From: Photorhabdus asymbiotica
Lineage (GTDB): Bacteria > Pseudomonadota > Gammaproteobacteria > Enterobacterales > Enterobacteriaceae
Reading direction: 5' to 3'
Assembly (NCBI RefSeq): GCF_003634575.1
Contig: NZ_RBLJ01000001.1
Location: 1,116,001 to 1,180,000 of the forward strand
Length of the DNA: 64,000 nt
Of the stretch, positions 1 through 64,000 are shown in pieces. A program made the position numbers and the translations under genes. Under the pieces are notes generated by a model. The model worked only from the letters and a program-made list of their open reading frames with translations, did no database searches and was not told where the DNA came from. How positions within the stretch are numbered: the first letter of the stretch is position 1; the number at the start of each line of letters is the position of its first letter.

Positions 1-20
1 TGGCTCCTTATCAGGAGCCA
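1..20 (-). terminator. Rho-independent terminator stem after lepB
   Basis: A perfect 8-bp inverted repeat (TGGCTCCT/AGGAGCCA) with a 4-nt loop lies 58 bp beyond the lepB stop codon. Any T-run on the minus strand would lie outside the window, so only the stem can be seen. Confidence 0.6.
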
Positions 21-77
21 GTCATTAAGTTTGAAAGGATATTCTACACTGCGAGTAAAATTAATGCTTCGCTAATA

Positions 78-1058
78 TTAATTAATTCCACCAATACGGC
101 TAAAGCGAACTCCGGTAGGCCATTCCCCTTCCTGTTTTTCAAAACTCATCCAGATTGCTGAAGCGCGGCCAACCAGATTTTTCTCAGGAACAAAGCCCCA
201 CTCACGGCTATCAGCACTATTATCACGGTTATCACCCATCATGAAATAATGACCTTCAGGCACAATCCACATTCCCTCAGGCAAACCAGGCTGACGGAAA
301 TTCGGCCTCGGCAGTACACCCGGAATCTCTAAAATATGGTGGGTTGTCACACCCAGATTCTCAATCCGTTCACCCTGCCGCATGCTGTAAGGTGGTAAAG
401 TTTCTTCAACAGGTATTTGAAAAACACCTATCTTTTTCAGGCTCTCACCATGGGAATTGACACCATACTGTTTCATTGTCCACTCACTTGGGAACAGTGA
501 ACCATAAGAAACCGGTAGCTCTTCCTTACAACTTTCTGTTTCACCGCAACCAGAAAAAACACGCAGTTCTTTCTTCAGCGGATCATAAATAATTTTATCA
601 CCCGGCAAGCCAATCACTCGTTTGATGTAATCAAAACTTGGGTCCAGCGGATATTTGAATACGGCAATATCACCGCGCTTTGGTTCACCAGTCTTAATCA
701 ATGTGGTTTGAGTGATAGGATCTTTCAATCCGTATGAATATTTCTCCACCAGAATGAAATCACCAATCAATAAAGTTGGCATCATAGAACCCGATGGGAT
801 CTGAAATGGCTCATAAACAAAAGAGCGCAGGATCAGAACCACGGCCAGCACTGGGAAAATGGATGAACAAGTATCTATCCATGTTGGTTTGTTAATAGTC
901 TCAGCCAGATGCTCCTGATCCATTGTACCTTCAGTTAGCTCCTGCAATCTGGCAAGTTTCTTCTTGCGCGCTGGGGCCCATTTGAAACGATCAATACACC
1001 AAATAATGCCGGTGACTAACGTTGCTAACGTTAGGATCAGGGCAAAAGTGTTAGCCAT
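78..1058 (-). CDS. lepB: Signal peptidase I
   Basis: Leader peptidase that removes signal peptides from exported proteins at the periplasmic face of the inner membrane. The 326-aa length matches the E. coli enzyme (about 324). Two N-terminal membrane segments (about residues 4-22 and 60-80) precede the catalytic region. The nucleophile Ser is in PSGSMMPTL, the general-base Lys is in RGDIAVFKYP, and later family boxes are present (YIKRVIGLPGD and GDNRDNSADSR). The ATG is preceded by a strong TAAGGAGT ribosome site and starts 20 bp after the lepA stop, so lepA-lepB form an operon as in other enterobacteria. Nothing is unusual in it. Confidence 0.97.
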   Translation of the reverse strand: MANTFALILTLATLVTGIIWCIDRFKWAPARKKKLARLQELTEGTMDQEHLAETINKPTWIDTCSSIFPVLAVVLILRSFVYEPFQIPSGSMMPTLLIGDFILVEKYSYGLKDPITQTTLIKTGEPKRGDIAVFKYPLDPSFDYIKRVIGLPGDKIIYDPLKKELRVFSGCGETESCKEELPVSYGSLFPSEWTMKQYGVNSHGESLKKIGVFQIPVEETLPPYSMRQGERIENLGVTTHHILEIPGVLPRPNFRQPGLPEGMWIVPEGHYFMMGDNRDNSADSREWGFVPEKNLVGRASAIWMSFEKQEGEWPTGVRFSRIGGIN

Positions 1059-1078
1059 TTAGACTCCTTACAACCTTA

Positions 1079-2875
1079 TTAATTGTCTTTACCAACATGA
1101 AGAATGGCTAAGAAAGCTTCTTGTGGTAACTCAACATTACCAACCTGCTTCATGCGTTTCTTACCCTCTTTCTGTTTCTGCAATAGCTTTTTCTTACGGC
1201 TAACGTCACCACCATAACACTTCGCCAAGACGTTTTTACGCAATTGCTTCACTGTTGAGCGAGCAATAATATGATTGCCAATCGCAGCCTGGATCGCGAT
1301 ATCAAACTGCTGACGAGGAATGAGCTCTTTCATCTTCTCAACCAATTCCCGGCCACGATACTGGGCATTATCACGATGAGTAATCAACGCCAATGCATCA
1401 ACTCGTTCACCATTAATTAACACATCCACACGCACCATATCAGATGCCTGGAAACGAGTGAAATTATAATCCAGTGAAGCATAACCACGAGATGTAGATT
1501 TCAATCGATCAAAGAAATCCAACACGACTTCAGCCATCGGTATTTCGTAAGTCAGTGCAACTTGTTTACCATGGTAAACCATGTTGGTCTGCACTCCACG
1601 CTTCTCAATACATAAGGTAATGACATTCCCCAAGTATTCCTGAGGTAACAACATGTGACACTCAGCAATAGGTTCACGCAACTCTTCAATATTATTCAAC
1701 GGCGGCAATTTAGAAGGACTGTCCACATAGAGAATATCGTGGCTAGTCGTTTCCACTTCATAAACAACCGTTGGTGCAGTTGTAATAAGGTCGAGATCAT
1801 ATTCACGTTCCAGACGCTCTTGAATAATCTCCATATGCAATAGACCAAGGAAACCACAACGGAAACCAAAACCCAGTGCAGAAGAACTTTCTGGCTCATA
1901 AAACAGAGAAGCATCATTCAGACTCAACTTACCCAATGCATCACGGAATGCTTCATAGTCATCAGAACTGACAGGGAATAATCCTGCATAAACCTGTGGT
2001 TTTACTTTCTTAAAACCTGGCAGTGGTTTTTCCGCAGGTTGGCGGGCCAACGTCAATGTATCTCCGACAGGGGCACCAAGAATGTCTTTAATCGCACAAA
2101 CCAACCAACCTACTTCACCGCAATCTAATACATCGCGGTCAACTCGCTTCGGTGTGAAAATTCCAAGACGATCAGCGTTATATACCTGACCGGTACTCAT
2201 CACTTTGATTTTATCGCCCTTGCGCAAGGTACCATTTTTAATACGCACCAGCGAGACAACACCGAGATAGTTATCAAACCATGAGTCGATAATAAGTGCC
2301 TGTAACGGCGCATTAGGATCGCCTTCCGGAGCCGGAATCTCTTTAACTAAACGCTCAATGACATCCTGTACGCCGACACCCGTTTTAGCTGAACAGCGCA
2401 CTGCATCAGTAGCATCAATCCCAACAATGTCCTCAATTTCTTCTGCTACGCGCTCAGGTTCCGCAGCAGGTAAATCGATTTTATTCAACACAGGAACAAC
2501 TTCCAGATTCATATCCAGAGCGGTATAACAGTTAGCCAGTGTCTGAGCTTCCACACCCTGCCCAGCATCAACCACCAGCAATGCTCCTTCACAAGCAGCC
2601 AACGAACGGGAAACCTCATATGAGAAGTCAACGTGCCCTGGCGTGTCGATAAAGTTTAATTGATAGAGCTGCCCATCATTGGCTTTGTAATCCAAGGTAA
2701 CACTCTGCGCCTTGATGGTGATACCACGTTCACGCTCAAGTTCCATAGAGTCCAGCACTTGCTCTGCCATTTCACGATCTGTTAAGCCACCACAAATTTG
2801 AATAATACGGTCAGATAACGTCGACTTACCGTGGTCAATGTGGGCAATAATGGAGAAATTTCGTATTTGCTTCAT
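1079..2875 (-). CDS. lepA: Translation elongation factor 4 (back-translocating GTPase)
   Basis: Ribosome-associated GTPase EF4/LepA, 598 aa. The N-terminus holds the G domain with the P-loop AHIDHGKST, the DTPGH motif and the NKID motif; EF-G-like domains follow, then the LepA-specific C-terminus ending in the conserved [16 protein letters not shown]. The open frame continues 40 codons upstream, but I chose the ATG at 2875 because the protein then begins [14 protein letters not shown], matching the family start. It is transcribed with lepB. The 195 bp before it (to rseC) probably hold its promoter. Confidence 0.97.
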
Positions 2876-3070
2876 TATAAATATTTTTCTGCCTTGGTAT
2901 TTCTGAATCATTCGCCTAATGGACACACAGAGGGACATAAAGCGACGGTTTATAGGTTCGGCCACTGGCCTAAAAGGCTGTATTCTACATGCCAAATCTG
3001 TGAAAACCTAGTCATGCCTGTGGCTTTAGTATGATCAGTAAATTAAAAGTTCTGTGTGATTAAAACAGAT

Positions 3071-3535
3071 TTATTCCCGATGCTGAACACGAACTGCATC
3101 AGGAGGCAAGCCAATTTGTAAAACTACCGGCTGGTATTCCTGCTGATTATCCCAATAAGTAGCAACTTTACGGGCAAAGAAAAATCCTGAGATTCCTCCC
3201 AATATCCCGCCACAAAACACCCACAATTGATTGGTCATCCATAACTGAACAAGTGCACCACCAAGGAATAGCCCAATAAGTGGAGTCAGATAAACCAATA
3301 ACGCTGAACGCAGTAAGCTTCCTTCAGGGATACCAACCTCCACTTTCTGCCCTGGTTGTAACGGCTGTAAAATATCGAGTTCGATCTGATGAACACCATC
3401 AGGCCCTAATTTGTTCAGTAAATAAGAACCACACGCAGTACGAGCCTGACAACTGCCACAACCAGAAGAAGAACCATAGCGCAATAATGCTCTGCCTTGC
3501 TGCCAATGGATGACTGTTGCCCATTCTTTGATCAT
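3071..3535 (-). CDS. rseC: SoxR-reducing system / sigma-E modulator RseC
   Basis: Inner-membrane protein, 154 aa, last gene of the rpoE-rseA-rseB-rseC operon. The N-terminal part carries a cysteine cluster (CGSCQARTAC, residues about 26-35) typical of RseC/RsxC-associated redox proteins. Two adjacent membrane segments (about residues 77-95 and 102-120) follow. In E. coli RseC is linked to reducing the SoxR iron-sulfur cluster and has a minor positive effect on sigma-E. Its ATG overlaps the rseB stop by one base (TGATG), indicating translational coupling. Confidence 0.94.
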   Translation of the reverse strand: MIKEWATVIHWQQGRALLRYGSSSGCGSCQARTACGSYLLNKLGPDGVHQIELDILQPLQPGQKVEVGIPEGSLLRSALLVYLTPLIGLFLGGALVQLWMTNQLWVFCGGILGGISGFFFARKVATYWDNQQEYQPVVLQIGLPPDAVRVQHRE

Positions 3536-4491
3536 CAGTTAGCTCCCATAAATGCAACACCTGCGGCAACATACTTAGCAGTTGCCAATGGTAGTTCACC
3601 AATAACAGTAACCTCCTTTGCCCCACGTGTTACACTATAAATCGTTCGGTGCCCACGACGAAGAAGATGCTCTAATTTACTGGTCTTATCCGCGTTAATC
3701 ACATTCACTGAAAAACTGAATAAACCATCACTGAACATAATAGACTCGAGCGAATCATTATTCGACAGTTTACGCCGGTTGCGCGAAACCTCCGTGAAAC
3801 CATCCGGCAATTTACCTACTTTCCAGTTGAATACCGCCTTCTCCGATGATGGAATGACCAACATTGGTGGCATATTCAGGCGAGTAATCACACTCATTGC
3901 ATCATAGACATCCCCACCTATTGTCGAGGAAACAACCCGAAACTGCTCAAGTGTTTCACTATCACGATCAAGTAAATCAATACGTAAGGGTAAATGTGTT
4001 TCTTCGTCGATAAGTAAAATGTAATTATAACGTACTTCATCTTTGGAAATGATGCGTACAACCCGGCAAGGTCTGTCACCTATATGAGTACGACCAACAT
4101 CGATGAAATTGTAGTATTTTTTCAACTGAGTGAAGTCAGCAAAAACAACCGCAGGTAAATAATCAATAATATGATCACCATTAAGACTGAAAGCATCCAA
4201 TCCTGGTTCAAAATAACTGATCTCATTACCGCGCTGGACAATCTCCCTACGGGAACCATCCATCTGCATGATTTGAGCAATTGGAATACCATTGATAATG
4301 GCATGTCGATAACGAACTGAGACAATAGCTTGCGGGCTGAGATTAATAAAAGCAAGCTCATAAGTTAGAGACTGAGTGGCGCTACCCATCTCCTGCAACA
4401 AAGCCTCAGCGCTGCTAAGCTGTGCCGAGGCTTGTAGAGGAGTAAACAGGCTGCCCGCCAGCAAAAAGACGGAAAACCAGATATATTTCAT
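3535..4491 (-). CDS. rseB: Sigma-E regulatory protein RseB
   Basis: Periplasmic protein (318 aa) that binds the periplasmic domain of anti-sigma factor RseA, shielding it from DegS, and senses mislocalised LPS/lipoprotein. A clear signal peptide (about residues 1-23, cleavage near ASA-QLSS) is followed by the MucB/RseB N-terminal lipoprotein-like domain and the smaller C-terminal domain. It begins 2 bp after rseA and overlaps rseC. Length and order match the enterobacterial family. Confidence 0.95.
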   Translation of the reverse strand: MKYIWFSVFLLAGSLFTPLQASAQLSSAEALLQEMGSATQSLTYELAFINLSPQAIVSVRYRHAIINGIPIAQIMQMDGSRREIVQRGNEISYFEPGLDAFSLNGDHIIDYLPAVVFADFTQLKKYYNFIDVGRTHIGDRPCRVVRIISKDEVRYNYILLIDEETHLPLRIDLLDRDSETLEQFRVVSSTIGGDVYDAMSVITRLNMPPMLVIPSSEKAVFNWKVGKLPDGFTEVSRNRRKLSNNDSLESIMFSDGLFSFSVNVINADKTSKLEHLLRRGHRTIYSVTRGAKEVTVIGELPLATAKYVAAGVAFMGAN

Positions 4492-4493
4492 TA

Positions 4494-5147
4494 CTACTGT
4501 TGTGTTCCTAAAGATTGCGTTCCGGGAACCGGAATGGCAGTCTGTGGTGGTATTCCCTGTCCGTCATTTTGTTCAAAATGTACACGGCGATCAAGTTCAT
4601 ATTGTTGTAGCATGATGTTAATGCGTTTATTACGTTCCTGCACCTGCATACGCTGATCATTACCAAACATATCTTCGCCAGAAGGCACCCCCAAGCTCAC
4701 TGGGGATGCAGATCCCATTATCGGCAATGTATTGAATACCGGTGTATCGGATTGATATCCAAGATCCACAGAATTATGGCTATTGTACTGCTGTACACCT
4801 ATCAGTACTGCCAACGAAACACAGGCTGCAACACCCACTTGAGTAATTTGACTTCCCCAAGGACGGAGTTTTTGCCAGAACGTCGCTTTCTGCCAAGTCT
4901 CCGGCTGAGGCTGAGATTCAGGAACAGCCCCAGGGTTAAAATGAACCGGCTCCTTTTCAAGTGCCTGCGCAACCCGGCTTGCAATATCCATATGCAATAC
5001 TTCAGTCACATCACCGCGCAATGTATCACGGATCAAGTGGTAATTTTCCCAGTGTTTCTGCATTGCAGAATCTTTAGACAAAATACTAACGACTTCACTA
5101 TCAAGAGCTTCGCCATCCATCAGTGCGGAAAGTTTTTCTCTTTGCAT
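4494..5147 (-). CDS. rseA: Anti-sigma-E factor RseA
   Basis: Single-pass inner-membrane anti-sigma factor, 217 aa. The N-terminal cytoplasmic domain (MQREKLSALMDGE..., residues 1-90) binds sigma-E. A membrane segment lies at about residues 104-121, and the periplasmic tail is the target of DegS/RseP proteolysis and RseB binding. The gene lies 39 bp behind rpoE with its own GAAGGG ribosome site. The cleavage cascade is known for the family; only the architecture is visible here. Confidence 0.95.
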   Translation of the reverse strand: MQREKLSALMDGEALDSEVVSILSKDSAMQKHWENYHLIRDTLRGDVTEVLHMDIASRVAQALEKEPVHFNPGAVPESQPQPETWQKATFWQKLRPWGSQITQVGVAACVSLAVLIGVQQYNSHNSVDLGYQSDTPVFNTLPIMGSASPVSLGVPSGEDMFGNDQRMQVQERNKRINIMLQQYELDRRVHFEQNDGQGIPPQTAIPVPGTQSLGTQQ

Positions 5148-5186
5148 GCCAAAGTACCCTTCAGTATTATCCCACTATTTTTAATT

Positions 5187-5756
5187 TTAAATCAGTGGTT
5201 GAATTTTATCATCAATGGCTTCCCTTGCCCGGAAGATACGGGAACGAACTGTACCTACCGGACAATCCATAACAACGGCTATCTCTTCATAGCTTAGCCC
5301 ATCTAATTCCCTCAGCGTTATTGCCATTCGCAAATCCTCAGGAAGAGATTCAATGGTCCGGAAAACCACCTGCCTTAATTCTTCTGACAACATTAAATTC
5401 TCAGGGTTCGAAATTTCTTTTAGTGCGTTCGAAGCTTCATAATTTTCAACGTCATTAACATCCAAATCAGTGGATGGTGGACGTCTCCCTTGAGAAACCA
5501 AATAGTTCTTTGCAGTATTTACTGCAATACGATACAACCAAGTATAAAAAGCACTATCGCCACGAAATGAAGCTAATGCCCGATAGGCTTTAATAAATGC
5601 CTCCTGCGCAACGTCAGGAACATCACCCTGCGGAATATAGCGGGATACAAGGCTCGCTACTTTATGCTGATATCTCACCACCAGTAAGTTAAACGCCTTT
5701 TGGTCACCTTTCTGCACTCGCTCGACCAGCATTTGATCCGTTAACTGCTCGCTCAT
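5187..5756 (-). CDS. rpoE: RNA polymerase sigma-E factor
   Basis: ECF sigma factor for envelope stress, 189 aa against 191 in E. coli. Region 2 (DVAQEAFIKAYRALASFRG, -10 recognition) and region 4 (LDGLSYEEIAVVMDCPVGTVRSR, -35 recognition helix-turn-helix) are intact and nearly identical to the E. coli protein. It heads rpoE-rseA-rseB-rseC and is divergent from nadB. A short open frame ends 6 bp before its ATG, and its own ribosome site (CAGGAG) lies inside that leader. Confidence 0.97.
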   Translation of the reverse strand: MSEQLTDQMLVERVQKGDQKAFNLLVVRYQHKVASLVSRYIPQGDVPDVAQEAFIKAYRALASFRGDSAFYTWLYRIAVNTAKNYLVSQGRRPPSTDLDVNDVENYEASNALKEISNPENLMLSEELRQVVFRTIESLPEDLRMAITLRELDGLSYEEIAVVMDCPVGTVRSRIFRAREAIDDKIQPLI

Positions 5757-5762
5757 CCGAGG

Positions 5763-5882
5763 TTAAATCTCCTGAAGCAAAACTCCGCATTCATATTTAT
5801 TAAACCAACCATTCTGTCCTGTTTCTCGAGCAAGCATGGCTTTGAGTAATAAAATTCTGCGAAGTTCAATTTCTGTCATCAT
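5763..5882 (-). CDS. rseD: Leader peptide upstream of rpoE (rseD-like, 39 aa)
   Basis: A 39-codon frame (MMTEIELRRILLLKAMLA..., ending ...GVLLQEI) starts with two ATGs and stops 6 bp before the rpoE ATG, so the rpoE Shine-Dalgarno lies within its last codons. E. coli has an equivalent leader ORF, rseD (51 codons), that couples translation to rpoE and is a CsrA target. I infer the same role from position and spacing. Two GGA triplets (in CAGGAG and TCGGATG) are candidate CsrA contacts. I did not recognise sequence identity with E. coli RseD, so the symbol is by position. Confidence 0.6.
   Translation of the reverse strand: MMTEIELRRILLLKAMLARETGQNGWFNKYECGVLLQEI
5841..5868 (-). promoter_or_regulatory. 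Candidate sigma-E promoter for rpoE autoregulation
   Basis: On the minus strand TGAACTT (5862-5868) and TCAAA (5841-5845) are separated by 16 bp, close to the sigma-E consensus GGAACTT-N15/16-TCnnA. It lies inside the leader ORF, so a transcript from here would lack the leader start codon. This is inferred from motif and spacing only. Confidence 0.5.
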
Positions 5883-5958
5883 TTTGTTGCAATCATAGCC
5901 TTTATCATATCTGATAGGCTAACATGATTTTTACTCATCTTCTCCAACATCATCAATT

Positions 5959-7563
5959 ATGCAATCATTATTCTCACAACATTACAGTGATGTACTTATT
6001 ATAGGCAGTGGTGTGGCTGGTCTGTCTTTAGCTTTACGACTAGCTTCACAACATAAAATTACTGTATTAAGCAAAAGTATTCTCAGCGAAAGCGCATCTT
6101 ATTATGCACAAGGGGGTATCGCCGCTGTATTTGATAAAACAGATAGTATCGCATCTCATGTTGAAGACACTTTGATCGCCGGAGCAGGACTTTGCGATAA
6201 AAGTGCCGTCGAATTTATCACCAGTAACGCCCGCCATTGTGTACAATGGCTGATTGATCAAGGTGTTTCATTTGATACAGAAACCCGTGAAGATGGAGAA
6301 AAACAATATCATCTGACCCGTGAAGGTGGACACAGCCATCGACGTATTCTGCATCATGCAGATGCAACGGGTAAAGAAGTAGAAACCACACTGGTTGAAA
6401 AAGCCAAGTCTCATCCGAACATTATTGTGAGAGAACGCTGTAACGCAGTTGATTTAATTACCTCAAATAAAGCTCAATTCAATGGGAATAATCGAGTAGT
6501 TGGCGCTTACATTTGGAACCGCCAGCAGGAACAAGTAGAAACTCATCGCGCAAAAGTCGTTGTACTGGCAACTGGTGGCGCAGCTAAAGTTTATCAATAC
6601 ACCACAAATCCCGATATCTCATCCGGTGATGGCATTGCAATGGCATGGCGTGCCGGCTGCCGCATCGCCAATCTAGAATTTAATCAGTTTCATCCGACTT
6701 GTCTGTTTCATCCACAAGCACGTAATTTCCTGCTAACTGAAGCTTTAAGAGGTGAAGGTGCTTATCTGAGACGACCAGATGGCAGTCGTTTTATGCCTGA
6801 TTTTGATGAACGTGCTGAACTTGCTCCTCGCGACATCGTAGCGCGAGCTATTGACCATGAAATGAAACGCCTTGGCGCTGATTGCATGTTTTTAGATATT
6901 AGCCATAAACCCGCTGATTTCATTATCCAGCATTTTCCAATGATTTATGAAAAACTGCTGACATTGGGCTTTGATCTAACCAAAGAACCGATTCCAATCG
7001 TGCCTGCCGCACATTACACCTGCGGGGGTATCGTCGTCGATCATCAGGGGCGTACTGACCTCAACAATTTATATGCTATCGGTGAAGTCAGCTACACTGG
7101 CCTGCATGGTGCAAATCGTATGGCATCCAATTCTCTGCTGGAATGTTTGGTTTACGGCTGGTCTGCTGCTGAAGATATCCAACAACAGATTGAAAAAATC
7201 GAAGAAGTACCAGAACTCCCCCTTTGGGATGAGAGCCGCGTTGATAATTCAGACGAACAAGTCGTCATTCAGCACAATTGGCACGAATTACGCTTGTTTA
7301 TGTGGGATTACGTTGGCATCGTGCGTACAACCAAACGCCTGGAACGAGCATTGCGCCGCATTAATTTGCTACAGCAAGAAATTCACGACTATTACTCCAA
7401 TTTCAGAATCTCCAATAATCTACTGGAATTACGAAATTTAGTGCAAGTCGCTGAATTAATTGTACGTTGTGCACTAGAAAGGAAAGAGAGCCGGGGTCTG
7501 CATTTCACGCTGGATTATCCCAACTTACTGCCAGAGTCAAAACCGACGATTCTGACACCTTGA
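5959..7563 (+). CDS. nadB: L-aspartate oxidase
   Basis: FAD enzyme oxidising L-aspartate to iminoaspartate, the first step of de novo NAD synthesis with NadA. 534 aa (E. coli 540). The N-terminal FAD-binding [14 protein letters not shown] motif (about residues 16-29) is followed by the succinate dehydrogenase/fumarate reductase-type fold with [12 protein letters not shown], the catalytic-region stretch [14 protein letters not shown], and [18 protein letters not shown] near the C-terminal FAD site. It is divergent from rpoE, the usual enterobacterial arrangement. The C-terminus ends a few residues earlier than in E. coli. Confidence 0.97.
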
Positions 7564-7610
7564 TCTCTGCCGGCAAAACCTACTCATAACGACACCTCAG
7601 AGTGATTATT

Positions 7611-8345
7611 TCAATAATAAAGATAGAAATCCGTCACCAGCTGCTGAAATTCCAGTGTGTATACACCATCTGGCTGACGGATGGTCAACTCACTGATTAA
7701 ACCTGTACTTTCCTGACGAGAAAGTGCCAACAACATCCGATGCAATGGTTTACCTTTCCTATCACGAATATTAACCCGATCATGAGAAAACCAGCCTCGC
7801 TGACACGCCATTGTTTCGAATACCTCACCAATAGCATATGGTAATACCACACAGAACAGACCGTCTGGCGTGATTAGCTTTTCTGCGTCTTGCAATAACC
7901 GCTGATGAGTCAGAGAGCCAGTATAACGAGCCTGCTCCCTCGCTTCATTCCGGCAAGCAATAGCAGGCTCAAAATAAGGTGGATTACTCACAATCAGGTC
8001 ATAACATTGTGAATATCGATCAGCAAAATCATTAATATCCTGATGATAAACATTTACTTTTCTTCGCCATGGAGACTGCTCTACATTCTCTTGTGCTTGG
8101 AATGCGGCATTTATATCCAGTTCCACCGCGTCAATTTTTGTATTTTTATCGGTTCGCTGTGCCAACATCAGAGCAATCAACCCGCTACCACAGCCAATAT
8201 CTAAAATTGCTTTTTTGTCACTAACCGAAGCCCATGCACCCAATAGAACACCATCAGTCCCTACTTTCATCGCACATCGATCATGACCGACAAAAAATTG
8301 CTTAAAAGTAAATCCACCCCGACGCAGAGATCGTTTCTTTTCCAA
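7611..8345 (-). CDS. trmN6: tRNA1(Val) A37 N6-methyltransferase
   Basis: SAM-dependent methyltransferase (YfiC/TrmN6 family) that modifies A37 of tRNA1-Val; 244 aa. The SAM-binding motif ILDIGCGSGLIALMLAQR is at about residues 47-64 and the N6-adenine signature NPPY is in LIVSNPPYFEP at about residues 120-130. It sits convergent with nadB and divergent from srmB, the same neighbourhood as yfiC in E. coli. The N-terminal KKRSLRRGGFTFKQF is typical of the family. Confidence 0.95.
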   Translation of the reverse strand: MEKKRSLRRGGFTFKQFFVGHDRCAMKVGTDGVLLGAWASVSDKKAILDIGCGSGLIALMLAQRTDKNTKIDAVELDINAAFQAQENVEQSPWRRKVNVYHQDINDFADRYSQCYDLIVSNPPYFEPAIACRNEAREQARYTGSLTHQRLLQDAEKLITPDGLFCVVLPYAIGEVFETMACQRGWFSHDRVNIRDRKGKPLHRMLLALSRQESTGLISELTIRQPDGVYTLEFQQLVTDFYLYY

Positions 8346-8497
8346 ATTAATAACCTACATCTGTCAGCACAAAAAAATTTCGCTATAGGATAAGGGGAAT
8401 TACGTTCCGATAAAAGCGATCTGCTTCCCTGACAGTATTAATAGATGAACAATATGCCTAACCTGTTTATAATCGGCGACCCAAACAGAGGTATATA

Positions 8498-9844
8498 ATG
8501 ACTGCAACAAATTTTTCTGAACTTGACCTAGATGAACGCCTGCTTGATGCTCTGAATAACAAAGGTTACTCCCGCCCAACAGCAATTCAAGCCGCGGCTA
8601 TTCCAGCAGCAATGGATGGACGTGATGTTTTGGGTTCCGCACCGACTGGTACAGGCAAAACTGCGGCCTATCTACTGCCAGCTCTGCAACATTTACTGGA
8701 TTTTCCACGCAAAAAATCTGGCCCACCACGCATTTTGATCCTAACACCAACCCGTGAACTGGCAATGCAGGTGGCAAACCAGGCAAAAGAACTTGCTGCA
8801 CATACCAATCTGGATATTGCTACGATTACTGGCGGCGTAGCATATATGAACCATGCAGAAGTTTTCAGTGAAAATCAAGATATTGTCGTCGCTACTACAG
8901 GTCGTCTGTTGCAATATATCAAAGAAGAAAACTTTGATTGCCGAGCAGTTGAAACGCTGATCCTTGATGAAGCAGATCGTATGCTGGATATGGGTTTTGC
9001 CAATGACATTGAAACCATCGCCGGTGAGACCCGTTGGCGCAAACAGACTATGCTATTTTCTGCTACTCTGGAAGGAGACGCTATTCGTGATTTTGCTGAA
9101 CGCTTACTGAAAGATCCAATTGAAATTGATGCAGAACCATCACGCCGCGAACGCAAAAAAATCCAGCAATTCTACTATCGCGCAGATAATCTGAAACACA
9201 AAACTGCCCTACTTTGCCATTTGCTGAAACAACCGGATGTTACTAAATCCATCATTTTTGTTCGTAAACGTGAACGTGTACATGAGCTTGTAGATGAATT
9301 GCGCCAAGCCGGTATCAAAGCCTGGTACCTTGAAGGAGAAATGGTACAGGCTAAAAGGACGGAAGCTGTTAAGCGCTTGAATGATGGCAGTGTCAATGTT
9401 CTGGTTTCCACTGATGTTGCTTCCCGTGGGTTAGATATTGATGATATTAGTCATGTTTTCAACTTCGACTTACCACGTACCGCTGACGTATATCTACACC
9501 GTATTGGCCGCACGGCTCGCGCAGGTCGCAAAGGTACCGCAATTACCTTAGTGGAAGCACATGATCATCTTTTATTAGGCAAAATCAGTCGCTATATAAA
9601 CGAACCTCTGAAGCCACGGACTGTTAATGAACTTCGTCCAACAACCAGAGCACCAAGTGAAAAAACCAGTAACAAGCCATCGAAAAAAGTACTGGCTAAG
9701 CGCAAAGAAAACAAAGAGAAAAAGAAAGCCGAAGAACTAAAGAAAAAAGTAAAAATACGCCATCGAGATAGTAAAAATATTGGCAAACGCCGTAAACCTT
9801 CCGGTAATCCAAGACCTGAAACTTCAACTAACAGCGATGAGTAA
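8498..9844 (+). CDS. srmB: ATP-dependent RNA helicase SrmB
   Basis: DEAD-box helicase acting in early 50S ribosomal subunit assembly. 448 aa. Q motif (GYSRPTAIQ), motif I (APTGTGKT), DEAD box (LDEADRMLDMG), SAT motif (FSATL) and motif VI (HRIGRTARAG) are all present in order. The C-terminal 80 residues are Lys/Arg-rich and low complexity, as expected for the RNA-binding tail. A hairpin terminator follows 8 bp after the stop codon. Confidence 0.96.
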   Translation: MTATNFSELDLDERLLDALNNKGYSRPTAIQAAAIPAAMDGRDVLGSAPTGTGKTAAYLLPALQHLLDFPRKKSGPPRILILTPTRELAMQVANQAKELAAHTNLDIATITGGVAYMNHAEVFSENQDIVVATTGRLLQYIKEENFDCRAVETLILDEADRMLDMGFANDIETIAGETRWRKQTMLFSATLEGDAIRDFAERLLKDPIEIDAEPSRRERKKIQQFYYRADNLKHKTALLCHLLKQPDVTKSIIFVRKRERVHELVDELRQAGIKAWYLEGEMVQAKRTEAVKRLNDGSVNVLVSTDVASRGLDIDDISHVFNFDLPRTADVYLHRIGRTARAGRKGTAITLVEAHDHLLLGKISRYINEPLKPRTVNELRPTTRAPSEKTSNKPSKKVLAKRKENKEKKKAEELKKKVKIRHRDSKNIGKRRKPSGNPRPETSTNSDE

Positions 9845-9851
9845 CTCTTTA

Positions 9852-9871
9852 AACGGGCCGATTGGCCCGTT
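9852..9871 (+). terminator. srmB terminator hairpin
   Basis: AACGGGCC-GATT-GGCCCGTT forms a perfect 8-bp stem with a 4-nt loop just after srmB. The T-tract behind it is weak (TGATTATAAT). Confidence 0.6.
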
Positions 9872-10012
9872 GATTATAATATGCAGTTTCGCATAGTAAG
9901 ATTATTCTGTGAGTAAATAAGCTCTCAGCAAACGCTTCTTTATTTCTATTAATAATTTATCAGGTATACCGCATGGCTGGGGAGAACAGAGAGTATTAGA
10001 GCTTCATAAACA

Positions 10013-10531
10013 CTATTTGTAGACGCTCTTGGTCCTGTTTCTGTACCAAGGAATAAAAAGATTTAGCGTTCCGCCCCAGAAAATACCGTCAAGCACACCA
10101 TTACTAAAGCAAAAAAACAGATTAAAATGTAACGAATGCAACAACGCAAGGTGAATGCTTAACATGGCCGTAATAATAAACTTAACGATAAATGTGATAA
10201 CAATCAGCGTCAGCGTTAACGAAATACCAGGACGGATGATTAAATCACTGCCTGCTTTTTCGCGTAACCTTGGTTGAGAACTCCACAAACCCCATCCCAT
10301 TACAATCCCGACAAGTAAACCGGCTATCATCGCTATCAAGGCTAACTCTGAGAATGTGGCTTCATAAATGACGTTATATATTCCCCAGACCAGGAATACT
10401 ATTGGTAGTAAGAAAAGACGATCAATTCGCATTTCACGATCATACAAGGCACTAATCCCGAGCCTGATGAGAAAAGCAAAAAGAATCCAAACCCATATTG
10501 GGGTATCTTTAATAATGGTGGTCAGTGACAT
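10013..10531 (-). CDS. Multi-pass membrane protein, DUF6622-like
   Basis: A 172-aa hydrophobic protein with five or six predicted membrane helices (about residues 10-28, 38-57, 62-84, 100-125 and 135-152), short polar loops and a basic C-terminus (WYRNRTKSVYK). I recognise it only as resembling the DUF6622 family of uncharacterised inner-membrane proteins. There are no catalytic motifs and no operon partner. It marks the end of the conserved core before the accessory block. Confidence 0.7.
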   Translation of the reverse strand: MSLTTIIKDTPIWVWILFAFLIRLGISALYDREMRIDRLFLLPIVFLVWGIYNVIYEATFSELALIAMIAGLLVGIVMGWGLWSSQPRLREKAGSDLIIRPGISLTLTLIVITFIVKFIITAMLSIHLALLHSLHFNLFFCFSNGVLDGIFWGGTLNLFIPWYRNRTKSVYK

Positions 10532-10819
10532 GTTATTTATATGAACGTCCCGCTTGCAAGGACCTCCATCATTTTAACTCTGACAGATAGGTTGCAGCCT
10601 TTTAAAGCTGCGAACCCCTATGTAATCCACTGACTCACGCCTTATTTCTCCGACAAGCTTTAAGCTCAGAATAACATTCAGGTTTGGGGAGTCCCGGTCT
10701 TACCTGTCGTTGTTATCACGCTGGCTGCCAAAGCAACCTTTCTGCATTCACCCTTTTGTTAAAAATTAATGTTTGTCTGTATCAGTGATTAATATGGTCT
10801 GACACTGACGTAATCTTTA

Positions 10820-10996
10820 GAACCGGACGTACAGAACTACCGCATCCGGCTCCCAACAAATCCGTGTCCCCACACACATATTCAGCAAGAACTGAACATT
10901 ACGATTGAGCCACCGGTAGATCATTTTCACACTTTGGTAGATAAACTGCCCAACTCGTCTCTAGTTATCAGATATGCCGTGATAATTTATCCAGCT
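10820..10996 (-). pseudogene. Group II intron relic: domain V plus decayed maturase C-terminus
   Basis: On the minus strand 10820-10852 is a 33-nt hairpin beginning GAGCCGGATGC and ending ACGTCCGGTTC, which pairs over 8 bp, then a 2-nt CG bulge, then 5 bp: the layout of group II intron domain V, including the AGC triad. The distal loop is one base short and lacks a GNRA tetraloop. Immediately upstream, one frame reads SWINYHGISDN-stop-RRVGQFIYQ followed by SVKMIYRWLNR, resembling the end of group II reverse transcriptase/maturases. The frame is broken, so this is a dead fragment. The rest of 10532-11341 shows no gene I can support. Confidence 0.65.
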
Positions 10997-11341
10997 TCTG
11001 TCACTCTGATGACGATATTGAGGGCTTACCATTTGTCGGTGCTGAGGTTCTTCCAGAGGAAGTCCCTGAGTCCCTTCAATTTAGCGGCGAGACAGTCTTT
11101 TCGGCTGGTTAATTTCAGCCGCCAGTGTCCTTTCTACGGCGGGAATTTTACCTACAAGATCAGTACAGCTTTGCCCAGCGCACAGTTCACTACATTTTTC
11201 CTTTAGCGAGAAAGATGTCTGCTATAGCAACTGACCATCAAGACGGTAGCTTATTAGTTAAATCCAAGATTTATTCATACTGACACTAAAACACCTGTAA
11301 AAATAACTTTTTCAACAATATCACATTAAGTAATAAAACCA

Positions 11342-12556
11342 TTAAGCAACATATGGAAACACTATTTCATATATATATTCATACAGATTAACTTCATCCA
11401 AGATGATAAACGCCTTGATTGAATTACCAAACTCTAAATCAAAATCCCTTTTATCAACAATATTAATCACAATTTCAGCCGTACCGTTTTTTACGCCAAA
11501 TATAGTCTCAACCTTCCCTTTTATTGCCCCATACTTGAGATAATCATAAGCATCCATTTTTAATTCTACGCTCTGTCCAATTTTAATCTTTCTAATATAT
11601 TTTTCACTAACAACTCCTTTTGCTATAAAGTGATTACCATCAGGATATATAGTAAAAACCAACTCTCCTTTTTTTACCTGCTTAGGCCTGATGCCATTAA
11701 TATTATTAAACTCAACCTTACCATCAGCTTTTGCAATTCCTTCTATTCTCAACTTACCATTCTTTATACTCTCTATCCGTGTGTTTTTTACATTCAACTC
11801 TGAGACAAGAACAGAGAGTTCACCTCTTAACTGGTTAAGCTCCATATCTAACTCTTTATATTTGGTTGCTCCAATTATGTATCTACTCTGCTCATCATCT
11901 AAACTGTATTTTCTTTTCTCTAAGTCTAATATATCAGATTCAAGATTAATCAAGCCACGACGTGATGAAAATAATTCCATTTTATATTTAATAATATCTT
12001 TCGTGGATAAATAATTATTATTATGCTTTAACAATTTATCTACAAAATTCATCTGTTCTCTGTAGCTTTGACTAAAAAAATCATAGTCATCCCTATGGTC
12101 ATTCAAAATAGAGTCTATATTTTTTAATTCACTTTCATTTTTATTAAACTTAAAATCTTCATAATTTTTTTCAATCTTCATCCGTTCATAGACATTATCT
12201 ATATACTTTTCCATCGCATTAATTTTTGTATTATCTCGTTTTATATTTTGCAATAAAATAGATTCAGCCTCCTCTAAATCTGGATTAATCGCATTATAAA
12301 TAGAATCTCCTTTTTTAATCACATCACCATCACGAACATTATAATTTTTAATGTCTATATCCTTTTCTGCATAAAATAATACAGGTTCTGGTGCGGTTTT
12401 AATAAAAGCATTTTCTAAAACAACTCGCCTCTTTATAGTCACAACAAAAGATAAAGCAAAACATATAATCAGCAAAAAAACTGTTATACTTATAATTAAT
12501 TTATATTCTTTATGCAGTTCTGACTTAACTTCATTATTAGAGTTTAATTTATTCAT
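11342..12556 (-). CDS. HlyD/membrane-fusion-like adaptor of an ABC exporter
   Basis: 404 aa with one N-terminal membrane anchor (about residues 20-43), a short biotinyl-lipoyl-like half (FIKTAPEPVLFYAEKD...VRDGDVIKKGDSIY, residues 52-88), a long coiled-coil region (about 92-260), the second lipoyl-like half (GIAKADGKVEFN...VKKGELVFTIYPDG) and a beta-barrel end. This is HlyD/periplasmic adaptor architecture, though sequence identity with named members looks low. Its start overlaps the ABC transporter gene by 8 bp, so the two are one exporter unit. Very AT-rich, like the whole block to 26300. The substrate is unknown; I infer the product of this cluster. Confidence 0.75.
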   Translation of the reverse strand: MNKLNSNNEVKSELHKEYKLIISITVFLLIICFALSFVVTIKRRVVLENAFIKTAPEPVLFYAEKDIDIKNYNVRDGDVIKKGDSIYNAINPDLEEAESILLQNIKRDNTKINAMEKYIDNVYERMKIEKNYEDFKFNKNESELKNIDSILNDHRDDYDFFSQSYREQMNFVDKLLKHNNNYLSTKDIIKYKMELFSSRRGLINLESDILDLEKRKYSLDDEQSRYIIGATKYKELDMELNQLRGELSVLVSELNVKNTRIESIKNGKLRIEGIAKADGKVEFNNINGIRPKQVKKGELVFTIYPDGNHFIAKGVVSEKYIRKIKIGQSVELKMDAYDYLKYGAIKGKVETIFGVKNGTAEIVINIVDKRDFDLEFGNSIKAFIILDEVNLYEYIYEIVFPYVA

Positions 12557-14213
12557 TAAAAGCCTCTAGTTTGAAGAAATCATAGTCCTTTTCACTTTTC
12601 AACTCTAACACTTCATGATTTTCACAATCGATAGTAAAATCATGAGCGACATAGAATATAATACAACCTTCTTTTTCTGAAATTAATTTACTTACGACTT
12701 TAGCATTTTCATTATCAACTCCTCTAAATATTTCATCAAATATCAATACCGATTTATCTGACAGATAACCTCGTAAAAAGAGTAATACTTGTCTTTGTCC
12801 TTCAGAAAAGGGGTTAACCTTATCACTAATAACGGTATCTAGTTTTTCAGGCAGGCTATCTATTGTCTGCCATAAATTTAATTTTTTAAGCATACTCTCA
12901 ACTTTATTCCTATCAACGTCTCTTCCTAATGTAATATTTTCAATAATACTTGTAGTAAAGAGTATATCTTGTGGGAAGTATGCAGCGCATTGATTTATAT
13001 GAATTTCAGGCTTAATAGTTTTATCAGAAACATAAAAATTCACAGATCCATTTACAGGTGGAATCAAGCCAATCAAAGTCTTACATAAAGTTGTCTTACC
13101 AATACCATTCTGTCCTATTATTTTATATATCTTATTACTTTGAAAGGTAAGATCCGGAATTTTACAGACGATATTTCCATTAGTACCAATATGAAGATTC
13201 CTCACTGTAATTTCGTCTACACTAACAATATTATCATCTAATTCAGTATTCAATAAACTCTCATCTACAACATTATTCCCCATGAATTCTTTATACCTTT
13301 CAAGAGTAATACTTGATCTTTTCAACTCCATAAAAGAAACTAAAATCTGCATTGTATGTTTTAGAGACATTTCTGTAAAAGCAATTAATGTCAACATTAT
13401 ACCTAGTGAAAAACTACTATATCTAATAATGCTAATAACCATGACACATCTAATAACAGTACCAATGATTGTGTTAACTGTTAGAGTTTTACTTTTCACA
13501 CCAGCAACAAGTAATGCAACATTTTTCTCCCTATTCAAAAAATCATTCATCCTGTCAACACATCTATTCAGAATCCTGTTTCGATAATTATTGCCTCGTA
13601 TCGTTTCCCTTCCTCCAATAATATCATCCATAATTGAAAGAAAATTTGATTTAATTTTAAAACGCTGCTCTTCTAAAATAATCATTTTCTTGATAGACAA
13701 AAAATAGAGAACCACCAGCATAATTATTCCTAAGATCAAGAAGCTGACAACTAGAGGACTAACATATAGCACTATGATTGATAATATTAAAATCGTAACA
13801 AGCTTAACAATAATATCTATTAGCAGAGTCAAATAATACTTTTTAATATTTTGAGCATCATAAATCCTTTGAATCAATCCACCTTTATTATAATCATTCA
13901 ATATAGATAATCTTGTAGTAATCAAAGCAAGTAAATATTTATCTAAATAATAATAGTCCAAATATTTTTCCAGTGATGCTCTAAAGCGAGCAGTCAAATA
14001 AGTTAGTATCATATTGAATGATTCATATAATAAATAAGATATCATAAAGATAAATAAAAAACGCAAGTCACCTGATGATATAACCGCGTCAATCAGATAC
14101 TGCATAAAAAATGCAGCAAAAGAACTAATGACACTTAATAGTAAAGAGTATAGTAATAAAGATTTTATATAACCTGTCGCAAAGTTATCCTTCAATGTCA
14201 CATCCATTTTCAT
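12549..14213 (-). CDS. ABC exporter, fused permease/ATPase
   Basis: 554 aa. The N-terminal half carries five or six membrane helices (residues about 15-300). The C-terminal ATPase has Walker A (IIGQNGIGKTTLCK), an LSGGQ-like signature in the variant form FSEGQRQ, Walker B with catalytic Glu (SVLIFDEIFRG) and the H-loop (IIFYVAHD). There is no N-terminal C39 peptidase domain, which argues against export of a double-glycine-leader peptide. It is paired with the overlapping HlyD-like gene. A 25-bp sequence shared with the upstream region of another gene in this cluster lies 107 bp before its start. Confidence 0.85.
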   Translation of the reverse strand: MKMDVTLKDNFATGYIKSLLLYSLLLSVISSFAAFFMQYLIDAVISSGDLRFLFIFMISYLLYESFNMILTYLTARFRASLEKYLDYYYLDKYLLALITTRLSILNDYNKGGLIQRIYDAQNIKKYYLTLLIDIIVKLVTILILSIIVLYVSPLVVSFLILGIIMLVVLYFLSIKKMIILEEQRFKIKSNFLSIMDDIIGGRETIRGNNYRNRILNRCVDRMNDFLNREKNVALLVAGVKSKTLTVNTIIGTVIRCVMVISIIRYSSFSLGIMLTLIAFTEMSLKHTMQILVSFMELKRSSITLERYKEFMGNNVVDESLLNTELDDNIVSVDEITVRNLHIGTNGNIVCKIPDLTFQSNKIYKIIGQNGIGKTTLCKTLIGLIPPVNGSVNFYVSDKTIKPEIHINQCAAYFPQDILFTTSIIENITLGRDVDRNKVESMLKKLNLWQTIDSLPEKLDTVISDKVNPFSEGQRQVLLFLRGYLSDKSVLIFDEIFRGVDNENAKVVSKLISEKEGCIIFYVAHDFTIDCENHEVLELKSEKDYDFFKLEAFNE

Positions 14214-14319
14214 GCTAAATTCCTGGATAATATTAATATAATTTACAACAATGAAATAACCGTGAATTCAACAACAAGTTAGTTCATTATCCAATTAGAA
14301 AACCTAATTAAAATACATA

Positions 14320-14344
14320 TAGCACTATTTTGGAATATTATTTA
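14320..14344 (-). promoter_or_regulatory. Shared 25-bp upstream element, copy 1
   Basis: The sequence TAAATAATATTCC-AAAATAGTGCTA (minus strand) recurs with one mismatch at 20983-21007. Copy 1 starts 107 bp upstream of the ABC exporter ATG, copy 2 starts 108 bp upstream of the GT28-like ATG. The near-identical placement suggests a promoter or operator serving two transcription units. Copy 1 overlaps the stop codon of the nucleotidyltransferase gene. Confidence 0.5.
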
Positions 14345-15088
14345 GTTATCAACCACATTCAGTATGTTCATAATGCCCTGACTCACAAATTTTTCATCAG
14401 AATTTGTTTCACCACCAAGAAGCATAATAACCTCTCTATAAAGAAAATCTATTTCCTTAATTCTTGTTTCTATATGATTAGGGCTCATTGCCAGTGAGAA
14501 ATGCTCAGCAAAACTTTCATCAATATCTTTGAGCTGGCTAATCATTTTGCGAAAACCTTGCAGCCCCCAATGACGATGAAGTCTGATATAAGAATCTGCA
14601 ATATTGAGCAAAAACTTAGAACATGCAAATTCGAAAAATCCAAGGTCATCTTTCACTTGATGTACCTTCCGGTATAGGCTTTCAATTAGCAATGCACTTT
14701 TCCTTCTATTTTCTATAGAAAATGTTTCTACAATAGGCGACTCGACTATAGAATAGGTTTTTAGTTTCAATTCTCTTGCTATATTTTTATTATCAAAAAT
14801 AATCTCTGAATCCAACATATGCTTTATTGTTGGTCCATGCTTATAAGATAAAAGTTTTACTAAAGATTTTTCTGCCATATACCGAAGTTCAAATTCTACT
14901 TCACGATAGACTACCTTCTTTCTAAATAAATCAATTTCACTTCCATCTATAATAAGCAAGTCAATATCACTGCTTCCATTTTTATATTTACCTGTAAAAT
15001 ATGATCCATATCCAAGAATAGCTAAGACTTTTTCTTCTCTCTTTATTTTTTCTACAATTTCTTTTAAGCATTCTTTAATATCGTCCAT
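14342..15088 (-). CDS. Nucleotidyltransferase-fold (MNT/Pol-beta superfamily) protein
   Basis: 248 aa from the ATG at 15088, chosen because GAGAGG lies 5 nt upstream; a GTG at 15136 would add 16 residues without a good ribosome site. Residues about 26-50 contain LGYGSYFTGKYKNGSSDIDLLII, the GS...DxD metal-binding signature of the nucleotidyltransferase superfamily (as in aminoglycoside nucleotidyltransferases). The C-terminal half is helical and resembles the helical domain of such enzymes. It could nucleotidylate a sugar, lipid or protein. Position between GT genes and the exporter suggests a role in the cluster product or in self-resistance; this is inference. Confidence 0.65.
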   Translation of the reverse strand: MDDIKECLKEIVEKIKREEKVLAILGYGSYFTGKYKNGSSDIDLLIIDGSEIDLFRKKVVYREVEFELRYMAEKSLVKLLSYKHGPTIKHMLDSEIIFDNKNIARELKLKTYSIVESPIVETFSIENRRKSALLIESLYRKVHQVKDDLGFFEFACSKFLLNIADSYIRLHRHWGLQGFRKMISQLKDIDESFAEHFSLAMSPNHIETRIKEIDFLYREVIMLLGGETNSDEKFVSQGIMNILNVVDN

Positions 15089-15173
15089 GCTACCTCTCTT
15101 AGAGTATCTGTCACAAAAAATATAAAAATCATTCACTGGAAACTACAGCATATTTCACATCAAAACATTTCAA

Positions 15174-15983
15174 CTATTTTAACTCGATTTCATTCAGGTG
15201 AAATCGAACATCGTTAGGTTTGTTCATATACTCTGATAATGGTAAGTTACTCTTTATTGTATTTCGTAATTGATCTAGCTTCTTAATATAATTTAATCTA
15301 GTTTCTGATTGGAATCCAGTAACAGACGATGTGGTAAGAGAGCTTTCTCTTTCTATCTTTACATAGAGGGGACGGTTAATATTCCTGACCTTTACACAAT
15401 GAATAGCCCTAAGTAAAAAATCATCATCAGCAGCAATTCTAGTTGTACCATCAAAACCACCAAGGGTACGAAATATACTAAATCTAATTAACTGAGAAGG
15501 TTGAAAACTCAGATACTTCTTACCAAGTTGATGTGCAATATAAGGGATTCTATAAAATTTCTTAATGCGAAATGAGTTAACCGTATGGAAATTTTGGTAG
15601 AAATCTATATATGAAGAACCTAATATATCAATATGACTATTTTTGTTCATCAGATTATACAGGCAATCTAGTCTCATTGGTACAGAATAGTCATCTGCAT
15701 CATGAAAGGTTATAAATTCAGTATCAATTCTATTGATGATATCATTTTTCAATCGATAAGTCCCGACATTAACATCACTCCTAAACAACCTAATGTTTAA
15801 ATTAGTTTTACTTGCTAAATATTCTAAAACATATTGGAGCTGTATATAGTTGTCTTCTGATGAATGATCATCAGTAACTAAAATCTGCACATCACTCAAA
15901 CAAGTTCTCATTATAGACTCAATAGCACTAACAATAAGTATAGGCTGATTATAATGGGGGATTAGTACAGAAACTCTACTCAT
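15174..15983 (-). CDS. Family 2 glycosyltransferase
   Basis: 269 aa GT-A fold enzyme. The N-terminus MSRVSVLIPHYNQPILIVSAI and the metal-binding region FHDADDYSVPMRL (about residue 92) are GT2 hallmarks; a later LGGFDGTTRIAADDDFLLRA matches the acceptor-side D/ED motif. There are no membrane segments, so it is cytoplasmic, using a nucleotide-sugar donor I cannot identify. It lies 25 bp behind another GT2 in the same direction. AT-rich. Confidence 0.85.
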   Translation of the reverse strand: MSRVSVLIPHYNQPILIVSAIESIMRTCLSDVQILVTDDHSSEDNYIQLQYVLEYLASKTNLNIRLFRSDVNVGTYRLKNDIINRIDTEFITFHDADDYSVPMRLDCLYNLMNKNSHIDILGSSYIDFYQNFHTVNSFRIKKFYRIPYIAHQLGKKYLSFQPSQLIRFSIFRTLGGFDGTTRIAADDDFLLRAIHCVKVRNINRPLYVKIERESSLTTSSVTGFQSETRLNYIKKLDQLRNTIKSNLPLSEYMNKPNDVRFHLNEIELK

Positions 15984-16008
15984 GTGAGCTACTCATTTAA
16001 AATAATTA

Positions 16009-16899
16009 TCAGTTATTCAAATTACAATGAACACCTTCAACTACAACTCCAAATTGGCGAAATATCTTTATTAAATAATGTATGTACAGGTTTGGATGCC
16101 AAAAGAAAAAACCAATCCTCACAATAGTAAATGGGATAATGAGAGCAGTAATCCATACCTTACTCAGTTCATTATTATTAAATATCCTATAATTTGTTCT
16201 TCCTACTCTAAAACTTCTTTTTAATACCCAAAAAATATTTGCACGATTTTGGTCGTAGAATTCATAGGCCAGTGCATCACGGCAATAAAAACAGCTAATC
16301 CCAATTTGCTTTGCTCTATGGAAAAAATCCGTATCCTCTCCTCCTGTAACACCAAAATTCAAGTCAAACAGCTGCTCCTTCATCGATTCATATACTCGGC
16401 GTACAATAAATACATTACAAGTGCTGACATTTATATCTTTAGGATCTGATGCTAATAAGTCTCGGTAATAAAATGAAATTTTTTCCATCCATTTTCTTTT
16501 TTTATCCAAAAAAATAGGATAAGTGTTACCTTGTATCACATCAGCATTTGTCTGTATCTGGCATTCAATAAGTGCATCTAACCACCGAGAACTAACAATC
16601 TCATCATCATCAATCATAGCAACTGCATCGCACTTATATGTTTCAAAGGCCAAAGTTAACAGTATATTTCTAACTAATGAGATATTTTTATCTTCAACAA
16701 GAATGACATCAATATGGAAATTAAAATCATCTTTGATTTCATTGATCATGTTAAAAGACTCTTGCTGAGAAGAATCGTTATCTGCCACAATGACAGTATA
16801 GTTATTTAATGTCTCTAATTTTTCAATGGATTTCAATAAACGTAATAATGATGAACTACGTTTATAAGTAGGAATAAGAATTGCTATTTTCCGTAACAT
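16009..16899 (-). CDS. Family 2 glycosyltransferase, membrane-tethered
   Basis: 296 aa. GT2 start (IAILIPTYKRSSSLLRLLKS), DDD-type metal site (VAMIDDDEIVSSRWLDAL, about residue 96) and the downstream GGEDTDFFHRA motif are clear. A hydrophobic stretch near the C-terminus (about residues 245-270) may anchor it to the inner membrane. The ATG follows a perfect AGGAGG ribosome site. Likely transfers a sugar to a lipid-linked intermediate in this cluster; donor and acceptor are unknown. Confidence 0.86.
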   Translation of the reverse strand: MLRKIAILIPTYKRSSSLLRLLKSIEKLETLNNYTVIVADNDSSQQESFNMINEIKDDFNFHIDVILVEDKNISLVRNILLTLAFETYKCDAVAMIDDDEIVSSRWLDALIECQIQTNADVIQGNTYPIFLDKKRKWMEKISFYYRDLLASDPKDINVSTCNVFIVRRVYESMKEQLFDLNFGVTGGEDTDFFHRAKQIGISCFYCRDALAYEFYDQNRANIFWVLKRSFRVGRTNYRIFNNNELSKVWITALIIPFTIVRIGFFFWHPNLYIHYLIKIFRQFGVVVEGVHCNLNN

Positions 16900-16936
16900 C
16901 CATTACCTCCTAATAAATTTAACTATAATGAAGTCA

Positions 16937-17641
16937 TTATACTCTATCTTTCTGAATGTATTTTAAATTAAACGTATCTCTTAACCATTTAAAATCATTA
17001 ATGGTTGATAACAAGAATTCCATATTTTCAATATTTTCCTCATAAAAATGAGCAGCATCATTAGCTCCTTTTAATATCCAATCACCAAATTCTATCCGAG
17101 TATCAATTAAACTCCATGCCGTTAATCTTTCTTTACGGATAATATCTTCTTTAGGATTTTTCCTTGGTATACTGAGTTTTATACACTCTCGAAAAGCAGC
17201 TCTCCAGGAATGGAAACTACTTGTGTTAATAACTGTATCTGAAGCAACAATATTGACTACGTGATAATTAGGACTAAGAGATATGGTCATATCTCCAGAA
17301 AAACTTTTAACCTCCTGAAACAACATTTTATTAAATAATTTCACACCTCCATTCCCATAGCATAAGCGATTAACTGAGTTAACACTTCTCCATACATAGG
17401 CCGCAGTTGAGCATAAAGGTTCCACTGGTAACTCAAAATTAAACTCATCTCTAATTCTATTGTCTCCGTCTACAACAAAAAACCATTTAGCCATTACAGA
17501 ATCAGCAGCAACTTTATGAGCTTTTAAGATACCATTGACACCATGAATTCTTTTTGCATCAGGAAATCTATTTTTCAAATGATTCCAATTAGATTCAGCA
17601 CATGGTTCATCATAAGATATAAAAACAATGTCATATTTCAT
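16937..17641 (-). CDS. GT-A-type glycosyltransferase-like protein (phage-associated family)
   Basis: 234 aa beginning MKYDIVFISYDEPCAESNW, with AKRIHGVNGILKAHKVAA and a DxD-like FFVVDGDNRIRDEF. This N-terminal pattern is what I associate with glycosyltransferase-like proteins common in phages and some bacterial clusters; I cannot assign a substrate. It directly abuts the GT4 gene (that gene's stop codon touches this ATG) and has a poly-G ribosome site within the GT4 end, so the two are translationally linked. It could be regulatory or a true transferase. Confidence 0.65.
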   Translation of the reverse strand: MKYDIVFISYDEPCAESNWNHLKNRFPDAKRIHGVNGILKAHKVAADSVMAKWFFVVDGDNRIRDEFNFELPVEPLCSTAAYVWRSVNSVNRLCYGNGGVKLFNKMLFQEVKSFSGDMTISLSPNYHVVNIVASDTVINTSSFHSWRAAFRECIKLSIPRKNPKEDIIRKERLTAWSLIDTRIEFGDWILKGANDAAHFYEENIENMEFLLSTINDFKWLRDTFNLKYIQKDRV

Positions 17642-18862
17642 CTATATTCCCCCCTCAGCAAATCCATCATTAAGTATTATGTTAGCTAAATGTTTACTTT
17701 GAATATTAATATTGAAATCATTCATTATTTTTTGATGTGCATTCGTCCTTATAATATCTTTATCCTTTTTGCTCAACTCGTCTATATATGATATTTTTTC
17801 TGATAAATCTACAATATCTCCTTCATTGACAAGAAATCCATTGACATTATCTTCAATTAACTCAGTAATCCCACTATGGTAGGTAGACAAAACTATCTTT
17901 TTCATAGCCATTGCCTCCATTAATACCACCGGTATACCTTCCATGTCACCAGAGTGAGATGTTTTGGATGGAAGTATTAAAACATCTGCGTCTTTCATAA
18001 AATCTAAGACTATGTGATGGGGTTGAAAACCATGCATTTTTATATGTTCATTCAAATTAAGTTTTAATATTAATTCATAACAATATTCATCGAGTTCCCC
18101 ATCGCCAACAATGTCTAAAGCAAATGACACTTTACTGCTTATTCGTGCTAGAGATAACAATAAATCAGGCAATCCTTTTTTTTCTGTCAAACGGCCGACA
18201 AAAATTATCTTCATTTTTTCTTTATTAGATTCATTTGGATATAAAAATGAAAGAGCATCAATATCAACCCCCAGATGTAGCACCTCAACATTGGTAGGAT
18301 GACATCCTAGATTAATAATTCTATTACGCATATGTTCACAAACTGAAAAAATTTTATTTGCTTGGTCAAATAAAGTTCCATAATGACTTCCCAGATCACT
18401 AAGACTCTTTTCTTTAGTAATTTCATATGCATGTAATACACTATATAGTGCATTCTTAATATATCCATATTTTTTCAATTGTGCCGCCATGATACTAGCC
18501 ATACCAAAATGGCTTATAACGATATCATTAGATTTTATTTGTGACGGATTGGATAGAAATTTAAATAACAAGCGTTTACGGTAACAATTTCGTTTAAATA
18601 AACTCATTCGAGAAAATAAATAACCAGAGATTATAGAAAAATAAATGAATTTAAATATTGCATATATAGGATGAACGTTTTTTATATCTTCTAGACAAAC
18701 ATAGGGAATTATAGAATCATTGGCACAGATTGTATCACTAGATTTAGAAACAGATACAACTCTTACATTAAATCCTACTTTCTTCAAACTGATAATCTGT
18801 TGATGTACAAAAGCTTGTGTTAAGACTGGATATTCTTCAAGAAAAAAAACTATATCACGCAT
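17642..18862 (-). CDS. Family 4 glycosyltransferase (colanic-acid WcaL/AmsK-like)
   Basis: 406 aa GT-B enzyme. The N-terminal Rossmann half opens with IVFFLEEYPVLTQAFVHQQI, as in WcaL/AmsK-type enzymes. The C-terminal half holds IIFVGRLTEKKGLPDLL and the donor-binding EGIPVVLMEAMAM (E-x7-E motif). Cytoplasmic, retaining mechanism expected for the family. Its 5' leader contains an ERIC element (18882-19008) between it and the rhomboid gene, which would fold in the polycistronic RNA. Confidence 0.88.
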   Translation of the reverse strand: MRDIVFFLEEYPVLTQAFVHQQIISLKKVGFNVRVVSVSKSSDTICANDSIIPYVCLEDIKNVHPIYAIFKFIYFSIISGYLFSRMSLFKRNCYRKRLLFKFLSNPSQIKSNDIVISHFGMASIMAAQLKKYGYIKNALYSVLHAYEITKEKSLSDLGSHYGTLFDQANKIFSVCEHMRNRIINLGCHPTNVEVLHLGVDIDALSFLYPNESNKEKMKIIFVGRLTEKKGLPDLLLSLARISSKVSFALDIVGDGELDEYCYELILKLNLNEHIKMHGFQPHHIVLDFMKDADVLILPSKTSHSGDMEGIPVVLMEAMAMKKIVLSTYHSGITELIEDNVNGFLVNEGDIVDLSEKISYIDELSKKDKDIIRTNAHQKIMNDFNINIQSKHLANIILNDGFAEGGI

Positions 18863-18881
18863 AGAAGATCCTTTTCTTTTT

Positions 18882-19008
18882 CTACTCGTTATCTTTCAAG
18901 TTACCTCTTTGTTGGCTGCACTCACTCACCCCGGCCACAGAATTATCTATGCTCCCAGGGATTCGCCCCCTTGCCGTCGCGATGCATCTTGAAATCCATT
19001 GGGTATAT
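18882..19008. repeat. ERIC element (class A arms)
   Basis: A 127-bp imperfect palindrome with the ERIC core (GGCTGCACTCACTCACCCC...CTCCCAGGGATTCG) and ends resembling TATACC/GGGTATA. It lies between the rhomboid and GT4 genes inside the minus-strand cluster. Confidence 0.88.
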
Positions 19009-19130
19009 ATGGTTAAACAGAGCCACATTAACATAGAAATTATACTGTAATCTATTCCTTTAATTTTTATCACAGCGGGTTTCATAGAAAATCCTCACAT
19101 TATCAATTTATTCGTGGATAATTATTATTT

Positions 19131-19745
19131 TCAAATAGCAATATTATCAAAATAAGATTTATTTTTCCTATAGAAAAACAAACTCATTGTAAGCCCAATA
19201 CAAATAGAAAGAACATGGCCTGGCTTCGGGTAGTGAGCATAAATAAAATCTAGAACTATTGCCGGCAGCATGGAAAAAACAACAGCAAACTTTAATATAC
19301 TAGAGGTATGCTCTTTGACAAAAACCAACAGCAATGCAAAGGAGGATACGCCCAAAACAGCTTGTGATGCTCCCGTACCAATATTCCAAGGGTAACTAAC
19401 AAAGTTAGTGCTATAAAGAGTTCCCAAGGCACCAGCAGTAAACCATAAAACTAATAAAAATTTAGATCCAAGATGTTTTTCTAATAAAATTCCCAGTATG
19501 GAAAGTGATAGCACATTGTAGACCATATGCAGTTGTTTAACATGTATGAACTGAGAAACCAGAAGTCGCCAATACTCAAATTCATATAATCTATTTGGTG
19601 TTAATCCTCCATATTTCTCTAGATCTATAATACTCATTTTACCGATAAAGCTATCTGTTAATGAATATGAAACAAATGTGGAATAAACAATTGTCACACA
19701 TACTATAAATACTGTTGTTATAGGAACTTTTTTAATTTGGAACAT
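19131..19745 (-). CDS. Rhomboid-family intramembrane serine protease
   Basis: 204 aa with six membrane helices. Family landmarks are present: EYWRLLVSQFIHVKQLHMVYNVL (WR motif, then His and Asn of the oxyanion region), the catalytic serine in GTGASQAVLG, and the catalytic histidine in KPGHVLSI on the last helices. All catalytic residues are retained, so it should be active. A rhomboid inside a glycosyltransferase/ABC cluster is unusual; it may process an envelope partner or exporter component. It starts 22 bp after the GT28-like gene. Confidence 0.85.
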   Translation of the reverse strand: MFQIKKVPITTVFIVCVTIVYSTFVSYSLTDSFIGKMSIIDLEKYGGLTPNRLYEFEYWRLLVSQFIHVKQLHMVYNVLSLSILGILLEKHLGSKFLLVLWFTAGALGTLYSTNFVSYPWNIGTGASQAVLGVSSFALLLVFVKEHTSSILKFAVVFSMLPAIVLDFIYAHYPKPGHVLSICIGLTMSLFFYRKNKSYFDNIAI

Positions 19746-19766
19746 TCAATACTTCCTTCATAATCA

Positions 19767-20480
19767 TTACATGACATCATAAATTATATCAGATAAATCT
19801 TTAAGTGTAACATCTATATCATCAATTTTACTTGATTCTATGTTACGCTTAAAGTTAGTAACAATCTCAGGATTGTCCAACCATCTTTTTATTAAGCTAG
19901 GCCCATTAGATTGATTTTCAAAACAAAAACCAAATTTTCTTTTGTTTGTCAACTCTACTATCCACCTTTCCATTGGTAACCCAGAGAAATGTACTAAAAC
20001 CGGTAAATTGAATCTAATTGATTCCAATACTGTATTTGGACCAGATTTAGAGTATAGAAATGATCTGTTGTTTGTTGAAGCCTCTAGTGCCAACTTTAGA
20101 TAATCCTTATTAGCTAATGTATTATAAATATATGCTCTATCTGCATATTTTCTATTTAAATCTATGCATTCATCATACAATTTCTTATTCGAAACAATAA
20201 CCATGAAAATTTTAGGTTTCGAAGGATGTTCGAAAGAAGTTTTTAATACATCAAAGTAACCTTCTTCACATCCATTGCAGAGAATTAAAATAGAAGGAAT
20301 ATCCTTCTGCTCGATTTGATAATTTGAAACTGGCTTAAATAATGGAACAGTCTCTAATCTATGAAATTTTTTAACCATATCAGAATTTGGGTAATAACTT
20401 GTAGTTCTAATCGTCAAATCACTACTAAAATGTTGATGTATTTTAATATCTAACAAACCAGGATTAGTTATGAGGTTCAC
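19767..20480 (-). CDS. GT28/MurG-like glycosyltransferase, C-terminal half (frame broken)
   Basis: 237 aa from a GTG at 20480. It contains the nucleotide-sugar-binding half of a GT-B enzyme: SILILCNGCEEGYFDVL, then FLYSKSGPNTVLESIRFNLPVLVH, matching the SGxxTxxE-type donor-site motif of MurG and diacylglycerol galactosyltransferases. The upstream 132-aa frame is the missing acceptor half. Adding one A to the A8 run at 20512-20519 makes one continuous protein reading ...HAFKKKFDFDFKTVNLITNPG.... Either slippage makes the full enzyme, the gene is dead, or the read has an error. Confidence 0.75.
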   Translation of the reverse strand: MNLITNPGLLDIKIHQHFSSDLTIRTTSYYPNSDMVKKFHRLETVPLFKPVSNYQIEQKDIPSILILCNGCEEGYFDVLKTSFEHPSKPKIFMVIVSNKKLYDECIDLNRKYADRAYIYNTLANKDYLKLALEASTNNRSFLYSKSGPNTVLESIRFNLPVLVHFSGLPMERWIVELTNKRKFGFCFENQSNGPSLIKRWLDNPEIVTNFKRNIESSKIDDIDVTLKDLSDIIYDVM

Positions 20481-20875
20481 AGTTTTGAAATCAAAGTCGA
20501 ATTTTTTTTGAATGCATGGACTACTTTTGCAATAATGCCTTTTGTCGATATAATTAACGATGGAAAATCATTTTCAATGACACTCGATAATGATTCATTT
20601 AATACCTGCTCATTATTGAAATTACTAATCCATGAATCAATATCATCTATCAACTCATCATATAACTTCAATTTAATGTAAGGGGCATAGTAACTTGCAG
20701 CAATCTCTTGCATCCTTAATCCAAACTTGCTGAACACAGGCACTAATTCATCAAAACAGATTAGCTCTGCAGAAAAAATCTCTTTACTGGCTAGTTCTGA
20801 CTCAATTTTTTTTGCTGCTTCATAATTTCCTATTCTCCCCCAAGTTCTCATGCAAATAATCAATATCTTCTTCAT
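20477..20875 (-). CDS. GT28/MurG-like glycosyltransferase, N-terminal half (frame broken)
   Basis: 132 aa: MKKILIICMRTWGRIGNYEAAKKIESEL opens a GT-B acceptor domain, and FPSLIISTKGIIAKVVHAFKK is the end of that domain before the family's usual next strand. The frame ends at TGA (20477-20479) just after an A8 homopolymer, overlapping the next frame by 4 bp. It heads the second transcription unit of the cluster, 108 bp behind copy 2 of the shared 25-bp element. No strong ribosome site is visible. Confidence 0.72.
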   Translation of the reverse strand: MKKILIICMRTWGRIGNYEAAKKIESELASKEIFSAELICFDELVPVFSKFGLRMQEIAASYYAPYIKLKLYDELIDDIDSWISNFNNEQVLNESLSSVIENDFPSLIISTKGIIAKVVHAFKKNSTLISKL

Positions 20876-20982
20876 TTAAGTAATATCCCCACAGTAACTC
20901 ATTAAATAACGTTTCATAATTTTGCTACACATGGCCTTCTTCAACCCACTGTTATACATAGAATTATTGGTGGTATAAGATG

Positions 20983-21007
20983 TAGCACTATTTTGGAATC
21001 TTATTTA
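20983..21007 (-). promoter_or_regulatory. Shared 25-bp upstream element, copy 2
   Basis: Minus-strand TAAATAAGATTCC-AAAATAGTGCTA, identical to copy 1 (14320-14344) except for one base, and placed 108 bp before the GT28-like start codon. The surrounding 20876-21342 holds no gene I can support. Confidence 0.5.
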
Positions 21008-21342
21008 ATATAAATTCAAAATCTAATATAAATTCACAACTTTCACCTGATTGAGTTTTAATATATTTTCTAGGCAGGATTCACTATCTAATAGTATTAA
21101 TATATATGTTACAAAATTTCATCTAATTATCTAGTTGAACAACACGCACGATTAGCAACTAGAAAATAAAGTTTCTTGTTGTATGAATGATAAGTGCTCA
21201 AGATAAATTAATTGCAAATGGTCTCCGTAACCTTCCAATCAAGTCTTTAATTCATACTTCCTTATCGCACGAGCAAGCCCGTCCTTCGTGTACGGACCTC
21301 CCCGTACTCGTGATTCAAAGCAAGTTGTTGCAACATGATTCA

Positions 21343-21449
21343 TTCAAGCTCAGAAAGGACTATCTTCGATTTCATAAAAACAGGTGGAAAGTCAGATTAT
21401 CATATTACCCATTATAACAAGAATGCAGATAATTTATCTGATTAACTTA
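21343..21449. repeat. Long inverted repeat, left arm
   Basis: About 107 bp that recur in opposite orientation at 26342-26447 with a handful of differences (one single-base indel, a few substitutions). The arms flank the oxidase-idi-moeO5-GT2-radical SAM block. The stop codon of the oxidase lies in the edge of this arm. The origin is not recognised; IS or MITE ends are possible. Confidence 0.75.
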
Positions 21450-22832
21450 GTTCATTTCTATACTAAAAAAATCATAATTATTTACGATTCCTTTAGGATC
21501 CAGACGTTTCTTGAGTGCTAAAATTTTTATATAATCATCTCCATATATTTTTATTTTATCTTCATATTTCATTTCATGCCATCCCGCAAGATAAGGCCGT
21601 CCTTCATTTAAAATACACTCTTCTAATATTTGACTATGCAATAACTTTAATCTTTCATATTCTTCTCTTTCGCTTCTAGGAAACGTAAAGTACACCCCAA
21701 CCCCGAATACAATTCCACTCATTTTTTTTGATATTGGTTCGAAAGGAAAGAACTTACTTAAACTAGGACTTTTCTTTAAAATTATAAGAAGCCTACCTTT
21801 ATTCCTTATAAAAATGTCATTGTTAATTATTTTGTTTAATAGAAAATTAGCAAAAGCCATAATATTATTCTGATCAACACAATAATCTCCCCAAAGATTG
21901 ACATGCTCTCTATTCCAGAGATCATGCCTATAGGCACCAAATGTTCTTCCTCTATAATCACTTACTGAATGGTATTTGTAGCCTATACACCCTGTTACTT
22001 GACACTCTAATACCTTATTAATAATATTAGTCTGAACAGAATTATTGCTGAGAACCATATTAACATAGTATCTGCCTCGATATAATTGACAGGTGACAGC
22101 CTCAATATCCAGATTGGAATATTCAGATATAAGTATCAAAAAATTCAGTAAATGAAAAACCCCTTCAAACTCTATCACATAAAGTATGTTCTCTACTCTT
22201 AATGGGATTGCCTCAAAAGTCACATCTTCAATAATACCAAGTATTCCTAATGATACGAGTCCGAAATTATAAAGTTCTGAGTTTGAATCTTCTGAACATC
22301 TATGCCTTTTCCCATCAGGTGTTATTAGCGTATACGATTGAATACACGATGCTTGACTTCCATATAGATATGAATCTTCTCCATATCCACCAACAGAAAG
22401 TGTTCCTCCAACAGTCGTATCAGGATGCCTAGTCAAAATAGGAAATGATAAGCCATTTTTTCTCAAAAAATACTCAACAGACAACCATGTTTCAAAAGCT
22501 GAAACTTTAAACTTATACTCATCTATTTGTTCAAATACCGGATTTTCGACTGATACTACTAATACAATTCCCTTTGAAAGCGATTGTGTACCAAAAGAAT
22601 GCCCAACACCACGTATATTTACTGGTATCTCATTTATATTACAATAGTGAATTATATCTATTATTAAATTTGTATTTTTCACACAGACAACAGCAAGCGG
22701 TGATATTGAATACATTCCACCAAAGTTTGTACAAAATGTTGATAAATATTCTTCCGTCAATATAACAGAAACTCCACACAATTGACTAAGATCATTATAA
22801 ATTTTCTTTTTTTTATGCCAATTAGCATTCAT
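21447..22832 (-). CDS. FAD-linked oxidase, cytokinin-dehydrogenase-like
   Basis: 461 aa from the ATG at 22832; a TTG 39 bp further upstream is a weaker alternative. The PCMH-type FAD domain shows RGVGHSFGTQS, whose His is the covalent FAD-attachment position of the family, then HPDTTVGGTLSVGG and CSEDSNSELY...GILGIIE, the pattern of cytokinin dehydrogenases. The C-terminus has RLDPKGIV. Neighbours are prenyl-metabolism genes, so the substrate may be a prenyl- or sugar-bearing intermediate of the cluster, oxidised at an alcohol or amine. True cytokinin degradation is an alternative I consider less likely. Confidence 0.8.
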   Translation of the reverse strand: MNANWHKKKKIYNDLSQLCGVSVILTEEYLSTFCTNFGGMYSISPLAVVCVKNTNLIIDIIHYCNINEIPVNIRGVGHSFGTQSLSKGIVLVVSVENPVFEQIDEYKFKVSAFETWLSVEYFLRKNGLSFPILTRHPDTTVGGTLSVGGYGEDSYLYGSQASCIQSYTLITPDGKRHRCSEDSNSELYNFGLVSLGILGIIEDVTFEAIPLRVENILYVIEFEGVFHLLNFLILISEYSNLDIEAVTCQLYRGRYYVNMVLSNNSVQTNIINKVLECQVTGCIGYKYHSVSDYRGRTFGAYRHDLWNREHVNLWGDYCVDQNNIMAFANFLLNKIINNDIFIRNKGRLLIILKKSPSLSKFFPFEPISKKMSGIVFGVGVYFTFPRSEREEYERLKLLHSQILEECILNEGRPYLAGWHEMKYEDKIKIYGDDYIKILALKKRLDPKGIVNNYDFFSIEMN

Positions 22833-22964
22833 TATTCCAGCACCTAATTTTATTCTATAGTTAGAAAACAAGGTATACTTTTATGAAAACCTATCAAAAT
22901 AGAGGATATTTATTATCATGCAGACTTATATTATACCCTTGATTAAATTCTCTATACATTCTAA

Positions 22965-23495
22965 TCAGTACAATTTATCAAAGTAGTTCTGTAATATATC
23001 TGTCCACTCTTTCTTAAACCAAGGTGTACAAAACTCTTCATTATTATTAATGTATTCTTGGACATCTTTAATATTAATAAAAAATCCCTCTGATACTTCT
23101 TCTGGGTTTTCCATTGGTAGTGCATCAGTAAAAACAATAAAGACATGACATAATTCATGTTCATATCCTACATCTTTATATTTTTCTTTATATTGGAACT
23201 TATATATAAACTTTGGTTCTTCATTTATTACAATACCTAGTTCTTCTTCCGCACGTCTCATCACGGCATGAGAAATTTCTTCATCCGGTCTCGGGTGACT
23301 GCAATATGAGTTAGACCAATATCCGGGCCAGAGTAATTTAGACTGTGCTCTCTGCTGAATGTATACCTCATCTTTTGAATTAATAATAAAGCAGGAAAAG
23401 GCTCGGTGAAGATAATCACCGTCTAAATGAGCGTCAATCTTATTAATACATCCGACTCTATTATCATTCTCATCGACTAAAACAACATCTTCCAT
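22965..23495 (-). CDS. idi: Isopentenyl-diphosphate delta-isomerase, type I
   Basis: 176 aa Nudix-fold enzyme interconverting IPP and DMAPP. Active-site cysteine in NSYCSHPRPDEE and the Nudix-derived RRAEEELGI (metal ligands) are intact, as is the C-terminal TPWFKKEW. Organisms using the MEP pathway do not strictly need Idi, so a copy inside this cluster points to locally raised demand for allylic prenyl diphosphate. It lies 15 bp behind the MoeO5/PcrB-like gene and is preceded by GAGGAA. Confidence 0.93.
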   Translation of the reverse strand: MEDVVLVDENDNRVGCINKIDAHLDGDYLHRAFSCFIINSKDEVYIQQRAQSKLLWPGYWSNSYCSHPRPDEEISHAVMRRAEEELGIVINEEPKFIYKFQYKEKYKDVGYEHELCHVFIVFTDALPMENPEEVSEGFFINIKDVQEYINNNEEFCTPWFKKEWTDILQNYFDKLY

Positions 23496-23510
23496 ATTAG
23501 AAATTCCTCA

Positions 23511-24254
23511 TTAATATCTTCTTTCTTTATTTAATATGTTTATAGCATTGTTATTCCAATTGACTTCTTCAAATGTAGTTCCAATTGAAACAAAATCAGC
23601 ACCAGAATATAACAAGTTATCTACCTGCTCAGTGTTTGATATTCCTCCACTAACAAACAACAGTATATTATCTCCAACAAGAGATTTTACAAAACCGCAT
23701 ATTTCATTAGAAATTATACTGTATCTTGAATAAAGGTAAAAAACCTTCAACAAATTAAAATCTATACCTTCCAATGCTTTAGAAATACTTTCTGTTGAGT
23801 GATCTACAGTTTTTGAATAAACAAACTTTTGAGACTTTTTATCATTGCCTAGAACAAGAGCAGCAGAGCTGATTAAACAGTTGTCGCCATACTTTTCAAT
23901 ACTCTGCTTGATGGACTCTCTCTCTAATGATAAAGAGCTGTAGTATTCCATATTGGAATTTATCACTGATGTGGCAAAAAATGCATCTGCGAGAGGTGAT
24001 GAAGGAAATCCGTTTGGTTTCTGAGGAGGAAAATGCGTTATGATAGGGATGGTTTTAATCTTTGATGCAGCAGCTATAAAGGGAGCTACTTTCATTTCAA
24101 AGTTTTCACAATCCGTACTAGCTACTATACAAAAAGGAGCATATTTTTGAAATATTAATAATCTATTTATATTTATTTCATAATTAAATTTAAATGGATC
24201 GATAATAGGGATTATTGACTTTCTACATGAAGTCATATATTTGTAAATATCCAT
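23511..24254 (-). CDS. MoeO5/PcrB/GGGP-synthase-like prenyltransferase
   Basis: 247-aa TIM-barrel protein. IIPIIDPFKFN matches the phosphate/metal loop of the geranylgeranylglyceryl-phosphate synthase/PcrB superfamily (usual form IDPDK), and LLFVSGGISNTEQVDNLL with SGADFVSIGT is the C-terminal phosphate-binding part. ASTDCENFE, THFPPQKPNGFP and VFYLYSRYS recall MoeO5, which joins farnesyl diphosphate to 3-phosphoglycerate in moenomycin synthesis. The idi neighbour supports prenyl transfer. Acceptor (3-phosphoglycerate or glycerol-1-phosphate) and chain length are not determinable here. The MoeO5 resemblance is from memory and needs an alignment. Confidence 0.78.
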   Translation of the reverse strand: MDIYKYMTSCRKSIIPIIDPFKFNYEININRLLIFQKYAPFCIVASTDCENFEMKVAPFIAAASKIKTIPIITHFPPQKPNGFPSSPLADAFFATSVINSNMEYYSSLSLERESIKQSIEKYGDNCLISSAALVLGNDKKSQKFVYSKTVDHSTESISKALEGIDFNLLKVFYLYSRYSIISNEICGFVKSLVGDNILLFVSGGISNTEQVDNLLYSGADFVSIGTTFEEVNWNNNAINILNKERRY

Positions 24255-24289
24255 AGTAAACTCTATTTTAACGTTATTAATTTAATAAC

Positions 24290-25450
24290 CTAATTTGACA
24301 AAACAATTTTATTAATCAAATAAAGATTTTTTTCTTTCAAACTTTTAGTTTTTTCCCAAGAATATGCAGACCATGCTATTTCTCTTAACGGATTGCCTGA
24401 AAATCTTCTAATAAACAATTCAATCAATATGACTACATGCCATATTAAGAATATAAATTTAAATACACTTTTTATAATATTATCTTTAATAGATACATTG
24501 ATAAACATGGCTGGGAACAACCCATTGAACTGAACTTCTTTCAAATAATACAAGCACTTATCCAATGGATAATCAGCACAATAGACTACAGTGCTAATAA
24601 TGGATCTACGTATACGGAAATATGTATCTTTAACATTCCCTCCAACATAATGTTGACATATAGATTCCTCCACGATCCTCATATTATTTTGAGGATTTTC
24701 TAATTTCATGTCTAATAATTCAAAAAAGAAAAAACCATCATCACAAATATATCTAGCAGGAATCAAATTTTTTATTGATGAGACACCTACCATCATACAA
24801 CAGCCATGTGGATATTTTGTTTTCTTTGTAGACATTTTATTTTTAGCAAAATTCAAAAATTTTGAAGTAGGATATTTTTTCGGTGTCGGGTATTTCAATG
24901 CACCAGAACTCCCTATAAACTCTCTGCGGCGAAGATCTTCATACAGGTGTAAAAATGCATCATCAGATAGAATAACATCATCATCCATCCATCCAACTGC
25001 TGAACAGTTTATCCTTCTTGCTAAAAGAACCGTTTGATTTATTGAATATGCTTTGCTTCTGACATCTGTAAGAAACAGTATTAACTTGTCGTAAACCTCA
25101 TTTTCATTCAAAAGCTTTTGAACACTATCAATAATATCTTCTCTATGATTATAGTTAGACTGAATACTAACCATTAATACAGAATTAAATTTGATGCATT
25201 GTTCTATTCCTCTTTGAATTGCTTCTAATATCTCAGATTTATCACATCGCCCCCATAGTGTCGGCAACAATATGATACTATCTACATTTTTTATATAAGA
25301 TAATTGTGCACACTCCTTCAATTCTACTTCATAACAACACTCATCACTAAAATGTAAATATATATCTTTATGTTTCGAATAGTTCCAATTATTCCCTTTT
25401 ACATAACATTTGGATATTTGCTTTTGCATTACCTCAAATATATTCATCAT
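24290..25450 (-). CDS. Family 2-like glycosyltransferase with C-terminal membrane segment
   Basis: 386 aa from the ATG pair at 25450/25447, directly after the radical SAM stop and behind GGGGT; a GTG at 25480 is a weaker start. A GT-A core with CSAVGWMDDDVILSDDAFLHL (DxD metal site) and HGCCMMVGVSSI...CDDGFFFFELL is visible. A hydrophobic helix at about residues 323-340 suggests membrane association. The N-terminal 60 residues have no clear family match. Likely adds a sugar to the prenylated intermediate made by the neighbouring gene. Confidence 0.75.
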   Translation of the reverse strand: MMNIFEVMQKQISKCYVKGNNWNYSKHKDIYLHFSDECCYEVELKECAQLSYIKNVDSIILLPTLWGRCDKSEILEAIQRGIEQCIKFNSVLMVSIQSNYNHREDIIDSVQKLLNENEVYDKLILFLTDVRSKAYSINQTVLLARRINCSAVGWMDDDVILSDDAFLHLYEDLRRREFIGSSGALKYPTPKKYPTSKFLNFAKNKMSTKKTKYPHGCCMMVGVSSIKNLIPARYICDDGFFFFELLDMKLENPQNNMRIVEESICQHYVGGNVKDTYFRIRRSIISTVVYCADYPLDKCLYYLKEVQFNGLFPAMFINVSIKDNIIKSVFKFIFLIWHVVILIELFIRRFSGNPLREIAWSAYSWEKTKSLKEKNLYLINKIVLSN

Positions 25451-25451
25451 G

Positions 25452-26300
25452 TTATACCCCAACAAAATCACAATATTCACATATTCCGACTCTATTTCTA
25501 TTCTTTAATTGTGCTCTAATTTCATTTAAATTATTTGAATTCCATATCTCAAGAATGCTTTGATGGTTAAGATCTCCTATAATGGCTTCTTCCATCCAAT
25601 CCTGACAGCACAAAACAACAGTACCGCTGAATGTTATTGTGAGTTCAGTAAATGGTTTTACACATGAATTATTTAGAAATACCTTCTTTTTTTCACCAAT
25701 ATTTCCAGCACGATTTGTCAAGCTTTCATAGTCATTTCGTGTTACAAATATTAAATTATCAATAATATTCTCCTCCCATTTTTTTATTTTCTTCATTACT
25801 ATTTTATCATCAGTATAGTCATTCACTATTAACTCAGCATATTGACCGAGCTCCCTCGCAATTTCTTCCTTTAATAAGGAACCATTTGTCTGAATAACTA
25901 TTTTTGCATTTGTTTCATTTTTTATCTTTTTAGCCCAATCTATAATTCTCTTATCCATCAATGGCTCATTTCTAAAAAACAAACTAATATAACCATTAAA
26001 GTCTTTTAACTGCTCCACTATTTTATCAAATAATTCTTGCTGCATTTTCCCTTGTTTCATTTTGACTTTATTTGTGGGACAAAATGAGCAAGAATAGTTA
26101 CAGCCACTTCTTGTTTCTATTTGTATAATCTTAGGGAAATCTGGCACATCTAATTTACTACTTATTAATTTAGATAAAAATGACTCTATGAATTTTGATT
26201 TGATATACTTCCTATTTATACCACTAATTGTATTTAGAACACCTTTCCTTTTTATTCGACTAAAAATATAGCGGATTTTTTCTTTATTTATAACATTCAT
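25452..26300 (-). CDS. Radical SAM enzyme with SPASM-type C-terminus
   Basis: 282 aa. The 4Fe-4S/SAM motif is CNYSCSFC (C-x3-C-x2-C), followed by barrel strands (FFRNEPLMD, VIQTNGSLL). The C-terminal part, CVKPFTELTITFSGTVVLCCQDW ... IGDLNHQSILEIWNS ... CEYCDF, carries auxiliary cysteines as in SPASM/twitch proteins. Members in carbohydrate clusters oxidise alcohols or epimerise sugars; other members modify peptides. First gene of the minus-strand cluster, beginning 42 bp from the right arm of the inverted repeat. Substrate unknown. Confidence 0.86.
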   Translation of the reverse strand: MNVINKEKIRYIFSRIKRKGVLNTISGINRKYIKSKFIESFLSKLISSKLDVPDFPKIIQIETRSGCNYSCSFCPTNKVKMKQGKMQQELFDKIVEQLKDFNGYISLFFRNEPLMDKRIIDWAKKIKNETNAKIVIQTNGSLLKEEIARELGQYAELIVNDYTDDKIVMKKIKKWEENIIDNLIFVTRNDYESLTNRAGNIGEKKKVFLNNSCVKPFTELTITFSGTVVLCCQDWMEEAIIGDLNHQSILEIWNSNNLNEIRAQLKNRNRVGICEYCDFVGV

Positions 26301-26341
26301 CTTAGTAAAATATCCTCTTTATAAATTTTGACTCAATATGT

Positions 26342-26447
26342 TAAGTTAATTAGATAAATTATCTGCATTCTTGTTATAATGGGTAATATGATAATCTGAC
26401 TTTCCGCCTATTTTTATAAAATCGAAGATAGTCTTTCTGAGCCTGAA
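26342..26447. repeat. Long inverted repeat, right arm
   Basis: About 106 bp, reverse complement of 21343-21449 (see left arm). It lies upstream of the radical SAM gene, so it may include part of its promoter region. The rest of 26448-26845 shows only two short similar motifs (CACGCTACC at about 26481 and 26571) and no gene. Confidence 0.75.
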
Positions 26448-26845
26448 CACAACTGTAGATATGGGAATAAAATCATGACACACGCTACCACTCATGGATT
26501 ATAGGCTCCAAAATCCTAGGACAGCCCCAATAGTTATTCATGACAAATGTGTAGTGTAGTATCCATTTTGGCACGCTACCGCTCCTAGACAGTTACCCAG
26601 TACTTATAGAATTCGTTTTTCCTCTAAATAACTAATTAATGAAACTTTAAAAAAACACTCCATTAATCCAGAAATCAGCGTAGGGTAGATCACGAATAAT
26701 TAACATTTATACTTAACTATTAAGATTTTTAAAATGCAAACGTGATGAAAAATAAATTTATGTGAGAACCTCTAAATACTTCCCTTGATCGCGAAATTGA
26801 GCAAAATACAAACAATGGTCGTTCCTGACAAGGTAACCTCATCAG

Positions 26846-27031
26846 ATGATTCACTCTTCTCAACAAAAATATCCTAGTACAGGTAATTTACCTAAGTGCT
26901 ATGCTTACTTATTGGAAACATTAAGCATGTTTGAATTACCAGCGAAGCTTCCTGACAGAAAATATCCGAGAGTAGTGAGGCGTAAACCACAAAAATACCC
27001 GGTAAAAAGGGAAGCCAGCCAGTTTAACTGA
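26846..27031 (+). pseudogene. IS4-family transposase C-terminal remnant
   Basis: The last 55 or so codons of a transposase: GNLPKCYAYLLETLSMFELP then DRKYPRVVRRKPQKYPVKR, the basic tail common in IS4-like transposases of this group. No catalytic domain is present and the upstream frame has stops, so it is a remnant. It ends in the stem of a hairpin. Confidence 0.65.
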
Positions 27032-27036
27032 CTGGC
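27014..27036. terminator. Bidirectional terminator hairpin
   Basis: GCCAGCCAGT-TTA-ACTGACTGGC: a 10-bp stem with one mismatch. On the minus strand it is followed by TTCCCTTTTT, so it likely ends the ankyrin/lipase operon. Confidence 0.6.
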
Positions 27037-27062
27037 ATTAGGCCAAATAGCCCGTTTTTATC

Positions 27063-27653
27063 TTACTTCAAATAATACCGGCTGACTTGCTGCGCTTTCA
27101 GCCAATGATTGACTTTATCATATTCCGCTTGCATCTCACGGCTCCGCACTTTTAGCGGTGTGAGATTGAGATACATCTGGAACGTTGATTGCTGCTTGTT
27201 TTGCAATTTAGGATCAGCGCCTGACTTCAACAATATCAGCACCAGTTCCGGCGAATTAACTTTGGCTGCAATATGTAACGGAGTATCCCCAATCCGATTA
27301 GCCTGATTAGGATTAGCGCCGGCAGCCAACAATAATTCAACCTGCATTTTTCCCCCTACCTGAACCGCAACTTGTAAAGGCGTCGCTAAGGTTACAGGAT
27401 GCATAATATTCACATCAGGCGCTACTGATAATAAAGATTTGAGATAATCAGAGTTGCCAATTTTCGCAGCCGTATGTAAAGCACTTTCTTGTTGCAAACC
27501 AGGTTGAGTAGGATCAGCGCCCTCTTTCAGCAAATTATTAACATCATCCATTCTCTGATTGAATATAGCCCATTGTAACGGAGTTATATTTTCTTCACTC
27601 CACTGACAATCCAGTTCCGATTCAGGCTCAATTACTTCACCAATTTTCATCAC
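27063..27653 (-). CDS. Ankyrin-repeat protein (possible lipase immunity protein)
   Basis: 196 aa with four or five ankyrin repeats: TPLQWAIFNQRMDDVNNLLKEGADP, SALHTAAKIGNSDYLKSLL, TPLQVAVQVGGKMQVELLLAAGANP and TPLHIAAKVNSPELVLILLKSGADP. No signal peptide. It lies 12 bp downstream of a lipase gene in the same operon. Ankyrin-repeat proteins often sit beside secreted lipases and act as immunity proteins or chaperones. Whether this one neutralises the lipase is inferred from linkage alone. Confidence 0.85.
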   Translation of the reverse strand: MMKIGEVIEPESELDCQWSEENITPLQWAIFNQRMDDVNNLLKEGADPTQPGLQQESALHTAAKIGNSDYLKSLLSVAPDVNIMHPVTLATPLQVAVQVGGKMQVELLLAAGANPNQANRIGDTPLHIAAKVNSPELVLILLKSGADPKLQNKQQSTFQMYLNLTPLKVRSREMQAEYDKVNHWLKAQQVSRYYLK

Positions 27654-27665
27654 ACTTCTCTTTAA

Positions 27666-28682
27666 TTATGCGGAAACGCTCAGATCAGACTCATTAAGCA
27701 TGACTAAAGATTCTTCTTGCTGTTCATCATTTAAAGATGACCAAGGTTTGTATATCGTTAATAATTCCAACACCTTTTCAAGAGAATGTGCTTTCAATCC
27801 TCGTATCAGATTATTAGGAAATCCTGTACCTGACTCTTCCAAATCATCATTATATTTCAATAAGATTTTATGGCCTATCGGCTGAGATACCGGCAATTTC
27901 TGTTGTAATACATCAAGTAAATCATGTTCCACAACATAATGACGTATCAATCCATTTTCAGCGATAACCCTACCCTCTTGTGGTGAAAACCCCAAATTTT
28001 TCATCATATTGTCAGAAACACCGGCTGAATTAAATATTACCGCAGGCTTTCCAACTGATAATGCAGCTGTCGCTGCTAATCCGCCCCCCAAAGAATGCCC
28101 TGTAAATAGCAAATTTTCCCCAAATGTTATTCTGGCAGTACGAGCTAAATCAACCGCCTGATGATATTGAGCTTCATCAAATCCAAAACCTTGCCGTAAG
28201 TTAGTCAATATGTCCTTCAAATCGTTAGTGCCTACAAAAGCGACGATATAGAGATCACCATTACGATAAATACCTGCCTGAAAACCCGTTGTTTCATCTC
28301 TCAAATTTGCCGGTTCTATTCCTGCTTTTAATAATTCACTATCAGAAAGGCGAACATAATCACCTATTCCCATAGTGGTTCTAATGTAGACATCATCAGA
28401 AATCAAAGTCAGCATATAATCAATTTCATGAGATTGCTTACCACTAATCTGTTCAACATTAATATCTGTTATTGATTTTAAATTGGTGTTAGTACTCTGC
28501 TCATTAACTAATGACTGGTAGGTTCTATTATTCTGCTTGGTTGTTGCAGAAATATAAGAAATTTCAGTAGTTACTTTCTTAATATTCTGGGTTGAAACAG
28601 AAGATGGTGTAACAAGTTCAAGCTGATTTGAAACAGGAAAACCTGAATCAACCGATAGACTTATACCAATTGATAAACTCAT
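27666..28682 (-). CDS. Alpha/beta-hydrolase lipase, candidate secreted effector
   Basis: 338 aa. The nucleophile elbow LLFTGHSLGGGLAA is intact, with YIVAFVGTND as the oxyanion strand and plausible acid (EHDLLDV) and base (KAHSLEKVL) residues downstream. It looks like a class 3 lipase / DUF2974-type hydrolase. The first 110 residues are low-complexity Ser/Thr/Asn-rich, with no classical signal peptide, as in effectors delivered by dedicated secretion systems. Operon partner is the ankyrin gene; the RBS (AGGGGA) lies just before the ATG. No VgrG, PAAR or Hcp gene lies in this window. Confidence 0.82.
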   Translation of the reverse strand: MSLSIGISLSVDSGFPVSNQLELVTPSSVSTQNIKKVTTEISYISATTKQNNRTYQSLVNEQSTNTNLKSITDINVEQISGKQSHEIDYMLTLISDDVYIRTTMGIGDYVRLSDSELLKAGIEPANLRDETTGFQAGIYRNGDLYIVAFVGTNDLKDILTNLRQGFGFDEAQYHQAVDLARTARITFGENLLFTGHSLGGGLAATAALSVGKPAVIFNSAGVSDNMMKNLGFSPQEGRVIAENGLIRHYVVEHDLLDVLQQKLPVSQPIGHKILLKYNDDLEESGTGFPNNLIRGLKAHSLEKVLELLTIYKPWSSLNDEQQEESLVMLNESDLSVSA

Positions 28683-29217
28683 AAACTTCCCCTAAGGATA
28701 GTTGAAAATAATTAGCTATTTAATTGGTGCAATTAATCTATCGGCAGGGAATAACATTAAGTTAAATGAATGTTTAATTTATGTTATAAAATATAATGAA
28801 TTGTGATTTCTATCTCTGATATCAGATCAAACTCTACCTAATATTTATCAGCGACTTAAATACCAGTAATCATTTCTATCGCTATGTTCATGCAACAAAG
28901 CAAACTACCAAGCACATCATTCCGGTTATTTGGTCAAACCAATATATTTGACACCCACATACCAACATGTAACGAGGATATCCATTGATTCAGTCCAATT
29001 AATTTCATATAGTTACTACAAATATATTGTAACCTTATAGTTTAAATAGGTATTTATAGCTAACTGCAAAGGAATTGTTTTGATAAATTTTCAAAAATAC
29101 TTTATGACATTGAAATAGTTATCAAAAATTTAGTTTTAGTGTTCATCAAAGGTTTCCCTCTGATTTTGGAGTCGGTAAGCTAACGTCCATCTGGTAATTA
29201 TATAGAAAGGATTTGTT
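28683..29217. other. AT-rich intergenic region
   Basis: 535 bp between the lipase start and ung. It must hold promoters for both, but I see no clear motif, repeat or small gene in it. Confidence 0.6.
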
Positions 29218-29898
29218 ATGTCCGCACCTCTCACATGGCACAACGTGATCGGTAATGAAAAAAAACAACCTTATTTTATCGACACACTGGCCTACGTCGC
29301 CAAAGAGCGTCAAGCAGGTAAAACTATTTATCCACCACAACAGGATGTATTTAATGCATTCCGTTACACCGAATTGGCCGATATTAAAGTTGTAATACTT
29401 GGGCAAGACCCTTACCACGGCCCTAATCAGGCACATGGTCTCTCTTTTTCTGTGCAACCCGGTATTCCTGCACCACCTTCCCTGGTTAATATGTACAAAG
29501 AACTAGCATCTGATATACCGGGCTTCCAACATCCAAATCACGGTTGTCTGATCAGTTGGGCCAAACAAGGAGTGTTACTACTCAATACCGTATTAACCGT
29601 AGAACGTGGCAATGCTCACTCTCACGCGAATCTGGGCTGGGAAACTTTCACAGACAAAGTCATTGCAGCTATCAATGAGCATCGCTCAGGCGTAGTTTTT
29701 CTTCTCTGGGGATCTCACGCGCAGAAAAAAGGTTACTTTATCGATAGTAACAAACACTATGTCCTCAAAGCACCTCACCCATCTCCTCTATCCGCCCATC
29801 GAGGATTCTTTGGCTGTAAACACTTTTCAAAAGCCAATGAATTGCTTGAAAAACAAGGGCTAGAACCAATCAATTGGACACCTGAGTTACCACAGTAA
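29218..29898 (+). CDS. ung: Uracil-DNA glycosylase
   Basis: 226 aa base-excision-repair enzyme removing uracil from DNA. The water-activating motif [16 protein letters not shown] and the DNA-minor-groove motif [17 protein letters not shown] are intact; length matches the family (E. coli 229). Preceded by an AAAGGA ribosome site and followed by a hairpin shared with grpE. Confidence 0.97.
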
Positions 29899-29902
29899 AA
29901 AA

Positions 29903-29926
29903 ATGCCGCCCCAACTGGAGCGGCAT
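29903..29926 (-). terminator. Terminator between ung and grpE
   Basis: ATGCCGC ... GCGGCAT stem (7 bp, extendable by mismatched pairs), with TTTTTTT directly behind it on the minus strand, so it is a strong rho-independent terminator for grpE and perhaps weaker for ung. Confidence 0.85.
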
Positions 29927-29951
29927 ACATTATCTACATACTGAGCTAAAA

Positions 29952-30533
29952 TTACTTTGATACAGCTACCATTGCTGGGCGCAATAAACGACCATTTAAG
30001 GTATACCCTTTCTGCATGACCATCATGACATGATTCGGCTCATGCTGATCAGAATCCATCATAGTCATGGCCTGATGAACTTCAGGATTAAAAGGAACAT
30101 TTGTGTCGTCAACAATTTCAATACCAAATTTACCCACAGCCCCAAGGAAAGACTTTAACGTCAGTTCAATACCTTCAATCATTGGTGCTATTTCAGTGTT
30201 AGTACGATCCACCGCATCCAGCGCTCGCTCAAGATTATCAATCACTGGCAACAGTTCATTAGCAAATCTTTCTAACGCAAACTTATGGGCTTTTTCTACA
30301 TCTTGCTCAGTACGACGACGGATATTTTCAACTTCAGCTTTAGCACGCAAAATGGCATCACGTTCACGCTGTTGCGCTTGCTTGAGCTGTTCTTCCAGCT
30401 CTACGACACGCGGATCAACAACGTTTTCAGTCTCTGATGCTTCTGCTTTATCCGCACTGTTTTGCTGTTCAGATACAACTTCCATATCTTCCGAGACTTG
30501 CTCGTCAGGCACTTTTTGTTCTTTACTACTCAT
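29952..30533 (-). CDS. grpE: Nucleotide exchange factor GrpE
   Basis: 193 aa cochaperone that releases ADP from DnaK. An acidic, disordered N-terminus (residues 1-40), a long coiled coil (about 45-115) and the C-terminal beta domain ending in [18 protein letters not shown] are as in E. coli GrpE. It is divergent from nadK, the conserved enterobacterial arrangement, and is preceded by a sigma-32-type promoter. Confidence 0.97.
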
Positions 30534-30578
30534 GAATATCTCCGCGTATTTGGCATTAATCTCGCTACTTAGCTTATT

Positions 30579-30604
30579 ATGGGGATCTAAACTAGGGATT
30601 CAAG
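30579..30604 (-). promoter_or_regulatory. Heat-shock (sigma-32) promoter of grpE
   Basis: On the minus strand CTTGAA (30599-30604) and CCCCAT (30579-30584) are 14 bp apart, matching the sigma-32 consensus CTTGAAA-N13/14-CCCCATnT. It lies about 46 bp before the grpE ATG, as expected for a heat-shock gene. Confidence 0.8.
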
Positions 30605-30656
30605 GGAACCCGTCATATTGTGAGGACAAAACCTCTTGCTGAAGGAAATTACAACG

Positions 30657-31535
30657 ATGAATAAAAAATTCAAATGCATTGGTATTGTTGGGCATCCTCG
30701 TCACCCAGAAGCACTTGCTACTCATGAAATGCTTTATCACTGGCTAAAATCCAAAGGTTACTGCGTGATTGTTGATCGCCAAGTCGCCAAAGATATTGGC
30801 TTGAAAGATGCACAGACCGGCGGCTTGACTGAAATTGGTAAACTAGCTGATTTGGCTGTTGTTGTTGGTGGTGACGGCAACATGCTAGGCGCTGCTCGGG
30901 TTCTTTCCCGTTATGACATTAAAGTTATCGGAATTAACAGAGGCAATTTAGGTTTTCTGACAGACTTAGATCCTGATAATGCTCTGCAACAACTTTCCGA
31001 AGTACTCGATGGCGAATATCGCAACGAACATCGTTTCCTACTCGAAGCACAAGTCAAAAGAAACGGTCAAAAACCCCGCATCAGTAGCGCAATCAATGAA
31101 ATAGTACTCCATCCGGGGAAAGTGGCTCACATGATTGAATTCGAAGTTTATATTGATGAACGTTTTGCTTTTTCCCAACGTTCTGACGGACTGATTATCG
31201 CAACACCAACCGGGTCTACAGCTTACTCACTTTCCGCAGGAGGGCCAATTCTAACACCTAATCTGGATGCTATCGTCCTAGTGCCTATGTTCCCACATAC
31301 ATTATCTTCCCGCCCATTGGTTATCAGTAGTGAAAGCAGTATCAGATTGAAATTTTCCCAAAACAGCAACGATTATGAAGTCAGTTGCGATAGCCAAATA
31401 GTTTTGCCTATACAAAATGGTGAAGATGTCATTATTAATCGTAGCAAACAGAAGCTCAATTTGATCCACCCTAAAGATTATAATTACTTCAATACCCTAA
31501 GTACAAAACTCAGCTGGTCTAAAAAAATGTTCTGA
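30657..31535 (+). CDS. nadK: NAD kinase
   Basis: 292 aa enzyme phosphorylating NAD to NADP. The [11 protein letters not shown] motif (about residue 72), [15 protein letters not shown] and [16 protein letters not shown] are diagnostic. I placed the start at 30657 ([18 protein letters not shown]), which matches the family N-terminus and sits behind GAAGGA; an in-frame TTG at 30636 adds only seven residues. Confidence 0.97.
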
Positions 31536-31554
31536 AAAATGGACATCACTACTT

Positions 31555-31574
31555 TACTGTATAAAAAACCAGTT
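31555..31574 (+). promoter_or_regulatory. LexA box 1 of recN
   Basis: TACTGTATAAAAAACCAGTT: CTG-N10-CAG core, the SOS operator pattern, 49 bp before the recN start codon. Confidence 0.8.
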
Positions 31575-31576
31575 TA

Positions 31577-31596
31577 TACTGTATGAAAATACAGAG
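31577..31596 (+). promoter_or_regulatory. LexA box 2 of recN
   Basis: TACTGTATGAAAATACAGAG: CTG-N10-CAG, closer to consensus than box 1 and 2 bp from it. Paired LexA sites are typical of the tightly repressed recN promoter. Confidence 0.9.
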
Positions 31597-31622
31597 GTGT
31601 TTTTATACACAGGAGAGGAAGA

Positions 31623-33284
31623 ATGCTCACCCAGTTAACCATCAGCAACTTTGCGATTGTTCGTGAACTTGAAATTGAATTCCGACCCGGTATGACAGCC
31701 ATAACGGGTGAAACTGGTGCCGGTAAATCTATCGCAATTGACGCATTAGGTTTATGCTTGGGTAATCGAGGTGAGACCAATATGGTGCGCAATGGAGCCT
31801 CTCGTGCTGATATCTGTGCCCGTTTTTCTCTTGCTGATGCTCCTTCAGCGCGTCAATGGTTGGAAGAGCACCAACTTGACGACAGTAACGAATGCCTGCT
31901 ACGCCGCACTATAACTTCAGATGGCCGTTCAAGAGGCTTTATCAATGGTACCGCGGTACCACTTTCCCAATTACGTGAATTGGGTGCCCATCTTATTCAG
32001 ATTCATGGTCAGCACGCTCACCAATTACTACTGGATAGCAACCACCAAAAACGTCTGCTCGATACTTACGCTAATCAATTCAATCTGCAACATGAGATGA
32101 AACAGGCATACCAGAAATGGCACCAAAGCTGTCAAAATTTGGCTCAATTCCAACAACAAGCTCTTGAGCGCCAATCCCGTCAACAGCTACTGGAATACCA
32201 TCTGAAAGAGCTAAATGAACTGGCACCACAACCAGGTGAATATCAGGAACATGATAATGAATACAAACGGCTAGCAAACCGTGGTCAACTATTATCTGTC
32301 AGTCAAAATGCTCTCCAGCTACTGAGTGATAATGATGAACAAAATATTATCAGTCTGTTGAATCACGCTAAACACGAGCTAGCAGAACTCATCACTATGG
32401 ATGATAAATTCAATAACTTACTCATCATGCTGGAAGAAGCATCCATCCAAATTAACGAAGTTAATGATGAACTTCGTCACTACGGTGATCAATTGGATAT
32501 GGACCCAAACCGCCTATTTGAACTAGAACAGAAGATTTCTCAGCAAATCAGAATAGCTCGTAAACACCATGTTGTACCGGAAGAACTTCCTTCTCTACAT
32601 CAACAACTACTAGAAGAACAACAACTATTAGCTCAACAAGAAGATGATTGTGCTCATCTCAGCGAACAGGTTAATAAACACTATAAGCAGGCATTAGAGG
32701 TAGCAGAAAAATTACATCTGATTCGCCAGCAATATGCCAAAGAATTAAATGAGCTAATTACTAACAGTATGCATCAGCTCTCTATGCCTCACGGACGCTT
32801 TACCATTGATGTCTCTTTTATGCCTGAACACCTAAATATCGATGGTGCAGATAAAGTTGAATTTAATGTTACAACTAACCCTGGTCAACCACACCAATTA
32901 CTGGCAAAAGTTGCTTCAGGTGGTGAGCTTTCCCGTATTGCACTGGCAATCCAGGTTATAACGGCCAAAAAAATGGAAACTTCAGCTCTGATTTTCGATG
33001 AAGTAGATGTAGGTATCAGTGGCCCAACAGCTGCAATTGTCGGTCGCCTATTACGAGAATTGGGCGAATCCACTCAGGTCATGTGCGTCACTCACCTACC
33101 CCAGGTAGCCGGCTGTGGTCACCAACATTTTTATGTCAGTAAACAGACTGACGGTGAAGAAACTGAAACCCAAATGCAGTTGCTGGATAAAAAAACCAGA
33201 TTACAAGAGCTGGCACGACTTCTCGCTGGTAGTGAAGTCACAAAAAACACCTTAGCAAACGCAAAAGAGCTGCTGGCTGCATGA
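31623..33284 (+). CDS. recN: DNA repair protein RecN
   Basis: 553 aa SMC-like protein for double-strand break repair. N-terminal Walker A ([17 protein letters not shown]), central coiled coils (about residues 155-380), then the C-terminal ABC signature [14 protein letters not shown] and Walker [14 protein letters not shown]. Length equals the E. coli protein. Two LexA boxes show SOS control. A GGAGAGGAAG ribosome site precedes the ATG. Confidence 0.97.
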
Positions 33285-33396
33285 TAGACACAACTTTTAC
33301 GTATATTTGGGGTCATAACTAAGGCTTGTAGAGGTTTTCAATCTCGTCAAGGTCTATTATTATCAACATCCTGACTCCTAAAGGAATGTAATTACC

Positions 33397-33744
33397 ATGC
33401 GCTGTAAAATGTTGACTGCCGCTGCTGTATCATTCGTTATGCTGACTGCGGGTTGCTCTATGTTGGAACGGGTTGTTTATCGCCCTGATATTAATCAGGG
33501 AAACTATCTGACATCTGCGAATGTATCAAAAATCCACAAGGGAATGACCCAGCAACAGGTAGCCTACACATTGGGGACACCAATGTTACAGGACCCGTTT
33601 GGTACTCAAACATGGTTTTATGTGTTTCGTCAGCAACCTGGGCATGAAAAAGTGACTCAGCAAACCTTGACACTGACATTTGACAGTAATGGTGTACTGA
33701 CTGACATTAAAAACGAAAATTCACTTACTAAGAATCTTCAATAA
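33397..33744 (+). CDS. bamE: Outer membrane assembly lipoprotein BamE
   Basis: 115 aa component of the BAM complex that inserts outer-membrane proteins. The signal peptide ends in the lipobox LTAGC, so Cys20 is lipidated. The SmpA/OmlA fold is seen in [29 protein letters not shown]. Located after recN as in E. coli. A strong hairpin terminator follows. Confidence 0.96.
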
Positions 33745-33757
33745 CAAAGAGATATAA

Positions 33758-33790
33758 ACAGCCAGTCAGAAAAACAAATGACTGGCTGTT
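33758..33790. terminator. Bidirectional terminator between bamE and ratB
   Basis: AACAGCCAGTCA ... TGACTGGCTGTT, a perfect 12-bp stem with a 9-nt loop, followed by T-rich sequence on the plus strand; it separates two convergent genes. Confidence 0.85.
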
Positions 33791-33799
33791 TATTGATAA

Positions 33800-34093
33800 C
33801 TATTGAGCATTATTCTTAGCCCGCTCGGCCCGCTTACGACGCATTTCTTTTGGATCGGCCAATAATGGGCGATAAATTTCCACCCGATCACCCTCCTCCA
33901 AAATATCCGTCAGCTTGGCAGGACGACTATAAATTCCGACTTTATTTTTTTGCAGATCAATATCATTACGCAAAGTCAACAAACCTGACGCAATTATCGC
34001 CTGCTCTACAGTCGCACCTTGGGACAATTTCACAGTACGTAGATATTGACGATCAGGCAATGCATAAACAACTTCGATATTGATATCAGACAC
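33800..34093 (-). CDS. ratB: RnfH-family protein RatB (UPF0125)
   Basis: 97 aa ubiquitin-like beta-grasp protein. The frame extends to 34111, but I start at the GTG at 34093 because GAGG lies 8 nt upstream and the product ([18 protein letters not shown]) then fits the family. Conserved core [18 protein letters not shown] and [17 protein letters not shown] present. It overlaps the ratA stop by 8 bp, the classic ratAB toxin-operon arrangement; biochemical role is uncertain in the family. Confidence 0.9.
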
Positions 34094-34520
34094 TATAAAC
34101 CTCACGTGCACGTAAAGTAAAAGCCTGAATCATACTTCCGACTAATTCCTTAAAAATCCTACCGAAAGCCAATTCAATTAGTTTATTGGTAAATTCAAAA
34201 TCCAGGTACAGCTCAACTTTACACGCATCTTCACTAAGTGGAATAAACTGCCAACCACCCATCAACTTACGAAAAGGCCCATCCACCAGTTGCATATTAA
34301 TGCTTTGATTATCAGCCAGAATATTCCGAGTAACAAAAGTCTTACTAATACCCGCTTTGGAAACATCGACTGACGCAGTCATTTCATTACTACTGATACT
34401 CAACACACGACTGCCGACACATCCCGGTAAAAAATCCGGATAAGAACCAACATCATTGACCAATTTGTACATTTGTTCCACGCTGTACGGTACTAACGCA
34501 GAGCGACTAATCTGTGGCAT
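34086..34520 (-). CDS. ratA: Ribosome association toxin RatA (START/polyketide-cyclase fold)
   Basis: 144 aa from the ATG at 34520, where the protein begins [18 protein letters not shown] and AGGAAA precedes it; an ATG 30 bp upstream is possible. The fold is that of coenzyme-Q-binding COQ10/START proteins, with [16 protein letters not shown] and [18 protein letters not shown] conserved. In E. coli RatA was reported to block 70S association; a ubiquinone-related role is the alternative. Divergent from smpB. Confidence 0.92.
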
Positions 34521-34677
34521 ATCATTTCCTGTAAGGCTTAATTGTGGCAAATAATATCACCTATACGTGATCAAAGAAAAATCTGTCAGCGTATGATGCA
34601 ATAAATACTCATTAATCAGCAAATATGCTGCGGGAAAAGATTTCTTTCATCAAAGCATTCAGTATAATGCATACACT

Positions 34678-35160
34678 ATGACAAAGAAAAAAGCACACAA
34701 ACCCGGTTCGGCAACCATTGCCATGAATAGACGAGCCCGTCACGAATACTTCATCGAAGAAGAATTTGAGGCTGGTCTCTCGTTACAAGGATGGGAAGTC
34801 AAGTCACTGCGCGCTGGTAAAGCCAACATCAGCGATAGTTACGTTTTGCTCAAAGATGGAGACGCTTATCTTTTTGGTGCCACCATCACCCCATTAAATG
34901 TAGCTTCTTCCCATGTCGTCTGTGATCCAATGCGCTCACGCAAACTCTTACTCAATCAGCGCGAACTTGACTCATTATATGGTCGAGTCAATCGCGAAGG
35001 TTATACCGTTGTTGCCTTATCTCTCTATTGGAAAAACGCCTGGTGCAAGGTCAAAATTGGCGTAGCAAAGGGTAAAAAGGCACACGACAAACGTTCGGAC
35101 ATTAAAGAACGTGAATGGAAATTAGACAAAGCACGTATTATGAAGAATGCTGGGCGATAA
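34678..35160 (+). CDS. smpB: SsrA-binding protein SmpB
   Basis: 160 aa partner of tmRNA that brings it to stalled ribosomes. N-terminal [39 protein letters not shown] is typical, and the C-terminal basic tail ([18 protein letters not shown]) mimics the codon-anticodon stem. The gene lies 50 bp before ssrA. Confidence 0.97.
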
Positions 35161-35210
35161 ATTCTGGCATTATAGTTTAATATTCTGATATACTCGTGTT
35201 TAAGACACTT

Positions 35211-35574
35211 GGGGCTGATTCTGGATTCGACGGGATTCGCGAAACCCAAGGTGCATGCCGAGGGGCGGTTGGCCTCGTAAAAAGCCGCAAAAAAATAGTT
35301 GCAAACGACAACGAATACGCACTAGTAGCTTAATAACCTGCATAGAGCCCTCTCTCCCTAGCCTCCGCTCTTAGGACGGGGATCAAGGGAGGTCAAACCT
35401 AAAAGAGATCGCGTGGATGCCTTGCCTGGGGTTGAAGCGTTAAATCTAATCAGGCTAGTTTGTTAGTGGCGTGTCTATCCGCAGCTGGCAAGTGAATGTA
35501 AAGATTAGACTAAGCATGTAGTACCAAGGATGTAGGAATTTCGGACGCGGGTTCAACTCCCGCCAGCTCCACCA
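35211..35574 (+). ncRNA. ssrA: Transfer-messenger RNA (tmRNA)
   Basis: 364 nt. The 5' end GGGGCTG pairs with CAGCTCC before the terminal ACCA, forming the alanine-like acceptor stem, and a T-loop (GGTTCAACTCC) is present. The internal reading frame starts at GCA AAC GAC and encodes the proteolysis tag ANDNEYALVA followed by TAA (E. coli ANDENYALAA). smpB directly upstream supports it. It is a well-known island integration site, and an integrase follows. Confidence 0.97.
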
Positions 35575-35607
35575 AATAATGATCCGGATACGTCCGGTGA
35601 AATCCTG

Positions 35608-35642
35608 AAAGCCCGCATGGCACAAGCTCTGCGGGCTTTTTT
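35608..35642 (+). terminator. ssrA terminator
   Basis: AAAGCCCGCA ... TGCGGGCTTT, a 10-bp stem followed by TTTT-rich sequence, 33 bp after the ACCA end. Confidence 0.9.
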
Positions 35643-35685
35643 GTGTCTGTAGTTGTCCGAGAACATCCGGCTAAATCCGGTGATT

Positions 35686-35739
35686 ATTGGTATACGTTTA
35701 GGTATACGGTAGGATGTATACCTAAAAGCGTATACCAAT
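35686..35739. promoter_or_regulatory. Large palindrome upstream of the integrase
   Basis: ATTGGTATACGTTTAGGTATAC and, 8 bp on, its near-complement ending GCGTATACCAAT. The unit GTATAC occurs four times in two inverted pairs. Likely integrase arm-binding or autorepressor sites; no match to a known box. Confidence 0.6.
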
Positions 35740-35758
35740 TCATGAAGGAGCGGCCACA

Positions 35759-36965
35759 GTGGCACGGACAACACTCCCCCTGACCAACACCGAAGTTCTA
35801 CGCGCTAAAGCGTTAGAAGAAGGATCTAACGCTGCATGATGGCGATGGGCTTTTCCTGATAGTGAAAACCAGCGGCAAGAAACTCTGGCGCTTTCGCTAT
35901 CAACGTCCGGCAACAAAACAGCGGACAATGATGGGGCTTGGTGCTTTTCCAGCCCTTTCACTTGCTGATGCCCGAGGGTTAAGAGCGGATTATCTTTCCT
36001 TATTAGCTAATGGCACCGACCCCCAAGTTCAGGCCGAAGTTGTTGAAGAACAGCGACAGATAGCCCTAGACAGTATTTTTTCGACTGTTGCGGCAAACTG
36101 GTTCCAGCTCAAAAGCAAAAGCGTTACCCCTGATTACGCAAAAGACATTTGGCGCTCACTGGAGAAAGATGTATTCCCTGCCATCGGTGAGATCCCCGTT
36201 CAGCAAATCAAAGCCCGTACATTGGTTGAAGCGCTTGAGCCAATCAAAGCTCGTGGGGCGCTTGAGACTGTACGTCGACTGGTGCAGCGCATTAACGAGA
36301 TAATGATTTATGCCGTAAACACTGGTCTGATTGATGTCAATCCAGCATCAGGTGTTGGGATGGCCTTTGAAAAGCCCAAAAAACAAAACATGCCGACGCT
36401 GCGGCCAGAAGAATTGCCGAAGCTGATGCGTTCTTTAGTCATGTCAAATCTGTCTGTTCCGACTCGCTGTCTCATTGAATGGAAACTCTTGACACTTGTT
36501 CGCCCTTCTGAGGCCTCCGGTGCTCGTTGGGCAGAGATCGATCTCGATGCAAAGCTCTGGACTATTCCAGCCGAACGGATGAAGGCTAAGCGTGAGCATA
36601 TTGTTCCTTTATCGCCCCAAGCATTAGAGATTCTGGATGTGATGAAGCCAATCAGCGCTCATCGTGAACATGTTTTTCCAAGCAGAAATGATCCAAAACA
36701 AGCTATGAATAGCCAGACGGCTAATGCTGCTTTAAAACGCATTGGGTATGGCGGTAAATTGGTCGCGCACGGATTACGTTCCATAGCGAGTACAGCGATG
36801 AATGAAGCTGGATTAAACCCAGACGTTATAGAAGCAGCACTTGCTCACAGTGATAAAAATGAAGTTCGTAAAGCCTACAATCGTTCAACCTACCTTACTC
36901 AAAGAAAAGACTTAATGAACTGGTGGGGGTTGTATTTTATTCATTCAATGAGTACACACAAATGA
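35759..36965 (+). pseudogene. P4-type tyrosine integrase, frameshifted near its N-terminus
   Basis: Begins at GTG 35759 after AAGGAG (VARTTLPLTNTEVLRAKA). A single extra base at about 35819 shifts the frame, giving a TGA at 35837. Removing it restores LEKDLTLHDGDGLFLIVKTSGKK, which continues without break to 36965. The catalytic C-terminal part looks intact: Arg in LVRPSEASGARW, HGLRSIAST, and LAHSDKNEVRKAYNRSTY with the nucleophile Tyr. A product could start at an internal GTG (35862) but would lack most of the arm-binding domain. Sits at the ssrA 3' end. No second copy of the ssrA end (attR) was found in the window. Confidence 0.8.
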
Positions 36966-38590
36966 AAACTTACAAACAAGACATTAAACAAAAATCCAGA
37001 TTAGACATATGGAAAACTGCTATTGAGAGATTGACCACTCAATCCGAAAAATCAAGGATATTAGAATCTAATTATTTGAAAAATCTTATAGATTTTTGTT
37101 GGAAAGATACACTGAATCTTGCATTTAATTATAATGAAAATGATTTATTACGTAATGGTTATAATTGGGTGCAGGAAATCAGTGATAGCTACAAACCTAA
37201 AAAAGCGAATGAACTAAAAATTGCTTTCTTTTGTGGGCCAGAGCCAGAAAACGATCTGGACATACTTTTATCTTTAGATATTAAAATAGAAAATATCTGG
37301 GCTTTTGAAATTGATAATAACTCTTATGCTACCGCATTAAACAAAGCTAAAGAATCCTATCCGAAATTAAAAATACTCCCAGGCTCTATAGGTGATTTTT
37401 TCAAAACCACCCACCATACCTTTGATATTATTTATCTTGACTTCATCAGTTCATTATTAACTAAGCCAAGCCCCCCGATTGGCGTAATAAACTCTGTTTT
37501 TGACAATCAAGCGCTATCAGACTTAGGAGTATTAATTGTAAATTCTTGCGAGCCTGACGCAAATGAGGATAATGCAAAATTTCTCGCAAGTTACTTCATG
37601 AATCACGAAATGATCGAGTCATCTGTCCTTGAAGCCACCAATGATGATGATGATGATTTTTCATATTTTACTGAATCACCTACATCACATGGATACGATC
37701 TGCAGTCTTTAGAAAAAATTATCAAATGTAATATATCTGGCGCATACTCAGCCTTTTCAACAAGTTATGTAATGCACTATGCATCAATGATAAGTCCGAC
37801 AATTCGTTTTTTACAAAACAACTCATTACGAAAACAATTATTCAACGAAAAAAAGGCTGAAGTCACAGCTACTTTTGCAGAGATTGAATCCACAGATTTT
37901 TTTAAAAGCTTGATATCAATGGATGACAAGGACGAGGAATCATTTTTTTCTCCCATATCCGGAAACAGGTTCATGGACAATGAAAGCTATCCGTTCTGGA
38001 ATTTTATTGATTCATTAAATGGTTCAGGCAAAAGCGTTTCATCATATTTCAAAACTTTCTTTAACCAAAGTAAAGAAGGCGTTTCTATATTAAATGCAGC
38101 CCAATTTCGAGAATCATTTCATTCAATGCTGACTGGAGCTGACAAATTATTATCTCAACGGATGCTCAACGCAATACCCAAAATCATGAAAGCAATTCCT
38201 GATGCTCGAGGTGGTTTATTCTGTGATATTCCTTTACCGCATCTTTGGTTAGAGGTAGCTCTTAATCAGTTAGGGGCACCGTACCATTCAAATGTAAAGA
38301 TGCATAAAAGATGGAAATACAAAGCAAAAGTTCGCACGATGCATACAGATTTATTTGTTTTTGATAGATGTAGGGGTTTTTACGAGTCAATGCCTATGAT
38401 CGATCAATACGAAACGATTCTTACAGACATTGAAGAACAAATTTTCGCCAGATGCTGCATTGATATTATTGGTAAACAATGTCGCTGGCCAATTCCGAAA
38501 CTCTATTATGGCTCGAACTTAATTTGTATAAATGATTCTGATTGGTCTAATTTCGCCGAGCTTAGAAAAAGAGAAATTATAAAAGAATAA
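36962..38590 (+). CDS. Unknown 542-aa island protein, Rossmann-like N-terminal domain
   Basis: Starts at ATG 36962, overlapping the integrase stop by 4 bp (ATGA). Residues about 73-150 read like a SAM-methyltransferase-type Rossmann fold: ELKIAFFCGPEPENDLDILLSL, then IENIWAFEIDNNSYATAL and TFDIIYLDFISSLL (last strand with Asp). Glycine-rich motif I is poor, so methyltransfer is uncertain. The C-terminal 300 residues (including HSMLTGADKLLSQRM and a possible metal-like cluster FARCCIDIIGKQCRWP) match nothing I recognise. A gene riding directly behind an integrase in an ssrA island is often anti-phage cargo; that is inference. Confidence 0.8.
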   Translation: MKTYKQDIKQKSRLDIWKTAIERLTTQSEKSRILESNYLKNLIDFCWKDTLNLAFNYNENDLLRNGYNWVQEISDSYKPKKANELKIAFFCGPEPENDLDILLSLDIKIENIWAFEIDNNSYATALNKAKESYPKLKILPGSIGDFFKTTHHTFDIIYLDFISSLLTKPSPPIGVINSVFDNQALSDLGVLIVNSCEPDANEDNAKFLASYFMNHEMIESSVLEATNDDDDDFSYFTESPTSHGYDLQSLEKIIKCNISGAYSAFSTSYVMHYASMISPTIRFLQNNSLRKQLFNEKKAEVTATFAEIESTDFFKSLISMDDKDEESFFSPISGNRFMDNESYPFWNFIDSLNGSGKSVSSYFKTFFNQSKEGVSILNAAQFRESFHSMLTGADKLLSQRMLNAIPKIMKAIPDARGGLFCDIPLPHLWLEVALNQLGAPYHSNVKMHKRWKYKAKVRTMHTDLFVFDRCRGFYESMPMIDQYETILTDIEEQIFARCCIDIIGKQCRWPIPKLYYGSNLICINDSDWSNFAELRKREIIKE

Positions 38591-38729
38591 ATATCACAGG
38601 ACGCAATGCTATCCCCGCCACGCCTGCCCGCTTTAGTGGTCGCTTTTAATGCAGGTGAATGAGTAGCCTCAGGGCGCGCCAGTGCTGGCGCTGGCGGGGT
38701 ATTCAGTGACGTCAAAACGCATGCAAAAC

Positions 38730-38758
38730 CATGCACCTTGTGCATGCATGGCTTTTTT
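38730..38758 (+). terminator. Terminator after the island gene
   Basis: CATGCAC-CTT-GTGCATG (7-bp stem, 3-nt loop) followed by CATGGC and six Ts. It lies 140 bp behind the 542-aa gene. Confidence 0.6.
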
Positions 38759-38797
38759 GCAGAAAAATAACGGGATTTTCAGGGATTTTTGAGCGGT

Positions 38798-39352
38798 CTA
38801 CTGTGCGGCCAGTTCTGCTCGTCGGCGGGCATAAATCATGTTTTGTGCAGGGGTGAATTTTTCGCGACTGTCATCCCGCGAGGGCGCTTCCGGCCTGTAT
38901 CCGATGGCCGTTAAAATGTTGCTGTCCTGTTCTGAATAATTAATTTCCGCCCCCGTAGCGATCCACCCTGTGAGAGCTTCCCGCAGATATGTCATTGAGC
39001 GGTCGACAGCGCGATTTTGTATCATAGCAGGCTGTTTTTTTAATGCCCATCAGCTCAGGTGCCAGTGCTGCGGCCAATTCCGCGCCGTGTTGCTGCATAA
39101 AGTCATTCAGACGGTCACGAATACTGATTCGTTGTACTTCCTCGTGCGAGCGGATATAGAGCCCGGCGCTCCGATTTACTTCCCATGATTTCACGTCAAA
39201 ACGTTCACGCAAGGGGGCAATTTTTTCAGCGTTACCGGGAGAACTCACTGCCAGTACAGCGGCAAGCTCGGCCTCAACCTCTGCCAGTTCCGCTTTACGG
39301 TTATGCCAGCTGGTTTTACTTGTCTGGCAGGCATCAAAGGCCTGCTGTAATA
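38798..39352 (-). pseudogene. psu: P4 phage polarity-suppression protein Psu, frameshifted and N-truncated
   Basis: Two frames together read as Psu: LQQAFDACQTSKTSW ... SIRDRLNDFMQQHGAELAAALAPELMGI in one, then RSMTYLREALTGWIA ... DDSREKFTPAQNMIYARRR in the next. Psu is the P4 capsid decorator and Rho inhibitor. The frames meet at an A7 run (about 39032-39038 on the plus strand as T7); one A fewer rejoins them as GIKKQPAMIQNRAVDRS. The normal first residues are missing, replaced by transposase-derived sequence. A P4-like satellite remnant, in keeping with the P4-type integrase. Confidence 0.85.
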
Positions 39353-39638
39353 AGAAAAACAAGATGTTATTGAGAGGAGTGAGCTCCCAGACTGCTGGCC
39401 TACCAACGGGTAAACTTTTGAGTCCTTCCAATCCCTATAACCTAAACCATTTAACCCAGCGATTGACAGAAGAGCGGGCGGCATGAAGGATTTTAGCGAC
39501 TTCGGTCACAGTAACGCCTTCATTTAACAGCAGTAATGCGGTTAATCGGCGAGCATAGTCCTTGTCGCGAGTTTTATGGATAAGTTTTTTCATTTTTTGG
39601 CGTTCATCGTGGGGGATAGATGTTATTATTGGCATCAC
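39345..39638 (-). pseudogene. IS630-family transposase N-terminal fragment
   Basis: MPIITSIPHDERQKMKKL and HDKxYARRLTALLLL-type HTH sequence (EVAKILHAARSSVNRWVKWF) identify an IS630-like transposase N-terminus. An in-frame TAG follows (FRL-stop-GLEGLKSLPVGRPAVWEL), then the frame fuses into psu at LLQQ. The DDE domain is absent. Its promoter side at 39637-39700 contains inverted ACTCAGTCC/GGACTGAGT, probably the IS end. Confidence 0.75.
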
Positions 39639-39751
39639 TCAGTCCGGGTTGGGGTTTGGGATTTTTTGCAATTGATCAGATCGCAAAAATTGGACTGAGT
39701 TCCCTTCAAGTGATCTATTATTTTGAAAAGTTATTTAAATACTTTTTACAT

Positions 39752-39985
39752 TTAATTATCATGCTTCAACTCATCAACTTTATTTATAACCCAATCATTA
39801 AATTGAGAACTAAATAAAACATGACGAATTTCTTGTTTAGACATTGGATTAGTACCTTTATTATAACGTGAAAATATCTCTAATTCTAAACCAGGATCAT
39901 CCTGAACGTGAATATAATTTACATTTAAGCTAGTTTGAACTGATAATTTATTTTTCAGCTCAACAGAAAGATCATTAAAACACAT
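39752..39985 (-). pseudogene. DUF262 (GmrSD-like) protein fragment
   Basis: A 77-codon frame with LEIFSRYNKGTNPMSKQEIRHVLFSSQFNDWV, the part of DUF262 proteins that resembles the ParB/Srx-like nuclease core (typically IFxRxNTGGxxLxxQEIRN). DUF262 occurs in GmrS-type restriction enzymes and other defence proteins. Only this segment remains, with no complete start or C-terminus. Confidence 0.6.
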
Positions 39986-40113
39986 TAAATTTAAATGTTT
40001 TAATGTTTCTAATCCAGTTAATTAATATCCATTATTTATATGATGAGGCTAAATATATCGTAGGAATAGGTATTCCCAATCGCTAATGATATCTGACTTC
40101 ATCGGAGGATATT

Positions 40114-41520
40114 TTATTCTAGACATGACATCAGCGGCCAGTATTGCAGTGCTAGCTTTGCCTTCCCTTTCATATGTAGCAACGGCTGTGAAGTAGGAAA
40201 GTAACGTGAGCTCATTACTGCTTCACCGTGATTAATGAAAATCTCTACACTGGAGCGATCGATCATTATTTGCAAATGCTGAACTGTGCCACGCCAGTAG
40301 CGGTGTTCCTCTTGATTACTACACAAACTATTACGTATCAAGCTCAGCAATCCACCATCCCATGTAAGCTGCATAGCATCACCAAAGCAAACGTTGAACA
40401 ATCCCTGTGGCACAAGAATCAGTTCAGCACTAGTGATATCCAAGGGCGGAGCGTCGTTGGCAACACCCTGCCAAACAGTCTGTTCACCGCGCAATTGCTG
40501 TAGTTCGCGCACTGGTTGCTGATATAACTTACCGTCACACAACGTCAATTCGCGTGGGCAGGTCATAGTGTGAATCCAACCGTAGCGAATGGTCGGATGA
40601 TATTGCTCATCTTGATCCGGCACACCCATCCAGCCAATCAGTAGACGGCGGCCATCTGCGATCTGCGTGGTCTGCGGCGCGTAGAACTCAAATCCAGCAT
40701 CCAGCTCGTGGAATTCACCATGCGTAAAATGAACGGCCTGATAATCCAGTTTTCCACTCAAATAACCCGCCTGATAGGTGTTAAGATAACGTTCATTCTG
40801 TGCTTCCAACCCTTGCGGGCAGCAGATAAGCACCTCAGTGTCGCCCAATGTGAACAAGTCTGGGCACTCCCACATATAACCAAAATCCCCCATTCCATTC
40901 AGTTGTGAACCGGCAATTTCACCCAACATTTGCCATTTGTATAAATCAGTGGAACGTAGTAGCAACACCTTACCCTGATCTTGTAAATCGCGTGCGCCAA
41001 GCACCATGTACCAGTTATCTTGATAGCGCCACACTTTTGGATCACGCACATGACCACTGTAGCCTACAGGTAAAGGTAACACCGGGCCGATTTTGTCATA
41101 TTCGTCACATTCGTTTTTTCGTGCCAGACACTGATAGGTCGTGCGTGAACCGTCCGGGTATTTCACATTACCGCTATATACAAGTATGATGTTGCCGTTT
41201 TCCTCCACCGCCGAACCAGAATAGCAGCCGTGCTTGTCATAATCAGCACCCGGCAACAGCGCCACCGGCTGATGTTGCCAATGAACCAGATCCGTTGACT
41301 GCCAGTGCCCCCAACATTTGTGCTTGTGATCGCAGGCCAACGGGTTCCATTGGTAGAACAGGTGATAGACGCCATTGTGCTGAATGAAACCATTCGGATC
41401 ATTGAGCAGACCAACAGCTGGCGCCAGATGCCATACCGGACGATGCGGATCATGCGCTGCGCACTGCTGGCCGTTCATTAATGCCAGTGTAGTTTGTTTC
41501 ATGAAACTAAGTTCTTGCAT
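40114..41520 (-). CDS. scrB: Sucrose-6-phosphate hydrolase (GH32)
   Basis: 468 aa intracellular invertase splitting sucrose-6-phosphate into glucose-6-phosphate and fructose. The nucleophile Asp is in LLNDPNGF, the RDP motif in GHVRDPKVW, and the acid/base Glu in WECPDLF, all intact. The ATG overlaps the scrA stop (TAATG); an internal ATG seven codons later is an alternative start. The gene is last in scrK-scrY-scrA-scrB, and no scrR follows. GC-richer than the surrounding island. Confidence 0.95.
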   Translation of the reverse strand: MQELSFMKQTTLALMNGQQCAAHDPHRPVWHLAPAVGLLNDPNGFIQHNGVYHLFYQWNPLACDHKHKCWGHWQSTDLVHWQHQPVALLPGADYDKHGCYSGSAVEENGNIILVYSGNVKYPDGSRTTYQCLARKNECDEYDKIGPVLPLPVGYSGHVRDPKVWRYQDNWYMVLGARDLQDQGKVLLLRSTDLYKWQMLGEIAGSQLNGMGDFGYMWECPDLFTLGDTEVLICCPQGLEAQNERYLNTYQAGYLSGKLDYQAVHFTHGEFHELDAGFEFYAPQTTQIADGRRLLIGWMGVPDQDEQYHPTIRYGWIHTMTCPRELTLCDGKLYQQPVRELQQLRGEQTVWQGVANDAPPLDITSAELILVPQGLFNVCFGDAMQLTWDGGLLSLIRNSLCSNQEEHRYWRGTVQHLQIMIDRSSVEIFINHGEAVMSSRYFPTSQPLLHMKGKAKLALQYWPLMSCLE

Positions 41521-42890
41521 TATTCACTGTCCGTTTTGTATTTCAGCAACAGAGAAATGACAAAAGCACTACCAAAAGCGATAACCATACCAATAACATA
41601 GTTCAGCATTGAACCAGCCTGTACGATCGCCATACCGGGAATCGCAGTTAGCCCAATAGCACTCATGCCAACGTGATTAACAACCACCCAGGCACCGCCG
41701 AGCGCACCACCTATCAACGCCGCAAGAAACGGTTTTACAAAGCGCAGGTTGATACCAAACAGCGCTGCTTCAGTGATGCCGAGTATGGAAGAAAAACCGG
41801 ACGGTACCGCGATAGCTTTAATTTTGGCATCACGGGTTTTGAAATACACTGCCAGACAAGCACCACCTTGGGCGATATTAGCCACTGACCAGATCGGTAG
41901 TAAAAAATTGGCACCAATGTTTGGATTACCCAGTAGTCCGGCTTCAATAGCATGAAAACTGTGATGGATACCAGAAATGACAATTACCGAATATAGACCA
42001 CCAAATAGCAACCCCGCTAACCAACCAATATGGGTAATTAGCAAACTGAGAATGAACGAGATACTGTCACCAAGTATGCGCCCAGCAGGACCAATAAATA
42101 GTATGACGATAAAACCTGAGATAATCACTGTCAGGAATGGTGTCAGGATTAGATCGAGTGCATTGGGGATGACTTTGTGTAACTGCTTTTCCAACATGCT
42201 CATGAACCACACTGCAAGCAACACGGGAAACACCGTACCCTGATAGCCGATCAGAGCAATTTCTAGCCCGAAAAAATTCATAGTATGGAAGCCGCTAACA
42301 ACCCCCCAAGCATTGGTCAAAACCGGATGGGTGAGGATACCGCCGAGCGTAGCCCCCAGATATGGGTTGCCACCGAATTCACGTGCGGCAGTGAAACCGA
42401 TTAAGATCGGAAGAATAATAAACGCCGCTGAGCTGAACATATCCAGCATCACAAATAGAACGCTATCGGTATCAGCCCAACCGTAGGTTCTCATCATGCC
42501 AAGCAAACCCATCAATAAACCAGAAGCGACGATGGCTGGAATAATCGGTACAAAGATATTCGATAACAGGCGCGCAATACGCTGTAATGGATTTAACTTT
42601 TTTGCGGCAATGTTGGCGGCTTCCAACTGACTGGATTCACTAACATTCGTCACCTTAATGAATTCTGAGTATACCTTGTTGACCAGCCCGGTGCCGAAGA
42701 TCACCTGGATCTGCCCGGCGTTGTTGAAGCAACCTTTCACCCCTTCGAGTTTACCGATGGCGGTCTTGTCCACCTTGCTATCGTCCACTAGCACCAAACG
42801 TAGACGGGTCGCACAATGGGCAGCGTTAACAATGTTTTCTTTACCGCCAAGCAGTAACACTAGTGCGTTAACAGTTGTAATTATATCCAT
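41520..42890 (-). CDS. scrA: PTS sucrose transporter, EIIBC
   Basis: 456 aa, the usual ScrA length. N-terminal EIIB domain with the phosphocysteine in NAAHCATRLRL; EIIC domain with about ten membrane helices from residue 105 on. It takes up sucrose while phosphorylating it to sucrose-6-phosphate, needing a glucose-type EIIA encoded elsewhere. Start at ATG 42890 behind AAGGGGC. Coupled to scrB. Confidence 0.94.
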   Translation of the reverse strand: MDIITTVNALVLLLGGKENIVNAAHCATRLRLVLVDDSKVDKTAIGKLEGVKGCFNNAGQIQVIFGTGLVNKVYSEFIKVTNVSESSQLEAANIAAKKLNPLQRIARLLSNIFVPIIPAIVASGLLMGLLGMMRTYGWADTDSVLFVMLDMFSSAAFIILPILIGFTAAREFGGNPYLGATLGGILTHPVLTNAWGVVSGFHTMNFFGLEIALIGYQGTVFPVLLAVWFMSMLEKQLHKVIPNALDLILTPFLTVIISGFIVILFIGPAGRILGDSISFILSLLITHIGWLAGLLFGGLYSVIVISGIHHSFHAIEAGLLGNPNIGANFLLPIWSVANIAQGGACLAVYFKTRDAKIKAIAVPSGFSSILGITEAALFGINLRFVKPFLAALIGGALGGAWVVVNHVGMSAIGLTAIPGMAIVQAGSMLNYVIGMVIAFGSAFVISLLLKYKTDSE

Positions 42891-42959
42891 GTGATGCCCC
42901 TTATAAACCAAAATATCTCATGGATAATATAAGCTATGGCGGCAATCAGTTAACTTGCA

Positions 42960-44378
42960 TCAGAAGAGGTATTTAAATCTGGCACGCGCTCCGTAACGCT
43001 GATCGTTATGACTGTTGGCAATTCTGTTGTTAGCATCCGTTTCCAACATGGAGACATAAGCTCCAAGATAGAGATTGAAGTTCTTCATATTCATGAGGTT
43101 AGGAATCTGATATGACGTATGGATGGTACGAATGTCATATTCGCCGGGTTCATTGAACGGCTGCTCAATACGCGCGGCCATACCGTCAGTGTTGAACTCT
43201 TTGATATTGTTGTGAGCATAGATATAGCCCAGTTCGAAGCGACGCCACATCACATTGATTCCAGCTGTGAAATTCTGCTCGCCTGAAGCATCTAAGTAGG
43301 CAGTGTTCAGGTTAGCGACAATGCCGTTCTCTGGATCTGTCGCCAGATTGTTCCAGCTTAATGTCATACCGTAGCCATTGCGTTTGGATTGATCGATCCA
43401 TTGCCCTTGGGCATTCTGGTAGCCGTAGGCGTTGTTGACCACATTGCTTTCCATAGCCACGGCTGCACTAAACTGGTCTTTTTTCCAAGCTATCACTGGA
43501 CGCAGATAAGCAACATTTTTATTATTCTCCAATGTGTTACCGTGATAGATGCTATCCTGAAATAGCGAAGTACCATCTTCAAGTAACGTATTGAGTTCGA
43601 AATACCAGTTACCGGTGTATTTGCTCAACATCAGGCTACCGCCACTGTTACTACGGCCACGCCCCTCTTTCATCATGTAGATGTAACCGAAACCATCAGC
43701 ATACAAATCGTTAGCAGTATTGCCAGAATACTGAATAAAAGTATCTTGGTTAAGAGGAAACATATCGTAAGCTTCAAAACGTCCGATTTTAGTCTGCCAG
43801 TTTTTCTCGTTGCCGAAGAAGAAGGCAGCATCATCGAGATTCATTTTTCCAGTCATATCTGCCAATGGCTGCACGCTGAAGCCGGCGAAGTTACCATTCT
43901 GATTACTACGATAACCATCTAATCCAATTAAAATACGGCCATTGATACCCCAGCGCTCTTTGTCACCCGGTTTCCAGTCTTTATTATCACTCGTTTTCAG
44001 AGAGGTCAGCTGACCACTTCGACTGGCGCCATCAAGATTGAATTCTACATCGCCGTACAATTTCAGATTACCGAAATCATTCAACTTCAAATTATTAGTT
44101 GGCGCGGACTTGCCTTCTTGTGCATTATTTTCCAACAAAGCGCTACGTTGTATTACTTGTACAGTCTGTTGTTCGTTTTTAACGGTGTGTTCCAAACGTT
44201 GTGCACGTTGTTCAGCCGCTATGGCACGTGCTTCTGCTTGGGCAGCCCGCTGCTCTGCTTGTTGCAGTCGCTGCTCTAATACGTTAAGACGCGCTTCGAT
44301 GTTGTTATAGGAAGAAGCAAAGACAGAAGCTGAAAATATTAATCCTGGAGCGACAATCAAATAGTGGAGGTTTTTCAT
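42960..44378 (-). CDS. scrY: Sucrose porin ScrY
   Basis: 472 aa maltoporin-family outer-membrane channel. Signal peptide (about residues 1-21, ending VFASS), then an Ala/Gln/Glu-rich coiled coil (LEQRLQQAEQRAAQAEARA..., 30-66) that is the hallmark of ScrY against LamB, then an 18-strand barrel ending in Phe. 69 bp before scrA. Confidence 0.94.
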   Translation of the reverse strand: MKNLHYLIVAPGLIFSASVFASSYNNIEARLNVLEQRLQQAEQRAAQAEARAIAAEQRAQRLEHTVKNEQQTVQVIQRSALLENNAQEGKSAPTNNLKLNDFGNLKLYGDVEFNLDGASRSGQLTSLKTSDNKDWKPGDKERWGINGRILIGLDGYRSNQNGNFAGFSVQPLADMTGKMNLDDAAFFFGNEKNWQTKIGRFEAYDMFPLNQDTFIQYSGNTANDLYADGFGYIYMMKEGRGRSNSGGSLMLSKYTGNWYFELNTLLEDGTSLFQDSIYHGNTLENNKNVAYLRPVIAWKKDQFSAAVAMESNVVNNAYGYQNAQGQWIDQSKRNGYGMTLSWNNLATDPENGIVANLNTAYLDASGEQNFTAGINVMWRRFELGYIYAHNNIKEFNTDGMAARIEQPFNEPGEYDIRTIHTSYQIPNLMNMKNFNLYLGAYVSMLETDANNRIANSHNDQRYGARARFKYLF

Positions 44379-44568
44379 AATACTCGACCCATCGAGATAG
44401 AGTTATTCTTGTTCTACTAAATTACAAAACCGATTTTTCAGGAAAAGGTAATCGAGTTGATTGGCAGATAGTAATCAAGTTCGTTAACCAGCTCAAGCCA
44501 TTGTGATAGATTCCCCAAATTCGGCGGGAAAATGAGGAATGGTAAGTCAGATGCCCGCCATCATATAC

Positions 44569-45504
44569 TCAGGTGCGCATCTGTAAGAAAGCGTTCAATT
44601 CATCCGCATATGGCAGCGCAGTCATCGCACCTTTAGCGGTAGTCGACAATGCACCGCACGCTTGAGCCTGAGCGATGACCACCGCCCATTCGTCATTCTG
44701 CGGGATACGTCCTAGTTTTGCCAGTGCAGCCAACAAACCGGCAACAAATGCATCACCAGCACCGGTCGTATCAACAGGGATAATTGGTGTAGCACCAAAA
44801 TGACGGAGTTGTTTGCCATCGTGCACGTAAACACCATCACGACCGAGCGTAACCAAGAGTAAGCATAATGGAAAGCGAGCCATCATCCAGTCAATCGCGT
44901 TCTCCAGTTGATCAATGTTGCTGATAAAATTGAGTTCATCGCGTGAGATTTTCACTACATCCGCCAACATCAACGCCTTTTCCAAACACAGGCGCAATTC
45001 TTCCGGTTGCTTCCATACCTCCTCTCGGATATTGGGGTCAAAACTCACCCAACCACCGGCTGCCTTAATGTTTTCCATTGCATTCAATGTGGTACTACGG
45101 CTTGGCTCCTGCGACAAAGCGATTGAACAGATATGTAACCATTCCCCAGCGCTAAATTCTGGTACATCAGAAGGCTGTAGAAACAGATCGGCGCTGGGAG
45201 TAACCATAAAAGTAAATGAGCGCTCACCCTGCTGATCCAGATCGACAACCACAGTGGAAGTGTGATATTGGTCGTCCTGTATCATATAACGGATATCCAC
45301 GCCTTCAGTGTGCAGCACCTGTCGCAGGAATGTACCAAAGCTATCTTTACCTACGCGACCAATAAAACCGCTAGTACCTCCCAATCGTGCGACACCCACT
45401 GCCACATTGGCTGGCGCACCACCAGGACACTTCAAGTAACTATTTGAATTTTCAGGCACCAAATCAACAACAGCATCACCCAGCACCCATACGCGATTAG
45501 CCAT
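44569..45504 (-). CDS. scrK: Fructokinase ScrK
   Basis: 311 aa PfkB-family kinase that phosphorylates the fructose released by ScrB. Start at ATG 45504 (MANRVWVLGDAVVDLVPEN). Signature 1 GGAPANVAVGVARLGG and signature 2 DTTGAGDAFVAGLLA are intact, with the catalytic Asp in the latter. First gene of the operon. A 190-bp gap to scrY may hold a second promoter, but I see no clear LacI-type operator. Confidence 0.94.
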   Translation of the reverse strand: MANRVWVLGDAVVDLVPENSNSYLKCPGGAPANVAVGVARLGGTSGFIGRVGKDSFGTFLRQVLHTEGVDIRYMIQDDQYHTSTVVVDLDQQGERSFTFMVTPSADLFLQPSDVPEFSAGEWLHICSIALSQEPSRSTTLNAMENIKAAGGWVSFDPNIREEVWKQPEELRLCLEKALMLADVVKISRDELNFISNIDQLENAIDWMMARFPLCLLLVTLGRDGVYVHDGKQLRHFGATPIIPVDTTGAGDAFVAGLLAALAKLGRIPQNDEWAVVIAQAQACGALSTTAKGAMTALPYADELNAFLQMRT

Positions 45505-45606
45505 GTTTAATTCCTGTTTCCTATTAAGATAAAATAACGAGTTAAAATAAAAGAACCAATTTAGCAACACAATGAAATCATGCCAAACAACATCAATAGA
45601 GTGAAA

Positions 45607-45735
45607 TATACCTGTTATCTTTCAAGTTGCCTCTTTGTTGGCTGCTTTCACTTACCCCAGTCACAGAGTTATCTATGCTCCCGGGGATTCACTCCCTGGC
45701 CGTCGCGATGCATCTTGAAATCCATAGGGTATATA
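45607..45735. repeat. ERIC element (class A arms)
   Basis: About 129 bp, TATACCTGTTATCTTTCAAG ... ATCTTGAAATCCATAGGGTATAT, with the ERIC core. Upstream of scrK. Confidence 0.88.
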
Positions 45736-46052
45736 ATATTAATGTAGCCAATCGGTATTTATTCATTATTCTTAACTGATAACGACCATTCATATAATTG
45801 AATAAAGATGCCAAATTTATCTCTCATATAATTCATCTTTTTCTCCCACACAAATAACAGGGATCTGTAGATTGTATATTCCAGAAACTGGAATTAACAA
45901 AAATATAGTTGGATCAACAGCATACATTTTATTTCGTTAGAAATATAAATTTCAAGCACAATATATATTCAACAGATTTTCAACAATACAGCAAAAAATT
46001 ATACCGAAAAGTGAACTTATTACCTATTATTGAATAGTAATTAGTAACTCAG

Positions 46053-46182
46053 ATATACCCTTCATCTTTCAATTTGCTGTTTTGTTGGCTGCTTTTACTC
46101 ACCCCAGTCACAGAGTTATCTATGTTCTTGGGGATTCATTCACTTGCCGCCGTTCTGCAACTCGAAGTCTATTGGGTATAAA
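46053..46182. repeat. ERIC element (class B arms, diverged)
   Basis: About 130 bp with class B arms (TTGCTGTTTTGTTGG ... GTTCTGCAACTCGAAG), more diverged than the others. It lies just before the small secreted peptide gene. Confidence 0.85.
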
Positions 46183-46218
46183 TTATTTGACTCCAATAAA
46201 CCTGATGAGGTACCAACT

Positions 46219-46386
46219 ATGAAGAAGTTATCAGCTTGCCTTTTAGCGTTAAGTATTGCCACTTTCTCCTCCAACCCAGCATTCGCAACTATCTGTTTGC
46301 AAAGTGATAAGCCACTGACCAAATGTACTCAAGTATGCGGACCGATAGCCCTTTATAGCATTTTTTTCTCAATAGCTTGTTTTTAA
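46219..46386 (+). CDS. Small secreted Cys-containing peptide (55 aa)
   Basis: MKKLSACLLALSIATFSSNPAFA is a textbook signal peptide with cleavage after AFA, leaving 32 residues with four cysteines (TICLQ, KCTQ, VCGP, IACF) and a hydrophobic end. A GATGAGG ribosome site stands 6 nt before the ATG. No family recognised; it could be a secreted bioactive or toxin-like peptide, or a small periplasmic protein. The frame can extend 25 codons upstream into the ERIC end, but that start is unlikely. Confidence 0.6.
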   Translation: MKKLSACLLALSIATFSSNPAFATICLQSDKPLTKCTQVCGPIALYSIFFSIACF

Positions 46387-46654
46387 ATCAATTAATAGCA
46401 AGCAAAAGTGGCAGGAATAATTTTATTCTTGTCACTTTATCATGAGGTTATCACTCTCATTCATAACAATATATCCTTACACTTAGCTATTTCTAATTGT
46501 CAATCATTAGAGAATTATTTCAGCAGCAGAAAAATTTTTTTACAATTCTCTAACAACCAAAACAAGGTCACATTTAAGACTATTTTTCTACCTATTTAAG
46601 ATCATTATTTCTTAAAACCATGTTTGTAAATAATCAATAAAATAGCCAAAAACA

Positions 46655-47248
46655 TTAAATAGAAACACAATTTTCAAAAATTCTTATTAATGGTTGATAA
46701 TTACATTGATAAGCAGAAATATTGGCCTCAATCCACTGCTTAGCATCTATAGATTCAAAAGAGATTTTATATCCACAGTTTACAACAATATATTCAAATA
46801 ACAGACGTTGTGTTCGCCCATTCCCTTCTCTAAAAGGATGAATCACATTTAATTCTGCATAATACCCAGCAAGTTTTCTGATGAATTCCTGATAGTTTAA
46901 TCCCATAAGATAATTTTCACTTAATAACATATTGAATATTCTATTCCCTTCTATTTCAATACGTTCAGCATTACAGAAACGAGTATTACCTTTTGATACA
47001 TCAATTGTTCTCAGCTGCCCCGCCCAATCATATAAATCAGAAAATATTTGTTTATGGAGTTGACACCAAAAAGCTAAATCGTAAGGTGGTTCCAGAAATG
47101 AAATATTTAATATAGCCAGCTCAGTGAATTCCCTCTCTGCCTGCTCCAGAATGATTGAATCACGAATGCCCAATTTATTGACGAGAATATCTGTGCCTAA
47201 GTATGTGTAGGGATCTTGTCCTGCGCCATATTTATCTATACTCGTCAT
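46655..47248 (-). CDS. fic: Fic-family AMPylation toxin
   Basis: 197 aa Fic protein. The active-site motif HPFREGNGRTQR (canonical HPFxxGNGRxxR) is intact and the fold start GAGQDPYTYLGTDIL resembles E. coli Fic. I see no fused inhibitory helix, so this is a class I type needing a separate YhfG-like antitoxin, supplied by the upstream gene. The ATG at 47248 lies inside an ERIC element; before the ERIC arrived the start was probably the ATG beside 47369, behind GAGGAG. Whether expression now works is uncertain. Confidence 0.88.
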   Translation of the reverse strand: MTSIDKYGAGQDPYTYLGTDILVNKLGIRDSIILEQAEREFTELAILNISFLEPPYDLAFWCQLHKQIFSDLYDWAGQLRTIDVSKGNTRFCNAERIEIEGNRIFNMLLSENYLMGLNYQEFIRKLAGYYAELNVIHPFREGNGRTQRLLFEYIVVNCGYKISFESIDAKQWIEANISAYQCNYQPLIRIFENCVSI

Positions 47249-47364
47249 CTTTCAAGTTGCCTCTTTGTTGGCTGCGCTCACTCACCCCGGTCACATAGTT
47301 AGCTATGCTCCCGGGGATTCGCTCCCTTGCCGTCGCGAAGCATCTTGAAATCTATTGGGTATAT
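47237..47364. repeat. ERIC element lodged across the antitoxin-fic junction
   Basis: 128-bp class A ERIC. It provides the last 17 or so codons and the stop of the antitoxin frame (IPNRFQDASRRQGSESPGA) and the start codon of fic. Confidence 0.9.
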
Positions 47365-47857
47365 CATAATCTCCTCGCTGTTCACTGTATTTTCTAATTA
47401 AATGATTTCTCAGATTTTCTTGCTCTTCTTTAGTTACAGGTAAGCTATTCATAATAATATTCATTCCCTCAAGACGCATACTATGCCTGTAGTTTTTCAG
47501 TTTTACTCGATCAAAATAACGCTTCTTTTCATTATAAGTTGTCATTATTACTTTTTTATCTTTTTTGTTTCTAATATTTTTCTCTTGTTGACGGGAATAT
47601 TTAAACTTAGCAAGATCCAAATCACTCAATTTACAATTAATTGCCTGTCCACTTTCAAATATTCCCCAGGAAATAACTTCGAAATAACTAACCTTACCAT
47701 TTCTGATACGGTTAATCTTTACCTCTAAGTCTTGTTGCAGTGTTTGCAATACCTGTTGTACTTTGCGCTCAGATATCCCTGTCGCATCCACAATTGAACG
47801 AGTATTAGGATGATTTAATTTAGTCAGAGCCGCCATAACAGCTAATTCATATTTCAT
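47303..47857 (-). CDS. Fic antitoxin: winged-helix domain plus YhfG-like domain
   Basis: 184 aa from ATG 47857 (GGGA 8 nt upstream). Residues about 1-60 (KLNHPNTRSIVDATGISERKVQQVLQTLQQ) look like a winged helix-turn-helix. The C-terminal half, EKKRYFDRVKLKNYRHSMRLEG, matches the YhfG antitoxin pattern (RLWxxxxxxNFQxSRRLEG). An autoregulating antitoxin fusion is the likely reading. The real C-terminus has been replaced by ERIC-encoded residues from about 168 on. Confidence 0.7.
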   Translation of the reverse strand: MKYELAVMAALTKLNHPNTRSIVDATGISERKVQQVLQTLQQDLEVKINRIRNGKVSYFEVISWGIFESGQAINCKLSDLDLAKFKYSRQQEKNIRNKKDKKVIMTTYNEKKRYFDRVKLKNYRHSMRLEGMNIIMNSLPVTKEEQENLRNHLIRKYSEQRGDYDIPNRFQDASRRQGSESPGA

Positions 47858-47938
47858 TTGTATTCCCAAATACGTATATATATGCAACAGCAGTATAAAA
47901 CACCAAAGTAGCAAAAACCAGAAAGGAAACCAACGTTA

Positions 47939-48472
47939 TTACTGACTGATTCTATAGAGTACATGTTCACGAAGCGGATGCCCATTCGGTAATAAAGGAT
48001 GCAAAAAAGTATTTTCATCTTTCACCATTCCAAGCTTCTCCATAACTTTTTGAGATCGCAAATTAGAAACTGTAGTAAATGCAACCACTTCCTCAAGTTT
48101 TAATCTAGTGAAAGCAAAATCCAATGCCTGATAAGCCGCTTCGCTAGCATAACCTTTCCCCCAAAATGGCTTATCAAGACGCCAGCCAATTTCGACACAA
48201 GGTGAAAAAGGTAATTCCGCTACAGGAATATTCAAACCAACAAAACCAATAAAATCCCCAGTTTCTTTCAGCTCCACAGCCCATAACCCCCAATCACCCT
48301 GTTGCTCAAATTTCTGAATAATTTTGTCCACCATTGCATTACTTTGTTCAACCGTCAAAGTGGCAGGAAAGTATTCCATAACCTCGGCATGACTATTCAA
48401 AAGAAAGAACGGTACCCTATCCTCCTCTTTCCATTTTCTCATTATTAATCTGTTGGTTTCCAATATCACCAT
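47939..48472 (-). CDS. GNAT acetyltransferase, RimJ/RimL type
   Basis: 177 aa. ILETNRLIMRKWKEEDRVPF at the start and WGKGYASEAAYQALDFAF (acetyl-CoA binding, Q/RxxGxG/A variant) with SNLRSQKVMEKLGM are typical of the RimJ/RimL branch. Function (ribosomal protein or small-molecule acetylation) is not determinable. Confidence 0.88.
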   Translation of the reverse strand: MVILETNRLIMRKWKEEDRVPFFLLNSHAEVMEYFPATLTVEQSNAMVDKIIQKFEQQGDWGLWAVELKETGDFIGFVGLNIPVAELPFSPCVEIGWRLDKPFWGKGYASEAAYQALDFAFTRLKLEEVVAFTTVSNLRSQKVMEKLGMVKDENTFLHPLLPNGHPLREHVLYRISQ

Positions 48473-48510
48473 TATATTTCCCTCAACATCAGCTAAAGAA
48501 TATGCCTATA

Positions 48511-48637
48511 TATACCCGTTATCTTTCAAGTTGCCCCTTTGTTGGCTGCACTCACTCACCCCGGTCACAGAGTTATCTATACTCCCAGGGATTCGCTCTC
48601 TTGCCGTCACGATGCATCTCGAAATCCATAAGGATAC
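48511..48637. repeat. ERIC element, first of a tandem pair
   Basis: Class A arms (TATACCCGTTATCTTTCAAG ... GATGCATCTCGAAATCC), joined head-to-tail to the next copy. Confidence 0.88.
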
Positions 48638-48760
48638 CCTTCATCCTTCAAGTTGCTGCTTTGTTGGCTGCTTTCACTCACCCCAGTCACATAGTTATCT
48701 ATGCTCCTGGGGATTCGTTCACTTGCCGCCGCGCTGCAACTCGAAATCTATTGGGTATAT
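48633..48760. repeat. ERIC element, second of a tandem pair
   Basis: Class B arms (TTCATCCTTCAAGTTGCTGC ... GCGCTGCAACTCGAAATC), overlapping the first copy by about five bases. Confidence 0.88.
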
Positions 48761-48905
48761 ATGCAGTAAACCGCATTTTTTAGATTCATATCAACCAGGT
48801 AAATTAAAATATAGCCAATAGGTAAGCTACTATAATGAACAACAAGCTTAAAGGTAAACAGGGTAAATGAATTCAAAAGACTAAGAATTTATCAAGGAAG
48901 GAAAT

Positions 48906-48949
48906 GGCCCGTGCCGGAAATGATCAGAATCACACGCATCACACGGGCC
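48906..48949 (-). terminator. Possible terminator after the bactofilin gene
   Basis: GGCCCGTG ... CACACGGGCC stem with a long (about 26-nt) loop, just past the bactofilin stop. Weak T-tract. Confidence 0.4.
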
Positions 48950-48955
48950 TGACTA

Positions 48956-49621
48956 TCAGGCACTTGTTTTTACCGTGGCCTTATCTTTGGATTTATCATT
49001 ATTGCTATCTTTAATTGGTACAACACGCTCAGATGCGGATTTCTCTTTATTTTCAATCTGTTCTGATTGACCTAAAAACAAACCACCACGCTTAATAGAC
49101 ATACTGCCACAACGACTGATACCACGTAGTTCACCATGTTCAAGAATATCCAACGTTGCTGCGCAGCAAGTCCCTTCAACATTGCCATCAATAATGATTT
49201 CTGGAGCACTGAGTTCACCTTCAACCTGTCCGGCATGCATAACTCGAATTGCCCCCTCTTTCACTCGGATATTCCCAATCACTTTGCCCCAGATCTGTAT
49301 ATCACCTTCCACATCAATATCGCCCTTAAATACCGAGCTTTTAGCGACAATTGTACAACGGCGGGCGTCTGCATTGGTGTTCTTTTTACCATCAACAACT
49401 TGAGACATCGGTTCAGCAACCACTGTCTCTGTTTTTTTTCCAAACATAGTTTTTAATCTCGACCTCATGTGAATAAAGCAAAATATTAAAGCCAGAAAAG
49501 AGAGAATCGCTGTCACTGCACAGCTAAGAAAATTACCAGCCAGATAGAATCCCAGAGCAATGCTCCACATGATCCATATACAGCTTAGAAAAATGTTGTC
49601 TGAAAAACGATGTTTTGCCAT
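48956..49621 (-). CDS. ccmA: Bactofilin, CcmA-like membrane-anchored cytoskeletal protein
   Basis: 221 aa. Two N-terminal membrane helices (about residues 10-52) precede the bactofilin beta-helix: SSVFKGDIDVEGDIQIWGKVIGNIRVKEGAI..., a run of six-residue-turn repeats, ending near residue 185. A charged, disordered tail (Lys/Glu/Asp-rich) follows. The two-helix form matches Proteus CcmA, which affects cell curvature and swarming morphology. Stand-alone gene. Confidence 0.88.
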   Translation of the reverse strand: MAKHRFSDNIFLSCIWIMWSIALGFYLAGNFLSCAVTAILSFLALIFCFIHMRSRLKTMFGKKTETVVAEPMSQVVDGKKNTNADARRCTIVAKSSVFKGDIDVEGDIQIWGKVIGNIRVKEGAIRVMHAGQVEGELSAPEIIIDGNVEGTCCAATLDILEHGELRGISRCGSMSIKRGGLFLGQSEQIENKEKSASERVVPIKDSNNDKSKDKATVKTSA

Positions 49622-50065
49622 GTTCTTTCGCTTTCTTATTATTTTTCATGCTTTTTTCATTAGAAAATACAAATCAAATCACTATCTTAACAGAATCAGT
49701 AGCAATCAATGCTAAGGGAAAGCTAGTATTTACTGTGCTATTAAACGGTTAAAACCATTATCCATTCTTCTGTAAGGTGCTCAGATCACAACTAATAAGG
49801 AAAATTTAATATTAAAATGGAAGCATTAATTATAGATTTGATAACATAGCTTAATAATAAAGTCACGTTATTAATGTTTAATTTTATTTACAAGTCAAAC
49901 GATAATGAAAATATTTATCAATCGAATAAGACTAGCATGACAATAATCAGAGACAGGAAATGAAGAATGGAATACTCTATAGAAATGATAATTTAAGCCC
50001 CAGATTCTTCTTGAAAATCACTGAATTCCTCAGTTTCATAATTAGAGAATTTAATCAAACAACAA
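49622..50065. other. AT-rich intergenic region
   Basis: 444 bp with no gene, hairpin or repeat that I can support. Confidence 0.6.
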
Positions 50066-50452
50066 CTATTGAAAAGTGGAAATTGCTATTAATATGAACA
50101 TGCTAAGTTTCTCCCACTGGCATGATTTTGGCGGTTTATCTGGTTTATTCATAACCCCGGGTAAAGCCAACAATACTTTTAAAATCACCCGAGATAATAA
50201 CCGCTGAACGACTGGTTCTAAACTGCAATTTTTCCAACGGATCTCGGCATTCTTCGGGGGCAGGATCTTTTCTCCTTTCAATTCTCCACTGGGACTCACA
50301 GTCTGATCGAAAGTATTTGGATCGATGGAATACGATATAGTAATAATAGAGTCACTGAAAGTAACAATGTAATGGCATTGAGTCGCCTTATTTGCAAAAG
50401 AAATAACGCAAAATGTTAATATAACCACTATTACAATTTTATTCAGTTTCAT
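50066..50452 (-). CDS. Small exported protein of unknown function
   Basis: 128 aa. The N-terminus MKLNKIVIVVILTFCVISFAN is a signal peptide or anchor, followed by a moderately polar domain with Cys residues and LPPKNAEIRWKNCSL. The C-terminal 30 residues (KPPKSCQWEKLSMFILIAISTFQ) look like a different frame run-on, so it may be truncated. No homologue recognised. AT-rich accessory context. Confidence 0.45.
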   Translation of the reverse strand: MKLNKIVIVVILTFCVISFANKATQCHYIVTFSDSIITISYSIDPNTFDQTVSPSGELKGEKILPPKNAEIRWKNCSLEPVVQRLLSRVILKVLLALPGVMNKPDKPPKSCQWEKLSMFILIAISTFQ

Positions 50453-50632
50453 TTCTAATCATTAATATATTGATAACAATAAAATTCAGGTCAATCTAAT
50501 AGCAATTAATATAAGTGAAGGATAAGAATGTGTTCTAAATAAAAACGCATTCCATTAGACTATTTTATTTTTCCTTCTTTTATAGTTAAAGGGTGTCCCC
50601 AGCTAATGCTCCAACTATTTTCTCCGTAATAA

Positions 50633-50760
50633 ATATACCTGTTATCTTTCAAGTTGCCTCTTTGTTGGCTGCACTCACTCACCCCGGTCACAGAGTTATC
50701 TATGCTCCCGGGGATTCGCTCCTTTGCCGTCGCGATGCATCTTGAAATCTATTGGGTATA
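50633..50760. repeat. ERIC element (class A arms)
   Basis: About 128 bp, TATACCTGTTATCTTTCAAG ... GATGCATCTTGAAATCTATTGGGTATA, close to the consensus. 50761-51393 holds no gene I can support; one 74-codon frame starts with TTG and has no ribosome site. Confidence 0.9.
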
Positions 50761-51393
50761 ATGGCTATTTGAAATAGACAGTAAATAACTTTATAAATTC
50801 TTATAAGTGAAATTTATTAAAAAATAGCTAAAGTACCAAAATTCATTGGCATAAATACAACTGCTAAGAAATACAAAAAAATTAATTTATATACAATCAG
50901 TCTTATTGAATACAAAGAAATACAATTATTCCATTAGCAATTCTACTTTAGTCTCATCAGAATCAGAAAAAAAATTAACACAACGTATTGATCATTCAGA
51001 AATGTTTATATATGAACCACTTCCCTATCGACTTTTTAAGTATTACAGAATAATTCAATTAATAAAAACAAAAAATACAAATTCAAATAATTTCACAACA
51101 AAATACTTAGATAACATTTCAATACTATAATTTGCGATCTATAGTGTCGCAAATTATATCTATATTAGAATAAAATTCTTTTTTTATTGTATTTTTTAAA
51201 TTAAAAGATATAAAATTTTAACTTTTCGATATAATCAATTGACATCGTATGAAAACCAACCTAGAAAAAACAGGATATAGCCGGTAATTCGTTATGAACG
51301 AACATTCAGATTGCCCTCATGTGCTGATCAACCGTTGGATCACCCCGAGTCATTCAAGATGTCTAACTGGATTCAATAAAGCCTGGAGTTAAT

Positions 51394-51669
51394 ATGGAAA
51401 ATCGGAAAGATTCGACTCAACCTTCCCAAACGGATCAAGTACTTAATGTCATATCCAAATTATGTACTGTTCGGAAGATGCAAGTGGCTCCTCCACCAGA
51501 ATCATGGCCCAGCACTCGTGACGTTGCCGAACAGTGCAATTTCACTATCTATAAAGCTCGTTACCTATTATTGAAGTTGGCTAACAAAGGGCTCGTTATG
51601 GTCACTCCGTCTCCCGTTAAAAACTCTCTTCGATGGTATATATCGGAAGACAAAATTAAGCCCATCTAA
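51394..51669 (+). CDS. PapI/FaeA-like winged-helix regulator
   Basis: 91 aa. RDVAEQCNFTIYKARYLLLKLANKGLVMV is the FaeA/PapI winged-helix pattern, found in fimbrial-operon regulators that work with Lrp and Dam. A GGAG ribosome site lies 6 nt before the ATG. No fimbrial gene lies within reach, so the target is unknown. Confidence 0.7.
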   Translation: MENRKDSTQPSQTDQVLNVISKLCTVRKMQVAPPPESWPSTRDVAEQCNFTIYKARYLLLKLANKGLVMVTPSPVKNSLRWYISEDKIKPI

Positions 51670-51966
51670 CCACTTTTCTTTCAAACAAATCTGAAGAAAT
51701 GAGTGCTGACTCTACTCAACAGGGCCTGTCCAAATAGTCGAAACCTTGAAAAGACAACATACGGCCCTAAGGTGTGATTTATTTAAAAAAATAATATAAC
51801 TGCATGCCAACGCCAGAATGCTGACGATGGTAAATATATTTCTATTTAGATAATCTGTCCCATCATTTCTGCTATGATTGCATTAGCGATCTTATTATTT
51901 TTAATGATAAAAATCCTATTAAAAATTTCCAGTACAGAGATGTAATAACCAATTAATATTATTTCA

Positions 51967-52094
51967 TATACCCTATGGATTTCAAGATGCATCGCGACGG
52001 CAAAGGAGCGAATCCCCGGGAGCATAGATAACTCTGTGACCGGGGTGAGTGAGTGCAGCCAACAAAGAGGCAACTTGAAAGATAACAGGTATAT
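51967..52094. repeat. ERIC element, class A, first of a tandem pair (reverse orientation)
   Basis: TATACCCTATGGATTTCAAG ... AACTTGAAAGATAACAGGTATAT, the reverse complement of the common form. Confidence 0.88.
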
Positions 52095-52212
52095 ACCCAA
52101 TAGATTTCGAGTTGCAGCGCGGCGGCAAGTGAATGAATCCCCAGGAGCATAGATAACTATGTGACTGGGGTGAGTGAACGCAGCCAACAAAGCAGCAACT
52201 TGAAGGATATAG
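52091..52212. repeat. ERIC element, class B, second of a tandem pair (reverse orientation)
   Basis: TATACCCAATAGATTTCGAG ... GCAACTTGAAGGATATAGG, ending 2 bp before the autotransporter stop codon. Confidence 0.88.
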
Positions 52213-52214
52213 GA

Positions 52215-54164
52215 TTAGAAACTGGCATTAACACCTAGGCTGAAAGCATAGGTATGATTCTGAACATCGCCATCATTGCGTGATATTGATGCAAAAGCGC
52301 CCCAATCCTTATTAATAACAGTATTCATACCAATGACATATTCACGCCAATTGGTATCCTGTTTTGGGCTTTTGCTAACGGGAAATGTCTCAGTTGAGTT
52401 GATAGCACCGCGAACTTGATAACGTTTTTCACCAAACTGACGGTTAAATCGAATTTCGGCATAGGGACTAAAACGATTAAAGTTCGTATCCAAACGCCAG
52501 CCTAATGTTCCAACCTGAGAGTCATAACGTTGATCGCCGAAATGCATAGATGTGCTGTTATTACCCGATTCACGATAGCCTTTAACATAACTCTTATCCC
52601 AGGCGTACTGGATAATCGGGCTGGTCGTGACAGTAGGTGCCAAAAGAATATCCCAACCCGCGGTAATGCGTCCTCCCCACTGATGACCGGTAGTCGAAGC
52701 ATGCTCATTACGCAGCCACTCATTGAGCACGACACCACGCGTAATATCCTCATATTTCATGTCCAAATAGTGAAGATCGCCGCTAATCCAACCTTTATCA
52801 TAGTAACGCCATAAACCATAGGCAGTGAACACATAACCACGGCCATCATAGCGGAAATTATCAACTGAGCGATTATCCTGATAACGCGAAATCATCCCAC
52901 CTAACAGAATATTATCCGTGAGTTGATAGTCACTACCGAGTGTTAGAGTATGGTTATGATTACCACTATAACCCCCAAATACACCAACTTTACCTTGTTC
53001 ATTACCCACGCTACGTAGCTGTTGCAAACGACCATCAAGAGAGGCAAGAGCCCCCTTTACTGGCACATTGTTCGCCTTCGTCAGTAACATAACTTGCTGC
53101 CCAGCATTAAGAATTGAGATAGCATACTGACCCATCATATGCTGTGCCGCTGGGGTTGGGTGAAAATCATCAGCAAATAAAAAAGGCTTACTCGCATCAA
53201 AACCAGGATCAGTAGAATGGCAGGCACTAGCATTAACCCCTTGAGGACAAGCGTAACCTATCGTGTTAAGAAAACCATAGCGTAGAGGATCTGCCATAAC
53301 TTCATGTAAAAGAGCATTAATATCAACCCGAACAATATTTCCATCGCCCTTACTCAGTAAGGTATCTTCTAATTGATTGTAGCTATCAACCAATTTTGAA
53401 GCATCGCTGCTTAATTTTCTATAAGTATCAAGCAATTGCTGAGTTATCGCCTCCGCTTTTTTAGCATCACCGCCTGAAACATCAGAACCGATATTTTTAA
53501 AAACACCTTGGATAACTTGAAGACGGGTACCTTCATCGATGGTTGGATACTCGTTAACTCCCGCATGAACTTTACCCAGCGCCGCTTTAATTTGGCTTTC
53601 AGTAGCTCCTCTAGATGCGAGTCCTTTAGAGATAATGGTTTCCATAAGCTTCGGAGTGACACCAACATCAGGAACCGTAGGCACGATCACCAACCCGGCC
53701 CCCGCATCGAGAAGCGTATATACCTGGGATGCAGCCGCAGTCGCACTCTTATCAATCATATCTTGTGCTTTACCCAGATCTTCCAATGCCTCCTTAATAT
53801 CATTACCACCAATCCAGTGAATATACATGCCATTAGAATCTGCACGTCCACCGTGACTTGCCAGATAACGAGTTATCTGATCCTGCGTGTTATCTTTACT
53901 ATTTAAACTGGCAACAGCAGTCGCACCACCAGCTGCATAATTAGTTCCTCCACTGTTAGAGTGGGTCAGTTCTGTTCCTAATTTTCGAGCAATAATATCG
54001 TGATATAGATCACTGGTCTTACCATCTACTGTGTATCGACCATTATTTCCACTATCACTTAGGCTATCGCCAAAAACATAGAGATTGTCATAAGTGTGTG
54101 CGTTCGAAATTGCACTTATCGAAAGTGCTAATATGCCCGGTGCAAATATAAATGATCGTTTCAT
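52215..54164 (-). CDS. GDSL esterase/lipase autotransporter (EstA-like)
   Basis: 649 aa from ATG 54164, behind GAGGA. Signal peptide (about residues 1-22, ending NAH), then a GDSL passenger: block I FGDSLSDSG, block III GGNDI, block V DDFHPTP (catalytic Asp and His). From about residue 370 the sequence becomes an autotransporter beta-barrel ending in Phe. Outer-membrane esterase likely exposed at the surface. In insect pathogens such enzymes attack host lipid; that is inference. The ERIC pair lies just downstream. Confidence 0.92.
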   Translation of the reverse strand: MKRSFIFAPGILALSISAISNAHTYDNLYVFGDSLSDSGNNGRYTVDGKTSDLYHDIIARKLGTELTHSNSGGTNYAAGGATAVASLNSKDNTQDQITRYLASHGGRADSNGMYIHWIGGNDIKEALEDLGKAQDMIDKSATAAASQVYTLLDAGAGLVIVPTVPDVGVTPKLMETIISKGLASRGATESQIKAALGKVHAGVNEYPTIDEGTRLQVIQGVFKNIGSDVSGGDAKKAEAITQQLLDTYRKLSSDASKLVDSYNQLEDTLLSKGDGNIVRVDINALLHEVMADPLRYGFLNTIGYACPQGVNASACHSTDPGFDASKPFLFADDFHPTPAAQHMMGQYAISILNAGQQVMLLTKANNVPVKGALASLDGRLQQLRSVGNEQGKVGVFGGYSGNHNHTLTLGSDYQLTDNILLGGMISRYQDNRSVDNFRYDGRGYVFTAYGLWRYYDKGWISGDLHYLDMKYEDITRGVVLNEWLRNEHASTTGHQWGGRITAGWDILLAPTVTTSPIIQYAWDKSYVKGYRESGNNSTSMHFGDQRYDSQVGTLGWRLDTNFNRFSPYAEIRFNRQFGEKRYQVRGAINSTETFPVSKSPKQDTNWREYVIGMNTVINKDWGAFASISRNDGDVQNHTYAFSLGVNASF

Positions 54165-54597
54165 TAATATGATCCTCAAGAAATAATTTTATATTTATCA
54201 TTGAACTAGCCGTTCAGCTGAAATGATCAATCCAAACAGAGCCTGCGTTGATGAAATATAACGCGTTCCTTCTCTTGGCTAGCCAATACCTCATTATAGT
54301 TAGTAAAAGAGAATATCCTGTATTATTTTTTTTACGTCTTAAGGCTGAGTGCTGCTTAATAGTTCAAATAACCAATTTGGTTAAAATTCAACTATCTATA
54401 AAAAGTAATATTAGACCAAATAGATTCAAACCTCTCTTTCTCTTCATGAAACAGATCACAAAATAACAACAATTTTAACAACTTGAGATCTTAATAAAGA
54501 TAACAGCTAAGTTCGGGTAATATCTGAAGCGATTCATCACAATAAACGTGATAGCATCAATCCATCATCGATTTAGAAAAATAAAAGATTAAGAAAA

Positions 54598-55059
54598 ATG
54601 AATATAAAAATTCAGCAGGCAATGAAGACAGATTTCAATAAACTAATCGAAATCTGGGAAGCCTCTGTCCGGGCAACCCACAATTTTTTATCTGACGGAC
54701 ATATTAATGAACTACGTCCATTAATTCTGCATACCTATTTGCCAGCACTTACTGTTTATAAAGCAATAAATGACAAATACGAAATTGAAGGTTTTATTAG
54801 CGTGGATCGGCATCGGGTTGAAATGCTGTTTATCTCTCCTGATTCGCGCGGTAAAGGCATCGGCAAAGCACTTCTGAATTTTGCTATCGTTGAATTAGGT
54901 ATCAATGAACTTGATGTCAATGAACAAAACACTCAAGGAGTTGATTTCTATCAGCACCAAGGATTTAAAGTTTTCAGCCGTTCAGAAATTGACGGCCAAG
55001 GTAATCCATTTCCGTTATTACATATGCGGATTGAACAATTGAACTCCGAAACGACATAA
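54598..55059 (+). CDS. GNAT acetyltransferase YjaB-like
   Basis: 153 aa. VEMLFISPDSRGKGIGKALLNFAI is the acetyl-CoA motif, and LDVNEQNTQGVDFYQHQGFKVFSRSEIDGQGNPFPLLHM matches E. coli YjaB (NVNEQNEQAVGFYKKVGF). Function unknown. A hairpin follows. Confidence 0.88.
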   Translation: MNIKIQQAMKTDFNKLIEIWEASVRATHNFLSDGHINELRPLILHTYLPALTVYKAINDKYEIEGFISVDRHRVEMLFISPDSRGKGIGKALLNFAIVELGINELDVNEQNTQGVDFYQHQGFKVFSRSEIDGQGNPFPLLHMRIEQLNSETT

Positions 55060-55098
55060 CCTTACTCTAGTTCAACATCATACTATTGTTGTCTACAC

Positions 55099-55127
55099 AG
55101 CGAAGGTCGCTTCTCAGCTCCTTCGCT
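55099..55127 (+). terminator. Terminator after the YjaB-like gene
   Basis: AGCGAAGG ... CCTTCGCT, an 8-bp stem, 13-nt loop, followed by T-rich sequence; convergent with tonB. Confidence 0.6.
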
Positions 55128-55140
55128 ATTCATGACTTTT

Positions 55141-55953
55141 TCACTTCAAATTAAATTCGATCGCTAATGTGAGATCTCTCGGCAAACCGGGCGGTTTCAC
55201 TCCTACTGACCGGGCTTGTTGGATAGCCGCAAGAGCAGCCCGATCCAGTTCATCAGCTCCCGAACTTTGCACTAATTGAGGATTGGTCAGATCACCACTA
55301 TCCAGCAAACTAAATCTTACCTGTACCGTACCCTGTTGTTTCATCTTCTTAGCTCGACGCGGATAACGTTTATGTTTTTCAATTTCACGACGTAAAGCGG
55401 ACTGATAACTTTGTAAATCATCGGAACCCAAGCCGATCATCGGTTGGCTGGTCGTTGCCTGACGCGCCCCAGCTTGTGAATCCACTGCATCTTTTCCTGC
55501 CGCTTGAGAATGTCCCGCTGTTTGCGCTGTTCGGTTTTGCTCAATTGCCGATTTACTTTCACGTTCCGCTAGTTTGGGCTGACGATCTTCTACCGGCTTT
55601 TTCTGTAGCTGGGGCTTATTCCTCGGTTTGGTATCTGTATGCTTTTCCAATGGTTGCCTCTTCCGTGGCCGATCCACTGGCTTATTGAGTGCTATTTTTG
55701 CCTCAAGTGGTGACTCTGCTACTACGACTTCTGGTAGTCGTGGGGGTGGAATAGGTTCCGGCTCTACAGCTTGCTCTTGCTCAGCAGGTGCCGCCGCAGC
55801 CACCATTTCTATTGACATACTGATTATTGGCGAATTCACTGATTGATTATTCGCGCTATCATCATGTAATAAATGCCATGCCATAAACACAGCGATGACT
55901 GCATGTAATAGCAAAGAAGCAACTAAGCCAATACAAAGACGATTTTTTATCAT
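55141..55953 (-). CDS. TonB-family energy transducer
   Basis: 270 aa. One N-terminal membrane anchor (about residues 8-26), a Pro/Glu/Lys-rich periplasmic spacer (PEPIPPPRLP..., residues 60-180) and the C-terminal TonB domain (YPRRAKKMKQQGTVQVRFSLLDSG..., residue 196 on). No exbB/exbD are nearby, so it must use the chromosomal pair. It is last gene of the hemophilin locus on this strand and is probably dedicated to the neighbouring receptor. Confidence 0.9.
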   Translation of the reverse strand: MIKNRLCIGLVASLLLHAVIAVFMAWHLLHDDSANNQSVNSPIISMSIEMVAAAAPAEQEQAVEPEPIPPPRLPEVVVAESPLEAKIALNKPVDRPRKRQPLEKHTDTKPRNKPQLQKKPVEDRQPKLAERESKSAIEQNRTAQTAGHSQAAGKDAVDSQAGARQATTSQPMIGLGSDDLQSYQSALRREIEKHKRYPRRAKKMKQQGTVQVRFSLLDSGDLTNPQLVQSSGADELDRAALAAIQQARSVGVKPPGLPRDLTLAIEFNLK

Positions 55954-56036
55954 AACTCAAGCCATCTTTCCGTTCGTTATCTATAGAGACTGCCAGCGAT
56001 CTCTTAACCGGCAACTGGCTAATCTCCCTTAAAGAG

Positions 56037-59036
56037 TCAGAACTGACTGGTGACACTAAGCTTAAACGTTCGTCCGGGCGCTGGCATCATGGAACGGGTT
56101 AGCGGGTCCAAATAATAGCGATCGGTTAAGTTAGTGCCAGATAATTCGACGACAATATTTGGCGTAACCTTATAATTAATATAAGCATCCACGGTCATGA
56201 CCGGATTCCAACGCATCGGGTTATTACTTATCCCTTTATAAACACCAGGCATTTTTTTCATTAACCATTTTTCATCCTTATTCTCCACGCTACTGTGATA
56301 CAACACCCGGCTACCAATTTCTAAATCTTCATCTAATAACCGACCGCCAATATTCAGGTTAAGAGAATAACGCGGAGGAATCGTTGTTCTTAAAAAACCA
56401 CCGGGAAAACCGCCATCAATACACTCTGGAACACCAAATTGATTAGTCAGATCTAACCTACCTGATGCCGTTTTATCACAAACTTTATTTTTAAGATTAT
56501 AAGACAAACCAAAATGGGTAAAGAAACCACCATTATCATAACGGCCTTGTACTTCTAAACCCGATAATTTCTGTTTATCTAATTGAGTAAATGTAAAGTT
56601 ACTATCACGGTCAAAAACATTTTCTATGACGGTATTGTAATAAGCGAATTTAATATCTGCATTATTCTCCGCTCCCAGCAGATGACTTAAATCATGCACA
56701 TAACCGACTTCAACGGTTTTACTCCGTTCAGGTTTAAAAGCGCGTGCAGGTTTATCAATAGAACTGGAGGAAAATCCGACAGTATCTTCAAAAATACTCG
56801 GCATACGTACTGCTTCCGCGTAACGGGTATAGATACGTGCATTATCACTCACATAAGCCGTTGCGGAAAATACCGGCGCCCAAGCATGATCCTTACGTTT
56901 AGGTTGTTTAGCCCAGCGTTCTTGTTCACTTTTTTCTTTATAAACTAAACCGCCATCGCCGTTACTCAATATCTCTCCAGAACGATCAACATAACGGCTA
57001 TTATTTTGAGCGCCGCTGTATTCATATTTATATACTTCTTTATTCGTGACAGGATCAATAACACGTTCATTCATATCAAGCTCCCCATTAAAATAGGGGT
57101 TATCTTGTTTATATAACTTACCATCGTCACGATATTCCCACAGCACATCTACCGGTATCGTAGGACGCAGGATTGAATCTCGTTCTTCTGATTCCGAGAA
57201 ACCCTTTTTAAAATATTCATCTAATTCATCATCAGTTAAACACTCAAAACATTCATTAAATTTTTTATATAATTCGGCTTCCTGTTCGGTCAGTGTTCTC
57301 TTATATTGCAAACCCTGACCAACCAGTTTTTTGTCCTTACTATAACGGGCATCACGAACAGCTAAACGTTCATTTAAAAAATCATCCTTAGACCAATAAC
57401 TCACTCGCCTAGCACCAGCACTTAATGACAACCATGAGGTGGGACGCCAGTCAAAATTAAAGGCAATATTGTTTTCCTGACGGCGCCCCTTTCTTGGTAA
57501 TGAACGAAAATTAGAGAAACTCTTTGCTTCATAATCATCATGAGAACCCAAACGTTCCCGTTGTAGGCTGGCTGACAATGTTAAATCCAGATCCGCCGTC
57601 AATGCAAAAGCATTAGAAAGGTCAACCCCCCAACGGTTATTATGCGCATTGGTGGAAGCAGTATCTACTAAACGACCATCTTTATTAGGATCTTTTTTCT
57701 GCTGATTCTTATTCCAGACCTCATCCCGATCCCGCGGCTCACGTGGATATCCTCCGGCAGTATTGGTATCACTAATAGTACGGGTAATCCAGAATTTCAT
57801 ATCAAAATCAATAAAATTGTTCCCATCAGGATTCCATTTATAATCTACATTAAACGCCTGCTGATGGACATTAGCCAAAGGCCATTGCGGTACAACATTA
57901 TCCTCAGCTCTAACCCAACCAAGCCGCGAAGGCATAATCTCACCATAAATCGTTTTAGTATCGCGGATGCCAAACTGGATAGTCTGTTGATTAGCTAGAT
58001 GCCAAGTATTTTTCAGTAACCACGATTCCATTTCACTGGAAGTATTCGGTACCTCATTACCGGGACGATATATACGTGCCGCGAAAGGCAAATAAGGATC
58101 ATATGCTCGAGTACCTCCATCAAGAATAACTTTATCCTCATCACTGATCGGAGCATCATAACGATGAGCACCTCCCTTACCAGCAAAGTAATTGCCTTTA
58201 CTGCGATAACTATAGGCTGCCATTAAATCAAAATATTCCTGCCGGGTGCCGATAGCCAGACGTATCGCATTATCTTTAAGACCCAATAATTTATTATCTT
58301 TTGACGTCTTCGGCGTAATTTCTAACCCAGGATCAGCATAATTAAACCCCTGCATAAAATCAGGAATATCACGATAATCTTGTCCCAATTGCAGATTCGG
58401 TACACGTTCCTTGACTGCATTACTGCTGGTTTCTAATTTTAGATTAATACCGAAACGCTCATCTACGGGTACCACATCATCAATATTCAAGGTTTTTATC
58501 ATTATGGCCCCACCTATTGACCCCTTTACCCCACGGGTCAGTGATGGTCCTTTTTCTATTTCAATACTGCTGATCAAGTTAGGATCAATATAATTACGGT
58601 TATTGGCACCGTTATAACCACGCCAGGTCGTAATCGCTTGTTCAGTGCCATCAATGGTAACAGGAACCCGCCCCTGTCCTTGGATGCCGCGAATATTAGG
58701 ATCTAATGCGCCACTGTTTCTGGCATCTCCACTGAATACGCCAACTGCACTTTTTAACACATCCGCCGGGGAAGCGCCCTTATAGCGTTCTACCAAATCC
58801 TTGCCTAAGTAAATATTAGTAATATCTTTATCGTAGACCGCATCATAACCTGCCTGATCTTTTTCGCTGGTTGCTGAAACATGGATTTTACCTAAGTCAG
58901 CCTTATTTTCAGTGGACTGCTTGGCTGGCTGAGAAGAAGCTGTTGGTGTTTCTGCATCAACGCGATAAGGCATCATGCTGTAGGTTAATGCCAGCATGAA
59001 TGTTATTTTGCTATATTTATTATTTAATTTATACAT
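56037..59036 (-). CDS. TonB-dependent heme/hemophore receptor
   Basis: 999 aa. A signal peptide (about residues 1-28) and TonB box (GKIHVSATS) precede a plug domain with DPNIRGIQGQGRVPVTIDGTEQ and RGYNGANNRNYIDPNLI, as in heme and hemoglobin receptors of the HmuR/HasR kind, and a 22-strand barrel ends in SVTSQF with a C-terminal Phe. Located between tonB and the T11SS gene, it should import heme delivered by the secreted hemophore. Confidence 0.9.
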   Translation of the reverse strand: MYKLNNKYSKITFMLALTYSMMPYRVDAETPTASSQPAKQSTENKADLGKIHVSATSEKDQAGYDAVYDKDITNIYLGKDLVERYKGASPADVLKSAVGVFSGDARNSGALDPNIRGIQGQGRVPVTIDGTEQAITTWRGYNGANNRNYIDPNLISSIEIEKGPSLTRGVKGSIGGAIMIKTLNIDDVVPVDERFGINLKLETSSNAVKERVPNLQLGQDYRDIPDFMQGFNYADPGLEITPKTSKDNKLLGLKDNAIRLAIGTRQEYFDLMAAYSYRSKGNYFAGKGGAHRYDAPISDEDKVILDGGTRAYDPYLPFAARIYRPGNEVPNTSSEMESWLLKNTWHLANQQTIQFGIRDTKTIYGEIMPSRLGWVRAEDNVVPQWPLANVHQQAFNVDYKWNPDGNNFIDFDMKFWITRTISDTNTAGGYPREPRDRDEVWNKNQQKKDPNKDGRLVDTASTNAHNNRWGVDLSNAFALTADLDLTLSASLQRERLGSHDDYEAKSFSNFRSLPRKGRRQENNIAFNFDWRPTSWLSLSAGARRVSYWSKDDFLNERLAVRDARYSKDKKLVGQGLQYKRTLTEQEAELYKKFNECFECLTDDELDEYFKKGFSESEERDSILRPTIPVDVLWEYRDDGKLYKQDNPYFNGELDMNERVIDPVTNKEVYKYEYSGAQNNSRYVDRSGEILSNGDGGLVYKEKSEQERWAKQPKRKDHAWAPVFSATAYVSDNARIYTRYAEAVRMPSIFEDTVGFSSSSIDKPARAFKPERSKTVEVGYVHDLSHLLGAENNADIKFAYYNTVIENVFDRDSNFTFTQLDKQKLSGLEVQGRYDNGGFFTHFGLSYNLKNKVCDKTASGRLDLTNQFGVPECIDGGFPGGFLRTTIPPRYSLNLNIGGRLLDEDLEIGSRVLYHSSVENKDEKWLMKKMPGVYKGISNNPMRWNPVMTVDAYINYKVTPNIVVELSGTNLTDRYYLDPLTRSMMPAPGRTFKLSVTSQF

Positions 59037-59088
59037 AGTGATTATCTGCCATAGTACGGATTTAAATAACCTATTACTTCAATTAGCA

Positions 59089-60576
59089 TCAAAAATATTT
59101 TTCGAACTTAACTAAAACCTCATTCTTACTATATGAATATAACCAATCGACATTGCTATTATTTTTTCTGTATCGATAAGTGATCACTGGGGTTAAACCA
59201 AACACTTCAAATTTAGGCATACTGACAATTGCCGAATAGAATTGTTCATTATCTTTACGATGTGCATTTAGTGGCACACTGTAATCACCAAATTGCCGCT
59301 GACGTAAAGCAGTAAATACCACCGCATTAATTCCCGGATATAATTGGGTAGAAATACCTGCTCTTACCCCTTTCTGCTGATAATCATCCGCTTTTTCAAC
59401 ACTGGTTTTATTAACCCAATCGACACCCGCAAAGGTAATTGTTTGATCCGTTAAATAATAAGATAACGTAGCATAAACAGAAGTCATATTACCGTCATTA
59501 TGATTATAAAGTTTATGATAACGAAACTGCTTATATTCTCCTTCTAAATTTAATGCCAAATTTTGAGATAAAATATTCATCCATTCCGCTTTCGTTCCAG
59601 TAGTACGATAGCGGAAACGATTGCCAACATGATTAAACTCAAGAATTGGCCCCAGCAGGAAATCATTCTTTAGCGCTTTATAGTTATAACCCAAATAAGC
59701 AGAAGTGGTATTTTCATTCTCATCACTATGATGATGGTAACTTTCGCCATAAGTCATCGAACGCAGAAATATACCATGATGACCACTTAACGAATATACC
59801 TTACGCAACGTGGCATCATAACTCATTCCACTCGCCTTCTTCGCCAAAGGCAATTTACGTTCTGTCCTGCAACTACCATTTTCATAATACTGGGTGCAAA
59901 CAGGAGGCTGATTCGGAGACATATTAGTGTTATCGTTAAAAATATAGCCTACAGAAAAAGATCCACGCCATGAATTACGCAAACTAATGGCATCCTGATA
60001 ACTGGTTATATTCTTAATGACTGCCGGTGGTAATTTATTTTCGTTATTGTGATTAGCCGCAGCAATTTCATTAAACAGTAAGCTGGCCTCTTTATTTTTT
60101 TGATTTTCATAATAGACCCTGGCTAACTCTAATTTAGCGCGGGTAAAATCAGGTTGCTGGTGCAAGATAGCTTGATAATGCTGTTCTGCCGTCACTAAAT
60201 CACCCTGTGAACGTGCAAGATTTGCCTGAGCAAAATGGACCAATTGGGTATCATGCCTAGGTAACTTCTGATACATCGCTAAAAAGCGCTCAACATCCTT
60301 AACTTGTTGATGATTAATGGCCAAATACAATGCCTGACCAATATCATTGACATTATTTTCGACGCTAAAAGTCAAACCATTAAGTACTATCGATAAATTA
60401 TCACTATTCTGATTGACTATTTCATCAGTGACGAGTGCTTTTTCTTGATCCTGCAAATTTCGCTGTACGTTATGCCACAATCTTCTGCCGGTATCTTCAT
60501 CTGCCAGAACCAGAGATGACTGAATAAACAAACAGCTCATTAACAAAATAAAACGGCTAATAGGGGCATTTAACAT
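59089..60576 (-). CDS. T11SS outer-membrane protein (Slam/HrpB-like)
   Basis: 495 aa. Signal peptide (about residues 1-25), TPR-like helices (LVTAEQHYQAILHQQPDFTRAKLELARVYYENQ, around 130-165) and a C-terminal 14-strand DUF560 barrel ending in KFEKYF. This is the surface-lipoprotein assembly modifier / type XI secretion architecture, which carries a soluble or lipidated cargo across the outer membrane. Its cargo is almost certainly the gene just upstream. In Xenorhabdus a homologous hrp set is described, to my recollection. Confidence 0.88.
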   Translation of the reverse strand: MLNAPISRFILLMSCLFIQSSLVLADEDTGRRLWHNVQRNLQDQEKALVTDEIVNQNSDNLSIVLNGLTFSVENNVNDIGQALYLAINHQQVKDVERFLAMYQKLPRHDTQLVHFAQANLARSQGDLVTAEQHYQAILHQQPDFTRAKLELARVYYENQKNKEASLLFNEIAAANHNNENKLPPAVIKNITSYQDAISLRNSWRGSFSVGYIFNDNTNMSPNQPPVCTQYYENGSCRTERKLPLAKKASGMSYDATLRKVYSLSGHHGIFLRSMTYGESYHHHSDENENTTSAYLGYNYKALKNDFLLGPILEFNHVGNRFRYRTTGTKAEWMNILSQNLALNLEGEYKQFRYHKLYNHNDGNMTSVYATLSYYLTDQTITFAGVDWVNKTSVEKADDYQQKGVRAGISTQLYPGINAVVFTALRQRQFGDYSVPLNAHRKDNEQFYSAIVSMPKFEVFGLTPVITYRYRKNNSNVDWLYSYSKNEVLVKFEKYF

Positions 60577-60617
60577 CAGGACATCGCTACTTAATAGTCG
60601 GACCGATAAATAGGCAA

Positions 60618-60651
60618 AATAAGATAAAGTCCATGAAGACTTTATCTTATT
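60618..60651 (-). terminator. Intercistronic hairpin between hemophore and T11SS genes
   Basis: AATAAGATAAAGTC-CATGAA-GACTTTATCTTATT (plus strand), a perfect 14-bp stem; on the minus strand it is followed by TTGCC after a T-rich end. Likely partial termination or RNA stabilisation, making more hemophore than exporter. Confidence 0.65.
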
Positions 60652-60670
60652 CAGTTAACACAAGCTTACA

Positions 60671-61417
60671 TTATGGGTTTTTAGTCCCACCAAAAGCAGT
60701 ATCTTTGCTATGATCCGTAGGGAACGTAGCTGCTCCTGCTAAACTAGCTGCATTATCGCCAAAGAAGTGGCCGCGGTTTGTACCGACAACATCTCCGGCT
60801 GTTGCCCTACCCACAAATGAACCATCTGCTCTAATTCTGGAATTAATATCAACGGTTAATGCACTATTTGCTATTGAACCATTAAGCCTCTTCTGACCAA
60901 AATCAGCCGTAAATGTGCCTTGCAGAGCATTGCTGCCACTATATTGGTTGATCCCTTTAACTGTATAAGTCGCTATACCACCGGTAGGTAAATTAGTTGT
61001 CACATCTTTACCAGAATAATAGGCGGTATGAGTAGTATCACTTACTTTACCGGTTTGTGACCATTCACCAAAATAGACATCAGCATTAGCCACCTTGCTG
61101 AAGTTAAACACCCCCATACCTTCATGGCTACTTGATCCAGGCATAGAAATCTTATGAATTCCGTTCTTATCCGCCTCAACATAACGAGCAAGACTTGAAA
61201 AACTGGTAATTTGACCTCTAGCAACAGATTGCACCCCAATTCCGGGCTCTCCACCTAAGGTCGGATGACCACCACCACGCGGTTCAGTCACACCGACTCT
61301 AATACTTTGGTTATAAGGATCAAAATTTTGAGTTTGCCCAGTACCAGGAGCAGCCATTGCTTGTGTTACTAATCCACATGTACCTAATACTGCAATTAAC
61401 ACTTTAACTTTGTTCAT
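60671..61417 (-). CDS. Secreted hemophilin-like heme-binding protein (T11SS cargo)
   Basis: 248 aa. Signal peptide (about residues 1-22, ending AMA), a Gly/His-rich heme-binding handle region and a C-terminal TbpB-type beta-barrel (TADFGQKRLNGSI ... GHFFGDNAASLAGAATF), the fold recognised by Slam proteins. No lipobox, so it is released as a soluble hemophore. Gene pairing with T11SS, receptor and TonB supports heme capture. A Fur box lies about 107 bp upstream. Confidence 0.85.
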   Translation of the reverse strand: MNKVKVLIAVLGTCGLVTQAMAAPGTGQTQNFDPYNQSIRVGVTEPRGGGHPTLGGEPGIGVQSVARGQITSFSSLARYVEADKNGIHKISMPGSSSHEGMGVFNFSKVANADVYFGEWSQTGKVSDTTHTAYYSGKDVTTNLPTGGIATYTVKGINQYSGSNALQGTFTADFGQKRLNGSIANSALTVDINSRIRADGSFVGRATAGDVVGTNRGHFFGDNAASLAGAATFPTDHSKDTAFGGTKNP

Positions 61418-61429
61418 AGCATATTCCTT

Positions 61430-62113
61430 ATGTTAACTAATTAAATGTTAGAGCATTGCTTATTACATAGTTTTAGTACCGTCCGAAGACTGCCGCGCAT
61501 ATTAACGCACTTTTAATAAAAAATGAAATGATAATCATTATCAAAAATTTATTACACATACTTGTATAAAATGGCAATAAATACATCTAACTATTTAATT
61601 ATTAAATCAATATTTGCTATAACCATAATATAATAATGGAATTAATCTTAAGTAGAAAAAACCAACAATAAGTGTAAAAAAATTAATACACGCAAATAAA
61701 AACAATGTATATTATTTCAACATGAAATAAAAACTATAGTTATTATAATCTTTAAATACTAATATAATTCTCATTATTGATCTAAAATTAATAAAAATTT
61801 GTTTAACAATGAAAAACAAAAATTCTAAAAAGACAATTCATTTTATTGATTTAAAAACAAAAAATTATCCGACAAAATTTCAATTTAATTATTCATGAAA
61901 ATATCACTGATATATAACTTACCAAAATCACTAAAATAAATATATTACTACAACGATTTAAACTCAAAAAATATCATCTAAAAGTCAATCAGGATTTAAT
62001 AACCATAATCTTAAGAAGTAAATTATTATTCACCACTAAATTTTTCTTAAAATAAATTCAGAAAAATCTCCCCCTTTAGATTCCTTACATCCTATATCCG
62101 CTTTTTTATGAAC
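61430..62113. other. Very AT-rich intergenic region
   Basis: Apart from the Fur box I see no gene, and many short frames are chance. It separates the hemophore promoter from an ERIC element. Confidence 0.6.
61524..61542. promoter_or_regulatory. Fur box of the hemophore operon
   Basis: AATGATAATCATTATC matches 16 of 19 consensus positions (GATAATGATAATCATTATC), missing only the first three. Iron repression of the operon is expected. Confidence 0.85.
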
Positions 62114-62242
62114 ATATACCCTTCATCCTTCAAGTTGCCTCTTTGTTGGCTGCACTCACTCACCCCGGTCACAGAGTTATCTATGCTCCCGGGGATTCGT
62201 TCACTTGCCGCCGCGCTGCAACTCGAAATCTATTGGGTATAG
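62114..62242. repeat. ERIC element, chimeric arms
   Basis: The left arm resembles class A (TTGCCTCTTTGTTGG) but begins CTTCATCCTTCAAG like class B, and the right arm is class B (CGCGCTGCAACTCGAAATC). Located 30 bp before the MATE stop. Confidence 0.85.
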
Positions 62243-62271
62243 ATTATTTACCAAAATATTCTGTAGTTAAA

Positions 62272-63630
62272 TCAGGAAATTAACCGAGAAATTATTGTAT
62301 TCCGTCTAACCCTTAATATAATAAATAGCAAAATAGCATTCACAAGAAGCCCCAAAACCAACCCATACCAAAACCCTATAATTCCCATATTCTCGGTTAC
62401 CAAGTCTGTCAAAGCTAAAATAAATCCTAATGGAAAACCAATTAACCAATAACCAAATAAAGGCGCATAAAATACCGATCGGGTATCATGAAAGCCCCGT
62501 AAAATACCAGATAAAGCCGCCTGACAAGAGTCAAAAAATTGGAACAGGCATAATAGAAAAATTATATTAGTCGCGATTATTATGACTTCATGGTCGTTAG
62601 TATAGAGTGAAACAAATGAATCTGCGAAATAGTAAATTAAAACACCAATAAATGCAGAAATAGATAAAATCAAAGCAATTGATATCTTTATAGTACCTGT
62701 TAATGAGGTTTTATCTCTCCTCCCAATACAGGAACCGACTCTTACTGTCACCGCGGCTGCAATTCCCCCAGTTATAGTATAGATAATAGAGGTAATATTA
62801 AGCATAATATTATGTGCAGCAATGACTTGAGCACCTAAAGGAGCGGCAGTGATAGCAATCACATCCAGAAAAACCATTTCAACAAAAAGAGCCAATCCAC
62901 TTGGAATACTAATATAAAAAGTTCTAATTAAATCATGATATTTTGGCAAACTGAAATCTAGCCTATATCGACGATATTCATTCTTTAGCAAAAAATAGAT
63001 AATCAGGCATACAGCGCTTAGATTATTAATAATTGCCGTTGTAATACCAGCACCAATACCTCCCATTTCTGGCAAACCCAGTTTTCCATAAATGAATATA
63101 TAATTTAATGGTATATTCAACAATAAAGCACCAGCAGACAAATACATGGCGGCTTTTGTATCTTCCAATCCTTGTAGAAAGGAACGAAAAACATTAAATA
63201 TCATAACACTAGGAACACCACATGCCATAACCAGAACATAGCCCTGGGTAATTTCTAAAATATGCTCATCAATACCTATAAACGAAAATAACCAGCTAAC
63301 TAATATTAATAAAAAAATTATTGGTATCGAAAGTATCACCGCCAGAAACAAATAATTCCTAAGACTTGCTTTAATCCCTTCGTCATCATGTTGCGCTTTC
63401 TGCTTTGCTACATCTGCTGCCAGCATGATAATCATCCCATACCCTAATACAAATATAGGAAACCAAATACTACTTCCTAATGTTACGGCTGCTAAATCAG
63501 CTGTAGCATAGTGACCAGACATCACAATATCGACAAAACTCATTGCCGTACGTGCTATCTGACTAACGATGATAGGTAAAGAGAAAAATAATAGTTTTTT
63601 TAACTCCAGCCGGTTCGAAAACTTAGCCAT
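62272..63630 (-). CDS. MATE-family multidrug efflux transporter
   Basis: 452 aa with twelve membrane helices in two halves. PIIVSQIARTAMSFVDIVMSGHYATADLAAVTLGSSIW at the start and repeated patterns in the second half are typical of NorM-type exporters driven by Na+ or H+. Stand-alone gene at the end of the window; substrate unknown. Confidence 0.9.
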   Translation of the reverse strand: MAKFSNRLELKKLLFFSLPIIVSQIARTAMSFVDIVMSGHYATADLAAVTLGSSIWFPIFVLGYGMIIMLAADVAKQKAQHDDEGIKASLRNYLFLAVILSIPIIFLLILVSWLFSFIGIDEHILEITQGYVLVMACGVPSVMIFNVFRSFLQGLEDTKAAMYLSAGALLLNIPLNYIFIYGKLGLPEMGGIGAGITTAIINNLSAVCLIIYFLLKNEYRRYRLDFSLPKYHDLIRTFYISIPSGLALFVEMVFLDVIAITAAPLGAQVIAAHNIMLNITSIIYTITGGIAAAVTVRVGSCIGRRDKTSLTGTIKISIALILSISAFIGVLIYYFADSFVSLYTNDHEVIIIATNIIFLLCLFQFFDSCQAALSGILRGFHDTRSVFYAPLFGYWLIGFPLGFILALTDLVTENMGIIGFWYGLVLGLLVNAILLFIILRVRRNTIISRLIS

Positions 63631-64000
63631 AAAAATTCCATTAATTTATTGATTAGTACCAATATTGGTCATACTAACAATAAATTACGACCAAAATTAT
63701 TTAGAAAAGTTTGAAAAATTAGCATGATGAGTATACCTTCTATTTTCTCTCAGGCAACAACGAAGCAATAAATTAAAGCAATCTAACGAAAACTAACTAT
63801 TTCACAGAAATTTTTGTGATCTTTCTAAAAGATTGAATATTTATTTTCGTATTTTGTTCTCATTTTTTATTTTAAAAGTTAATGTTACTTGTCTAAAATC
63901 ATTGATGCCTTTTGTGACAATATCCACATAATTAAAAAATAAAGGCAGCAGACATATAACTGAAGCAAAATAAAATAATTAGTCACTTTTTAAAATTATT
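63631..64000. other. AT-rich non-coding end of the window
   Basis: 370 bp upstream of the MATE gene, with no gene or repeat that I can support. Confidence 0.6.

Follow-up and report, generated by a model that had tools for sequence, protein, structure and literature searches.

Moenomycins inhibit peptidoglycan glycosyltransferases directly, acting in the nanomolar range; their drawbacks as drugs are attributed to the C25 lipid chain (PMC13096315). That study reports that MoeO5 of the S. clavuligerus moenomycin cluster (SCLAV_p1286) restored production in a moeO5 mutant. It also describes a homologue from Photorhabdus luminescens, plu3366, which stems from "an obscure gene cluster" with unknown product, failed to complement a moeO5 deletion and carries Gly in place of the phosphate-contacting Asn230 of MoeO5 (PMC13096315). 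A second group of described systems relevant here comprises the enterobacterial RfaH/JUMPstart operons, in which a JUMPstart-like sequence with an ops motif precedes a long one-strand operon. Such leaders are mostly found upstream of surface-glycan operons. Here, we compare both systems with an operon in a 64,000-nt stretch of the Photorhabdus asymbiotica genome (the window).

An operon common to Photorhabdus and Vibrio

The operon comprises 14 genes on the minus strand of the window (11342-26300; Table 1) and has a GC content of 30.5%, compared to 43.5% in positions 1-10000, 42.6% just left of the block and 34.5% just right of it. Further low-GC stretches occur elsewhere in the window. The ORFs named in the initial annotation were all found in place on the minus strand, and its gene list was essentially right, apart from the number of glycosyltransferases, a phage label and the GT28-like gene, which is represented by two ORFs. 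Since these are parts of one frameshifted gene, the unit counts 14 genes. In three operon-free Photorhabdus genomes, an MFS-type gene (identified by Pfam in one of them) is located between the same neighbours.

Table 1 Features of the operon and its surroundings in the window
Feature	Position	Strand	Evidence
Genus-variable segment around operon	10538..27040	.	approximate limits; homology with three operon-free Photorhabdus genomes ends 10537-10538, resumes 27041
HlyD-type periplasmic adaptor	11342..12556	-	Pfam HlyD_3 3.7e-10
ABC exporter, membrane and ATPase domains	12549..14213	-	Pfam ABC_tran 5.5e-19, ABC_membrane 1.7e-7
Pol-beta-type nucleotidyltransferase	14342..15136	-	Pfam Polbeta 1.3e-6, NTP_transf_2 1.4e-5
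GT2 glycosyltransferase GT2c, closest to moenomycin cluster	15174..15983	-	Pfam 8e-16
GT2 glycosyltransferase GT2b	16009..16899	-	Pfam 5.9e-15
234-aa protein, family not recognised, possibly GT-A (VVDGD present)	16937..17641	-	no significant Pfam, phage or PDB match
GT4 glycosyltransferase	17642..18862	-	Pfam Glycos_transf_1 7.4e-36
Rhomboid-family membrane protein	19131..19745	-	Pfam Rhomboid 3.5e-16
GT28/MoeGT-like gene, second part	19767..20480	-	unbroken relative L008:11322-12428
GT28/MoeGT-like gene, first part	20477..20875	-	frameshift in A-run; single frame in L008, L009, Vibrio
VAO-type FAD-linked oxidase	21447..22871	-	Pfam FAD_binding_4 1.8e-25; TIGR01678 1.5e-20, under cut-off
Type-1 isopentenyl-diphosphate isomerase (Idi)	22965..23495	-	NCBIfam NF002995 158.6 bits (cut-off 127), TIGR02150 135.1 (105.8)
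MoeO5-like prenyltransferase, 247 aa	23511..24254	-	PDB MoeO5 3vk5 E 6.2e-23; Pfam PcrB 4.3e-10
GT2-like protein GT2a, family common to moenomycin cluster	24290..25480	-	S. clavuligerus matches; sub-threshold Pfam GT2
Radical SAM protein, C-terminal SPASM domain, BtrN-like	25452..26300	-	Pfam SPASM 8.3e-15, Radical_SAM 1.8e-12; PDB BtrN
JUMPstart/ops-like leader element, conserved 41 nt	26480..26520	-	contains GGTAGCGT at 26482-26489
Second ops-like site	26572..26605	-	GGTAGCGT at 26573-26580; Rfam JUMPstart 17.4 bits, E=0.66, weak

The whole operon was found in one of 227 genomes of a genus that we take to be Vibrio, in the same 14-gene order and with no break seen. Identity between the Vibrio operon and the window is 74-87%, and dN/dS is 0.10-0.30 in all 14 genes. 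The gene order and strand kept in Vibrio and the GC contrast set the block far from chance. Photorhabdus and Vibrio have both conserved the cluster as a unit, and the idea that its genes might be scattered elsewhere was not borne out. An order-level sample returned one matching genome out of 394, which was the source genome itself. At the family level, nine of 392 genomes matched, namely two Photorhabdus and seven with partial matches (17.6-21.6 bits, in genomes of 0.4-0.9 Mb) that were set aside. A class-wide search with PF01884 matched 152 of 369 genomes (37 above the cut-off), the source genome giving no match, and among the matches listed nearly all are short and near the C-terminal end; this search was therefore left out of account. 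Two peptide patterns found no relative in viral contigs, and none of 30 genomes of a genus taken, by its nearest RecN, to be Xenorhabdus is a carrier. PMC13208338 lists an antiSMASH "phosphoglycolipid" region for X. budapestensis XH-4.

The MoeO5-like protein and kinship with moenomycin clusters

The 247-aa protein, initially annotated as MoeO5/PcrB-like, resembles MoeO5 rather than PcrB. In a PDB search MoeO5 scored 84.9 bits (E=6e-23) versus 20.6 bits for the best GGGP synthase (next match 0.0028), and in a PDB profile search 91.1 bits (7e-25) versus 20.5 (next match 0.0025). Among 72,556 plasmid records, its matches are confined to the moenomycin stretch of S. clavuligerus. The protein is a MoeO5 relative and not a member of an unrelated TIM-barrel family, the outcome that would have spoken against the original assignment. 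Its AlphaFold model is mediocre (pLDDT 54.5, pTM 0.61). We rejected a plain PcrB/GGGP synthase, and consider it very improbable that a PcrB/GGGP-synthase-type enzyme here provides a prenylglycerol ether lipid of archaeal style for later glycosylation. Such an enzyme would agree with the Pfam PcrB (PF01884) score, which exceeds the gathering score (39.9 versus 23.9 bits), and with the Gly at the position of MoeO5 Asn230; G204 and N207 are present in the window protein, as in plu3366. However, besides the PDB results, the NCBIfam GGGP subfamily/equivalog cut-offs are missed by far (45.3 versus 247, 42.6 versus 113 and 28.7 versus 162 bits). A weak PF01884 match (17.6 bits) was likewise obtained for the MoeO5 frame of S. 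clavuligerus.

Judging from sequence, the plu3366 cluster is very likely the same as the operon in the window. The plu3366-family protein of the window shares 92% identity with the copy in another Photorhabdus genome (G006). The existence of the cluster was hence already known through plu3366 (PMC13096315), and the description as "undescribed" had to be withdrawn. In the sections considered here, that study deals solely with the MoeO5 homologue; the remaining genes, the lesions, the leader and the Vibrio operon are not listed there, and Vibrio proteins appear together with Photorhabdus in a network legend (PMC13096315). New here are the Vibrio operon, the leader, the BtrN kinship, the lesions and the proteins shared with S. 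clavuligerus.

These shared proteins are MoeO5, GT28-like, GT2a and GT2c, all four with relatives in the S. clavuligerus moenomycin stretch L011 (pCLA1), in which SCLAV_p1286 is presumably the MoeO5 gene. The first three had no other match in the 72,556 plasmid records: both GT2a (E 6e-36) and the intact GT28-like protein (L008:11322-12428; E 7e-24) matched only three S. clavuligerus records. For GT2c, S. clavuligerus ranked first of 63 matching records (E 1e-23; next organism 9e-13). The moenomycin clusters (L011 and the S. viridosporus moe genes) have the MoeO5-type prenyltransferase, the GT28-like, GT2a and GT2c families and ABC proteins in common with the operon, and GT28-like, GT2a and GT2c are assigned to the MoeGT type by their matches to L011 proteins.

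The remaining parts differ. GT4, GT2b and the 234-aa protein did not match L011 proteins, nor did Idi, the radical SAM protein, the VAO oxidase, the rhomboid, the nucleotidyltransferase and the HlyD adaptor. Conversely, L011 holds a B12 radical SAM protein, an epimerase, an aminotransferase-family PLP enzyme and ABC proteins, and its remaining ORFs, ABC proteins aside, did not pair with window proteins. No prenyl-synthase family that could represent a MoeN5-type second prenyltransferase was found among the cluster ORFs, and the 234-aa protein, the sole full ORF without a family, has no PDB match. Likewise, no MoeE5-type epimerase, carbamoyl-/amidotransferase or A-ring families were found among the cluster ORFs. 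The operon's radical SAM protein has a SPASM domain, lacks the B12 domain of the MoeK5 type and did not pair with the B12-binding radical SAM protein of L011 at E 5. Its best PDB match, over residues 57-281, is BtrN (6.3e-22), the 2-deoxy-scyllo-inosamine dehydrogenase of butirosin. This cyclitol dehydrogenase is the nearest solved relative of the protein. The VAO-type oxidase matched cytokinin oxidases (3.6e-14), DprE1 (2.5e-5) and xylitol oxidase (7.6e-5) in the PDB.

Six or more glycosyltransferases had been proposed. GT4, GT2b and GT2c are clear by Pfam, and GT2a and the GT28-like protein are included through their moenomycin-cluster kinship. GT2a matches Pfam GT2 below the cut-off (E 0.0085), and its Vibrio copy has no useful PDB match. 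Its L011 counterpart is without a Pfam match at E 0.01, so that the putative glycosyltransferase role of this counterpart goes back to GT2a and the weak GT2 match there. The GT28-like protein has neither a Pfam glycosyltransferase match of its own nor a useful PDB match; its L011 counterpart shows weak GT-B matches in Pfam. The sixth candidate, the 234-aa protein, is 81% identical in Vibrio. Its label as a phage-type GT-A protein was dropped, as Pfam, phages, PDB and PHROGs (best E 0.055, phage glycosyltransferase 0.22) gave no significant match; its AlphaFold model reached a pLDDT of 32.5.

Lesions and leader of the Photorhabdus copies

Lesions were found in every one of the five Photorhabdus copies examined. 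The GT28-like gene reads as a single frame of ~370 aa in L008 and L009, two further Photorhabdus genomes, and in Vibrio. Its frameshift in the window, which recurs in L005 together with a stop in the radical SAM gene, means that the pathway in the source strain may be off or crippled. In L008, short inserts end the ABC exporter and nucleotidyltransferase frames early (158/554 and 231/264 residues). In L009, inserts bearing a DDE_3 transposase end the ABC exporter and GT2c frames, and L010 has lost the majority of the cluster. A 95-nt inverted repeat occurs in only two copies in the genome. The idea of a working invertible switch was set aside, as the second arm was not found at the L008 junction concerned, L009 has one of the arms split, and G005 holds a relative close to a DDE_3 transposase ORF; we read the repeat as a probable mobile-element remnant.

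These lesions, and the finding that eight of 12 genomes searched are without a MoeO5-like gene, would fit a relic that was once functional, spread between species and is now decaying in Photorhabdus with no selected product in the source strain. We regard this as improbable given the low dN/dS relative to Vibrio in all 14 genes, although this mostly reflects past selection. Moreover, the window copy has a single frameshift, both halves of the broken gene remain open and overlap, and the remaining 13 genes equal or exceed their Vibrio counterparts in length or fall short of them by no more than eight residues.

Upstream of the operon, a 41-nt element was found in all five leaders compared (window, L005, L008, L009, Vibrio), with the ops motif GGTAGCGT in four and GGTAGCAT in the remaining one. 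The window element and the Vibrio leader share 90% identity (E 6.8e-11). The Vibrio leader matches Rfam RF01707 (JUMPstart) with E=0.0024 and 26.6 bits, not reaching the gathering score of 35; the window copy stays above E 1 with this model. The second ops-like site is shared with L005 and was not found in the L008, L009 and Vibrio leaders. GGTAGCGT occurs twice in the window, both times in the leader sites, against 0.73 expected and with at least two occurrences in 20 of 100 shuffles. An rfaH gene over the family cut-off was found in the genome. The conservation of this leader across both hosts suggests that RfaH may control the operon. Unlike the described RfaH/JUMPstart operons, the present one specifies no known LPS, capsule or secreted protein, and the Rfam gathering score is missed. 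Overall, we think it fairly probable, as part of the joint best explanation, that the operon was acquired horizontally and has an RfaH-type leader.

Proposed pathway and product

We consider it reasonably likely that the operon serves the synthesis and export of a moenomycin-type phosphoglycolipid, with an extracellular inhibitor as the most likely product. The original moenomycin-like interpretation gained strength from the MoeO5 identity and from three more proteins with their best or only plasmid relatives in the S. clavuligerus stretch; its claim of novelty was dropped, and the break in the GT28-like gene was not visible to it. In the proposed route, Idi would supply DMAPP, and the MoeO5-like enzyme would link 3-phosphoglycerate (or a related phospho-triol) with a prenyl diphosphate. 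The first sugars would then be placed onto the phosphate by GT2a, GT2c and the MoeGT-like GT28, and the glycan would be lengthened by GT4 and GT2b, possibly together with the 234-aa protein. Oxidation of sugar hydroxyls may fall to the BtrN-like radical SAM protein and the VAO-type oxidase, and the ABC exporter and HlyD adaptor would carry the product across the envelope. Outside the cell, it would most likely inhibit the peptidoglycan glycosyltransferases of competitors. Several points argue against a moenomycin-type pathway: the non-complementation by plu3366 reported in PMC13096315, the Gly at the Asn230 position in plu3366 and in the window protein, the missing moe families, the L011 ORFs that pair with nothing in the window, the L011 counterpart of GT2a falling into no Pfam family, the sub-threshold leader, the usual link of such leaders to surface glycans, and the lesions.

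Alternatively, the prenyl-phosphoglycerate could anchor a short glycan displayed on the cell surface, with no antibiotic being released. The JUMPstart/ops-like leader with its usual surface-glycan clients is consistent with such a lipoglycan, as are the three clear and up to three further glycosyltransferases and the resemblance of the ABC protein to the flippases MsbA (9.9e-20) and PglK (3.1e-19) in NCBIfam, which, like its matches to many other ABC families, lies below the cut-offs. We judge a lipoglycan unlikely, however, since the cluster ORFs include no family of polymerases, ligases or O-antigen-type ABC-2 exporters, a HlyD adaptor accompanies the exporter, and the core enzymes correspond to those that make an exported antibiotic.

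Within the preferred reading of a moenomycin-type phosphoglycolipid, we tentatively suggest, at somewhat less than even confidence, a separate Gram-negative branch of phosphoglycolipid antibiotics. Its product would be a short-chain (no MoeN5) prenyl-phosphoglycerate oligosaccharide with sugars oxidized by radical SAM and flavin enzymes, made under RfaH control, exported by a dedicated ABC-HlyD pump and encoded by one cassette passed between Photorhabdus and Vibrio. The damage to the Photorhabdus copies examined would account for the failure to observe a product so far. A second, Gram-negative pathway with only the MoeO5/MoeGT core in common would reveal which parts of the chemistry are essential, and its lipid and sugar pattern might be a different one. 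The search for it should centre on the unbroken operon of Vibrio instead of the damaged copies in Photorhabdus, a point that also bears on the product of the plu3366 cluster.

Composition of the operon and kinship with the moenomycin cluster

The main ORFs of the operon at 11342–26300 all lie on the minus strand, and its GC content is 30.5%, compared to 43.5% in window positions 1–10000 and to 42.6% and 34.5% in the immediate left and right flanks, respectively. The gene block noted in the initial annotation was confirmed, and its gene labels were in general backed by Pfam and NCBIfam, apart from three corrections. The GT28-like gene is divided in two by a frameshift; GT2a matches GT2 only below threshold; and the 234-aa protein, labelled as a phage-type GT-A protein, belongs to no significant family. 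The second low-GC stretch of the window encodes a Fic/DOC protein beside a YhfG-type protein, a known toxin-antitoxin-like pair, together with a GNAT acetyltransferase, and the third encodes HphA-type haem-binding protein domains.

Coordinates of the operon, selected genes, repeats and neighbouring features
Feature	Location	Strand	Remark
Operon	window 11342-26300	-	radical SAM to HlyD, 14 genes
GT2c	window 15174-15983		
GT2b	window 16009-16899		
234-aa protein	window 16937-17641		
GT28-like	window 19767-20875		
MoeO5-like protein	window 23511-24254	-	247 aa
GT2a	window 24290-25480		
Intergenic repeats	window 18879-19010; 20903-21007		~105-130 bp
Inverted repeat	window 21355-21449; 26342-26436		95 nt
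Ankyrin-repeat and lipase-like proteins	window 27063-28682		Lipase_3 E 0.003, sub-cut-off
Fic/DOC, YhfG-type, GNAT	window 46655-48472		second low-GC stretch
HphA-type domains	window 60671-61417		third low-GC stretch
ORF directly after hlyD (Vibrio)	L014 7079-7939	as hlyD	286 aa, no Pfam family
Other gene at the operon's site	L037 14092-15348		MFS_1 by Pfam
Other gene at the operon's site	L038 4049-5410		alike by eye
Other gene at the operon's site	L039 14128-15540		alike by eye

Comparison of the MoeO5-like protein with PDB sequences identified MoeO5 (6.2e-23, 84.9 bits), whereas the best GGGP synthase reached 20.6 bits; a profile of three Photorhabdus sequences and one Vibrio sequence likewise returned MoeO5 at 7e-25 and the second-best entry at 0.0025. 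The stretches YLYSR, HFPP, DPFK and ASTD are common to the window protein and that of S. clavuligerus. According to PMC13096315, Asn230 of MoeO5 is a glycine in Plu3366, the P. luminescens homologue, and we found a glycine (G204) at this position in the window protein as well. Because of this replacement in both proteins, the acceptor could be other than 3-phosphoglycerate. That paper also states that plu3366 did not complement in Streptomyces, for which a different acceptor or chain may be responsible; this matter is separate from the damaged genes described below.

In tblastn searches of 72,556 plasmid records with four cluster proteins, the MoeO5-like protein, GT2a and the GT28-like protein (as the unbroken copy of the P. 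bodei locus L008) each matched three records only, all from S. clavuligerus (E 8e-17, 6e-36 and 7e-24, respectively). The fourth, GT2c, matched 63 records, with S. clavuligerus at the top (1e-23) and the next organism at 9e-13. Partners of all four are contained in a single stretch of S. clavuligerus ATCC 27064 (L011), which also carries an epimerase, a B12-type radical SAM protein, an aminotransferase-family PLP enzyme and ABC proteins. The GT28-like partner presumably occupies the place of MoeGT1, the first sugar transferase, in the moe gene order. The GT2a partners fall into no Pfam family at E 0.01, so that classing them as glycosyltransferases depends on GT2a itself, whose GT2 match is weak. 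ABC proteins aside, the remaining cluster proteins, including GT4, GT2b and the 234-aa protein, did not pair with L011 ORFs of at least 120 codons even at E 5. A MoeO5 of this strain, SCLAV_p1286, is assigned to a moenomycin cluster in PMC13096315, with production restored in a moeO5 mutant, and is taken to be the MoeO5 of L011, where the plasmid record is unannotated. A shared core consisting of MoeO5 and three partners within a single stretch is difficult to account for unless part of the pathway has a common origin. The moenomycin-like reading, though unproven, is likely.

Regarding the auxiliary proteins, Idi would contribute to prenyl supply. Two BtrN sequences were the sole PDB matches of the radical SAM protein at E ≤ 0.01, and the FAD protein is a VAO-type oxidase near lactone oxidases, cytokinin oxidases and DprE1; both proteins would fit sugar-hydroxyl oxidation. 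For the rhomboid and the nucleotidyltransferase, self-protection by nucleotidylation or building-block activation are guesses.

Distribution, selection and leader of the operon

The MoeO5-like gene was found in four of 12 Photorhabdus genomes, in one as a remnant with stops. Its three named relatives, which place the window in a Photorhabdus genome, belong to P. heterorhabditis SF41 (99%), P. bodei LJ24-63 (93%) and P. thracensis (92%). It also occurs in one of 227 genomes of a second genus. This genus is taken as Vibrio, since a LuxR-type probe from Vibrio shares 92–93% identity with it but no more than 75% with the other genera matched; a legend in PMC13096315 likewise names Vibrio relatives. 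Searches of 30 genomes from what is presumably Xenorhabdus, the closest genus as judged by RecN, did not find the gene, and it was not convincingly found elsewhere in a family sample (392 genomes) or an order sample (394). In a figure legend of PMC13096315, Actinomyces and Actinoplanes stand adjacent to Photorhabdus.

A search for the same gene order in other genomes, as had been proposed, recovered the whole operon in the genome taken as Vibrio: it is complete from radical SAM to HlyD, spans 14.3 kb and has a GC content of 29.6% compared to 47% in its flanks. The proteins of the Photorhabdus and Vibrio operons are 74–87% identical, with dN/dS values of 0.10–0.30 in all 14 genes (the L008 copy replacing that of the window for GT28-like), and therefore all parts have been under joint selection over the Photorhabdus-Vibrio divergence. 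The ORF following hlyD in Vibrio may be part of the operon there.

A 41-nt element lies 5' of the radical SAM gene and shares 90% identity with the Vibrio leader, whose copy matches Rfam JUMPstart at E=0.0024, under the gathering score; on the window, this model gave a second, weaker site only (E 0.66). The element is present in all five leaders compared, ending in GGTAGCGT in four and in GGTAGCAT in the remaining one. The 8-mer GGTAGCGT occurs twice in the whole window, both times in the leader and on the operon's strand; as 20 of 100 shuffles also contained at least two copies, its weight rests on position and conservation, not on count. An rfaH gene is present in the genome, and we infer RfaH control of the operon.

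Site of the operon, exchange and probable mobile-element sequences

In G003, G008 and G009, three operon-free Photorhabdus genomes of the eight without the MoeO5 gene, window homology ends at 10537–10538 and restarts at 27041, and the same neighbours (an ankyrin gene and a DUF6622 gene) bracket one other gene, which Pfam identifies as an MFS transporter in L037. Compared to L008 and to L009, the locus in genome G006, the cluster DNA is mostly 94–98.6% identical (one L009 piece 91%, leader pieces 90–91%), whereas the right-hand flank reaches 85–88.5%. This indicates exchange of the cluster between species more recent than the divergence of that flank. Compared to the Photorhabdus locus L005, the contrast is small (95.7% and 93.7%). 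Pfam detected no integrase family among the cluster ORFs.

An inverted repeat, 95% complementary, brackets the five genes that run from radical SAM to FAD oxidase. Its two copies are the only ones in the genome, a relative lies near a DDE_3 transposase ORF in G005, and it is probably a mobile-element remnant. The intergenic repeats are MITE-like, and further copies are scattered over related Photorhabdus loci, one location being within the abc gene of L008. The adjoining ankyrin and lipase-like genes are present in L005, L008, L009 and the three operon-free loci, not whole in the P. thracensis locus (L010), and less conserved than ung.

Damage in the Photorhabdus copies

All five Photorhabdus copies compared carry lesions, in comparisons with hlyD outside the L008 stretch and partly inside that of L009; the Vibrio operon showed no break. 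Both the window and L005 have a frameshift within an A-run of the GT28-like gene. In the window, both halves are still open and overlap by four bases; L005 additionally has a stop in the radical SAM gene and a GT4 frame ending after 62 residues near the contig end. Inserts of ~100 bp end abc at 158 of 554 residues and the nucleotidyltransferase at 231 of 264 in L008; in L009, inserts with DDE_3 transposase ORFs end abc after 364 residues and GT2c at 109 of 269. In L010, the cluster is reduced to a remnant.

The cluster had been regarded as undescribed, but its existence was already known: PMC13096315 presents the plu3366 cluster as an obscure, distant relation of moe with an unknown product, citing a review together with Tobias et al. 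2017. No other paper found describes the cluster by title or opening lines, although a fuller account may exist, as subscription papers were mostly outside the search. PMC13208338 lists, for a Xenorhabdus, a region that antiSMASH classed as phosphoglycolipid. As far as our searches show, the core shared with moenomycin beyond MoeO5 is new, and so are the Vibrio operon, unbroken and selected, the leader resembling JUMPstart, the link to BtrN and the lesions in each Photorhabdus copy compared. G006 is probably P. laumondii TTO1. If so, the plu3366 strain has a broken exporter gene and a broken glycosyltransferase gene, breaks that would offer a simple explanation for the natural product having stayed elusive.
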